DNA of 64,000 nt from Anadara kagoshimensis (Eukaryota; Mollusca; Bivalvia; Arcoida; Arcidae): assembly GCA_021292105.1 (NCBI GenBank), contig CM037870.1:11333353-11397352 (forward strand), given 5' to 3'. A model generated the notes under the pieces. That model did not search any database and was not told where the DNA came from. It saw only the letters and a program-made list of their open reading frames with translations. Numbering within the stretch: the first letter of the stretch is position 1; each line of letters opens with the position of its first letter. This document shows positions 1 to 64,000 of the stretch, one piece after another. Position numbers and translations under genes: made by a program.

Positions 1-3000
1 ACATCGATTAAGTTTACAAAATTGTGCATATATTACTGGATTAAAATAGCGGTATTAGAATTTATTACTTTTGGTAAGTCAATGTCCGATATCCATGGGC
101 CTGCGACAGCGGTCAGAGTACTTAACGCCCAGGAGTAGATTTAAAGCCCAGCAAATTTTTAGGAATATTTTTGCGCCAAGGAATTTCTTATACATGCTAC
201 AAAGCTGAAAGTTGGATATATTGTCGAGAAGACTATATATGTATAAATGTGACAAAAATAATTGAGATTGTTGAAAGTTAAATGGAGTAATCGGACTTTA
301 TATGTTGCTACATATTAACAGATTAAAACTTTTATATATAATAATAATAACTGTGGCGTACAGTGAAGGGGGGGGTCTTGATGACCAAGTAGTTTACAGA
401 TACAGCTCACGTGACCTCTAGACATCAAAGTTCAAATCCAACTCACTACAAGTTCTAGTGTAAGAAAGTTTCTCAGCTTGCCAATGGTCTGAAATTTTCT
501 CTGGGTACTAGTTTCTTCCTTAACTGACTTCACAGTGTCAGTAAATTTGAATCCTACTAGGGCAGATGCTAATGCAAGTTTGCTTGTCGAAGGAAGGTTG
601 GTGGTTTTCTTTGGACACTGGTTTCTTGCATTATCCCACAACTGACGGCCTTGATATAAGTAAAAGAATTTTAATTGACTGCAGGTTTTCTCTTGGCACT
701 CTGGTTTCTTTTACTATCCTTTAGCTGACTTCACTGTTCATTGTCACCTAGGTTCAAAACCACTCTGACAGACCAGAATGTAAGAAACCCTGTCAGTTCT
801 CTTGCAGAAGGTCAATGGTATCCTCATATCACTACGTTTTCCTTCATTTTCCAGAACTGACAACCTCGTTAAAAGTGAAAGAATCCTGAATGCAGATTTT
901 CTGTTCTCTCTCTGGTTTCCTCTACCATCCCATAACTGACCACAGTATCTCTCATCCTAGCGAAGTTCCAATTTCACTTGGGAATCTTGTCAGTTTACTT
1001 GCTGAAAGCCAGTGGTTTCCTCTGGGCACTTCTGTTTTCTCCACCATTCCAGAACTAACCACATGAATTTTGAAATTCAGAAAATTTGACAGTGTGAGCA
1101 TAAAAAATGACTCCACTCCGTAATAGCCTGCCTCAATTGAAATAAAAAAAATCTTGACTGAAGTGTAAACTTTTGTCAAAATAAAGCTCTGGCTGTTATA
1201 GACAGTTAAGTGACAACTTTTGGACTAAAATTAGACAGGTGACAACTATAGAGAGGTGAAATATTCAGCAAAAATGTGATAAACCCTGTCAGCTCACTTT
1301 CCGAAGGTCAGTGGTTTCTTCCGAGCACTACATTTTCCTCTAAATCCTAGAACTGACCACCTCGTTAAAAGTGAAAGAATCCTAAATGCAGATTTTCTGT
1401 TCGCTCTCTGGTTTCCTCTACCATCCCATAACTGACCACAGTATCTCTCGCCGTCTAGCTAAGTTCCAATTTCACTTGGGAATCTTGACGGTTTACTTGC
1501 TGAAAGCCAGTGGTTCCCTCTGGACACTTCAGTTTTCTCCATCGTCCCAGAACTGACCACCTGAATCTTGAAATTCACTCAGTAATGGACTGCCTCAATT
1601 GAAATAAAAATAATCCTGACTGAAGTGAAAACTTCTGTCAAAATAAAACACTGGCTGATATAGAGAGGGAAGTGATGACTTTTGGACTAAAATTAGACAG
1701 GTGACAACTATAGAGAGGTGAAATATTCAGCAAAAGGGGTCTGGACTTGAAAAAGCTGACCACTATAGACAGTGTTGTTATTGCCAGGTTGAACTGTATA
1801 TATTAACAAAATCTTATAAATAGACCAATGCAAATACAAGTGCACCCCCACACTATGATTGTTCGATTCATTTTGAATCTTGTAAGGCAGTTTAGTTTTT
1901 AAGGTGCTAGCCCAAATAAAGAGGCTTGCTTAAGGATTAAGGTTATAGAATTAATAGTGATGGTAGTACAAACAATATTCCAAACCATCATCCTTTGTTC
2001 TAGAGTTTAATTGATTGAATTACATGTTTTCATCTTCCAGTATCACGTTTGGTGAAATGGAGGACTTAATACAGAGTATAATCTTAGTTTGTGTTGCTAG
2101 AGTATGTCATGACTGAAACTGTCTGTGTTGAGATGTACTACCAATCATCCCCACATTTTAGTACCAGGCTCCAGATTCACAAATATTCCTTGACTAAAAG
2201 TTTCCTTAATTTAAATCTGGTAAAAGTAAAATAATAATAATTTTGTTACATTTCAGAAAATTTAGATGTCAGCTTGAAGATCACTTGCAGCTCATAACAT
2301 GTACTCAAGTTTTGTCCAATACTAGTATTAGAACTGGTATTTTGAGTTCCATAAAAGACTGTCAAAATTTGCTAAATTTAAATTGAGGAAAACCTTAGTT
2401 AAGGAATGATTAGGAAGGTGGACCAGTCAAGTCACACTAAACTTAAATGTCCTAAAATTTCAGTGTTATGTTATCAAAACTTTTAAAATTACATTCTTTA
2501 TGACTCCAAAAGAGTTATATGTGTCAAATACATACAGAAACTGTCTAAGTTTCAAAATATTTAAAATTACTAGTAGTCAAATTTAAAAGCTTATTGATAT
2601 TATAGTCCTTTTTAAGCATTTTTTCATAGATCTACAAGTAGTTTTCATGTCATAGAGGGGAGTGCTTTAATGTCATAGTAACATCTGTAATCTACCAGGA
2701 GTTATCAAGTCATAGAGGGGAGTCTTATGTCATCTACCAGCAGTTATCATGTCAAATAGGGGAGTGCTATAATATCATAGTGTAAATCTTTCATCATCAA
2801 GCAGGTATCATATCATAGAGGGAAGTGCTATGATGACATAGTGTCATTGTCATCTTTCAGCAGCTATCATGTCATAGAGAGTAGTGCAATAATGTCAATC
2901 TGTCACATAACTGCAGGAATCATGTCATGTAAAGTAATGCAATAGTGTCAATCTGTCACATAACAACAGGTATCATGTCATACAGGGTATAGTGTCAATC

Positions 3001-5393
3001 TGTCACATAACAGCAGATATCATGTCATACAATGTATAGTGTTAATCTGTCACATAACAGCAGGTATCATGTCATAGAGGGTAGTGCAATAGTGTCAATC
3101 TGTCACATAACAGCAGCTATCATGTCATAGAGGGTATAGTGTCAATCTGTCACATAACACCAGGTATCATATCATAGAGGATGGTGCAATATTGTCAATC
3201 TTTCACATAACTGCAAGTATCATGTCATAGAAGGTAATGCAATAGCGTCAATCTGTCACATAACAGGTATCATGTCATACAGGCTATAGTGTCAATCTGT
3301 CACATAACAGCAGATATCATGTCAAAGAGGATATAGTGTCAATCTGTCACATAACAGCAAGTATCATGTCATTGAGGGTAGTGCAATACTGTCAATCTGT
3401 CACATAACTGCAGGTATCATGCCACAGAAGGTAATGCAATAGTGTCAATCTGTCACATAACAATAGGTATCATGTCATACAGGGTATTTTGCCAATCTGT
3501 TAGGTAACAGCAGGTCACATGTCAAAAGGTAGTAAATAGTGTCACTATTTCACATAACAACAGGTATCATGTCATACGGGGTATAGTGTCAATCTGTCAG
3601 ATAACAGCAGGTATCACGTCATAGAGGGTAGTGCAATAGTGTCAATCTGTCACATAACAGCAGCTATCATGTCATAGAGGGTATAGTGTCAATCTGTCAC
3701 ATAACTGCAAGTATCGTGTCATAGAGGATAGTGCAATACTGTCAATCTGTCACATAACTGCAAGTATCATGTCATAGAAGGTAATGCAATAGTGTCAATC
3801 TGTCACATAACAGGTATCATGTCATACAGGCTATAGTGTCAATCTGTCACATAACAGCAGATATCATGTCATAGAGGATATAGTGTCAATCTGTCACATA
3901 ACAGCAAGTATCATGTCATTGAGGGTAGTGCAATACTGTCAATCTGTCACATAACTGCAGGTATCATGCCACAGAAGGTAATGCAATAGTGTCAATCTGT
4001 CACATAACAACAGGTATCATGTCATACAGGGTATTTTGCCAATCTGTTAGATAACAGCAGGTCACATGTCAAAAGGTAGTAAATAGTGTCACTATTTCAC
4101 ATAACAACAGGTATCATGTCATACAGGGTATAGTGTCAATCTGTCAGATAACAGCAGGTATCACGTCATAGATGGTAGTGCAATAGTGTCAATCTGTCAC
4201 ATAACAGCAGCTATCATGTCATAGAGGGTATAGTGTCAATCTGTCACATAACTGCAAATTATCGTGTCATAGAGGATAGTGCAATACTGTCAATCTGTCA
4301 CATAACTGCAAGTATCATGTCATAGAAGGTAATGCAATAGTGTCAATCTGTCACATAACAGGTATCATGTCATACAGGCTATAGTGTCAATCTGTCACAT
4401 AACAGCAGATATCATGTCATAGAGGATATAGTGTCAATCTGTCACATAACAGCAAGTATCATGTCATAGAGGGTAGTGCAATACTGTCAATCTGTCACAT
4501 AACTGCAGGTATCATGCCATAGAAGGTAATGCAATAGTGTCAATCTTTCACATAACAACAGGTATCATGTCATACAGGGTATTTTGTCAATTTGTTAGAT
4601 AACAGCAGGTCACATGTCAAAAGGTAGTAAATAGTGTCACTATGTCACATAACAACAGGTATCACGTCATACAGGCTATAGTGTCAATCTGTCGCATAAC
4701 AGCAGCTATCATGTCATAGAGGGTATAGTGTCAATCTGTCACATAACTGCAAGTATCATGTCATAGAGGATAGTGCAATACTGTCAATCTGTCACATAAC
4801 TGCAAGTATCATGTCATAGAAGGTAATGCAATAGTGTCAATTTGTCACATAACAGGTATCATGTCATACAGGCTATAGTGTCAATCTGTCACATAACAGC
4901 AGATATCATGTCATAGAGGATATAGTGTCAATCTGTCACATAACAGCAAGTATCATGTCATAAAGGGTAGTGCAATACTGTCAATCTGTCACATAACTGC
5001 AGGTATCATGCCATAGAAGGTAATGCAATAGTGTCAATCTGTCACATAACAACAGGTATCATGTCATACAGGGTATTTTGTCAATCTGTTAGATAACAGC
5101 AGGTCACATGTCAAAAGGTAGTAAATAGTGTCACTATGTCACATAACAACAGGTATCATGTCATACAGGGTATAGTGTCAATCTGTCAGATAACAGCAGG
5201 TATCATGTCATAGAAGGTAGTGCAATAGTGTCAATCTGTCACATAACAGGTATCATGTCATACAGGCTATAGTGTCAATCTGTCACATAACAGCAGATAT
5301 CATGTCATAGAGGATATAGTGTCAATCTGTCACATAACAGCAAGTATCATGTCATAGAGGGAAGTGCAATACTGTCAATCTGTCACATAACTG
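1..5393 (+). repeat. Left arm of giant inverted repeat
   Basis: The first bases (ACATCGATTAAG) are the reverse complement of the bases ending at 10394, and the match can be followed inward to the CTGCAG at 5391-5396. The arm contains in order: AT-rich single-copy-like sequence (1-430), cassette repeats (430-1760), non-repetitive sequence (1760-2640) and the satellite (2641-5393). The arm reaches the window edge, so the repeat may extend further left. It has about 392 bp (near 4861-5252) that the right arm lacks. Confidence 0.95.
430..1760 (-). repeat. Cassette-type dispersed repeat cluster, left arm
   Basis: Read on the minus strand, this is a run of related ~75-110 bp cassettes. They share words such as GTCAGTTCTGG, GGAAACCAGAG and AGAAAACC..CTTTCAGCAAGTAAAC. 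Two larger blocks (about 950-1260 and 1260-1740) are tandem duplicates of each other. Short open frames occur (69 aa at 432-641; 75 aa at 952-1179), but both lie inside the repeat and match no protein family I know. I recall similar cassettes as common in molluscan DNA but cannot name the family. Confidence 0.6.
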
Positions 5394-7754
5394 CAGTTAT
5401 GTGACAGATTGACAGTATTGCACTTCCCTCTATGACATGATACTTGCTGTTATGTGACAGATTGACACTATATCCTCTATGACATGATATCTGCTGTTAT
5501 GTGACAGATTGACACTATAGCCTGTATGACATGATAACTGTTATGTGACAAATTGACACTATTGCATTACCTTCTATGACATGATACTTGCAGTTATGTG
5601 ACAGATTGACAGTATTGCACTATCCTCTATGACATGATACTTGCAGTTATGTGACAGATTGACACTATACCCTCTATGACATGATAGCTGCTGTTATGCG
5701 ACAGATTGACACTATAGCCTGTATGACGTGATACCTGTTGTTATGTGACATAGTGACACTATTTACTACCTTTTGACATGTGACCTGCTGTTATCTAACA
5801 AATTGACAAAATACCCTGTATGACATGATACCTGTTGTTATGTGAAAGATTGACACTATTGCATTACCTTCTATGGCATGATACCTGCAGTTATGTGACA
5901 GATTGACAGTATTGCACTACCCTCTATGACATGATACTTGCTGTTATGTGACAGATTGACACTATATCCTCTATGACATGATATCTGCTGTTATGTGACA
6001 GATTGACACTATAGCCTGTATGACATGATACCTGTTATGTGACAGATTGACACTATTGCATTACCTTCTATGACATGATACTTGCAGTTATGTGACAGAT
6101 TGACAGTATTGCACTATCCTCTATGACACGATAATTTGCAGTTATGTGACAGATTGACACTATACCCTCTATGACATGATAGCTGCTGTTATGTGACAGA
6201 TTGACACTATTGCACTACCCTCTATGACGTGATACCTGCTGTTATCTGACAGATTGACACTATACCCTGTATGACATGATACCTGTTGTTATGTGAAATA
6301 GTGACACTATTTACTACCTTTTGACATGTGACCTGCTGTTATCTAACAGATTGGCAAAATACCCTGTATGACATGATACCTGTTGTTATGTGACAGATTG
6401 ACACTATTGCATTACCTTCTGTGGCATGATACCTGCAGTTATGTGACAGATTGACAGTATTGCACTACCCTCAATGACATGATACTTGCTGTTATGTGAC
6501 AGATTGACACTATATCCTCTATGACATGATATCTGCTGTTATGTGACAGATTGACACTATAGCCTGTATGACATGATACCTGTTATGTGACAGATTGACA
6601 CTATTGCATTACCTTCTATGACATGATACTTGCAGTTATGTGACAGATTGACAGTATTGCACTATCCTCTATGACACGATACTTGCAGTTATGTGACAGA
6701 TTGACACTATACCCTCTATGACATGATAGCTGCTGTTATGTGACAGATTGACACTATTGCACTACCCTCTATGACGTGATACCTGCTGTTATCTGACAGA
6801 TTGACACTATACCCCGTATGACATGATACCTGTTGTTATGTGAAATAGTGACACTATTTACTACCTTTTGACATGTGACCTGCTGTTACCTAACAGATTG
6901 GCAAAATACCCTGTATGACATGATACCTATTGTTATGTGACAGATTGACACTATTGCATTACCTTCTGTGGCATGATACCTGCAGTTATGTGACAGATTG
7001 ACAGTATTGCACTACCCTCAATGACATGATACTTGCTGTTATGTGACAGATTGACACTATATCCTCTTTGACATGATATCTGCTGTTATGTGACAGATTG
7101 ACACTATAGCCTGTATGACATGATACCTGTTATGTGACAGATTGACGCTATTGCATTACCTTCTATGACATGATACTTGCAGTTATGTGAAAGATTGACA
7201 ATATTGCACCATCCTCTATGATATGATACCTGGTGTTATGTGACAGATTGACACTATACCCTCTATGACATGATAGCTGCTGTTATGTGACAGATTGACA
7301 CTATTGCACTACCCTCTATGACATGATACCTGCTGTTATGTGACAGATTAACACTATACATTGTATGACATGATATCTGCTGTTATGTGACAGATTGACA
7401 CTATACCCTGTATGACATGATACCTGTTGTTATGTGACAGATTGACACTATTGCATTACTTTACATGACATGATTCCTGCAGTTATGTGACAGATTGACA
7501 TTATTGCACTACTCTCTATGACATGATAGCTGCTGAAAGATGACAATGACACTATGTCATCATAGCACTTCCCTCTATGATATGATACCTGCTTGATGAT
7601 GAAAGATTTACACTATGATATTATAGCACTCCCCTATTTGACATGATAACTGCTGGTAGATGACATAAGACTCCCCTCTATGACTTGATAACTCCTGGTA
7701 GATTACAGATGTTACTATGACATTAAAGCACTCCCCTCTATGACATGAAAACTA
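2641..7754. repeat. Tandem satellite, inverted at its centre
   Basis: Monomers of about 40-55 bp carry the words GTCAATCTGTCACATAAC and TATCATGTCATA and repeat without interruption. They run on the plus strand up to 5393 and as the reverse complement after it. A distinctive monomer with CACATGTCAAAAGGTAG recurs near 3516, 4063, 4611 and 5105, giving a higher-order period of about 547 bp (494 bp for the last). The outermost monomers (2641-2950 and 7450-7754) are more diverged, as expected at satellite edges. I see no coding potential. Confidence 0.93.
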
Positions 7755-10394
7755 CTTGTAGATCTATGAAAAAATGCTTAAAAAGGACTATAATATCAAT
7801 AAGCTTTTAAATTTGACTACTAGTAATTTTAAATATTTTGAAACTTAGACAGTTTCTGTATGTATTTGACACATATAACTCTTTTGGAGTCATAAAGAAT
7901 GTAATTTTAAAAGTTTTGATAACATAACACTGAAATTTTAGGACATTTAAGTTTAGTGTGACTTGACTGGTCCACCTTCCTAATCATTCCTTAACTAAGG
8001 TTTTCCTCAATTTAAATTTAGCAAATTTTGACAGTCTTTTATGGAACTCAAAATACCAGTTCTAATACTAGTATTGGACAAAACTTGAGTACATTGTTAT
8101 GAGCTGCAAGTGATCTTCAAGCTGACATCTAAATTTTCTGAAATGTAACAAAATTATTATTATTTTACTTTTACCAGATTTAAATTAAGGAAACTTTTAG
8201 TCAAGGAATATTTGTGAATCTGGAGCCTGGTACTAAAATGTGGGGATGATTGGTAGTACATCTCAACACAGACAGTTTCAGTCATGACATACTCTAGCAA
8301 CACAAACTAAGATTATACTCTGTATTAAGTCCTCCATTTCACCAAACGTGATACTGGAAGATGAAAACATGTAATTCAATCAATTAAACTCTAGAACAAA
8401 GGATGATGGTTTGGAATATTGTTTGTACTACCATCACTATTAATTCTATAACCTTAATCCTTAAGCAAGCCTCTTTATTTGGGCTAGCACCTTAAAAACT
8501 AAACTGCCTTACAAGATTCAAAATGAATCGAACAATCATAGTGTGGGGGTGCACTTGTATTTGCATTGGTCTATTTATAAGATTTTGTTAATATATACAG
8601 TTCAACCTGGCAATAACAACACTGTCTATAGTGGTCAGCTTTTTCAAGTCCAGACCCCTTTTGCTGAATATTTCACCTCTCTATAGTTGTCACCTGTCTA
8701 ATTTTAGTCCAAAAGTCATCACTTCCCTCTCTATATCAGCCAGTGTTTTATTTTGACAGAAGTTTTCACTTCAGTCAGGATTATTTTTATTTCAATTGAG
8801 GCAGTCCATTACTGAGTGAATTTCAAGATTCAGGTGGTCAGTTCTGGGACGATGGAGAAAACTGAAGTGTCCAGAGGGAACCACTGGCTTTCAGCAAGTA
8901 AACCGTCAAGATTCCCAAGTGAAATTGGAACTTAGCTAGACGGCGAGAGATACTGTGGTCAGTTATGGGATGGTAGAGGAAACCAGAGAGCGAACAGAAA
9001 ATCTGCATTTAGGATTCTTTCACTTTTAACGAGGTGGTCAGTTCTAGGATTTAGAGGAAAATGTAGTGCTCGGAAGAAACCACTGACCTTCGGAAAGTGA
9101 GCTGACAGGGTTTATCACATTTTTGCTGAATATTTCACCTCTCTATAGTTGTCACCTGTCTAATTTTAGTCCAAAAGTTGTCACTTAACTGTCTATAACA
9201 GCCAGAGCTTTATTTTGACAAAAGTTTACACTTCAGTCAAGATTTTTTTTATTTCAATTGAGGCAGGCTATTACGGAGTGGAGTCATTTTTTATGCTCAC
9301 ACTGTCAAATTTTCTGAATTTCAAAATTCATGTGGTTAGTTCTGGAATGGTGGAGAAAACAGAAGTGCCCAGAGGAAACCACTGGCTTTCAGCAAGTAAA
9401 CCGACAAGATTCCCAAGTGAAATTGGAACTTCGCTAGGATGAGAGATACTGTGGTCAGTTATGGGATGGTAGAGGAAACCAGAGAGAGAACAGAAAATCT
9501 GCATTCAGGATTCTTTCACTTTTAACGAGGTTGTCAGTTCTGGAAAATGAAGGAAAACGTAGTGATATGAGGATACCATTGACCTTCTGCAAGAGAACTG
9601 ACAGGGTTTCTTACATTCTGGTCTGTCAGAGTGGTTTTGAACCTAGGTGACAATGAACAGTGAAGTCAGCTAAAGGATAGTAAAAGAAACCAGAGTGCCA
9701 AGAGAAAACCTGCAGTCAATTAAAATTCTTTTACTTATATCAAGGCCGTCAGTTGTGGGATAATGCAAGAAACCAGTGTCCAAAGAAAACCACCAACCTT
9801 CCTTCGACAAGCAAACTTGCATTAGCATCTGCCCTAGTAGGATTCAAATTTACTGACACTGTGAAGTCAGTTAAGGAAGAAACTAGTACCCAGAGAAAAT
9901 TTCAGACCATTGGCAAGCTGAGAAACTTTCTTACACTAGAACTTGTAGTGAGTTGGATTTGAACTTTGATGTCTAGAGGTCACGTGAGCTGTATCTGTAA
10001 ACTACTTGGTCATCAAGACCCCCCCCCTTCACTGTACGCCACAGTTATTATTATTATATATAAAAGTTTTAATCTGTTAATATGTAGCAACATATAAAGT
10101 CCGATTACTCCATTTAACTTTCAACAATCTCAATTATTTTTGTCACATTTATACATATATAGTCTTCTCGACAATATATCCAACTTTCAGCTTTGTAGCA
10201 TGTATAAGAAATTCCTTGGCGCAAAAATATTCCTAAAAATTTGCTGGGCTTTAAATCTACTCCTGGGCGTTAAGTACTCTGACCGCTGTCGCAGGCCCAT
10301 GGATATCGGACATTGACTTACCAAAAGTAATAAATTCTAATACCGCTATTTTAATCCAGTAATATATGCACAATTTTGTAAACTTAATCGATGT
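5394..10394 (-). repeat. Right arm of giant inverted repeat
   Basis: This is the reverse complement of 1-5393, apart from a ~392 bp block missing near 5533 and scattered single-base differences. One is an A/G difference that changes Leu to Pro in the open frame 9215-9442 relative to 952-1179. Another is an extra T near 8095. The two arms abut with no spacer at 5393/5394. Such an arm pair could be a real recent inverted duplication or a foldback-read assembly artefact. Confidence 0.95.
8635..9965 (+). repeat. Cassette-type dispersed repeat cluster, right arm
   Basis: Inverted copy of the cluster at 430-1760. The same open frames appear on the plus strand (9215-9442 and 9753-9962). The 75 aa frame differs from its partner by a single residue (Pro for Leu). 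The frames are repeat-internal, and I do not treat them as genes. Confidence 0.6.
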
Positions 10395-10653
10395 TAATTC
10401 ACAGACATTGACGTTTTACTTTCATTTTCAGATTCAAGGTGCCCACGGGTATCGACAGAACCTATCCACAAACTTGTACCCGTGTCCCTGCCCTGGTAGG
10501 TTACGGTAGGTCAATTTTGGCGTAGAATATATCTCGTATAAAAACAACGATAAAAACGTACTTTTTTGGGTTCAATTAAAGTAATATGGCATGCATACTA
10601 AGTTATATATAAGGTACGTAAATACCGACTAGTACTGTCGCCGGTTAAGTATT

Positions 10654-11440
10654 GACCCCTTTGTTACAAGGCTTCAGATTGGCTAAACGGTACCTCATTA
10701 ACCGACAAATTTATGCATTATGTACATAATACATAAATTATGTACATAATGCATTTATGAGAATAAAAGTGGTGAAAGCTTGCCATAACGGCACGCTTCG
10801 GTCACATTTAATACATAATTTACATTATGAGTACATAATTCACATTATGAAAACATAATAAAATTATCGATTGATAATTAAAAAAATACATAATTTAGTT
10901 GCGATAATGTGCGCCTCATCCACATTTAATCCCATAAATTGCATTATGTATACATAATGCGAATTATGTATTTAATGTCGTTGAGGCATTCCATATTTTA
11001 ATTATCAATCGATAATTTTATTATGTTTTCTATGGAATGCCTCAACCACATTAAATACATAATTCGCATTATGTATACATAATGCAATTTATGGGATTAA
11101 ATGTGGTTGAGGCGCACATTATCGCAACTAAATTATGTATTTTTTTAATTATCAATCGATAATTTTATTATGTTTTCATAATGTGAATTATGTACTCATA
11201 ATGTAAATTATGTACTCATAATGTAAATTATGTACTCATAATGTCAATTATGTATTAAATGTGGTTGAAGCGTGCCGTTATGGCAAGCTTTCACCACTTT
11301 TATTCTCATAAATGCATTATGTACATAATTTATGTATTATGTACATAATTTACATAATTTATGCATTATGTTCATAATGCATAAATTTGCCGGTTAATGA
11401 GCTACCGTATAGCCAATCAGAGACCTTGTAATAAAGGGTC
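10654..11440. mobile_element. Foldback (MITE-like) element
   Basis: Two arms (10654-10995 and 11031-11440) are reverse complements around a 35-nt loop. The innermost stem is TTGAGGCATTCCATA (10981-10995) against TATGGAATGCCTCAA (11031-11045). The outer ends are imperfect inverted repeats (GACCCCTTTGTTACAAGG against CCTTGTAATAAAGGGTC). The right arm is longer because a ~20 bp word, AATTATGTACTCATAATGTA, is triplicated. Self-complementary words such as CATTATGTATACATAATG are embedded. I see no ORF, and I could not fix a target-site duplication. This is best described as a non-autonomous foldback element. Confidence 0.75.
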
Positions 11441-12339
11441 TTTGACATTGGGGTGAACTTTCGATTTGTAACTTAGACATATCTTAAAATATTTATTTGA
11501 AAAAAACCAGCACCGATTATCTTCTCAATTTCAAATTTGCGTTAATTTTCTACTCGGATTATATAGCGCCACTCGGAATCCATGCCGACGACTAGTATTT
11601 TTAGGACGAACGGACATTATCAACTGCCATCACTGAACCCATGTGCATATTCTTAGTTTAAATAATAATTGATATAGAGGATTGTATTATTTTTTAGCCG
11701 ATAAACAGATAAAGTATATTTGTTTTTCTTATGAGAACATACAATTTTATATTTGACCCTTCATTGGCGTATCCTATATTACTGAAAGTGACCAAGTGAA
11801 TCTCAACACGCCCCCCCCCACGTTCGCCATTATCTTAACCAGCTCTGTTATTTCATATCATAATACTGCACATACAGCATTGCAGGCTGATGAGGCATCT
11901 TTAAATCATTGTCCTTCCTAGATAATTTCAGTGCCACACAGGTTGTGAAGGACTGGAAGGTAAGACTTCCCACACAGCCTGCTGAAAGGAATTCCAGACA
12001 AGGCTGAGAAATTGGATAGACATAGACAATGACAAATTGTTATTAGATCATGGCTGCTCTACCAAATATTTAAGACAAACCACTAAACTTCTTCTGTTCT
12101 TCTCATTTCCCATAGTTAGCCCCACAAGGGTATAATTTTACCATTGTCCATTCTGGTCATAAAATGGAGTACAGGCCTGTCAAAATTTAACACAAAGCCA
12201 GGGAAATGGTGCCGACTCGACAGCTGTACTGCAACCCATATCTACCTGTATCTCAGAAACTGTTTGACAGCTTCTGTCGATATCTTTTTACCACCCTTGC
12301 TTCTCCTTATCTTTTTCAGGTTCTTGACTCCTTGTTAGT
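11441..12339. other. No gene recognised
   Basis: AT-rich sequence with no ORF resembling a known family, no RNA gene and no strong repeat. A C-run lies near 11810-11820. A 64-codon open frame begins near 12144 but looks like chance. Confidence 0.5.
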
Positions 12340-12340
12340 A

Positions 12341-12655
12341 CCACTATGATAGCTCAGTTGGTAGAGTGTTTGCTCCATAAGTGGAGGTCATGGGTTGGAA
12401 CTTGGAACCCCAACAGGGTGTGACCCAAGACTTGAAAGTTGATAGTGACTGTTCTGACGCCAAGCACTCAGCATTACGAAATGAAAGTCACAGTTATTTT
12501 AGATGATAACTTAAAATAAATTGGGTCCTATGTCATGGTAGGTGTGGCTTGTTAAAGAACCATGCTGTATAATGTCATCAGCACAACACATAGGCAAAGT
12601 TTCTGTACCTTCGCTTCGATATAAGTGAAATAGTCTTACTAGGACTTTAAACACC
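12341..12655 (+). mobile_element. tRNA-derived SINE
   Basis: The left end resembles a tRNA with internal RNA polymerase III promoter elements: box A TAGCTCAGTTGG at 12350-12361 and a degenerate box B GGTTGGAACT at about 12393-12402, some 43 nt apart. It is followed by a ~250 bp unrelated body ending near GGACTTTAAAC (about 12650). A tRNA-like head with a non-tRNA body is the layout of a SINE. Box B departs from GGTTCGANNCC, so the copy is probably old. I do not assign a named family. Confidence 0.65.
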
Positions 12656-13170
12656 ATTACTCAATTGCAACTTGACCCCTTGTTAGCTTTTCAGCACCTT
12701 GACATCTATTGGCCACTGGTTTTTCAAGGATCAGTCCTGTTTACTTCACCATCCCAGAGGACCTTATGACTAAGTGGTCTGTTTTCTCGTGGAACTTGTT
12801 TTCCACAATTTCTAACATTCTTGGAAATGACTCTTGACAAGTTTTTTTGTGAAAAAGTCTTGACAGTTGTTAAAAGACCCTTACTATTACTCTACACCAC
12901 CATTTAAGAATTGGCTAATTAGTGATATAAGTAAACTAATTTAATTTTGACTTAGTTGTAAAACACCTTTACATTCCATTACTCCCCCAACCCAGAAATG
13001 ACAATCTCAATGCAAGTGAAATTTGACCAGATTGTAAAACACCATTACTCCACTACTGACCATGGATATAAGTTAAAGAAACTTAACTTGGAAGTAAAAC
13101 ACCATTACCCTACTATCCCAACCCAGAACTGACGATCTAGATACATTTGAAATAATTTGTTGTACACACT
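12656..13170 (-). repeat. Degenerate cassette repeats
   Basis: Several imperfect repeats carry the words AAACACCATTACTC, CCCAGAACTGAC and TATAAGT..AAGAAACTTAACTTG. They are related to the cassette clusters inside the palindrome arms (for example CCAGAACTGACCACCT near 1545), so the same family exists outside the palindrome. Confidence 0.5.
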
Positions 13171-13974
13171 TTTTTGAAAGAAATATTAAATGATTTGTTC
13201 ATATAGAGAAAACAAATTAAACTTTCGATGCTTAAAGGAGCTTAAAGATGGCTTATGAAAGACTTACATTTTAGTGTCGTGAAGCTCCTTTACTATAACC
13301 TTAAATGCCACTTTTATTCAGCCTGTAGGTGAAACTTGGGTTAAAGGCATGTTTATGCTATCTTTAAGCCACTTTAAAGCCAGTTAAAAGATGACACTTT
13401 GTCTTGTGAATTGAATTACTGAAATTTAGAAAAAGCGGCATACTAAAGAGGGAGTCTTTGCAGACTAACTGAACACTAGACTTCCAAATCAAATACATAC
13501 TTTCCTACCAATGTCCACATCACAATACAAAAAGTAAAACCTAAAACAAAAAACAGGAAGTGAGGCCGATTGCACTGGAACGGCAAGCATTGCATGTACA
13601 CTTAGCTATATTTCCAACCTGTAAAAAAAATCACAAACTGTGCATCATTGCTTGCTGATTTGTTTCTTTATTCCTATAAAGTGAAGCTGAATTCATTCAG
13701 AACCAAGTTAAATCTTGAGAGAAGATCGTCGCCAATCATTCAACTCTACATACAGATATATTGATGCCGCTCTATCTCTATATATAAATGTCTATCCTAG
13801 AGAGATTGAAATGAATGACACGACTGATTCCTCAAGTTCTGCTTCATATTTACAGCGGAAACGCCAAGAGCAAATTGTGTTTCGGTTTTGTTTTTTGAAA
13901 CCTTCCGCGGTCGAAAAAACGGGATTATTTTTTGTCAAGTGTCTGACACCGGAAAACAATTGGTCACAATCAGT
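13171..13974. other. No gene recognised
   Basis: No supported gene. A short inverted pair, AAAGGAGCTT near 13234 and AAGCTCCTTT near 13283, is present. A 98-codon open frame (13715-14011) overlaps an antisense frame (13792-14037). It resembles no family I know and runs into the tandem duplication that follows. Confidence 0.45.
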
Positions 13975-14745
13975 TTCGTATTTTAACGGTAAAATTTGCA
14001 TGTATGTGTGAAAACGCAATATAAGCACATGTATCATAAACTTAAAATTTCGTATGTATTATAAAATTTTAGATGACATATCATACTTATAAAAAATTCG
14101 CGATTTTCTGACGGCACCCGATTTCTCTTGAAAATCAGCACGAAATTCAACTCGATTTTTAAAACTTGTACGTTTTTTGTACCATGAATATTTCTCTTTG
14201 AAATTTTGACATAAATTTACAATATTATTGTTATTTATTTCCTTAAAATAATATACTTGGTGCATAAAGTGTAGATATCTGAAAAAAACAAAAAACCAAG
14301 AGCCTCCATTCGTCGTCAATGAAAACAAAAATGGCCGCGAGGTTCAGTGTACAGTAAATTCAGTGTCGTGTTTGAACGGTAAAGTTTGCATTTATGGGTG
14401 TGAACGCATTATAAGCAGATTTGTCATGAACTTAGAATTTCGCAGTATGAAAAAATCCGAGATGACATGCATACTTACAAAAAATTCGCGATTTTCTGAC
14501 GGCACCTTGTTTCTATTGAAAATCACTGTTAATCGGCATGACTCAATTTTTAAAACTTGTACGTTTTTTGTATCATGAATATTTCTCTTTGAAATTTTGA
14601 CATAACATTACAATACTATTGTTATTTATTTTCGCAAAATATTATACCTGGTGCATACGGTGTGGATATTTGAAAAAAGCAAAAAACCAAGAGCCTTCAT
14701 TTGTCGTCAATGAAAACAAATATGGCCGTGACCTTCAATGTACTC
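13975..14745 (+). repeat. Two-copy tandem duplication (~387 bp)
   Basis: Copy 1 (about 13975-14352) and copy 2 (about 14363-14742) run in parallel. Both open with TT(T/G)AACGGTAAA(A/G)TTTGCAT. Both contain AAAAATTCGCGATTTTCTGAC and AAAACTTGTACGTTTTTTGT, and both end near ATGGCCG(C/T)GA. They are clearly diverged, so the duplication is not recent. Open frames on both strands are interrupted differently in the two copies, arguing against a conserved protein. Confidence 0.75.
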
Positions 14746-15253
14746 ATACATTGTACATACATCTGACGTAGTGACGTCAATATCAAATTTCGCTTCATCA
14801 CACAGTCATGACTGTTGCATGCATTATCGATTTTTCTACCTACATGCAATGTCAGCTGCCCAGCATGTTTACATATTGTGCTGACTTCTAATCGTTACAT
14901 GTTACCATTTTGAGGTCCAAAATATAGGAAAAATAGGAATGTGGCATCAAAATTATATGAGTTTTATAGAAAATTATAGGAGTTTCCACTAAAATTATAG
15001 GAATATTTTTAAATAATTTGCACAAAAATATACATCTATGGTTTCTCCTACAGCCATTTCTGTTCCCCCTTTTACTAACAAACATAAAATATTGGCAACT
15101 GCAATGTATACTTACTGGTTTAAAAATACATAAACGTGAATGTTGTTTCATATATGTACTAAATGCAAGAAAATGTCCCCATTCTGAATTCCAGTAACAA
15201 AAATCATAATAGGTAAATATAAGAAAAGGGTAAAAAAAAGGAAATACAGCCCA
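14746..15253. other. No gene recognised; lead-in to the array
   Basis: No gene supported. A perfect CRE-like palindrome TGACGTCA lies at 14772-14779, but nothing downstream looks transcribed. The stretch 14930-15010 repeats variants of AAAATTATAGGAGTTT. An antisense 87-codon frame (14888-15151) has no recognisable domain. Confidence 0.4.
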
Positions 15254-18200
15254 ACCATTGGAGTGATAATTACCATGATGAATCAGTGTAATGTTATTTC
15301 ACATCATACAATCCATTATGTCCTAATAAAGTTTCACTTTCCGCCAGGAATTAACAGCAGTGCAAAATCACCTTTTAGAGGACGGACAAAATGGGGTTAT
15401 ATTCATATGTGTAGATTTTGGTTCAAGCATATTTGGCAATATCCAATCGTACAAAGATATACCGACTACTTGTGGACTCTGCCTATTGGCAGAGACGAAC
15501 GATAAAAACAGTAAACTTCTATTTACATGGTTTATTAATGTCAAATTCACCTTCGACAGAGTGGGTTGTCCCAAGTCCAACTCTTTTCTCTCTATGTCTT
15601 AATTACATGCATATTTATACCATTAGATTGAATAGAACACAAAAATTTGTAACAATAAATCTGATTGGTTAGATCAGGTTATAATCTGTTGTTAACCTTA
15701 GTTTACCTTATTGGCAACATAAATAAATGTAGAAAATACTTATTATATAACCAAACACGACAGTTCTTATTATAATTAATCCTTCTTAAAATGGGGACAT
15801 CAAAGTCCACTTGAAATGTCTACTTAGTACTAAGAAAGAGTAAAAAAAAATAATCAGTATGTAAAATGATATAATTAATCCTAATACTAATATTTCTTAT
15901 TCCAGGTAGATTAAGATTAATTTACATCTGGAAATAAGTGTTAAGTAAAGCTAAATTCCTATCTAAATATTTTAATGTTTTTGGATAATTTGTAAATATC
16001 AAGAAATATTTATCATAATTTTATATTATTTAATATATATAATATTTACATTTATAATTTATTTCATATTTTCTTTTCCTTTAAAATCATTAAACTTGAT
16101 TTAATGTTGATGTTAAAAAGATACTAAATGAGCTCTGTGACACTTCCCTCTTGTCTATGTGAACTTGTTCCACAAGTTTTGTTTAAGAAAGGAAGGGCAG
16201 TGTTGAAAAAAGTAGAGATATAAAACATTTTCAACCAAAACATGTTTAAAGTAAAACTGTAAGCAAAGTGTTTACACTTGAAACAATGGATTGATGTCAT
16301 ATAAAGAATTTAAAAATATACTAAATAAGCTCTTAGCTCTGTATTTTCAAATAAAACAATTATTTTAACAATACATAAATATACAGTATATGCTAAAATC
16401 ACTTTTTTTTAAAAAATGATTGTGTCATCTATTAAATTTTGGGATAATATTCCCTATGAATCATAAATCATAAAATGAAACAAATAGTCATATTTATATT
16501 AAATGACATAATATCAAAATAAAAATGAGTTTCAAATTTTTGTAATTTTACATCAATATAGATTTCTGAACTGTGCTGTACTTCATATATATAATATTCA
16601 TTCTCAAATTTGAAGTGTGCTGTACTTCATATATTTTGTGCTATACTTCATATATATAATGTTCATTTTCATTTTAGAAATGTTGTATTTCATTTATTTA
16701 ATGTTCATTGTCATAGTTGAAGTGTTCTGTACTTCATATATATTGTGTTCATAATTATACTTTATGTTCCATTTTGTGAGGAATCTTTACAATGTTTTAT
16801 TCTTTCATATAGATTTCTTTTGTTTTACATTTTTTATATATCTGTAAAATTTAATATAGCATATGCAAACTTAATCAGTCAAGCAAACTGGGCATATTTA
16901 AAATAATGTCAAAACATGGATAACTACTAAATTGTCTATGAGAAATTATACAATCAAGTTGATTGTCTTTTAAGAACAGTGAAAATAAGTAAAATAAGTC
17001 AAATAAGGTGTTATGTAAACTTGACTCAGAATTGAAATATATATAGTTGTCACTTGTAGGAAAAGTTCAAATAATATAATGTTTTCAAATTATGGTCACC
17101 ATTACAATAAACGTCAAGCTTGTCCTCCTGAATCCAAATATAAAATTAATCCAAATAAAACACAGAATTATTGAATTATATTATCTCTAATCCGCACTTA
17201 ATTTCACAAACACTTGAAATCTAGTGGAAATTGCCATCCATTTTAGTCTGTTTCTGGTTGTTGTAGTCATCTGATGTGCTGCTCTGAAATCTAATGTTAT
17301 GTTCTTAGGGCACCAAAATATCAGGTTGTCATCTATTGTGTGCAATTTGATTGCACTGTGTTTTTGTTGCTGTTGATGTCCACTCTGTTCCACCATAACT
17401 TCTGCTGTTAAGTGTACAACTACTTAAATTGTGCATAGCATTCTGCAGCACATGTGACATAAATTTCAAAAATTTTAGTTAACCAAACGAAAATGAATTA
17501 TTGAAAGTAAAAAAATATGAAAATGATGAATAATAAATAATTGTTTCAAATAATATATAGCTCAAATATATTAGTTGGGGATTGGGGAGGTGTATCACTG
17601 CCCTTAAACTGAAATATTGTCCTATCTAACCTTACTAGTGATTACATCCAGTTGTTAATGCTGTTCACTGCATTTAAAGGTCCAAGCCTAGCAGGCACAT
17701 AACTCACAAGCATTCTGACATCTGGGACCCTAATCTAAACTAACCCTATTCTATAAAAAAATAATGGCAGTGATATCTGTTTTATTTATTTTTTTTTTTG
17801 ACCATTTAAAGTATATAAATTGGGGTTTATATATGTATTAATATTTTTAAAGGTTTTTTTATATGTGTAGATTTCTAAATGTGCCTAATGTATCTCAATA
17901 TTGAATAACTTGTTATTATAAATAAAAATTGTGATAATTATAAGAATTTCTGTTACACTCCTGAAATGTATATGCATTTACATGTTCAACTAAGTTTTAC
18001 TACAAATCCCCGACAGTTAAGGTAAGTGACTGTAATATGTGTGAAAGTAAGTTATCACTTGAAAATGAAAAGTACATTCAATAAAATGTACAGATTTATA
18101 AATATATTTTCAGGTTACAATAAAGCTAAACAATTTGATACACAACACACATGATGATTATAATATGTAAAATATAAAATTAATATTTATTTATTTATTT

Positions 18201-18414
18201 ATTTATATTTATTTATTATTTATTTATTTATTATTTTTATATTATTTTAGTCACTTATTTATATATTTACCAGGTAAGGTTGCATCTATGGTATGGGAAA
18301 CAGTTATAAACATCCTTGTGGAGAATGTATCAGTTTTTTGTGCGGTACTATAAGAATTTGAGTGTAACGCTTTCACATGTGCCCAAACTAAATCGGTTGT
18401 AGAAACAATGATGT
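15254..18414 (+). repeat. Array unit A (internally deleted)
   Basis: First unit of the direct ~3.45 kb tandem array, with phase set at ACCATTGGAGTGATAATTAC. It jumps from GTTATTT to CACATCATAC near 15300, losing about 330 bp that in other units hold the ATT run, the acceptor-like TTGCAG and the first GT15-like coding piece. Diagnostic bases (CACTTGAAACAATGG near 16277; TATTTTCAAATAAAAC near 16342) match units H and I rather than B-F, so it is an older edge unit. Confidence 0.9.
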
Positions 18415-21400
18415 ACCATTGGAGTGATAATTACCATGATGAATCAGTGTAATGTTAGTTACATTTATTATTATTATTATAATTATTATTTATACTCTTT
18501 TTTTTATTGCAGACAATAAAAGGGAAATGTCGACCAAATTTATCCTGCTTTACAATAATTATTTTCTATCTACATGATTTATAAATATTCATGGCGTTCA
18601 AAAAATTCCAGAAAATGAAATCAGTTATCACAGAATTGCCATTGGTATTCTAGGTGGATTGGGAAAATGAACTGATGCTCCGTCAATTATCGACTATGAT
18701 AAGGTCAACTGACTTTTTTAATACTACAGATATACAACTATTCAGTGACACAAAACCGGTTTCAAACATCAAGAAGGACTTAAACATCATACAATCCATT
18801 ATGTCCTAAAAAGTTTCACTTTCCGCCAGGAATTAACAGCAGTGCAAAAATCACCTTTAGAGGACGGACAAAATGGGGATATTCATATGTGTAGTTTTGT
18901 TCAAGCATATTTGGCAATATCAATCGTACAAAGAAATACCGACTACTTGTGGACTCTGCCTTTTGGCAGAGACGAAACGATAAAAACAGTAAACTTCTAT
19001 TTACATGTTTATTAATGTCAAATTCTCCTTCGACAGAGTGGGTTGTCCCAATCCAACTCTTTTTCTCTCTATGTCTTAATTACATGCATATTTATACCAT
19101 TTAGATTGAATAGAACACAAAATTTGTAACAATAAATCTGATTGGTTAGTCAGGTTATAATCTGTGTTAACCTTAGTTTACCTTATTGGCAACATAAATA
19201 AATGTAGAAAATACTTATTATATAACCAAACACGACAGTTCTTATTATAATTAATCTTCTTAAAATGGGGACATCAAAGTCCACTTGAAATGTCTACTTA
19301 GTACTAAGAAAGAGTAAAAAAACAAATAATCAGTATGTAAAATGATATAATTAATCCTAATACTAATATTTCTTATTCCAGGTAGATTAAGATTATTCAC
19401 ATCTGGAAATAAGTGTTAAGTAAAGCTAAATTCCTATCTAAATATTTTAATGTTTTGGATAATTTGTAAATATCAAGAAATATTATCAATTTTTATATTA
19501 ATATATATAATATTTACATTTATAATTTATTTCAATTTTCTTTTCCTTTAAAATCATTAAACTTGATTTAAATGTTGATGTTAAAAAGATACTAAATGAG
19601 CTCTGTGGACACTTCCCTCTTGTCTATGTGAACTTGTTCCACAAGTTTGTTTAAGAAAGGAAGGGCAGTGTTGAAAAAGTAGTAGAGATATAAAACATTT
19701 TCAACCAAAACATGTTTAAAGTAAAACTGTAAGCAAAGTGTTTACACATAACAAAATGGATTGATGTCATATAAAGAATTTAAAAATATACTAAATAAGC
19801 TCTTAGCTCTGTATTTTAAAAATAAAACAATTATTTTAACAATACATAAATATACAGTATATATGCTAAAATCACTTTTTTAAAAATGCTTGTGTCATAT
19901 ATTAAATTTTGGGATAATATTCCCTATGAATCAAAATCATAAAATGAAACAATAGTCATATTTATATTAAATGACATAATATCAAAATAAAAATGAGTTT
20001 CAATTTTTGTAATTTTACATCAATATAGATTTCTGAACTGTGCTGTACTTCATATATATAATATTCATTCTCAAATTTGAAGTGTGCTGTACTTCATATA
20101 TTTTGTGCTATACTTCATATATATAATGTTCATTTTCATTTTAGAAATGTTGTATTTATATATTTAATGTTCATTGTCATAGTTGAAGTGTTCTGTACTT
20201 CATATATATTGTGTTCATAATTATACTTTATGTTCCATTTTGTGAGGAATCTTTACAATGTTTTTATTCTTTCATATAGATTTCTTTTGTTTTACATTTT
20301 TATATATCTGTAAAATTTAATATAGCATATGCAAACTTAATCTGTCAAGCAAACTGGGCATATTTAAAATTAATGTCAAACAGGAATAACTACTAAATTG
20401 GTCTATGAGAAATTATACAATCAAGTTGATTGTCTTTTAAGAACAGTGAAAATAAGTAAAATAAGTCAAATAAGGCTGTTTATGTAAACTTGACTCAGAA
20501 TTGAAATATTATAGTTGTCACTTGTAGAAAAGTTAAATAATATAATGTTTTCAAATTATGTCACCATTACAATAAACGTTCAAGCTGTCCTCCTGAATCC
20601 AAATATAAAATTAATCCAAATAAAACACAGAATTATTGAATTATATTTATCTCTATAATCCGCACTTCAATTCACAAACACGTGAAATCTAGTGGAAATT
20701 GCCATCCATTTTAGTCTGTATTTCTGGTTGTTGTAGTCATCTGATGTGCTGCTCTGAAATCTAATGTTATGTTCTTATGGGCACCAAAATATCAGGTTGT
20801 CATCTATTGTGTGCAATTTTGATTGCACTGTGTTTTGTTGCTGTTGATGTCCACTCTGTTCCACCATAACTTCTGCTGTTAAGTGTACAACTACTTAAAT
20901 TGTGCATAGCATTCTGCAGCACATGTGACATAAATTTCAAAAATATTTTAGTTCAACCAAACGAAAATGAATTATTTGAAAGTAAAAAATATGAAAATGA
21001 TGAATAATAAATAATTGTTTCAAATAATATATAGCTCAAATATATTAGTTGGGGATTGGGGAGGGGTATATCACTGCCCTTAAACTGAAATATTGTCCCT
21101 ATCTAACCTTACTAGTGATTACATCCAGTTGTTAATGCTGTTCACCTGCAGTTTAAAGGTCCAAGCCTAGCAGGCACATAACTACAAGCATTCTGACATC
21201 TGGGACCCTAAATCTAAACTAACCATATTCTATAAAAAAAATAATGGCAGTGATATCTGTTTTATTTATTTTTTTGACCATTTAAAGTTATATAAATTGG
21301 GGTTTATATATGTATTAATATTTTTAAAGGTTTTATATGTGTAGATTTCTAAATGTGCTAATGTATCTCAATATTGAATAACTTGTTATTTATAAATAAA

Positions 21401-21852
21401 AATTGTGATAATTATAAGGATTTCTGTTACACTCCTGAAATGTATATGCATTTACATGTCAACTAAGTTTACTACAAATCCCCGACAGTTAAGGTAAGTG
21501 ACTGTAAATGTGTGTGAAAGTAAGTTATCACTTGAAAATGAAAAGTACATTCAATAAAATGTACAGATTTATAAATATATTTTCAGTGTTACAATAAAGC
21601 TAAACAATTGATACACCACACACATGATGTATAGTATTGTAAAATATTAAAATTGATATTTATTTATTATTTATTTATTATTATTACTATTTATTTTAGT
21701 CACTCTATTTATATATTTACCAGGTAAGGTTGCATCACTTGGTATGGGAAACAGTTATAAACATCCTTGTGGATAATGTATCAGTTTTTTGTGCGGTACT
21801 ATAAGAATTTGAGTGTACGCTTTCAAAAAATCGGTTGTAGAAACAATGATGT
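18415..21852 (+). repeat. Array unit B
   Basis: Full unit, 3438 bp. The GT15-like pieces start at the acceptor-like TTGCAG before 18513 and are broken by many single-base deletions (for example in ATATTCATGGCGTTC near 18586). It shares rare variants with unit E: CACGTGAAATC (about 20680 and 31115), TTTATATATTTAATG, GGATAATGTATC, and loss of the ACATTTGCCC stretch before the next unit. It has noticeably more 1-nt gaps than D-G. Confidence 0.9.
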
Positions 21853-24800
21853 ACCATTGGAGTGATAATTACCATGATGAATCAGTGTAATGTTATTTAC
21901 ATATTATTATTATTATTATAATTATTATTTATTACTTTTTTTTTATTGCAGACAATAAAAGGGAAATGTCGACCAAATTTATCCTGCTTTACAATAATTA
22001 TTTTCATATCTAATGATTTATAAATATTTCATGGCGTTCAAAAAATTCCAGAAAATGAAATCAGTTATCACAGAATTGCCATTGGTATTCTAGGTGGATT
22101 GGGAAAATGAACTGATGCTCCGTCAATTATCGACTATGATAAGGTCAACTGACTTTTTAATACTACAGATATACAACTATTCAGTGACACAAAACCGGTT
22201 TCAAACATCAAGAAGGACTTAACACATCATACAATCCATTATGTCCTAATAAAGTTTCACTTTCCGCCAGGAATTAACAGCAGTGCAAAATCGCCTTTTA
22301 GAGGACGGACAAAATGGGGTTATATCATATGTGTAGATTTTGGTTCAAGCATATTTGGCAATATCCAATCGTACAAAGAAATACCGACTACTTGTGGACT
22401 CTGCCTTTTGGCAGAGACGAACGATAAAAACAGTAAACTTCTTTACATGGTTTATTAATGTCAAATTCTCCTTCGACAGAGTGGGTTGTCCCAAGTCCAA
22501 CTCTTTCTCTCTATGTCTTAATTACATGCATATTTATACCATTAGATTGAATAGAACACAAAAATTTGTAACAATAAATCTGATTGGTTAGATCAGGTTA
22601 TAATCTGTTGTTAACCTTAGTTTACCTTATTGGCAACATAAATAAATGTAGAAAATACTATTATATAACCAAACACGACAGTTCTTATTATAATTAATCC
22701 TTCTTAAAATGGGGACATCAAAGTCCACTTGAAATGTCTACTTAGTACTAAGAAAGAGTAAAAAAACAAATAATCAGTATGTAAAATGATATAATAATCC
22801 TAATACTAATATTCTTATTCCAGGTAGATTAAGATTAATTTACATCTGGAAATAAGTGTTAAGTAAAGCTAAATTCCTATCTAAATATTTTAATGTTTTT
22901 GGATAATTTGTAAATATCAAGAAATATTTATCATAATTTTATATTATTTAATATATATAATATTTACATTTATAATTTATTTCATATTTTCTTTTCCTTT
23001 AAAATCATTAAACTTGATTTAATGTTGATGTTAAAAAGATACTAAATGAGCTCTGTGACACTTCCCTCTTGTCTATGTGAACTTGTTCCACAAGTTTTGT
23101 TTAAGAAAGGAAGGGCAGTGTTGAAAAAGGTAGAGATATAAACATTTTCAACCAAAACATGTTTAAAGTAAAACTGTAAGCAAAGTGTTTACACATAACA
23201 AAATGGATTGATGTCATATAAAGAATTTAAAAATATACTAAATAAGTCTTAGCTCTGTATTTTAAAATAAAACAATTATTTTAACAATACATAAATATAC
23301 AGTATATATGCTAAAATTACTTTTTTAAAAATGCTTGTGTCATATATTAAATTTTGGGATAATATTCCCTATGAATCATAAATCATAAAATGAAACAAAT
23401 AGTCATATTTATATTAAATGACATAATATCAAAATAAAAATGAGTTTCAATTTTTGTAATTTTACATCAATATAGATTTCTGAACTGTGCTGTACTTCAT
23501 ATATATATAATATTCATTCTCAAATTTGAAGTGTGCTGTACTTCATATATTGTGCTATACTTCATATATATAATGTTCATTTTCATTTTAGAAATGTTGT
23601 ATTTCATTTATTTAATGTTCATTGTCATAGTTGAAGTGTTCTGTACTTCATATATATTGTGTTCATAATTATACTTTATGTTCCATTTTGTGAGGAATCT
23701 TTACAATGTTTTTATTCTTTCATATAGATTTCTTTTGTTTTACATTTTTTATATATCTGTAAAATTTAATATAGCATATGCAAACTTAATCTGTCAAGCA
23801 AACTGGGCATATTTAAAATTAATGTCAAACATGGATAACTACTAAATTGGTCTATGAGAAATTATACAATCAAGTTGATTGTCTTTTAAGAACAGTGAAA
23901 ATCAGTAAAATAAGGCTGTTATGTAAACTTGACTCAGAATTGAAATATATATAGTTGTCACTTGTAGGAAAAGTTCAAATAATATAATGTTTTCAAATTA
24001 TGTCACCATTACAATAAACGTTCAAGCTGTCCTCTGAATCCAAATATAAATTAATCCAAATAAAACACAGAATTATTGAATTATATTTATCTCTATAATC
24101 CGCACTTTAATTTCACAAACACTGAAATCTAGTGGAAATTGCCATCCATTTTAGTCTGTATTTCTGGTTGTTGTAGTCATCTGATGTGCTGCTCTGAAAT
24201 CTAATGTTATGTTCTTTATGGGCACCAAAATATCAGGTTGTCATCTATTGTGTGCAATTTTGATTGCACTGTGTTTTGTTGCTGTTGATGTCCACTCTGT
24301 TCCACCATAACTTCTGCTGTTAAGTGTACAACTACTTAAATTGTGCATAGCATTCTGCAGCACATGTGACATTAATTTCAAAAATATTTTAGTTAACCAA
24401 ACGAAAATGAATTATTTGAAAGTAAAAAATATGAAAATGATGAATAATAAATAATTGTTTCAAATAATATATAGCTCAAATATATTAGTTGGGGATTGGG
24501 GAGGTGTATATCACTGCCCCTTAAACTGAAATATTGTCCCTATCTAACCTTACTAGTGATTACATCCAGTTGTTAATGCTGTTCACCTGCAGTTTAAAGG
24601 TCCAAGCCTAGCAGGCACATAACTCACAAGCATTCTGACATCTGGGACCCTAATCTAAACTAACCCTATTCTATAAAAAAATAATGGCAGTGATATCTGT
24701 TTGTTTTTTTTTTTTTTTTTTGACCATTTAAAGTTATATAAATTGGGGTTTATATATGTATTAATTTAAAGGTTTTTTATATGTGTAGATTTCTAAATGT

Positions 24801-25105
24801 GCCTAATGTATCTCAATATGAATAATTGTTATTTATAAATAAAAATTGTGATAATTATAACGATTTCTGTTACACTCCTGAAATGTATATGCATTTACAT
24901 GTTCAACTAAGTTTTACTACAAATCCCCGACAGTTAAGGTAAGTGACTGTAATATGTGTGAAAGTAAGTTATCACTTGAAAATGAAAAGTACATTCAATA
25001 AAATGTACAGATTTATAAATATATTTTCAGTGTTACAATAAAGCTAAACAATTTGATACACAACACACATGATGTATAGTATTGTAAAATATTAAAATTG
25101 ATACT

Positions 25106-25141
<36 letters not shown>

Positions 25142-25337
25142 TATTTATTATTTTTACTATTTATTTTTAGTCACTCTATTTATATATTTACCAGGTAAGG
25201 TTGCATCACTTGGTATGGGAAACAGTTATAAACATCCTTGTGGAGAATGTATCAGTTTTTTGTGCGGTACTATAAGAATTTGAGTGTAACGCTTTTCACA
25301 TTTGCCCAAACTAAATCGGTTGTAGAAACAATGATGT
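21853..25337 (+). repeat. Array unit C
   Basis: Full unit, 3485 bp. It shares variants with unit F: AAAATTACTTTTTT (about 23325 and 33777), GACATTAATTTC (about 24367 and 34833) and GAAAATCAGTAAA. The GT15-like coding piece (about 21952-22400) has frame-breaking single-base losses. Its downstream C-terminal piece at 25190-25283 is intact and listed separately. Confidence 0.9.
25190..25283 (+). pseudogene. GT15-like C-terminal fragment
   Basis: An open stretch encodes PGKVASLGMGNSYKHPCGEC and a short tail to a stop at 25281-25283. It aligns with the end of the fuller GT15-like frame in unit J, where SYKHLC corresponds to the conserved GYxHPPF-like C-terminal motif of Kre2/Mnt1-type enzymes. 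It is preceded by a pyrimidine-rich tract and TTACCAG, so it could be read as an exon start. In this unit the catalytic core that should lie just upstream is absent, replaced by ~2.7 kb of unrelated AT-rich sequence. Equivalent, variably broken copies precede each unit start. Confidence 0.55.
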
Positions 25338-28300
25338 ACCATTGGAGTGATAATTACCATGATGAATCAGTGTAATGTTATTTACATTTATTATTATTAT
25401 TATTATAATATTATTTATTACTCTTTTTTTTATTGCAGACAATAAAAGGGAAATGTCGACCAAATTTATCCTGCTTTACAATAATTATTTTCATATCTAC
25501 ATGATTTATAAATATTTCATGGCGTTTCAAAAAATTCCAGAAAATGAAATCAGTTATCACAGAATTGCCATTGGTATTCTAGGTGGATTGGGAAAATGAA
25601 CTGATGCTCCGTCAATTATCGACTATGATAAGGTCAACTGACTTTTTAATACTACAGATATAAACTATTCAGTGACACAATACCGGTTTCAAACATCAAG
25701 AAGGACTTAACGCATCATACAATCCATTATGTCCTAATAAAGTTTCACTTTCCGCCAGGAATTAACAGCAGTGCAAAATCACCTTTTAGAGGACGGACGG
25801 ACAAAATGGGGTTATATTCATATGTGTAGATTGGTTCAAGCATATTTGGCAATATCCAATCGTACAAAGAAATACCGACTACTTGTGGACTCTGCCTTTT
25901 GGCAGAGACGAACGATAAAAACAGTAAACTTCTATTTACATGGTTTATTAATGTCAAATTCTCCTTCGACAGAGTGGGTTGTCCCAAGTCCAACTCTTTT
26001 CTCTCTATGTCTTAATTACATGCATATTTATACCATTTAGATTGAATAGAACACAAAAATTTGTAACAATAAATCTGATTGGTTAGATCAGGTTATAATC
26101 TGTTGTTAACCTTAGTTTACCTTATTGGCAACATAAATAAATGTAGAAAATACTTATTATATAACCAAACACGACAGTTCTTATTATAATTAATCCTTCT
26201 TAAAATGGGGACATCAAAGTCCACTTGAAATGTCTACTTAGTACTAAGAAAGAGTAAAAACAAATAATCAGTATGTAAAATGATATAATTAATCCTAATA
26301 CTAATATTTCTTATTCCAGGTAGATTAAGATTAATTCACATCTGGAAATAAGTGTTAAGTAAAGCTAAATTCCTATCTAAATATTTAATTTTTGGATAAT
26401 TTGTAAATATCAAGAAATATTTATCATAATTTTATATATTTAATATATATAATATTACATTTATAATTTATTTCATATTTTCTTTTCCTTTAAAATCATT
26501 AAACTTGATTAATGTTGATGTTAAAAAGATACTAAATGAGCTCTGTGACACTTCCCTCTTGTCTATGTGAACTTGTTCCACAAGTTTTGTTTAAGAAAGG
26601 AAGGGCAGTGTTGAAAAAGGTAGAGATATAAAACATTTTCAACCAAAACATGTTTAAAGTAAAACTGTAAGCAAAGTGTTTACACATAACAAAATGGATT
26701 GATGTCATATAAAGAATTTAAAAAATATACTAAATAAGCTCTTAGCTCTGTATTTTAAAATAAAACAATTATTTTAACAATACATAAATATACAGTATAT
26801 ATGCTAAAATCACTTTTTTAAAAATGCTTGTGTCATATATTAAATTTGGGATAATATTCCCTATGAATCATAAATCATAAAATGAAACAAATAGTCATAT
26901 TATATAAATGACATAATATCAAAATAAAAATGAGTTTCAATTTTTGTAATTTTACATCAATATAGATTCTGAACTGTGCTGTACTTCATATATATATAAT
27001 ATTCATTCTCAAATTTGAAGTGTGCTGTACTTCATATATTTTGTGCTATACTTCATATATATAATGTTCATTTTCTTTTAGAAATGTTGTATTTCATTTA
27101 TTTAATGTTCATTGTCATAGTTGAAGTGTTCTGTACTTCATATATATTGTGTCATAATTATACTTTATGTTCCATTTTGTGAGGAATCTTTACATTTTTT
27201 TATTCTTTCATATAGATTTTTTTGTTTTACATTTTTTATATATCTGTAAAATTTAATATAGCATATGCAAACTTAATCTGTCAAGCAAACTGGGCATATT
27301 TAAAATTAATGTCAAACATGGATAACTACTAAATTGGTCTATGAGAAATTATACAATCAAGTTGATTGTCTTTTAAGAACAGTGAAAATAAGTAAAATAA
27401 GTCAAATAAGGCTGTTTATGTAAACTTGACTCAGAATTGAAATATATATAGTTGTCACTTGTAGGAAAAGTTCAAATAATATAATGTTTTCAAATTATGT
27501 CACCATTACAATAAACGTTCAAGCTGTCCTCCTGAATCCAAATATAAAATTAATCCAAATAAAACACAGAATTATTGAATTATATTTATCTCTATAATCC
27601 GCACTTTAATTTCACAAACACTTGAAATCTAGTGGAAATTGCCATCCATTTTAGTCTGTATTTCTGGTTGTTGTAGTCATCTGATGTGCTGCTCTGAAAT
27701 CTAATGTTATGTTCTTTATGGGCACCAAAATATCAGGTTGTCATCTATTGTGTGCAATTTTGATTGCACTGTGTTTTTGTTGCTGTTGATGTCCACTCTG
27801 TTCCACCATAACTTCTGCTGTTAAGTGTACAACTACTTAAATTGTGCATAGCATTCTGCAGCACATGTGACATAAATTTCAAAAATATTTTAGTTAACCA
27901 AACGAAAATGAATTATTTGAAAGTAAAAAATATGAAAATGATGAATAATAAATAATTGTTTCAAATAATATATAGCTCAAATATATTAGTTGGGGATTGG
28001 GTGGGGTATATCACTGCCCCTTAAACTGAAATATTGTCCCTATCTAACCTTACTAGTGATTACATCCAGTTGTTAATGCTGTTCACCTGCAGTTTAAAGG
28101 TCAAGCCTAGCAGGCACATAACTCACAAGCATTCTGACATCTGGGACCCTAATCTAAACTAACCCTATTCTATAAAAAAATAATGGCAGTGATATCTGTT
28201 TATTTATTTTTTTTTTGACCATTTAAAGTTATATAAATTGGGGTTTATATATGTATTAATATTTTAAAGGTTTTATATGTGTAGATTTCTAAATGTGCTA

Positions 28301-28608
28301 ATGTATCTCAATATTGAATAAATTGTTATTTATAAATAAAAATTGTGATAATTATAACGATTTCTGTTACACTCCTGAAATGTATATGCATTTACATGTT
28401 CAACTAAGTTTTACTACAAATCCCCGACAGTTAAGGTAAGTGACTGTAATATGTGTGAAAGTAAGTTATCACTTGAAAATGAAAAGTACATTCAATAAAA
28501 TGTACAGATTTATAAATATATTTTCAGTGTTACAATAAAGCTAAAACAATTGATACAACACACATGATGTATAGTATTGTAAAATATTAAAATTGATATT
28601 ATTTATTT

Positions 28609-28651
<43 letters not shown>

Positions 28652-28828
28652 TATTTATTTTTAGTCACTCTATTTATATATTACCAGGTAAGGTTGCACC
28701 ACTTGGTATGGGAAACAGTTATAAACATCCTTGTGGAGAATGTATCAGTTTTTTGTGCGGTACTATAAGAATTTGAGTGTAACGCTTTTCATTTGCCCAA
28801 ACTAAATCGGTTGTAGAAACAATGATGT
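25338..28828 (+). repeat. Array unit D
   Basis: Full unit, 3491 bp. The GT15-like piece starts after TTGCAG at 25439. A GGAC word is duplicated near 25795, and ATTTTGGTTCAAG has lost bases, so the downstream frame differs from F and G. The remainder matches the array consensus closely. It sits between the B-C and E-F pairs that resemble each other. Confidence 0.9.
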
Positions 28829-31800
28829 ACCATTGGAGTGATAATTACCATGATGAATCAGTGTAATGTATTTACATTTATTATATTATTATTATAAATT
28901 ATTTATTACTCTTTTTTTTTATTGCAGACAATAAAAGGGAAATGTCGACCAAATTTATCCTGCTTTACAATAATTATTTTCATATCTACATGATTTATAA
29001 ATATTTCATGGCGTTTCAAAAAATTCCAGAAAATGAAATCAGTTATCACAGAATTGTCATTGGTATTCTAGGATTGGAAAATGAACTGATGCTCCGTCAA
29101 TTATCGACTATGATAAGGTCAACTGACTTTTTAATACTACAGATATACAACTATTCAGTGACACAATACCGGTTTCAAACATCAAGAAGGACTTAACACA
29201 TCATACAATCCATTATGTCCTAATAAAGTTTCACTTTCCGCCAGGAATTAACAGCAGTGCAAAATCACCTTTTAGAGGACGGACAAAATGGGGTTATATT
29301 CATATGTGTAGATTTTGGTTCAAGCATATTTGGCAATATCCAATCGTACAAAGAAATACCGACTACTTGTGGACTCTGCCTTTTGGCAGAGACGAACGAT
29401 AAAAACAGTAAACTTCTATTTACATGGTTTATTAATGTCAAATTCTCCTTCGACAGAGTGGGTTGTCCCAAGTCCAACTCTTTTCTCTCTATGTCTTAAT
29501 TACATGCATATTTATACCATTTAGATTGAATAGAACACAAAAATTTGTAACAATAAATCTGATTGGTTAGATCAGGTTATAATCTGTTGTTAACCTTAGT
29601 TTACCTTATTGGCAACATAAATAAATGAGAAAAATACTTATTATATAACCAAACACGACAGTTCTTATTATAATTAATCCTTCTTAAAATGGGGACATCA
29701 AAGTCCACTTGAAATGTCTACTTAGTACTAAGAAAGAGTAAAAAAACAAATAATCAGTATGTAAAATGATATAATTAATCCTAATACTAATATTTCTTAT
29801 TCCAGGTAGATTAAGATTAATTCACATCTGGAAATAAGTGTTAAGTAAAGCTAAATTCCTATCTAAATATTTTAATGTTTTGGATAATTGTAAATATCAA
29901 GAAATATTTATCATAATTTTATATTATTTAATATATATAATATTTACATTTATAATTTATTTCATATTTTCTTTTCCTTTAAAATCATTAAACTTGATTT
30001 AATGTTGATGTTAAAAAGATACTAAATGAGCTCTGTGACACTTCCCTCTTGTCTATGTGAACTTGTTCCACAAGTTTTGTTTAAGAAAGGAAGGGCAGTG
30101 TTGAAAAAGGTAGAGATATAAAACATTTTCAACCAAAACATGTTTAAAGTAAAACTGTAAGCAAAGTGTTTACACATAACAAAATGGATTGATGTCATAT
30201 AAAGAATTTAAAAATATACTAAATAAGCTCTTAGCTCTGTATTTTAAAATAAAAACAATTATTTTAACAATACATAAATATACAGTATATATGCTAAAAT
30301 CACTTTTTTAAAAATGCTTGTGTCATATTAAATTTTGGGATAATATTCCCTATGAATCATAAATCATAAAATGAAACAAATAGTCATATTTATATTAAAT
30401 GACATAATATCAAAATAAAAATGAGTTTCAATTTTTTGTAATTTTACATCAATATAGATTTCTGAACTGTGCTGTACTTCATATATATATAATATTCATT
30501 CTCAAATTTGAAGTGTGCTGTACTTCATATATTTTGTGCTATACTTCATATATATAATGTTCATTTTCATTTTAGAAATGTTGTATTTTATATATTTAAT
30601 GTTCATTGTCATAGTTGAAGTGTTCTGTACTTCATATATATTGTGTTCATAATTATACTTTATGTTCCATTTTGTGAGGAATCTTTACAATGTTTTTATT
30701 CTTTCATATAGATTTCTTTTGTTTTACATTTTTTATATATCTGTAAAATTTAATATAGCATATGCAAACTTAATCTGTCAAGCAAACTGGGCATATTTAA
30801 AATTAATGTCAAACATGGATAACTACTAAATTGGTCTATGAGAAATTATACAATCAAGTTGATTGTCTTTTAAGAACAGTGAAAATAAGTAAAATAAGTC
30901 AAATAAGGCTGTTTATGTAAACTTGACTCAGAATTGAAATATATATAGTTGTCACTTGTAGGAAAAGTTCAAATAATATAATGTTTTCAAATTATGTCAC
31001 CATTACAATAAACGTTCAAGCTGTCCTCCTGAATCCAAATATAAAATTAATCCAAATAAAACACAGAATTATTGAATTATATTTATCTCTATAATCCGCA
31101 CTTTAATTTCACAAACACGTGAAATCTAGTGGAAATTGCCATCCATTTTAGTCTGTATTTCTGGTTGTTGTAGTCATCTGATGTGCTGCTCTGAAATCTA
31201 ATGTTATGTTCTTTATGGGCACCAAAATATCAGGTTGTCATCTATTGTGTGCAATTTTGATTGCACTGTGCTTTTTGTTGCTGTTGATGTCCACTCTGTT
31301 CCACCATAACTTCTGCTGTTAAGTGTACAACTACTTAAATTGTGCATAGCATTCTGCAGCACATGTGACATAAATTTCAAAAATATTTTAGTTAACCAAA
31401 CGAAAATGAATTATTTGAAAGTAAAAAATATGAAAATGATGAATAATAAATAATTGTTTCAAATAATATATAGCTCAAATATATTAGTTGGGGATTGGGG
31501 TGGGGTATATCACTGCCCCTTAAACTGAAATATTGTCCCTATCTAACCTTACTAGTGATTACATCCAGTTGTTAATGCTGTTCACCTGCAGTTTAAAGGT
31601 CCAAGCCTAGCAGGCACATAACTCACAAGCATTCTGACATCTGGGACCCTAATCTAAACTAACCCTATTCTATAAAAAAAATAATGGCAGTGATATCTGT
31701 TTTATTTTATTTTTTTTTTGACCATTTAAAGTTATATAAATTGGGGTTTATATGTATTAATATTTTTAAAGGTTTTTTATATGTGTAGATTTCTAAATGT

Positions 31801-32103
31801 GCCTAATGTATCTCAATATGAATAACTTGTTATTTATAAATAAAAGTTGTGATAATTATAAGGATTTCTGTTACACTCCTGAAATGTATATGCATTTACA
31901 TGTTCAATTAAGTTTTACTACAAATCCCCGACAGTTAAGGTAAGTGACTGTAATATGTGTGAAAGTAAGTTATCACTTGAAAATGAAAAGTACATTCAAT
32001 AAAATGTACAGATTTATAAATATATTTTCAGTGTTACAATAAAGCTAAACAATTTGATACACCACACACATGATGTATAGTATTGTAAAATATTAAAATT
32101 GAT

Positions 32104-32135
<32 letters not shown>

Positions 32136-32301
32136 TATTTATTTTTAGTCACTCTATTTATATATTTACCAGGTAAGGTTGCATCACTTGGTATGGGAAA
32201 CAGTTATAAACATCCTTGTGGATAATGTATCAGTTTTTTGTGCGGTACTATAAGAATTTGAGTGTAACGCTTTTCAAAATCGGTTGTAGAAACAATGATG
32301 T
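28829..32301 (+). repeat. Array unit E
   Basis: Full unit, 3473 bp, sharing rare variants with unit B. Its GT15-like piece (from 28928) is the only one where the two coding frames are fused at the site where all other units have an extra base. Here CTAGGATTGGAAAATG replaces CTAGGTGGATTGGGAAAATG, a net loss of 4 nt. The frame later breaks at a shortened T-run near 29132. Confidence 0.9.
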
Positions 32302-35300
32302 ACCATTGGAGTGATAATTACCATGATGAATCAGTGTAATGTTATTTACATTTATTATTATTATTATTATAATTATTATTTATTACTTTTTTTTTTATTG
32401 CAGACAATAAAAGGGAAATGTCGACCAAATTTATCCTGCTTTACAATAATTATTTTCATATCTACATGATTTATAAATATTTCATGGCGTTTCAAAAAAT
32501 TCCAGAAAATGAAATCAGTTATCACAGAATTGCCATTGGTATTCTAGGTGGATTGGGAAAATGAACTGATGCTCCGTCAATTATCGACTATGATAAGGTC
32601 AACTGACTTTTTTAATACTACAGATATACAACTATTCAGTGACACAAAACCGTTTTCAAACATCAAGAAGGACTTAACACATCATACAATCCATTATGTC
32701 CTAATAAAGTTTCACTTTCCGCCAGGAATTAACAGCAGTGCAAAATCGCCTTTTAGAGGACGGACAAAATGGGGTTATATTCATATGTGTAGATTTTGGT
32801 TCAAGCATATTTGGCAATATCCAATCGTACAAAGAAATACCGACTACTTGTGGACTCTGCCTTTTGGCAGAGACGAACGATAAAAACAGTAAACTTCTAT
32901 TTACATGGTTTATTAATGTCAAATTCTCCTTCGACAGAGTGGGTTGTCCCAAGTCCAACTCTTTTCTCTCTATGTCTTAATTACATGCATATTTATACCA
33001 TTTAGATTGAATAGAACACAAAAATTTGTAACAATAAATCTGATTGGTTAGATCAGGTTATAATCTGTTGTTAACCTTAGTTTACCTTATTGGCAACATA
33101 AATAAATGTAGAAAATACTTATTATATAACCAAACACGACAGTTCTTATTATAATTAATCCTTCTTAAAATGGGGACATCAAAGTCCACTTGAAATGTCT
33201 ACTTAGTACTAAGAAAGAGTAAAAAAACAAATAATCAGTATGTAAAATGATATAATTAATCCTAATACTAATATTTCTTATTCCAGGTAGATTAAGATTA
33301 ATTTACATCTGGAAATAAGTGTTAAGTAAAGCTAAATTCCTATCTAAATATTTTAATGTTTTTGGATAATTTGTAAATATCAAGAAATATTTATCATAAT
33401 TTTATATTATTTAATATATATAATATTTACATTTATAATTTATTTCATATTTTCTTTTCCTTTAAAATCATTAAACTTGATTTAATGTTGATGTTAAAAA
33501 GATACTAAATGAGCTCTGTGACACTTCCCTCTTGTCTATGTGAACTTGTTCCACAAGTTTTGTTTAAGAAAGGAAGGGCAGTGTTGAAAAGGTAGAGATA
33601 TAAAACATTTTCAACCAAAACATGTTTAAAGTAAAACTGTAAGCAAAGTGTTTACACATAACAAAATGGATTGATGTCATATAAAGAATTTAAAAATATA
33701 CTAAATAAGCTCTTAGCTCTGTATTTTAAAATAAAACAATTATTTTAACAATACATAAATATACAGTATATATGCTAAAATTACTTTTTTAAAATGCTTG
33801 TGTCATATATTAAATTTTGGGATAATATTCCCTATGAATCATAAATCATAATGAAACAATAGTCATATTTATATTAAATGACATAATATCAAAATAAAAA
33901 TGAGTTTCAAATTTTTGTAATTTTACATCAATATAGATTTCTGAACTGTGCTGTACTTCATATATATATAATATTGATTCTCAAATTTGAAGTGTGCTGT
34001 ACTTCATATATGTTGTGCTATACTTCATATATATAATGTTCATTTTCATTTTAGAATGTTGTATTTCATTTATTTAATGTTCATTGTCATAGTTGAAGTG
34101 TTCTGTACTTCATATATATTGTGTTCATAATTATACTTTATGTTCCATTTTGTGAGGAATCTTTACAATGTTTTTATTCTTTCATATAGATTTCTTTTGT
34201 TTTACATTTTTTATATATCTGTAAATTTAATATAGCATATGCAAACTTAATCTGTCAAGCAAACTGGGCATATTTAAATTAATGTCAAACATGGATAACT
34301 ACTAAATTGGTCTATGAGAAATTATACAATCAAGTTGATTGTCTTTTAAGAACAGTGAAAATCAGTAAATAAGGCTGTTTATGTAAACTTGACTCAGAAT
34401 TGAAATATATATAGTTGTCACTTGTAGGAAAAGTTCAAATAATATAATGTTTTCAAATTATGTCACCATTACAATAAACGTTCAAGCTGTCCTCCTGAAT
34501 CCAAATATTAAATTAATCCAAATAAAACACAGAATTATTGAATTATATTTATCTCTATAATCCGCACTTTAATTTCACAAACACTTGAAATCTAGTGGAA
34601 ATTGCCATCCATTTTAGTCTGTATTTCTGGTTGTTGTAGTCATCTGATGTGCTGCTCTGAAATCTAATGTTATGTTCTTTATGGGCACCAAATATCAGGT
34701 TGTCATCTATTGTGTGCAATTTTGATTGCACTGTGTTTTTTGTTGCTGTTGATGTCCACTCTGTTCCACCATAACTTCTGCTGTTAAGTGTACAACTACT
34801 TAAATTGTGCATAGCATTCTGCAGCACATGTGACATTAATTTCAAAAATATTTTTAGTTAACCAAACGAAAATGAATTATTTGAAAGTAAAAAATATGAA
34901 AATGATGAATAATAAATAATTGTTTCAAATAATATATAGCTCAAATATATTAGTTGGGGATTGGGGAGGTGTATATCACTGCCCCTTAAACTGAAATATT
35001 GTCCCTATCTAACCTTACTAGTGATTACATCCAGTTGTTAATGCTGTTCACCTGCAGTTTAAAGGTCCAAGCCTAGCAGGCACATAACTCACAAGCATTC
35101 TGACATCTGGGACCCTAATCTAAACTAACCCTATTCTATAAAAAAATAATGGCAGTGATATCTGTTTTATTTTTTTTTTTTTTTTTGACCATTTAAAGTT
35201 ATATAAATTGGGGTTTATATATGTATTAATATTTTTAAAGGTTTTTTATATGTGTAGATTTCTAAATGTGCCTAATGTATCTCAATATTGAATAACTTGT

Positions 35301-35800
35301 TATTTATAAATAAAAATTGTGATAATTATAACGATTTCTGTTACACTCCTGAAATGTATATGCATTTACATGTTCAACTAAGTTTTACTACAAATCCCCG
35401 ACAGTTAAGGTAAGTGACTGTAATATGTGTGAAAGTAAGTTATCACTTGAAAATGAAAAGTACATTCAATAAAATGTACAGATTTATAAATATATTTTCA
35501 GTGTTACAATAAAGCTAAACAATTTGATACACAACACACATGATGTATAGTATTGTAAAATATTAAAATTGATATTTATTTATTTATTTATTATTTATTT
35601 ATTTATTTATTTATTTTTACTATTTATTTTTAGTCACTCTATTTATATATTTACCAGGTAAGGTTGCATCACTTGGTATGGGAAACAGTTATAAACATCC
35701 TTGTGGAGAATGTATCAGTTTTTTGTGCGGTACTATAAGAATTTGAGTGTAACGCTTTTCACATTTGCCCAAACTAAATCGGTTGTAGAAACAATGATGT
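32302..35800 (+). repeat. Array unit F
   Basis: Full unit, 3499 bp, close to unit C by shared variants but with far fewer single-base gaps. The GT15-like piece begins after TTGCAG at 32404 and its second frame is open from 32548 to 32883. The ~2.4 kb non-coding portion carries a degenerate internal repeat of GTGCTGTACTTCATATAT (about 33945-34120). Confidence 0.92.
32548..32883 (+). pseudogene. GT15-like mannosyltransferase fragment, unit F
   Basis: A 111-codon open stretch opening with GTG directly after CTAG. It encodes the N-terminal part of a Kre2/Mnt1-like domain: ENELMLRQLSTMIRS, then a TKWGYIHMCRFW motif. This resembles the YRHMCRF motif of family GT15, with the family's 7-residue spacing to the following YP/HP dipeptide (WFKHIWQ-YP). 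The sequence then leaves homology at NTDYLWTL and stops. The DxD-like, NFE-like and WGDAP motifs are missing, so no catalytic activity is possible. The upstream frame (ending GILGGLGK-stop) is offset by one base. Confidence 0.6.
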
Positions 35801-38340
35801 ACCATTGGAGTGATAATTACCATGATGAATCAGTGTAATGTTATTTACATTTATTATTATTATTATTATAATTATTATTTATTACTCTTTTTTTTTTATT
35901 GCAGACAATAAAAGGGAAATGTCGACCAAATTTATCCTGCTTTACAATAATTATTTTCATATCTACATGATTTATAAATATTTCATGGCGTTTCAAAAAA
36001 TTCCAGAAAATGAAATCAGTTATCACAGAATTGCCATTGATATTCTAGGTGGATTGGGAAAATGAACTGATGCTCCGTCAATTATCGACTATGATAAGGT
36101 CAACTGACTTTTTTAATACTACAGATATACAACTATTCAGTGACACAATACCGGTTTCAAACATCAAGAAGGACTTAACACATCATACAATCCATTATGT
36201 CCTAATAAAGTTTCACTTTCCGCCAGGAATTAACAGCAGTGCAAAATCGCCTTTTAGAGGACGGACAAAATGGGGTTATATTCATATGTGTAGATTTTGG
36301 TTCAAGCATATTTGGCAATATCCAATCGTACAAAGAAATACCGACTACTTGTGGACTCTGCCTTTTGGCAGAGACGAACGATAAAAACAGTAAACTTCTA
36401 TTTACATGGTTTATTAATGTCAAATTCTCCTTCGACAGAGTGGGTTGTCCCAAGTCCAACTCTTTTCTCTCTATGTCTTAATTACATGCATATTTATACC
36501 ATTTAGATTGAATAGAACACAAAAATTTGTAACAATAAATCTGATTGGTTAGATCAGGTTATAATCTGTTGTTAACCTTAGTTTACCTTATTGGCAACAT
36601 AAATAAATGTAGAAAATACTTATTATATAACCAAACACAACAGTTCTTATTATAATTAATCCTTCTTAAAATGGGGACATCAAAGTCCACTTGAAATGTC
36701 TACTTAGTACTAAGAAAGAGTAAAAAACAAATAATCAGTATGTAAAATGATATAATTCATCCTAATACTAATATTTCTTATTCCAGGTAGATTAAGATTA
36801 ATTTACATCTGGAAATAAGTGTTAAGTAAAGCTAAATTCCTATCTAAATATTTTAATGTTTTTGGATAATTTGTAAATATCAAGAAATATTTATCATAAT
36901 TTTATATTATTTAATATATATAATATTTACATTTATAATTTATTTCATATTTTCTTTTCCTTTAAAATCATTAAACTTGATTTAATGTTGATGTTAAAAA
37001 GATACTAAACGAGCTCTGTGACACTTCCCTCTTGTCTATGTGAACTTGTTCCACAAGTTTTGTTTAAGAAAGGAAGGGCAGTGTTGAAAAAGGTAGAGAT
37101 ATAAAACATTTTCAACCAAAACATGTTTAAAGTAAAACTGTAAGCAAAGTGTTTACACATAACAAAATGGATTGATGTCATATAAAGAATTTAAAAATAT
37201 ACCAAATAAGCTCTTAGCTTTGTATTTTAAAATAAAACAATTATTTTAACAATACATAAATATACAGTATATATGCTAAAATCACTTTTTTAAAAATGCT
37301 TGTGTCATATATTAAATTTTGGGATAATATTCCCCATGAATCATAAATCATAACATGAAACAAATAGTCATATTTATATTAAATGACATAATATCAAAAT
37401 AAAAATGAGTTTCAAATTTTTGTAATTTTACATCAATATAGATTTCTGAACTGTGCTGTACTTCATATATATATAATATTCATTCTCAAATTTGAAGTGT
37501 GCTGTACTTCATATATTTTGTGCTATACTTCATATATATAATGTTCATTTTCATTTTAGAAATGTTGTATTTCATTTATTTAATGTTCATTGTCATAGTT
37601 GAAGTGTTCTGTACTTCATATATATTGTGTTCATAATTATACTTTATGTTCCATTTTGTGAGGAATCTTTACAATGTTTTTATTCTTTCATATAGATTTC
37701 TTTTGTTTTACATTTTTTATATATCTGTAAAATTTAATATAGCATATGCAAACTTAATCTGTCAAGCAAACTGGGCATATTTAAAATTAATGTCAAACAT
37801 GGATAACTACTAAATTGGTCTATGAGAAATTATACAATCAAGTTGATTGTCTTTTAAGAACAGTGAAAATCAGTAAAATAAGTAAAATAAGGCTGTTTAT
37901 GTAAACTTGACTCAGAATTGAAATATATATAGTTGTCACTTGTAGAAAAAAGTTTAAATAATATAATGTTTTCAAATTATGTCACCATTACAATAAACGT
38001 TCAAGCTGTCCTCCTGAATCCAAATATAAAATTAATCCAAATAAAACACAAAATTATTGAATTATATTTATCTCTATAATCCACACTTCAATTTCACAAA
38101 CACTTGAAATCTAGTGGAAATTGCCATCCATTTTAGTCTGTATTTCTGGTTGTTGTAGTCATCTGATGTGCTGCTCTGAAATCTAATGTTATGTCCGTTA
38201 TGGGCACCAAAATATCAGGTTGTCATCTATTGTGTGCAATTTTGATTGCACTGTGTGTTCTGTTGCTGTTGATGTCCACTCTGTTCCACCATAACTTCTG
38301 CTGTTAAGTGTACAACTACTTAAATTGTGCATAGCATTCT
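35801..38340 (+). repeat. Array unit G (3' truncated)
   Basis: It follows the array consensus to GCATAGCATTCT and then stops abruptly at 38340, where a 5'-truncated dispersed element begins. Its second half carries variants typical of H and I (GTGTGTTCTGTTGCTG near 38255; TGTAGAAAAAAGTT near 37943), so G is intermediate between the homogeneous B-F block and the older H-I units. Confidence 0.9.
36049..36384 (+). pseudogene. GT15-like mannosyltransferase fragment, unit G
   Basis: Same structure as the unit F fragment: 111 codons from GTG after CTAG, HMCRFW motif, loss of homology after the YPIVQR stretch, then stop. It differs from F by a few substitutions. The missing catalytic core and the frame offset to the upstream piece make it a pseudogene fragment. 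Confidence 0.6.
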
Positions 38341-38839
38341 ATGCAAGACAAGATCAACAGTAAAAACTCCATACAATTATCTTCAGCCGAAATGAAGTTA
38401 TAACAATAGATGTCTCATTTTAAAAATTACATAATTTTACGCAAAAAACGCGTAATGTATTTTTCGTCTAATTTTCATGAAAAACACAATTTTGATGTTT
38501 CCAGGTATGCTGAATCCAAATATCCAATTAAAATTTGCCTGCACTTTTTGGTTTCAGAGAAGAAGATTTGTTTGTCTTTTTGCTATTTTTAGTAACAGCG
38601 GCCATCTTGTTGGGCATGGCCAAACCCTGAACATAATTTTGAAAGGCTGTTACCTAGGCATGATAATCACCAAGTTTCATCAAATATGGCCCAGTAGTTT
38701 TGGAGGAGAAGATTAAAATGTAAAGTTTATACACGACGCACGACGGACGACGCACGACACACGACGCACGACGGACGACAGACGACGGACGGTGATAGAT
38801 TGCAATAGCTCATCTGAGCCTTTGGCTCAGGTGAGCTAA
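38341..38839 (+). mobile_element. 5'-truncated dispersed element (3' part)
   Basis: Matches 43340-43816 almost base for base, the 3' end of the full element at 42075-43816. It includes a minisatellite of ACGACGGACG-type words (38733-38791) and a terminal hairpin at 38807-38837: a 14 bp stem, AGCTCATCTGAGCC against GGCTCAGGTGAGCT with one G-T pair, and a TTT loop. The element interrupts array unit G directly at 38340/38341. Short open frames inside (38410-38716) recur in the other copy and belong to the repeat. Confidence 0.85.
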
Positions 38840-39169
38840 AAAAAGATTTGAAAAATTATTTTCTTTTTTGAAAAAAAATATGAAAGAATTGGACAAGTTG
38901 CATACGTAATATTATTCCCTACGCGAATTATTCAGTGTGTAAAATGTCCAATTCTTTTATACTTCCATAACAAAAAGAAAAATTTATTTCATTTCTAGAT
39001 TTTTCAAAAATCAAACAAAAAGTCTTAATGCTATATTATAACGTTATATTTCAAATATTTGTTATTAACATTATTGTCAATCAAAAATATTGCTATTTAT
39101 TTTCATTTTATCTTGATATTAATGTTTTAACATGTTTACATTGCTCTTTATTATTTTATTTTCAGAAAC

Positions 39170-40156
39170 ATGACCCCGAGGAACAATATAAGATATATCT
39201 GTGCTTTCTTTATGTTCGGTGTATTTATATTTTTATCAATTAAGAGAATTGATATTCCTAAAATAGCCGAGAAAATATCCGGGATATCCATGAAATCCAT
39301 TTATGGGTATAACAGTCTTTCATTTATAAAAGTATATCAAAAAACTCCTGACAATTGGATTTTTGATCCGGCAATATGTCCAAACATTCCATACTTTCCA
39401 AAAACAACATTATGTACTCCGGCTGGGAATACGACTATTTACCTCTACGAGAATAATGAAGATCCAGGTATAAGCGTCACTATTCGTTTGACGGGTTCAT
39501 TTCAACCAGAAGTCAGTGAGATATTCTGTAAATTAATCGCAAGCGAAGCCACGTCACAATACATTGATATTGGTGCTAACCTTGTCGCAATTGCTCTTTC
39601 TGTCGCTTAATGTGCAATCGGGAAACCCGTTTTTGCAGTTGAACCAGTTGTTTCAAACATTCAAAGATTATGTCATTCGGTGAAAGATGGGAATTTTACA
39701 GATCAAATAACTCTTCTTCAAACAGCATTGTCAAATAAAAGGAGATATGTGAATCTCGGTTATAGGGCGAGTAAAGGAGGTGCACGTGTTTTAGATAAAA
39801 AAGATGTCAAGCAAAATACTGTTCTTATTGATGGCACTGTAATGGCAGCAACTCTAGACGATATGTTATCTCTACCTGGATTTCAAAAGAGAAAGACTTT
39901 TATCAAGATAGACGTTGATGGACATGAATATAACGTTTTGGATATGGGACGGAACTTTTTTGATGTCGTTGATGTAAGGGCGGTTATGGTTGAATGGATC
40001 TTGTTAAGAAATCAAAATGAAACGGCAAAGAAGATCATAGAATTTTTTAAGGAAAGAAAGTTTACCCCCTATAATTTTCAGACGTCACAAATTTTAACAG
40101 AGAATGTAAGCAATGCCTGGCCACATGGTGTGCTATGGAAACCTAATACTACTTAG
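39170..40156 (+). pseudogene. FkbM-family methyltransferase-like gene with one in-frame stop
   Basis: A single 328-residue reading frame interrupted only by TAA at 39608-39610 (codon 147); both sides are in the same frame. The N-terminus (residues about 8-23, YICAFFMFGVFIFLSI) is a signal anchor, suggesting a Golgi type II membrane protein. The SAM-binding motif is YIDIGAN (131-137), but Val139 sits where the family usually has Gly. The post-motif acidic residue is in FAVEP (155-159). A KIDVDGHE motif (246-253) and a VMVEW strand match FkbM-type O-methyltransferases. An acceptor-like pyrimidine tract and TTTTCAG end at 39165, four bases before the ATG, so a 5'-UTR intron is plausible. The stop plus the Gly-to-Val change favour a young pseudogene. 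A base-calling error or readthrough cannot be excluded. Confidence 0.75.
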
Positions 40157-40257
40157 TTTTATTGTATGAATTATGTGGTGTCTAACCATCAGTTTTATAA
40201 TTAGATACTTAAAACAAATGTTAAAGGTATTATTGAAAACCAACTTTTGTTCGTGTG

Positions 40258-40309
40258 CGATTAACTTTCGCGTGTTTCGCGAGGACAAAATAATCGCGAA
40301 AGTTAATCG
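40258..40309. repeat. Short perfect inverted repeat with TCGCGAA words
   Basis: CGATTAACTTTCGCG (40258-40272) is the exact reverse complement of CGCGAAAGTTAATCG (40295-40309). Further TCGCGAA-type words follow to about 40418. It is CpG-rich in an AT-rich setting. It lies just downstream of the FkbM-like frame and could fold into a hairpin in the 3' UTR, or could be a dispersed repeat. Confidence 0.6.
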
Positions 40310-40507
40310 TCGCGAATTTGTTTATGAAAATGGTTTTATTTATATAAAGACCATATCGCGAACGTTGATAGTCGCAAATGGTTTTGGTCAGAGATTCGCG
40401 AAAGTCAATATCCGCTAAAAAGAGTTGGTTTACAGGTTTTTTATTGACATTTATATCCTTGTTTTGTATTCGATACAGAGAAGCGGCATTATTAAACGAG
40501 AATTTAC

Positions 40508-40513
40508 AATAAA
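40508..40513 (+). terminator. Candidate polyadenylation signal for the FkbM-like gene
   Basis: An AATAAA hexamer about 350 bp after the stop codon at 40154-40156. Canonical sequence and plausible distance, but AATAAA is frequent by chance in such AT-rich DNA. Confidence 0.3.
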
Positions 40514-41476
40514 ACACAGAAATTTTTACTTTGCGAAATCTAATGAGTACAAGACCTCTATATAGTTAAAACTATGGTGATAGAAGCAAACAGCACATGA
40601 AAAATGTCAAAAAGGCCCTTAAGTTGATTATTTTGCATGTGAATTTTCTTATACTAGCATTTGAATAGACAAGTTTATTCTGTTTTTCTGTACGTTTTGT
40701 ATGTTTTACACATTTTAGCCTTGAAATAGAGTTTTCATTATATTACAGGAGAAAGTTTTACAGTTAGTTTTAGTTTAACCTACATAGATAAAACCTATTG
40801 AACCTATATAGGTAAAACTTACATTCCTTAAGAGACGCATTACTGGACATAATTAAACCGATAGTATCATATTTAACCATGTAGAAAGTTGTAAGAGATG
40901 TAAAGAGTTCAGGATCACCAAGTGTTTCAAAACTCTGAATAAAGTTAATACAGACTTTGACTTGGTGATCCTAGAGACTCTACATATCAAAGAGGAAAGG
41001 TCCACCCTAAACAAATAATTAGCGCGTGATGGGACTACTTTCTTCTTATTGAATGTGTTTCACTAACCTTAGGCTAAACCCTCATTAGTTTTTCACTTAA
41101 TCAGGTGACACTTTTTGTGTAATTATATTGTATAATCTGTAAATAATGTTTATATATCTTGTATTTGTATTCTTAATTAGTTGAAAATGTAAGCTTGAAA
41201 AGAAATGTTTGCGATATGAAGAATCATGCTGTCCTTAGTTTTTATTTTCTATAAAATCCTCTACAATACCTGCAGTTTATTAATTTATTAGTAAGAAAAA
41301 AATTTGTCTCATAAAACATATATCCGATTTACAGAAATATTTAACAATTTATAAGTGTTATCAGCCTTAGACCATTATTAAGACTGCCTCCTCGATTGCA
41401 AATCACGTTTAATCGCGTTCAATATCGTAAGGTCACAGGCCTTCCGCATGCGTATTTAACAACACAGGATGAAATG
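40514..41476. other. No gene recognised
   Basis: AT-rich, no ORF of note, no RNA gene seen. Near 40780-40830 there is a short local repeat around CCTA(C/T)ATAG(A/G)TAAAAC. Near 40905-40985 the words GGATCACCAAGT and ACTTGGTGATCC form an inverted pair about 60 bp apart. Confidence 0.45.
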
Positions 41477-41670
41477 CCATCTATAAGCCACCTACAAGCC
41501 ATGTTTATAGGAGCTTATAGATTAGCTTATAGGAGCTTATAGATGGTTTATAGGTGGCTTATAGGATCTCCATCTATAAGCCACCTATAAGCCATCTATA
41601 AGCCTGGCTTATTGGCACTCAAAATATAAGCCACTTATAAGCCATGCTTATAGGTGGCTTATAGACGGTT
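41477..41670. repeat. CTATAAGCCACC minisatellite in both orientations
   Basis: Repeats of an ~11-12 bp word, CTATAAGCCACC, and its reverse complement GGTGGCTTATAG are interleaved. The best hairpin pairs 41535-41564 with 41574-41603: a 30 bp stem with one mismatch around a 9-nt loop. No coding frame. Confidence 0.85.
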
Positions 41671-41721
41671 TCTATTTCTCAATAAAATCATCGCCTTGTA
41701 CTTACATTATGGAAGTCTTAT

Positions 41722-41726
<5 letters not shown>

Positions 41727-41773
<47 letters not shown>

Positions 41774-41871
41774 GTTATTTAGTTTGTATATATGACAAAA
41801 ATCATAGGAAAAATGCGCACTTTAAAATATAATGACCGGCAGTAAAATTTTTATGATTGTTAGTTTTCAAT

Positions 41872-41942
<71 letters not shown>

Positions 41943-42074
41943 GTTTGTATATATGACAAAAAGGCACTTTAACATATATTTACCGGTAATAAAATTTCAT
42001 CATTGTTATTTTTCTATTTATTTATGTATTTATTTATTTATTTTTTTATTTATTTAGTTTGTATATATGAGAAA
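41727..42074 (+). repeat. (TTTA)n microsatellites within a triplicated segment
   Basis: Three successive runs of TTTA repeats (about 41727-41775, 41870-41942, 42012-42055). Each is followed by TTTAGTTTGTATATATGA, so a ~140 bp segment containing the microsatellite is itself tandemly repeated, with the third copy truncated by the next element. Confidence 0.85.
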
Positions 42075-43816
42075 CAAGAGGCCCATGGGCCTTAACGCTC
42101 ACCTGAGAAAGAGTACATATCTTATGCAGAGGTTCAATGGCCAATGACATTAATAAAAGAGAATATCAAAATTTTCAGCAGTAAGGGCCAATAATATGCA
42201 AGTATTTTTGCAAGTTAATTATAAGTTAATTATAATAATTATTGTATAAGTATGCTATATATAACATATTTAAAGTCTAGCTAAAATATATTATTTATAA
42301 ACAGCTAAAACATCTGTATTTTAAAATGTGCATTAGGCCAGTACCTACAACATTCCAATATACATGCCTATACAAAGATTTTATAGTTTTTGAGATAATT
42401 AACCATTTAAGTATTCATTTGCATCTATGACCTTGACATTTGAACCTATGACCTTCATTCATATATCAAAATGATTGTTGTGCAAATGCCTACAATATTC
42501 CAATATACATGCCTATACAAACAGTTTATAGTTTTTGAGATAATTAACCATTTAAGTATTAGTTTGCATCTATGACCTTGACCTTTGAACCTATGAACTT
42601 CATTCATATATCAAAATGACCGTTGTGCAAATGCCTACAATATTCTGATATACATGCCTATACAAAAAGTTTATAGTTTTTGAGATAATCAACCATTTAA
42701 ATATTCGTTCGCAGCTATGACCTTGACCTTTGAACCTATGACCTTCATTCATATATCAAAATGGTCAATAGGCAAATACCTACAATATTCCAATATACAT
42801 GCCTATACAAAAAGTTTATAGTTTTTGAGATAATTAACCATTTAAGTATTCGTTCGCGTCTTTGACCTTGACCTTTTAACCTATGACCTTCATTCATATA
42901 TCAAAATGATTGTTAGGCCAATACCTACAATACTCCAATATACATGCCTATACAAAAAGTTTATAGTTTTTGAGATAATTACCATTTCAGTACTTGTTTA
43001 CATCTGTGACCTTGACCTTTGAACCCATGACCTTTTTTCATATATCAAAATGACCATTGTGCCATTACCTACAATATTCTGATATACATGCCTATACAAA
43101 AAATTCATAGTTTTGCAGATAATTAACTATTTTGGTATTCTTGGACATCTGTGACCTTGACTTTTGAACCCATGACCCTGATCTATGTATCAAAATGATC
43201 GTCATGTCAATACCTACAAATAACTGAAAATCCTTCGCCATTATCACAAGAAATGTAAAAAAAATAGCATTTTTTATCAAAGGTAAAAAACTGGGACATG
43301 ACCTTGACCTTCGACCTTGACATCAATTGGAAGAAAATTGCAAGACAAGATCAACAGTGAAAACTCCATACAATTATCTTCAGCCATTATGAAGTTATAA
43401 CAATAAATGTCTCATTTTAAAAATTACGTAATTTTACGCAAAAAACGCGTAACCTATTTTTCGTCTAATTTTCATGAAAAACACAATTTTGATGTTTTCA
43501 GGTATGCTGAATCCAAATATCCAATTAAAATTTGCCTGCACCTTTTGGTTTCAGAGAAGAAGATTTGTTTGTCTTTTTGCTATTTTTAGTAACAGCGGCC
43601 ATCTTGTTGGGCGTGGCCAAACCCCGAACACAATTTTGAAAGGCTGTTACCAAGGCATGATAATCACCAAGTTTCATCAAATATGGCCCAGTAGTTTTGG
43701 AGGAGAAGATTAAAATGTAAAGTTTATACACGACGGACGACGCACGACGGACGACGGACGACAGACGGTGATAGATTGCAATAGCTCATCTGAGCCTTTG
43801 GCTCAGGTGAGCTAAA
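42075..43816 (+). mobile_element. Full-length dispersed bivalve-type element
   Basis: The element opens with ACAAGAGGCCCATGGGCC, containing the 12 bp palindrome GGCCCATGGGCC (42080-42091). A subterminal GCTCACCTGAG (42097-42107) is the reverse complement of CTCAGGTGAGC near the 3' end. It closes with a 14 bp stem-loop (43783-43813) and CTAAAA. Inside lie six-plus 145 bp tandem repeats and an ACGACGGACG minisatellite (43733-43765). No transposase or RT is encoded, so it is non-autonomous. The 3' hairpin followed by CTAA recalls Helitron ends, but the 5' TC start is absent, so I leave it unclassified. I recall this family as very common in bivalves. Confidence 0.75.
42344..43240 (+). repeat. 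145 bp tandem repeats with TGACCT half-sites
   Basis: The word CCTACAA recurs at 42344, 42489, 42634, 42779, 42923, 43068 and 43213, giving a period of 144-145 bp. Each repeat carries TGACCTTGAC(A/C)TTTGAACC and a following TGACCTTCAT. On the minus strand these read as spaced AGGTCA-type half-sites, including the extended TCAAGGTCA form bound by FTZ-F1/ERR-type nuclear receptors. Whether any receptor binds here is inference. Confidence 0.85.
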
Positions 43817-45560
43817 AACCTTCACCATGACCAGCTACTTCCCTTTATTTGCATTTGACACATAAACTTGTTTTCCTTTCCAATGTTTAAGTCATTTATT
43901 TAATTCACTATATTCACAATTAATTTGAAGAAAAAAAAATAAAACAAAATTAAAAAAAATAAATCTTTGTTTTAGTGTAAATTTAAATGTAGTTGAAGTT
44001 ATTGTGGAATTCATATAAATTGACCAAGTGAGCTTCAAAAGCCTGAATTGCTATAAAGAATTCTGACACATCCTATCGCCCCTAAGCTAACAATTGCATC
44101 TCCCAATAACAGAAGTTGTCCAGGTAACTGTCTTTCAGAATTTTGTTGACAAGAATGGTGTACAAAAAAGGGCAATATTTCTTAATATGATGAATTAATA
44201 ATAAATTTATTATTATTTGGATAAATGAAATGTCCAACATTATCCTCTGCTGCAATAAAATTACTTTGAATTTAAATATTATTAGGTGGTTGGATAATTT
44301 TATTTTACTGATTTTAAATGTCCAGGTAATTTACTCCGGCTGTAGGCCCCACTAAAAGGTGAATAAAATCAATACGTCTGAAGAACCCGACACTGTTCTA
44401 TTTATAGTTGACAAAGTGTGTAAAAGTTTTGTTATTTATTCAGAGTGAGAATTTTATTAACATCAGGTTCTAATTCACGGATTAATATTATTATCAAGTG
44501 ACCACCGGGATTTTTAAGGTAAGAATACCACAATCTCGGACTTTCCATTTTGTCAGTGCAAGTTTATCATGACACACGTGGATTGAAACTATTTATGTAT
44601 TGAAACTGTTTTTACACTTATTCAATATTTTTTGTGTTCCCGAGGATGGCATTTAAAAGTGACTGCATGTTGTAGGCACGGGTGGTCGCTATATAAAATT
44701 TGCATTCAGATTGAACTGTAATTTACACTACAATATGATGAAGTTTCATTTTTATTCACTTTAACATGGCGTTATGAACGATTAATGCTGATACACGCTA
44801 ATTTTGCTTCTCGTAAAGTGGTGAAAATTCTGTCCTGAATTTTCACACAATATCCCCGATTGTCCCGAATAAATTTTAAACTGAAATCCCGATTATGATG
44901 CTCAACTCGGCCGTAATTTTCAATTGACGTAAAGGGGGAAAAAACAAGAAACAACGGTTACATTTGAAGATCGCCGATGTAAAAATTATATTTGTTTACA
45001 TACGGGCTAGTTTAACCATCCTACGATCTTCTAGATCTACTCAATATTTTATAAACGGACGACGTGAAATTAATTTTATTTAGCCTAACCACAAAAAAAT
45101 TATTTTTATTTATTACATTTATATGCTTCAGTAGCCAAAATATCGTTTGAAAGTGTCATATTAATTTAACGTGAAATCTAATTTAATCTGAAAGTGAATG
45201 TTCCGCCCACTGACCAATCAAATCCATTGCCTAGTTATATATGCATGTACAATGGGAATTCCCGGAACTTTGCGTCCTGTGATGTCTTTTATAATAATTG
45301 ATTGTAAGACCTTAAATTTATTATTTATTTAAAAAATGGTAGATGTATTTCATAGATTCTATATGGAATTTACGTTATTATAATTTTTTTTATTTCATCG
45401 AGTATTACGAACGTCAGTGTCGATGTCTTTCTTTGAAGTACAGTGTCGTGTGCAAACTTACGCACATTTTTGCCGATAGTGGAATATATGGCGCTGATGT
45501 TTTTCTTCCGGTCAAATCTTCCTGATCGCAATAAAGCTGACGCTGTTAGCGTATGCTTTC
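43817..45560. other. No gene recognised
   Basis: AT-rich region between the dispersed element and the resumed array. A 60-codon antisense frame (44772-44954) and a 60-codon plus-strand frame (45343-45525) resemble nothing I know. The only promoter-like cluster is listed separately at 45205-45263. Confidence 0.45.
45205..45263 (+). promoter_or_regulatory. Promoter-like cluster: CCAAT, TATA, kappaB palindrome
   Basis: Within 60 bp lie a CCAAT box (GACCAATCAAA near 45208-45218), a TATA-like GTTATATATGC near 45233-45243, and GGGAATTCCC at 45254-45263, a perfect palindromic kappaB-type site. The spacing is unusual, because kappaB lies downstream of TATA, and no convincing gene follows, so chance is a real possibility. 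Confidence 0.2.
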
Positions 45561-46816
45561 ATAAAATTAATCCAAATTAAACACAGAATTATTGAATTAT
45601 ATTTATCTCTATAATCCACACTTCAATTTCACAAACACTTGAAATCTAGTGGAAATTGCCATCCATTTTAGTCTGTATTTCTGGTTGTTGTAGTCATCTG
45701 ATGTTCTGCTCTGAAATCTAATGTTATGTTCTTTATGGGCACCAAAATATCAGCTTGTCATCTATTGTGTGCAATTTTGATTGCACTGTGTGTTCTGTTG
45801 CTGTTGATGTCCACTCTGTTCCACCATAACTTCTGCTGTTAAGTGTACAACTACTTAAATTGTGCATAGCATTCTGCAGCACATGTGACATAAATTTCAA
45901 AAATATGTTTAGTTAACCAAACGAAAATGAATTATTTGAAAGTAAAAAAAATATGAAAATGATGAATAATAAATAATTGTTTCAAATAATATATAGCTCA
46001 AATATATTAGTTGAGATTGAAGAGGGGTATATCACTGCCCCTTAAACTGAAATATTGTCCCTATCTAACCTTACTAGTGATTACATCCAGTTGTTAATGC
46101 TGTTCACCTGCAGTTTAAAGTTCCAAGCCTAGCAGGCACATAACTAACAAGCATTCTGACATCTGGGACCCTAAACTAAACTAACCATATTCTATAAAAA
46201 AATAATGGCATTGATATATGTTTTATTTTTTTTTTTTTGACCATTTAAAGGGAGATAAATTGGGGTTTATATATGTATTAATACTTTTTAAAGGTTTTCA
46301 TATGTATATATTTCTAAATGTGCATAATGTATCTCAATATTGAATAATTTGTTATTTATAAATAAAAATTGTGATAATTATAAGGATTTCTGTTACACTC
46401 CTAAAATGTATATGCATTTACATGTACAACTAAGTTTTACTACAAATCCCCGACAGTTAAGGTAAGTGACTGTAATATGTGTGAAAGTAAGTTATCACTT
46501 GAAAATGAAAAGTACATTCAATAAAATGTACAGATTTATAAATATATTTTCAGTGTTACAATAAAGCTAAACAATTTGATCACCACACACATGATGTATA
46601 GTATTGTAAAATATTAAAATTGATATTTATTTATTTATTTTTACTATTTATTTTTAGTCACTCTATTTACCAGGTAAGGTTGCACCACTTGGTATGGGAA
46701 ACAGTTATAAACATCCTTGTGGATAATGTATCAGTTTTTTGTGCGGTACTATAAGAATTTGAGTGTAACGCTTTTCACATTTGCCCAAACTAAATCGGTT
46801 GTAGAAACCATGATGT
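45561..46816 (+). repeat. Array unit H' (5' truncated)
   Basis: The array resumes at ATAAAATTAATCC, a position earlier in the unit than where unit G stopped. About 310 bp of unit sequence (38030-38340 and 45561-45875) is therefore present on both sides of the 7.2 kb interruption. Variants match the H/I subtype. It contains the C-terminal GT15-like fragment near 46670-46770. Confidence 0.88.
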
Positions 46817-48269
46817 ACCATTGGAGTGATAATTACCATGATGAATCAGTGTAACGTTATTTACATTTATTATTATTATTATTATAATTATTATTTCTTA
46901 CTCGTTTTATGTTTCTATTGCAGACAATAAAAGGAAAATGTCGACCAAATTTATCCTGCTTTACAATAATTATTTTCATATCTACAAGATTTATAAATAT
47001 TTTATGGCGTTTCAAAAAATTCCAGAAAATGAAATCAGTTATCACAGAATTGCCATTGGTATTCTAGGTGGATTGGGAAAATGAACTGATGCTCCGTCAA
47101 TTATCGACTATGATAAGGTCAACTGACTTTTTTAATACTACAGATATACTACTATTCAGTGACACAAAACCGGTTTCAAACATCAAGCAGGACTTAACAC
47201 ATCATACAATCCATTATGTCCTAATAAAGTTTCACTTTCCGCCAGGAATTAACAGCAGTGCAAAATCATCTTTCAGAGGACGGACAAAATGGGGTTATAT
47301 TCATATTTGTAGATTTTGGTTCAAGCATATTTGGCAATATCCAATCGTACAAAGATATACCGACTACTTGTGGACTCTTGCCTTTTGGCAGAGACGAACG
47401 ATAAAAACAGTAAACTTCTATTTACATGGTTTATTAATGTCAAATTCTCCTTCGACAGAGTGGGTTGTCCCAAGTCCAACTCTCTTCTCTCTATGTCTTA
47501 ATTACATGCATATTTATACCATTTAGATTGAATAGAACACAAAAATTTGTAACAATAAATCTGATTGGTTAGATCAGGTTATAATCTGTTGTTAACCTTA
47601 GTTTACCTTATTGGCAACATAAATAAATTTAGAAAATACTTATTATATAACCAAACACGAAGTTCTTATTATAATTAATCCTTCTTAAAATGGGGACATC
47701 AAAGTCCACTTGAAATGTCTACTTAGTACTAAGAAAGAGTAAAAAAACAAATAATCAGTATGTAAAATGATATAATTAATCCTAATACTAATATTTCTTA
47801 TTCCAGGTAAATTAAGATTGTTTTACATCTGGAAATAAGTGTTAAGTAAAGCTAAATTCTTATCTAAATATTTTAATGTTTTTGGATAATTTGTAAATTT
47901 CAAGAAATATTTATCATAATTTTATATTATTTAATATATATAATATTTACATTTATAATTTATTTCATATTTTCTTTTCCTTTAAAATCATTAAACTTGA
48001 TTTAATGTTGATGTTAAAAATATACTAAATGAGCTCTGTGACACTTCCCACTTGTCTATATGAACTTGTTCCACAAGTTTTTTTTTAAGAAAGGAAGGGC
48101 AGTGTTGAAAAAGTTAGAGATATAAACATTTTCAACCAAAACATGTTTACAGTAAAACTGTAAGCAAAGTGTTTACACCTGAAACAATGGATTGATGTCA
48201 TATAAAGTATTTAAAAATATACTAAATAAGCTCTTTGCTCTGTATTTTCAAATAAAACAATTATTTTAA
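46817..48269 (+). repeat. Array unit H, part 1 (split by retrotransposon)
   Basis: Normal unit sequence up to ATTATTTTAA at 48269, where the LTR element begins. The unit continues at 57516. Removing the insertion gives a unit of about 3.49 kb. It uses the TTTATGTTTCTATTGCAG acceptor-like variant shared with I, J and K. Confidence 0.92.
47068..47526 (+). pseudogene. GT15-like fragment, unit H (longest array frame)
   Basis: 152 codons from the GTG after CTAG. The N-terminal 95 residues or so match the GT15-like domain up to FWFKHIWQYPIVQRY (with HICRFW in place of HMCRFW). An extra T in GACTCTTGCC (near 47378) joins this frame to a second stretch of 50 codons (FWQRRTIKTVNFYLHGLLMS onward) that is open but out of frame in other units. 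The fused tail does not look like GT15. No catalytic core is present. The join is probably accidental. Confidence 0.55.
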
Positions 48270-49130
48270 TGTAGCCGGGTTAGGATTTTAGTTTTATTTA
48301 ATTAGTTGTAATTAGTCTTATTATTAAGTACTAACCATAATTTATTAATTAACACTTAGTTAAGACATTAGTATAAGTTATTTATTTAATAATTAAGTCA
48401 ATTTCTATAAGGGGTATACTATTTTCTAAGTTCTTTCGGGTTAATAATTATTTCCCTTTTAAACTGACTAGATGGGTTTTCATTGGTCAATGTTTTGTTG
48501 GGTAATTTGGGAAAGAAAACAAAGACACTGAACATGGCGGTGGCGTCATGAATTTTATACATCTATATTTTAAGTTTAGGTAAGTTTACCCGTTGCCCAG
48601 CTTTTCCAAATCCCTTTCTATTTATTGGTATTTATATATATTTATTGTACTTTTATATATATGTAGTTAATAAAGCTCTTTTACACTATTCTTTGACTTT
48701 TTCACTAACACATCACCGTGAGCAAATGCGTGATTGTAAGACGTCATCTATTTTTATAAATATCAACAACACCTGTTGTATACGGTAAATCATAACATAT
48801 TTTAACAATCATACCTAGATTATTTTGTATCGATGTATATATTTAAGAGCCGTTGTAAGGTTCATATGGGCTCTATACAAATGATTGCATTTCACATTAC
48901 TTTTACACGTGTACAACAATGTATTAAATGGCTATAATATAAGCACCATAGTAAACCTCATATATTGTTTTGTTTAGGTTACATGGTGAAATGTTTTAAG
49001 GAATGTACTGGTAATACATGAGTGTGTCTTCACGCAAAGTTACACTTTGGTATGTAATATATATGTGTGTCATTGTCCGTGTATATTAAGCTATTAATCT
49101 TACCTGTGTGTGTGTGTGTGTGTGTTACTT
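48270..49130 (+). repeat. 5' LTR (shared part)
   Basis: Matches 56307-57174 with only a handful of differences (for example TTTTGTTGGG/TTTTGGTGGG, TTAATAAAGC/TTTATAAAGC, CATACC/CATGCC) plus a shorter TG run. AATAAA near 48668 could be the polyadenylation signal. Beyond the TG run (49104-49125) the sequence no longer matches the 3' LTR, so the 5' LTR lacks the last ~340 bp seen at 57175-57515. Confidence 0.88.
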
Positions 49131-49715
49131 GTTATAAACTGTTTGTGACTGTATATTTTGAGTTGATGGATGGATCTACCTGTGACATTATTTATCGGTA
49201 TTAGTCCATTGTTATTGTCTAGTATATACAGGTATTATATACTGAAGAACAGTAATGGTAATTAGGTCACGCACTGTACAGGTATACGGAAACTTTATAA
49301 CACTTCCTATTACTGAGGTACTCAAAGGGTCTACAAATTGAATATCCTTGCATTTATATTTTCAGGTGCGACGTTTATTTATCAGGTTACTATCAACGTT
49401 TAATTGTGTATTTGTATTTTTGAATTTTGGTGCTTCTATTTTGTTTATTTTTCTATTTTATTTTGCTTATTTTTTGCTTTTGATTTTTTTAGTGCATTGC
49501 AGTGTTGTATTTTGTTTATATATCTATTTTTTTTAAAAAAAAACATTTTTTTGCTTATTATTTTTGTGCTTTGGTTTTTTTTTTGTGTGCTGAATTGCTG
49601 TTTGAAATATTATCTGTTTTGTTTGCTTTATGTGCTTTATATGTGGCATGTGTTTCCAAAGTTTGAATTTTTATGAACTTATAGCAATAGGTTAAGCATA
49701 CACAGGTGATATATA

Positions 49716-49753
<38 letters not shown>

Positions 49754-50472
49754 TTTGTCTCTTGTTTTCAGTATTTTTGGTGAGTAAGGGTGTATGAAAA
49801 AAATACTAAATATATCCACCACTGTAATTACACATATTATTTCTTTGCACTTTCTTTGCAATTTTCTATTTAATTAGCATAGCTTAAGTTTAGTTAACTT
49901 AGATTAAGTTTAGTTAAGTTATTTAAGTATCCCATTCCATATATTACAAATTTGAACATATTAATGGGTTACAGGAATTTTCAGATAACAACTATGCAGG
50001 TAGGTTTTTAATTAAGTTTACTTAAGTTAATTAGTGCATGCTATAGGTAGTGTGTTGGTTAAAAAAAATAGTCCAAATAGTCTATTTAGTTAGTTCGCAT
50101 CGAGTTATTTTTACAAGGATTCCGTTATATCTATACCAACGTTATATGTGTTGTAACATTGTATCAACGTTATATTCAAGCTACATATACCGTTACAACG
50201 TACCGACGTTATAAATAAAGTGATCTGTGACATTTATCATCGACAAATTGAACATATACAACGTTATTTGTCATCAGTTTTGTGTCTCTTTCATCAACAA
50301 GTCATCGATAATTAATACGTCAATATAGTCGATTTTAATCAACGGTGGAAAATATCAGCATTTTATAAATTTGTCATCGATAGTTGATATCAGGATACGG
50401 TATTTAGATTAAGGTAGTTTAGTTTAGTTTAGTTCTTAATTAAGTTACAAGTTAATATCACAATTAAACAAA
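49131..50472 (+). other. Retrotransposon leader, no gene
   Basis: 1.34 kb between the shared LTR part and Gag. It contains a U-rich stretch with hydrophobic chance frames (49348-49676), a (TA)n run (about 49711-49750), and repeats of TAAGTTTAGTTAA near 49880-49920 and 50405-50440. I found no convincing tRNA primer-binding site, nor the LTR end sequence that should precede it. TTTTCAGGTGCGACG (49359-49373) and GCAGGTAGG (near 49998) resemble splice sites. Confidence 0.6.
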
Positions 50473-51708
50473 ATGGCCGTGGAATTTACCAACGAGGAAA
50501 TAGATAATATAATCGATCAATTTAAAGCTATGGGAGTAAAACCAAAAGCCGACACACCGGAGGATCTAAAACGATGGATGAAACAATTGTTGGAAAATTC
50601 GGGCGAATTAGCAAAAGTTAAAAGTGAAAATGTAGAAACTGAGGTTAAAGTAGGTCAAATACCGAAAATTCCGTTGTTTTCCGGTGATCCGTTTTGTCCG
50701 AAAAATGAAACGACATTTGTGCAATGGCGATATCATGTTAGGTGTTTACTACGTGAAAATAATTTCACAAAAGCTGCAATAGGCCAAGGAATACGCAACT
50801 CACTAAAAGGCGAGGCGGCAGGTATAGTGCGACGATTAGGACTAGAGGCAGATTTAAATCAAACGCTAGCAAAATTACAAAGTGTATACGGTTCTGTTGC
50901 CGAAGCAGAGGAGCTTCTGGCAGATTTTTATGCTGCGAAACAAGAGGAGAAGGAATCTATATCGGAATGGGGTTGTCGGTTAGAGGAATTGTTAGATATG
51001 GCGGTCGAGGAAGGCGCTGTTGCACACACTGATATAAATGAGAAGTTGGTGAAAATGTTTAAGAAAGGTATGAAGTCATCCATAAGAGATATATGTGGCC
51101 ATTTATTTGAGAAGCACACAGATTTCGACCAATTAAGAAGAGCTATTAGAAAAGTGGAAGATGAACATAAAGATATAAGATCAAAACCGTTACCATCGAA
51201 AATGGCAACAGTATCACATCACGAATCTAAAAATGACATAAAAGAATTAAAGGAAATGATGGAAAAGATCTCGTCTGAAGTTGCTTGTTTAAAATCAGAG
51301 GTACAATCGTCATCATGTCAATCACAACCATTACAATTTCAACAACAACATCAGCCTTCACGAATGCAATATCATCAAAATACACAAAGACAGGATGGAT
51401 ATCGACCACAACGACAAACACAGTATCAACTACAACGAGAAACACAGTATCAACCACAAACACATCAACAAGACAGTACAGGAGAAGGATATGCACAAAG
51501 AGGAGGACGACAAAATAGGTTTTATAATGGAGGTAGAGGTAGAGGTAGATATCAAAGTCATGAAGGAAGTGATAGTAATTTTATTCAGGATCCCGTGTGC
51601 TACAGATGTGGACAGGTTGGACATCTGAAATATGGATGTAGAGTACGTTTGGACTTTTTACGCAAAGATTTAAACGGGGGAAAACCTATTGGCAGGGGTC
51701 ACCAGTAG
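50473..51708 (+). CDS. gag: Gag polyprotein (PNMA-like), retrotransposon
   Basis: A 411-residue frame from ATG to TAG. Residues about 60-235 form a capsid-like helical region: FVQWRYHVRCLL, then YGSVAEAEELLADFYAAKQE and ISEWGCRLEELL. This resembles PNMA/ZCCHC12-type capsids derived from Ty3/Gypsy Gag. A Gln-rich, low-complexity linker (about 280-345) leads to an RGGR/GRGRGR RNA-binding stretch and a single CCHC zinc knuckle at residues 376-389 (C-x2-C-x4-H-x4-C). It assembles the particle and packages RNA. The start is the first ATG of the frame, after a stop-rich leader. The 3' end overlaps Pol in another frame; see the frameshift signal. The frame is intact. Confidence 0.92.
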   Translation: MAVEFTNEEIDNIIDQFKAMGVKPKADTPEDLKRWMKQLLENSGELAKVKSENVETEVKVGQIPKIPLFSGDPFCPKNETTFVQWRYHVRCLLRENNFTKAAIGQGIRNSLKGEAAGIVRRLGLEADLNQTLAKLQSVYGSVAEAEELLADFYAAKQEEKESISEWGCRLEELLDMAVEEGAVAHTDINEKLVKMFKKGMKSSIRDICGHLFEKHTDFDQLRRAIRKVEDEHKDIRSKPLPSKMATVSHHESKNDIKELKEMMEKISSEVACLKSEVQSSSCQSQPLQFQQQHQPSRMQYHQNTQRQDGYRPQRQTQYQLQRETQYQPQTHQQDSTGEGYAQRGGRQNRFYNGGRGRGRYQSHEGSDSNFIQDPVCYRCGQVGHLKYGCRVRLDFLRKDLNGGKPIGRGHQ

Positions 51709-54179
51709 GTGAATTGGACGATAGACCCATACAATATTCGGTTCAAGGAAATAATAAATTACCAAACGGAATGATTGGACATTGCAATGAAGCTGACATA
51801 AGAATAAACAATATTAAAACAACAGCATTATTGGATACAGGGTCTACGGTGTCGACGATGAGCAGGTCGTTTTATAACAAACATTTTGGAGATGTTGAAT
51901 TATTTCCAGTAATGGACATTTTAAACATAGAATGCGCTGGAGGTCAGACACTGCCATATGATGGTTATATTGATGTAAACATACAGGCAATTGGAATACC
52001 ATCATCAGAAACACAACGTTGTCTTATGCTCGTCGTTCCCGACAGTAAATACAATAATAATGTACCAATTATATTAGGAACCAACATATTATGGCGTTAT
52101 GTAAACCAATGTAAGAAAGAATATGGAGATCGATTTTTACAACAAGCTAACTTGTTTACGCCTTGGTATTTATCCTTGCGATGTATTGTTTTGCGAGAAC
52201 GCGAATTGGCTAGGAACAATTATCAACTTGGAATAGTAAAAAGTGCTGAGAAAACAAATATTATTATACCAGCCAACAAATGTGTCACTGTAAATGGATT
52301 CATAACTCCAACTCAACAATATAATACGACGTGTGCACTGCTTCAAACAACGGAAGGATCAATTTTAGGCACGGATTTAGACATAACACCATTAATAGTT
52401 AGATTTGATAATAACAGCAGTATAGTTCCAATCAATATATCCAATGTCACCACGAGAACTGTCGTTATTCCGCCTAAAGCATTATTGTGCGAGATTCAAC
52501 CGGTAACCGTCGAGAATAATCAAATCCAGAATAATAATTCTACAGTCGATACATCATTTACAAAAATTATGGAACAAATGAAAATTTTGTCAGATTTATC
52601 ATCACAACAACTGGAAAAAACAAAACAACTACTTCAACAATTTCCAGAGATATTTTCAACAGGTGATACGGACATAGGCCATTCAACATTCGTTAAACAC
52701 CGCATTGAATTAACCAACGATATTCCTTTCAAGCAAAGGCACAGAACTATACCACCTGCAATGTTTGATGAAATAAGGGAGCATCTTCAAGGAATGTTAG
52801 CATGTGGAGTTATAAGACAATCTCATTCTCCCTGGGCTTCAAACGTAGTATTGGCACGAAAACACGATGGAAAACTACGTATGTGCGTTGATTTCCGCCA
52901 ACTGAATCAGCGAACTATTAGAGACTCTTACGCCTTACCACGTATTGAAGATATTTTACATACATTGTCAGGATCTCGATATTTCAGCGTCCTCGATATG
53001 AAAAGTGGATACTACCAGGTAGATATTGAGGAGGCACATAAGGAGCGTACTGCCTTTACAGTTGGTCCACTAGGATTTTACGAGTATAATCGATTGCCAA
53101 TGGGTTTAAATAATAGTCCAGCGACGTATCAACGTTTGATGGAAGATATTCTCGGTGACCTAAATTATAAGATCTGCTGTATATATTTGGATGATATCAT
53201 CATCTTCGCGTCTGCTTTCGAACAACATATGGAGCGACTTCAACAGGTGTTTCAACGTTTGAAAGATAGTGGATTGAAGTTAACACCGAAGAAATGTGCA
53301 TTTTTTCAACCAAAAGTGAAATATGTAGGTCATGTTGTATCTGCAGATGGCATCGAGGCAAATCCCGAGAAAATAGAGAAGGTTATTAATTGGCAAACTC
53401 CAAAATCACCAGAAGAAGTAAGGAAATTTCTAGGTTTTGCTGGATATTACCGCAAATTTATTAAAGACTTCGCAAAAATTGCAAGACCACTTAATGACAT
53501 CATGCCAGCACCAAATTCTAAAAAGTCTAGGACCAAATCATCGAAATCAATCAATATACAGAAATGGAAATGGGAAAAGGAACAGGAGGATGCTTTTCAA
53601 GAACTCAAAACTCGTCTATCAAAACCACCGATATTAGGATATGCGATCTATAACCTACCATTTGAACTTCACACGGATGCAAGTAATCGTGGTCTTGGAG
53701 CCGTGTTATATCAAAAGCAGGACGGAGTAAATCGAGTCATAGCGTTTGCGAGTCGAGGTGTGAGCAAGGCAGAGCAAAGTTATCCTGCGCACAAGCTGGA
53801 GTTTTTGGCTCTAAAATGGGCGATCACAGACAAATTTAAGGATTATCTCTATGGACGAAGCTTCACTGTTTATACTGACAACAATCCATTAACGTACGTC
53901 TTAACTTCAGCTAAATTAGATTCGACTGGACACAGATGGTTGGCTTCTCTTGCATCTTTTGACTACCAAATTATTTACAGACCGGGTAGAAGAAATCAAG
54001 ATGCTGATACTCTCTCAAGGTTAGACAACGACACAGAACAACAGATGTCTCAGACGATTTCTACAGAATCTATTAGAGCCATTTGTCACGTCATTGATAC
54101 ACAGCCATATATTAAAACTATATGTAGCTCCGTTGAAGTTGTTGACAACGCTTCTTTGGATGAACTTGAGAAATGTTGA
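51642..54179 (+). CDS. pol: Pol part 1: protease, reverse transcriptase, RNase H
   Basis: Open in the -1 frame relative to Gag from 51642, with no ATG at its start; expression by frameshifting is expected. Numbering residues from 51714: aspartic protease motif LLDTGSTVS at 40-48. RT spans roughly 325-510, with VDFRQLN, LDMKSGYYQV, and the catalytic YLDD at 491-494. RNase H starts with HTDAS near 655 and continues through KLEFLALKWAI and YTDNNPL to DADTLSR. Motifs and order are those of Ty3/Gypsy, and all catalytic aspartates are present. The frame ends at TGA 54177-54179, just where the linker to integrase should continue; the continuation is in the +1 frame. Confidence 0.92.
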   Translation, partial: STFGLFTQRFKRGKTYWQGSPVGELDDRPIQYSVQGNNKLPNGMIGHCNEADIRINNIKTTALLDTGSTVSTMSRSFYNKHFGDVELFPVMDILNIECAGGQTLPYDGYIDVNIQAIGIPSSETQRCLMLVVPDSKYNNNVPIILGTNILWRYVNQCKKEYGDRFLQQANLFTPWYLSLRCIVLRERELARNNYQLGIVKSAEKTNIIIPANKCVTVNGFITPTQQYNTTCALLQTTEGSILGTDLDITPLIVRFDNNSSIVPINISNVTTRTVVIPPKALLCEIQPVTVENNQIQNNNSTVDTSFTKIMEQMKILSDLSSQQLEKTKQLLQQFPEIFSTGDTDIGHSTFVKHRIELTNDIPFKQRHRTIPPAMFDEIREHLQGMLACGVIRQSHSPWASNVVLARKHDGKLRMCVDFRQLNQRTIRDSYALPRIEDILHTLSGSRYFSVLDMKSGYYQVDIEEAHKERTAFTVGPLGFYEYNRLPMGLNNSPATYQRLMEDILGDLNYKICCIYLDDIIIFASAFEQHMERLQQVFQRLKDSGLKLTPKKCAFFQPKVKYVGHVVSADGIEANPEKIEKVINWQTPKSPEEVRKFLGFAGYYRKFIKDFAKIARPLNDIMPAPNSKKSRTKSSKSINIQKWKWEKEQEDAFQELKTRLSKPPILGYAIYNLPFELHTDASNRGLGAVLYQKQDGVNRVIAFASRGVSKAEQSYPAHKLEFLALKWAITDKFKDYLYGRSFTVYTDNNPLTYVLTSAKLDSTGHRWLASLASFDYQIIYRPGRRNQDADTLSRLDNDTEQQMSQTISTESIRAICHVIDTQPYIKTICSSVEVVDNASLDELEKC
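51669..51728 (+). promoter_or_regulatory. Programmed -1 frameshift signal (slippery site plus pseudoknot)
   Basis: UUUAAAC at 51669-51675 sits in the Gag register as U-UUA-AAC, the classic X-XXY-YYZ heptamer. An 8-nt spacer follows. Stem 1 is 51684-51692 with 51702-51710 (ACCUAUUGG with CCAGUAGGU; 9 bp, one G-U). The loop bases GGGUC (51696-51700) can pair with GACCC (51724-51728) as stem 2, giving an H-type pseudoknot with a 3-nt loop 1 and 13-nt loop 3. The Gag stop (51706-51708) lies inside stem 1. The Pol frame is open from 51642, so a -1 slip here enters it directly. Confidence 0.82.
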
Positions 54180-56271
54180 TTGTTTGAACTATAAAGATTG
54201 GAGACGAATACAGAGACAAGATCCGATGTTGAAAACCTGGATAAAAGCTGTAGAAGACAGATTTATACCAAAGAATTCAACTGAGTCAGCTCAATACCAT
54301 TTACCATCTTTGAAGAAATATTTTAATCAACTAAAGTTAACTAGAGGAGTCTTATACAGGAATATTACGACGGATGGAGTTAAAACAACACAACTAGTTC
54401 TGCCAGTAACATATATACCACAGGCATTAAGATCATTACATAACGATTTAGGACATCCTGGAAGAGATCGGACAATATCACTTCTCCGTGAAAGATTTTA
54501 CTGGCCAGGCATGTTACAAGATACAGAAAAATGGATACAAAAATGTGACAGATGTTTGAAGAACAAAACACAGACAAATTCAAGGGCACCATTAATAAAT
54601 ATAAAGACTTCACAACCATTAGAACTTATATGTATGGACTTTTTATCTTTAGAAACTTCAAAGGGGGGATTTCAGAACATCTTAGTTATAACAGACCACT
54701 TTACAAGATATGCCCAGGCAATTCCAACACGTAATCAAACAGCTAAAACAACAGCAGAGGCATTCTTTAACAACTTCGTCATTCACTACGGTTTACCATC
54801 TCGAATTCATTCAGACCAAGGGGCTAAGTTTGAAAGCAAACTTATAAAAGAACTTTGTGCAATCACAGGAATCTCAAAATCAAGAACAACACCTTACCAT
54901 CCGGCTGGAAATGGCATGTGTGAGCGTTTTAATAGAACTCTATTATCCATGTTAGGAACGTTAAGGCCAGAACAAAAGTTAGATTGGAAAAGCCACGTAG
55001 GTCCTATGGTACATGCATACAACTGCACAAGGCACGAATCCACTGGTTACGCTCCATTCTATCTCATGTTCGGCAGACATCCGCGACTACCAGTTGATTT
55101 GGCATTTGGATTAAACAACAACAAATTACAATCTTTACATAAATACACGGAGGAATTAAAGGAAAGATTAAGGAATGCATATCATCTTGCTTCAACATCT
55201 GCGAATAAATCACAACAGAAACAGAAACAAAGCTATGATAGGAAAGTAAGAGGTTCGAACATAGAAGAAGGAGATACCGTTCTTGTAAAACAACTAGCAT
55301 TCGATGGTAAACACAAACTTTCTGACAAATGGGAGGATGATATTTATATTGTAATAAAGCAACCAAACAAGGAAATCCCGGTATATATTGTACAAAAGGA
55401 GGATGGGACAGGAATAAAAAGGACATTACATCGGAACAATTTATTTCCAATCAATTATATAAGAGAAGATCAGGATAGTAAACAAATAAACGATAAGGAA
55501 AAGGAGAAACATCAACAACAAAAACAGCAAAATCAGCAGAAACAACGTAATAAATCACCATTAAAGTCGGAAAAAGCATCAGAAACAGAAAGTTCAGAAC
55601 AGGAATCAACAGATGAGGAGGAATATGATGTTCAAACAACATGTGTTATACGATCAGATAACATTAGCGCTAATGTTGAGGAGGAAGCAACTGGAACAGT
55701 TTCCGAACAGCTAGCTGGTGACGATCAGATACCTGTTCTGGGATCAGAAGATTTCATCAATGGCGACGGCCATTCTCCTCATTTAGCAGGCGACGATGGA
55801 ATTTCTTCAAGTAGTTTCAGTTTAGGTGACGAGACGATTTGTAAAGAGATAGATTTTACCTCCGATGAACATCAAGGAAAGAGTAGGAATGAAAGTGTAC
55901 CTAGTCTTACTGAAAACAACATTTCAGTGGCTACAGGAACACCGAATAGAACAAATGAATCACCAAGGAATCAGACAACACCAAAACATAGAGTTTTACC
56001 AGCTGTTGACAATTCAGTTACAAATAACACCGGACGACGACTTTTGCCTACACCGCCACATACTTCGAGACCAAAACGAGTTAGACAAAAACCTGAATGG
56101 ATGCGTTCTGGAGAATTTGTTATGGCACAGATAGCAAGTGAAAATAGGGAACCGTTATGGAAACAGAAGGCTAACTATCTACGATCGTTTATAGAGGATG
56201 GAATAGTAAGACCAAACCAAACAGAAACAGTTATTCAGGCTATTGCTAAAGTGATGACAAATACAGAGTAA
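54094..56271 (+). CDS. Pol part 2: integrase
   Basis: Open frame overlapping the end of pol part 1 by 86 bp; meaningful homology begins near 54172, so the true entry is the frame change, not a start codon. Counting from 54094: the zinc-binding HHCC domain has His116, His121, Cys151 and Cys154. The catalytic triad is Asp182, Asp241 and Glu277 (D,D-x35-E). A GPY/F-like C-terminal module lies near 385-450 (KLSDKWEDDIYIV). An acidic, Gln/Lys- and Ser-rich tail of ~270 residues follows, ending in a basic RPKRVRQKPEWM stretch. It inserts the cDNA into the host genome. The domain is complete, but separation from RT/RNase H by one base may inactivate this copy unless recoding occurs. Confidence 0.9.
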   Translation: MIHSHILKLYVAPLKLLTTLLWMNLRNVDCLNYKDWRRIQRQDPMLKTWIKAVEDRFIPKNSTESAQYHLPSLKKYFNQLKLTRGVLYRNITTDGVKTTQLVLPVTYIPQALRSLHNDLGHPGRDRTISLLRERFYWPGMLQDTEKWIQKCDRCLKNKTQTNSRAPLINIKTSQPLELICMDFLSLETSKGGFQNILVITDHFTRYAQAIPTRNQTAKTTAEAFFNNFVIHYGLPSRIHSDQGAKFESKLIKELCAITGISKSRTTPYHPAGNGMCERFNRTLLSMLGTLRPEQKLDWKSHVGPMVHAYNCTRHESTGYAPFYLMFGRHPRLPVDLAFGLNNNKLQSLHKYTEELKERLRNAYHLASTSANKSQQKQKQSYDRKVRGSNIEEGDTVLVKQLAFDGKHKLSDKWEDDIYIVIKQPNKEIPVYIVQKEDGTGIKRTLHRNNLFPINYIREDQDSKQINDKEKEKHQQQKQQNQQKQRNKSPLKSEKASETESSEQESTDEEEYDVQTTCVIRSDNISANVEEEATGTVSEQLAGDDQIPVLGSEDFINGDGHSPHLAGDDGISSSSFSLGDETICKEIDFTSDEHQGKSRNESVPSLTENNISVATGTPNRTNESPRNQTTPKHRVLPAVDNSVTNNTGRRLLPTPPHTSRPKRVRQKPEWMRSGEFVMAQIASENREPLWKQKANYLRSFIEDGIVRPNQTETVIQAIAKVMTNTE

Positions 56272-56293
56272 ATGATGAGGACATCATTTTGCA

Positions 56294-56304
56294 AGCAGGG
56301 GAAG
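56294..56304 (+). promoter_or_regulatory. Polypurine tract
   Basis: AGCAGGGGAAG lies two bases before the 3' LTR start (TGTAGCC at 56307). It is the purine-rich primer site for plus-strand DNA synthesis, in the position expected for LTR retroelements. Confidence 0.75.
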
Positions 56305-56306
56305 TA

Positions 56307-57141
56307 TGTAGCCGGGTTAGGATTTTAGTTTTATTTAATTAGTTGTAATTAGTCTTATTATTAAGTACTAACCATAATTTATTAATTAACACTTAGTTAA
56401 GACATTAGTATAAGTTATTTATTTAATAATTAAGTCAATTTCTATAAGGGGTATACTATTTTCTAAGTTCTTTCGGGTTAATAATTATTTCCCTTTTAAA
56501 CTGACTAGATGGGTTTTCATTGGTCAATGTTTTGGTGGGTAATTTGGGAAAGAAAACAAAGACACTGAACATGGCGGTGGCGTCATGAATTTTATACATC
56601 TATATTTTAAGTTTAGGTAAGTTTACCCGTTGCCCAGCTTTTCCAAATCCCTTTCTATTTATTGGTATTTATATATATTTATTGTACTTTTATATATATG
56701 TAGTTTATAAAGCTCTTTTACACTATTCTTTGACTTTTTCACTAACACATCACCGTGAGCAAATGCGTGATTGTAAGACGTCATCTATTTTTATAACTAT
56801 CAACAACACCTGTTGTATACGGTAAATCATAACATATTTTAACAATCATGCCTAGATTATTTTGTATCGATGTATATATTTAAGAGCCGTTGTAAGGTTC
56901 ATATGGGCTCTATACAAATGATTGCATTTCACATTACTTTTACACGTGTACAACAATGTATTAAATGGCTATAATATAAGCACCATAGTAAACCTCATAT
57001 ATTGTTTTGTTTAGGTTACATGGTGAAATGGTTTAAGGAATGTACTGGTAATACATGAGTGTGTCTTCACGCAAAGTTACACTTTGGTATGTAATATATA
57101 TGTGTGTCATTGTCCGTGTATATTAAGCTATTAATCTTACC

Positions 57142-57172
<31 letters not shown>

Positions 57173-57515
57173 TTATGTATCTGTGTTAATATAAAGTCAT
57201 AAGTCATATAAACATGGAAACTAGTATGTGTGCAATAATGGTTGTCATTGTTTGACGATATATGAAACTATTTATTTATTAGTCTGAACCAAAATATCAT
57301 CAATATATATTTTGTTGGGTGTTATATACGGATGGATATAAATCCCATGTGTATGTAAATGTAATGTGTTTTAGTGTGTTCTGATATATGTTTTGTTTTA
57401 TGTTATAGGGTGTGAAAAGAAAGAGAAATGTAAATACCCTAATAGATATTGCTGTAATAATAAACTTTGTATATGTATGTCCGAGGTTTGCTTGTAATTT
57501 TCGAACCCTGTTACA
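56307..57515 (+). repeat. 3' LTR (1209 bp)
   Basis: Runs from TGTAGCCGGG just after the polypurine tract to CCCTGTTACA, followed by the TTAA target duplication. The first ~868 bp match the 5' LTR. After the (TG)n run (57142-57168) the remaining ~341 bp have no counterpart near the 5' LTR. An AATAAA lies near 57459. Because this end carries the canonical CA and target duplication, it is probably the authentic LTR end. Confidence 0.88.
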
Positions 57516-59358
57516 TTAACAATACATAAATATACAGTATATATGCTAAAATCACTTTTTTTAAAAATGATTGTGTCATCTATTAAATTTTGGGATAATA
57601 TTCCCTATGAATCATAAATCATAAAATGAAACAAATAGTCATATTTATATTAAATGACATAATATCAAAATAAAAATGAGTTTCAAATTTTTGTAATTTT
57701 ACATCAATATAGATTTCTGAACTGTGCTGTACTTCATATATATATAATATTCATTCTCAAATTTGAAGTGTGCTGTACTTCATATATTTTGTGCTATACT
57801 TCATATATATAATGTTCATTTTCATTTTAGAAATGTTGTATTTCATATATTTAATGTTCATTGTCATAGTTGAAGTGTTCTGTACTTCATATATATTGTG
57901 TTCATAATTATACTTTATGTTCCATTTTGTGAGGAATCTTTACAATGTTTTTATTCTTTCATATAGATTTCTTTTGTTTTACATTTTTTATATATCTGTA
58001 AAATTTAATACAGCATATGCAAACTTAATCTGTCAAGCAAACTGGGCATATTTAAAATTAATGTCAAACATGAATAACTACTAAATTGGTCTATGAGAAA
58101 TTATACAATCAAGTTGATTGTCTTTTAAGAACAGTGAAAATAAGTAAAATAAGGCTGTTTATGTAAACTTGACTCAGAATTGAAATATATATAGTTGACA
58201 CTTGTAGAAAAAAGTTCAAATAATATAATGTTTTCAAATTATGTCACCATTACAATAAACGTTCAAGCTGTCCTCCTGAATCCAAATATAAAATTAATCC
58301 AAATAAAACACAGAATTATTTAATTATATTTATCTCTATAATCAACACTTCAATTTCACAAACACTTGAAATCTAGTGGAAATTGCCATCCATTTTAGTC
58401 TGTATTTCTGGTTGTTGTAGTCATCTGATGTTCTGCTCTGAAATCTAATGTTATGTTCTTTATGGGCACCAAAATATCAGGTTGTCATCTATTGTGTGCA
58501 ATTTTGATTGCACTGTGTGTTCTGTTGCTGTTGATGTCCACTCTGTTCCACCATAACTTCTGCTGTTAAGTGTACAACTACTTAAATTGTGCATAGCATT
58601 CTGCAGCACATGTGACATAAATTTCAAAAATATTTTAGTCAACCAAACGAAAATGAATTATTTGAAAGTAAAAAAATATGAAAATGATGAATAATAAATA
58701 ATTGTTTCAAATAATATATAGCTCAAATATATTAGTTGGGGATTGGGGAGGGGTATATCACTGCCCCTTAAACTGAAATATTGTCCCTATCTAACCTTAC
58801 TAGTGATTACATCCAGTTGTTAATGCTGTTCACCTGCAGTTTAAAGGTCCAAGCCTAGCAGGAACATAACTCACAAGCATTCTGACATCTGGGACCCTAA
58901 ACTAAACTAACCATATTCTATAAAAAAATAATGGCAGTGATATATGTTTTATTTATTTATTTTTTTGACCATTTAAAGGGAGATAAATTGGGGTTTATAT
59001 ATGTATTAATATTTTTTAAAGGTTTTCATATGTGTAGATTTCTAAATGTGCATAATGTATCTCAATATTGAATAATTTGTTATTTAAAAAATAAAAATTG
59101 TGATAATTATAAGGATTTCTGTTACACTCCTGAAATGTATATGCATTTACATGTACAACTAAGTTTTACTACAAATCCCCGACAGTTAAGGTAAGTGACT
59201 GTAATATGTGTGAAAGTAAGTTATCACTTGAAAATGAAAAGTACATTCAATAAAATGTACAGATTTATAAATATATTTTCAGTGTTACAATAAAGCTAAA
59301 CAATTTGATACACCACACACATGATGTATAGTATTGTACAATATTAAAATTGATATTT

Positions 59359-59389
<31 letters not shown>

Positions 59390-59553
59390 GTCACTCTATT
59401 TATTTACCAGGTAAGGTTGCACCACTTGGTATGGGAAACAGTTATAAACATCCTTGTGGATAATGTATCAGTTTTTTGTGCGGTACTATAAGAATTTGAG
59501 TGTAACGCTTTTCACATTTGCCCAAACTAAATCGGTTGTAGAAACCATGATGT
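57516..59553 (+). repeat. Array unit H, part 2
   Basis: Resumes at TTAACAATACATAAATATAC, exactly where part 1 left off, and runs to the next unit start. The variants (TTGACACTTGTAG, GTGTGTTCTGTTGC, AAAGGGAGATAAATTGG) are those of the H/I subtype. The C-terminal GT15-like fragment is near 59405-59505. Confidence 0.92.
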
Positions 59554-62121
59554 ACCATTGGAGTGATAATTACCATGATGAATCAGTGTAATGTTATTTA
59601 CATTTATTAATATTATTATTATAATTATTATTTATTACTCTTTTTATGTTTCTATTGCAGACAATCAAAAGGGAAATGTCGACCAAATTTATCCTGCTTT
59701 ACAATAATTATTTTCATATCTACAAGATTTATAAATATTTCATGGCGTTGCAAAAAATTCCAGAAAATGAAATCAGTTATCACAGAATTGCCATTGGTAT
59801 TCTAGGTGGATTGGGAAAATGAACTGATGCTCCGTCAATTATCGACTATGATAAGGTCAACTGACTTTTTTAATACTACAGATATACTACTATTCAGTGA
59901 CACAAAACCGGTTTCAAACATCAAGAAGGACTTAACACATCATACAATCCATTAAGTCCTAATAAAGTTTCACTTTCCGCCAGGAATTAACAGCAGTGCA
60001 AAATCACCTTTTAGAGGACGGACAAAATGGGGTTATATTCATATGTGTAGATTTTGGTTCAAGCATATTTGGCAATATCCAATCGTACAAAGATATACCG
60101 ACTACTTGTGGACTCTGCCTTTTGGCAGAGACGAACGATAAAAACAGTAAACTTCTCTTTACATGGTTTATTAATGTCAAATTCTCCTTCGACAGAGTGG
60201 GTTGTCCCAAGTCCAACTCTCTTCTCTCTATGTCTTAATTACATGCATATTTATACCATTTAGATTGAATAGAACACAAAAATTTGTAACAATAAATCTG
60301 ATTGGTTAGATCAGGTTATAATCTGTTGTTAACCTTAGTTTACCTTATTGGCAACATAAATAAATGTAGAAAATCCTTATTATATAACCAAACACGACAG
60401 TTCTTATTATAATTCAGCCTTCTTAAAATGGGGACATCAAAGTCCACTTGAAATGTCTACTTAGTACTAAGAAAGAGTAAAAAAACAAATAATCAGTATG
60501 TAAAATGATATAATTAATCCTTATACTAATATTTCTTATTCCAGGTAAATTAAGATTAATTTACATCTGGAAATAAGTGTTAAGTAAAGCTAAATTCCTA
60601 TTTAATATTTTAATGTTTTTGGTTAATTTGTAAATATCAAGAAATATTTATCATAATTTTATATTATTTAATATATATAATATTTACATTTATAATTTAT
60701 TTCATATTTTCTTTTCCTTTAAAATCACTAAACTTGATTTAATGTTGATGTTAAAAAGATACTAAATAAGCTCTGTGACACTTCCCTCTTGTCTATGTGA
60801 ACTTGTTCCACAAGTTTTGTTTAAGAAAGGAAGGGCAGTGTTGAAAAAGGTAGAGATATAAAACATTTTCAACCAAAACATGTTTAAAGTAAAACTGTAA
60901 GCAAAGTGTTTACACATGAAACAATGGATTGATGTCATATAAAGAATTTAAAAATATACTAAATAAGCTCGTAGCTCTGTATTTTCAAATAAAACAATTA
61001 TTTTAACAATACATAAATATACAGTATATATGCTAAAATCACTTTTTTTTAAAAAATGCTTGTGTCATCTATTAAATTTTGGGATAATATTTGCTATGAA
61101 TCATAAATCATAAAATGAAACAAATAGTCATATTTATATTAAATGACATAATATCAAAATAAAAATGAGTTTCAAATTTTTCTATTTTTACATCAATATA
61201 GATTTCTGAAGTGTGCTGTACTTCATATATATATAATATTCATTCTCAAATTTGAAGTGTGCTGTACTTCATATATTTTGTGATATACTTCATATATATA
61301 ATGTTCATTTTCATTTTAGAAATGTTGTATTTCATGTATTTAATGTTCATTGTCATAGTTGAAGTGTTCTGTACTTCATATATATTGTGTTCATAATTAT
61401 ACTTTATGTTCTATTTTGTGAGGAATCTTTACAATGTTTTTATTCTTTCATATAGATTTCTTTTGTTTTACATTTTTTATATATCTGTAAAATTTAATAC
61501 AGCATATGCAAACTTAATCTGTCAAGCAAACTGGGCATATTTAAAATTAATGTCAAACATGGATAACTACTAAATTGGTCTATGAGAAATTATACAATCA
61601 AGTTGATTGTCTTTTAAGAACAGTGAAAATAAGTAAAATAAGTAAAATAAGGCTGTTTATGTAAACTTGGCTCAGAATTGAAATATATACAGTTGTCACT
61701 TGTAGGAAAAGTTAAAAAAATATAATGTTTTTAAATTATGTCACCATTACATTAAACGTTCAAGCTGTCCTCCTGAATCCAAATATAAAATTAATCCAAA
61801 TAAAACACAGAATTATTGAATTATATGTATCTCTATAATCCACACTTCAATTTCACAAACACTTGAAATCTAGTGGAAATTGCCATCCATTTTAGTCTGT
61901 ATTTCTGGTTGTTGTAGTCATCTGATGTGCTGCTCTGAAATCTAATGTTATGTTCTTTATGGGCACCAAAATATCAGGTTGTCATCTATTGTGTGCAATT
62001 TTGATTGCACTGTGTGTTCTGTTGCTGTTGATGTCCACTCTGTTCCACCATAACTTCTGCTGTTAAGTGTACAACTACTTAAATTGTGCATAGCATTCTG
62101 CAGCACATGTGACATAAATTT
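59554..62121 (+). repeat. Array unit I (3' truncated)
   Basis: Follows the H-type consensus until GTGACATAAATTTC at 62121, then joins a J/K-type 3' flank (GTACTATACGAATTC). About 1.1 kb of the normal unit is missing at this junction. Confidence 0.9.
59806..60138 (+). pseudogene. GT15-like fragment, unit I
   Basis: Same segment as in units F-H, starting with GTG after CTAG, but carrying an additional in-frame stop: CATTATGTC of other units is CATTAAGTC here (TAA at 59953-59955). The HMCRFW motif and YPIVQR stretch follow downstream of the stop, and homology then ends as in the other array units. Clearly non-functional. Confidence 0.6.
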
Positions 62122-63282
62122 CTATGTACTATACGAATTCTAGTGTAATTATTTTTCACATTTGCCCAAACTGAATCGGTTGTACAATGCATGATGTACC
62201 GTTGTAGTGATGAATACCATGAAGAATCAGTGTAATGTTATTTACATCAAATTATTTATTATTATTATTATTATTATTATCATTATTATTATCTATTACT
62301 CTTTTTATGTTTCTATTGCAGACAATAACAGGGGAATGTCGACTGAATTTATTCTCCTTTACAATAATTATTTTCATATCTACATCATTTATAAATATTT
62401 CATGGCATCTCAAAACATTTCCAGAAAATGCAACAAAAAGTCAAGAAAATGAAATCAGTTATCACAGAATTGCCATTGGTATTCTAGGTGGATTGGGAAA
62501 ATGATCTGATGCTCCGTCACTTATCGACTATGATAAGGTCAACTGACTTTTTTAATACTACAGATATACTACTATTCAGTGACACAAAACCGGTTTCAAA
62601 CATCAAGCAGGACCTAACACACCATACAATCGATTATGTCCCAATAAAGTGTCAATTTCTGCCAGGAATTAACGCCAGTGCAAAATCACCTTTTAGAGGA
62701 CGGACAAAATGGGGTTATATCCATATGTGTAGATTTTGGCAATATCCAATCGTACAAAGATATCAGTATATAATGAGGTTCGACACAGATTCCTGTATGG
62801 TTAAGAAAACATTTAAATTTAGGCTTGGCGATAAATATCAATATTTATATGGCAAGAGCTTGTTTGAATACAGCTATATCGACGATTTGAATAAAACCAT
62901 ATTTCAATATATATCCAAACACAACATTATCCCAAAAAGTCAAGATTTGTTTCAAATTGATAAGGAAACAAAAGGAGAAGTACCAATGTGGTATAACAAC
63001 ATTGAAATAACTGACACTGGTTTTATGCTGTCTTCGGAAGTTCAACAAATCATGAACATGATTGCTTATACCCATGGGCAGTATAAATACAGATGGGGAG
63101 ATGCGCCACTGCGTTATGCAACAATGGCGTTATTCACATCACCAGGTAAGGTTGCACCTCTTAGTATGGGTAACAGTTATAAACATCTTTGTTGATGATA
63201 TATCACTATTTTGTGCGGTACTATACGAATTCGAGTGTAATTATTTTTCACATTTGCCTAAACTGAATCGGTTGCACAATCC
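62122..63282 (+). repeat. Unit J (short, diverged unit with catalytic core)
   Basis: A ~1.09 kb unit (phase point at about 62196) related to the array units at both ends but without the ~2.7 kb non-coding insert. It carries the C-terminal and flanking sequence (GGTACTATACGAATT, GTGATGAATACCATGAAG) in diverged form. It is followed directly by unit K in the same orientation. Confidence 0.85.
62322..63195 (+). pseudogene. GT15-like (Kre2/Mnt1-type) mannosyltransferase gene, unit J
   Basis: The best-preserved copy. A first piece follows an acceptor-like TTTCTATTGCAG. Its frame encodes a hydrophobic anchor-like stretch (LFSFTIIIFISTSFINI) and ends GILGGLGK-stop. The second frame (235 codons, 62488-63195) is shifted by one base and covers the catalytic domain. 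Its motifs are HMCRFW (79-84), FDTDS (98-102), YGKSLFEY (121-128), NNIEITD (170-176; this Glu aligns with the one proposed as nucleophile in yeast Kre2p), YRWGDAP (201-207) and SYKH (230-233). These match family GT15, Golgi alpha-1,2-mannosyltransferases using GDP-mannose. Five codons are missing after MCRFW compared with the array units. The shared frame offset suggests a pseudogene, unless an unrecognised splice joins the frames. Confidence 0.7.
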
Positions 63283-64000
63283 ATGATGTACCGTTGTAGT
63301 GATGAATACCATGAAGAATCAGTGTAATGTTGTTTACATCAATTATTGTTATTATCATTATCATTATTATTATCTATTACTCTTTTTATGTTTCTATTGC
63401 AGACAATAACAGGGGAATGTCGACTGAATTTATTCTCCTTTACAATAATTATTTTCATATCTACATCATTTATAAATATTTCATGGCATCTCAAAAAATT
63501 TCCAGAAATGCAACAAAAAGTCCAGAAAATGAAAACAGTTATCACAGAATTGCCATTGGTATTCTAGGTGGATTGGGAAAATGATCTGATGCTCCGTCAC
63601 TTATCGACTATGATAAGGTCAACTGACTTTTTTAATACTACAGATATACTACTATTCAGTGACACAAAACCGGTTTCAAACATCAAGCAGGACATAACAC
63701 TCCATACAATCGATTATGTCCCAATAAAGTGTCAATTTCTGCCAGGAATTAACAGCAGTGCAAAATCACCTTTTAGAGGACGGACAAAATGGGGTTATAT
63801 CAATATGTGTAGATTTTGGCAATATCCAATCGTACAAAGATATAAGTATTTAATGAGGTTCGACACAGATTCCTGCATGGTTAAGAAAACATTTAAACTT
63901 AGGCTTGACGATAAATATAAATATTTATATGGCAAGAGCATGTTTGAATAAACTTAAATCGACGATTTGAATAAAACCATTTTTCAATATATATCCAAAC
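63283..64000 (+). repeat. Unit K (runs off the window)
   Basis: Second J-type unit, about 1.09 kb after J, near-identical to it (ATCATTATTATTATCTATTACTC run, TTTCTATTGCAG, same coding order). It continues beyond the window end. Confidence 0.85.
63403..64000 (+). pseudogene. GT15-like gene copy, unit K (partial)
   Basis: Same two-frame structure as unit J. The second frame opens at 63568 and reads through HMCRFW-equivalent NMCRFW and RFDTDSC. It stops at TAA 63949-63951, where J has a TAC codon (GAATACAGC in J, GAATAAACT in K). Sequence homologous to J continues after the stop to the window end. It carries the same 5-codon deletion as J. The stop truncates the domain before the NIE and WGDAP motifs. 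Confidence 0.65.

Follow-up and report, generated by a model that had tools for sequence, protein, structure and literature searches.

Tandem arrays of gene-bearing units several kilobases long have been described in the human genome. RS447 (USP17) occupies one or two chromosome sites and is made of tandem units of several kilobases, with a gene frame in every unit; D4Z4 (DUX4) consists of 3.3-kb tandem units whose monomers carry a reading frame; and DXZ4 is described in the same source as having short frames only, without known kin (PMC3018141). The locus analyzed here resembles the first two in its tandem, gene-bearing units on the kilobase scale (about 3.48 kb, as against 3.3 kb in D4Z4) and, as RS447 is described to do, in occupying one or two chromosome sites (PMC3018141). 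The head-to-tail arrangement of multi-kilobase units that is a feature of macrosatellites is present, and the open frame of macrosatellite units such as RS447 and D4Z4 is absent: RS447 units, as that source presents them, keep an open enzyme frame and D4Z4 monomers carry that of DUX4, whereas the gene of the present array is split, has no core and is frameshifted, and the units carry broken pieces only. Since the structural features tested were found but the genes look dead, the array is most suitably classed with RS447 and D4Z4, as a dead macrosatellite of their kind.

The array lies in a stretch of 64,000 nucleotides from Anadara kagoshimensis, called the window below. It is a readable case of macrosatellite birth from a gene, with single-exon relatives free of stops, tandem compact copies, related composite rows and an expanded array in one genome. 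The scenario that we consider very probable is as follows. A single-exon GT15-like glycosyltransferase gene would have stood in short tandem rows with a period of about 1.08 kb, and one gene copy would have suffered a one-base frameshift; in a copy, AT-rich dispersed-repeat DNA of about 2.8 kb would have taken the place of some 377 bp of catalytic core, probably through illegitimate recombination at a short ATAT present on both sides; the resulting 3.48-kb composite unit would have been multiplied into a macrosatellite by unequal exchange or conversion, and would since have evolved about neutrally, to be disrupted later by an insert bearing FkbM and by a Gypsy LTR element. What the sequence shows is the anatomy, the frameshift that copies have in common, the absence of coding constraint when units are compared, the stop-free relatives, the gene-free insert copies and the related rows at 0.5 Mb; the order of these events, the recombination mechanism and the absence of function are what we infer.

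A BLAST comparison of one unit with the window revealed same-direction, head-to-tail copies of 3.44-3.50 kb (about 3.48 kb) from about 15,290 to 62,122, the 3.5-kb unit matching at 96-98% identity, far above chance; the array is real. An initial annotation had described at least nine same-direction units of about 3.45 kb, and ten long units or parts were indeed seen: five that are complete and in one piece, a sixth that is complete though a retrotransposon splits it, and four that are truncated. Their pairwise divergence is 0.4-5.9%, and 0.96-3% in 35 of the 45 pairs. The make-up given in that annotation was also recovered, a full long unit consisting of a GT15-like N-terminal part (to HMCRFW), AT-rich DNA of about 2.8 kb and a short C-terminal SYKHPCG piece; nine matches to the insert's 5' end were counted within the window. 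The catalytic core expected of a GT15 member is seen in none of the long units. Past 62,122, two compact units of 1.08 kb each (62,322-63,402 and 63,403-64,381) close the same array and keep core sequence, so that not every repeat is coreless: the annotation was right on this point for the long units and wrong for the two compact copies. The 50 kb beyond the array end yielded no further units, only AT-rich matches of about 90 bp. The features are the following.

15,291-18,512, forward strand: long unit 1, 5'-truncated, beginning inside the N-terminal gene part
18,513-21,951, forward strand: long unit 2
21,952-25,438, forward strand: long unit 3
25,439-28,927, forward strand: long unit 4
28,928-32,403, forward strand: long unit 5, with a small deletion over the shared frameshift site
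32,404-35,904, forward strand: long unit 6, the reference, with N part 32,404-32,838, insert about 32,847-35,650, C piece about 35,653-35,710 and spacer to 35,904
35,905-38,340, forward strand: long unit 7, cut by the 7.2-kb interruption
38,341-45,560, no strand assigned: interruption of 7.2 kb
45,561-46,923, forward strand: long unit 8, 3' part only
46,924-59,660, forward strand: long unit 9, complete, split by an LTR retrotransposon
48,270-57,515, forward strand: Gypsy-type LTR retrotransposon, splitting long unit 9
59,661-62,122, forward strand: long unit 10, 3'-truncated and joined directly to a compact unit's 3' part
62,307-63,195, forward strand: compact copy C1, a whole single-exon GT15-like gene with core
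63,388-64,000 (window edge), forward strand: compact copy C2, with an in-frame stop; the last 381 bases or so of the array lie beyond the window

The 7.2-kb interruption holds an FkbM methyltransferase pseudogene with a single in-frame stop (39,131-40,156), direct repeats of 0.5 kb (38,342-38,842 and 43,339-43,818) and a 145-bp tandem repeat; about 314 bp of unit sequence occurs on both of its sides. The aligned LTR stretches of the Gypsy element are 99.4% identical over 857 bp, and the element is flanked by a TTAA target duplication; positions 50,440-56,271 encode a Gypsy-type pol together with a PNMA-like gag domain (PF14893). The window gave neither Rfam nor tRNA matches.

The family assignment, for which the initial annotation had relied on GT15 resemblance, was examined with PF01793. 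Three long-unit frames gave no Pfam match, nor did one frame inside the insert; the 235-codon frame of C1 gave E 4e-5 and 23.6 bits, under the cut-off of 25, and also matched Kre2/Ktr4 structures. The kinship of the long units with GT15 is instead visible from their open stretches, which are 69-73% identical in amino acids to a GT15 protein (P0001), and from their N part, which is 82-91% identical in nucleotides to GT15 loci over most of its length. Genome-wide, a search revealed relatives free of stops: among the 26 PF01793 matches listed, which do not include the window's own copies, all 26 exceeded the cut-off and 23 were free of stops, as against matches in 0 of 14 control genomes. One relative free of stops is the gene at 1.31 Mb of C14. 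When 24 of the 26 loci were read against the compact copy, 14 were 69-82% and 10 were 30-43% identical in amino acids over the best stretches. A seven-sequence profile of the relatives matched Ktr4 at 4.9e-19, and Kre2 structures as well. The family is like Kre2-Mnt1-Ktr in that the genome relatives, and below the cut-off the compact copy, match PF01793; it differs in that the long units keep no core and that the longest relatives that were read are about 286-363 amino acids long. Related proteins include one of Tegillarca granosa (40% identical) and others of Ostrea, Haliotis and Dreissena. GT15 had been called notable in a mollusc; by sequence comparison it is an expanded gene family in this genome rather than a stray fungal gene. 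Literature searches returned nothing that links Glyco_transf_15 or the GT15 glycosyltransferase family to molluscs and, by title, nothing on gene-derived bivalve satellites; for mannosyltransferase or Kre2 in bivalves they returned PMC6994554, whose subject, as far as its matched text goes, is a different one. Within C2, positions 63,568-63,951 match DUF7164 (PF23741) at E 3e-4, below the cut-off, hinting that this domain may be related to GT15.

Five stop-free relatives (L005, L007, L035, L037 and L039) start with MFLLQ and consist of one frame of 286-297 codons. By inspection, they continue with a likely membrane segment, and the start of the gene resembles a type II membrane anchor; all five contain GIL(V/A)DW and finish with SY(K/R)HPC or close to it. 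In these relatives TTGCAG makes up codons 4-5 of a single-exon frame (ATG-TTT-CTN-TTG-CAG). The splice acceptor that had been seen in TTGCAG is therefore read through as coding sequence, and the reading of the array as one of exons was rejected. What survives of the claim that a GT15-like gene was turned into a satellite-like array is the origin from a gene and the array itself; the exons and the coreless state of every copy do not.

The gene copies look dead, on sequence comparison, because of a shared frameshift, the loss of start codons and the free change of ex-coding DNA. The one-base frameshift relative to the relatives is present in 20 of 25 aligned units and parts, the site being absent in four and deleted in one; the B units among these 25 may be assembly copies. 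It is found too in both compact copies (near 62,487 in C1, where a few codons are also missing in the CRFW region) and in one compact copy at 0.5 Mb of C14, whose neighbour is without it. The start codon is gone in six of the eight long units that hold its site. Variable columns among long units fall 4/5/7 on the three codon positions, with no third-position excess, and the ex-coding stretch tested has 13.9 indel events per kb per pair and the insert 12.7, so that ex-coding DNA changes about as freely as the insert; the rate is 10.8 for the first 144 bp and 19.3 for the 3' spacer. Codon-aligned differences of C1 are 5/5/6 with unit 6 (dN/dS 0.76) and 4/4/7 with unit 9 (dN/dS 0.72), while two stop-free gene pairs gave dN/dS of 0.38 (L005-L008) and 0.26 (L001-L003); cruder codon-position counts were 12/8/9 for C1 and unit 6, and 8/4/5 for C1 and C2. 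Two points speak against the copies being dead: the frame of C1 is open over 235 codons, and the 56-bp C piece has no indel among the six full units. Moreover, against live-looking genes C1 has dN/dS of 0.50-0.69, and unit 6 of 0.37-0.73, values to be expected if the gene had been alive, and under selection, for part of that time; they fit such a history and do not prove it.

The gene sequence of the long units is interrupted near CAAAGATAT and picks up again at ACCAGGT; some 377 bp of core are missing, and about 2.8 kb stand in their place. On C12, C3 and C15 there are pieces of the insert that have no GT15 sequence beside them (3.1-4.7 kb read per place), which gives the insert the look of dispersed-repeat DNA that replaced this part of the core. 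The C12 piece is 74-90% identical and rearranged, with its first 0.7 kb in a palindrome; those on C3 and C15 are 74-84% identical, and another place on C15 about 90%. The latter copy reads ATATACCGACT as unit 9 does, and the gene and the left joint have ATAT in common, suggesting that illegitimate recombination at this short shared sequence probably joined the two. Calling the insert a mobile element goes too far, since neither transposon-type termini nor a target duplication was found for its 2.8 kb. Helitron-like ends were considered, a hairpin being present at the left end; the C12 and C15 copies begin at the insert's left edge too, but these two are alike for about 120 bp further left, so that Helitron-like ends are at most a possibility. 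On C12, a near-perfect palindrome (99.5%; L047:364-1957) surrounds part of the insert. At 0.50-0.51 Mb of C14, long-unit sequence (89-92% identical) is followed by compact copies, and because of this long-plus-compact row the composite unit seems to predate the expansion in the window. The window copies cluster together (94/94, just below the line starred by the program).

Replacement of the core has a competitor, unlikely but with evidence of its own, in which the unit was born by tandem duplication of a block that began in the upstream flank, took in a truncated C-terminal copy and reached the middle of the gene copy that follows. As such an origin would lead one to expect, the 3' end of the insert and the C piece directly precede whole compact copies at 0.5 Mb of C14; however, a nearly complete long unit (1-3492, 92%) stands there as well, so that the place is no pre-duplication state. 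The gene-free insert pieces elsewhere do not decide between the two origins. As for use of the units, as alternative exons or as genes for short proteins, frames open for 100-235 codons and an acceptor-like TTGCAG would suit it, yet TTGCAG is coding in the relatives, and the frameshift, the start losses, the unit-specific indels and the codon-position counts all oppose it, so that we give it scarcely any credence. In Drosophila, Su(Ste) restrains Stellate, a system in which damaged gene copies likewise stand in tandem, with live relatives elsewhere. By analogy, a dead array with inverted arms could give rise to small RNAs that keep the live GT15-like genes in check; exact 28-base runs are common to array units and 9 of 11 GT15 loci tested, but exact stretches in common with GT15 loci are limited here, and such a role is very improbable.

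That the assembler had repeated a single locus, an explanation raised together with the initial annotation, deserves weighing on account of the surroundings of the array. Positions 1-10,394 form a near-perfect palindrome (99.84%), its arms covering about 5 kb each of the window, with a tandem repeat of about 197 bp inside it. This palindrome may be an assembly product; past the window edge it goes on into units in inverted orientation and another, third copy of the flank. The flank copies are 99.94-99.96% identical; between arms A and B, about 16 kb contain not a single substitution, and indels become more numerous towards the joint; and C14:344,076-351,500 (7,425 bp read) matches a stretch 11 Mb away at 100.000% identity, both starting at the same base beside N runs and both having array spacings that begin 3526, 3504. 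Given these near-identities and the shared start, the neighbouring palindromes and one of the two arrays (the twin lies at 0.36 Mb) are treated as possible assembly copies or alleles. For the window array itself, such an artefact is highly unlikely: its units differ by 0.4-5.9%, each with its own indels, the Gypsy and FkbM interruptions are carried by single units, and long-unit sequence at 0.5 Mb is 89-92% identical.

The 5' end of the insert has at least 40 matches in the genome, a lower bound as 40 of 71 candidates were scored: 24 at 11.28-11.40 Mb, 14 at 0.357-0.402 Mb and one at 0.508 Mb of C14, and one on C15. Of the 40 scored matches, 39 fall within 0.36-0.51 or 11.28-11.40 Mb of C14, so that the sequence is confined to one or two places. 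We also considered, and rejected, a simple mobile element with the gene as its cargo: three GT15 loci on C17 are 99.0-99.6% identical over about 10 kb, and no border was found. These three (L006, L007 and L008, at 12.8-14.2 Mb) are 99.5-99.8% identical over 3.45 kb, occur in both orientations and, with about 10 kb of such near-identity and no border, are large recent duplicates or assembly copies.
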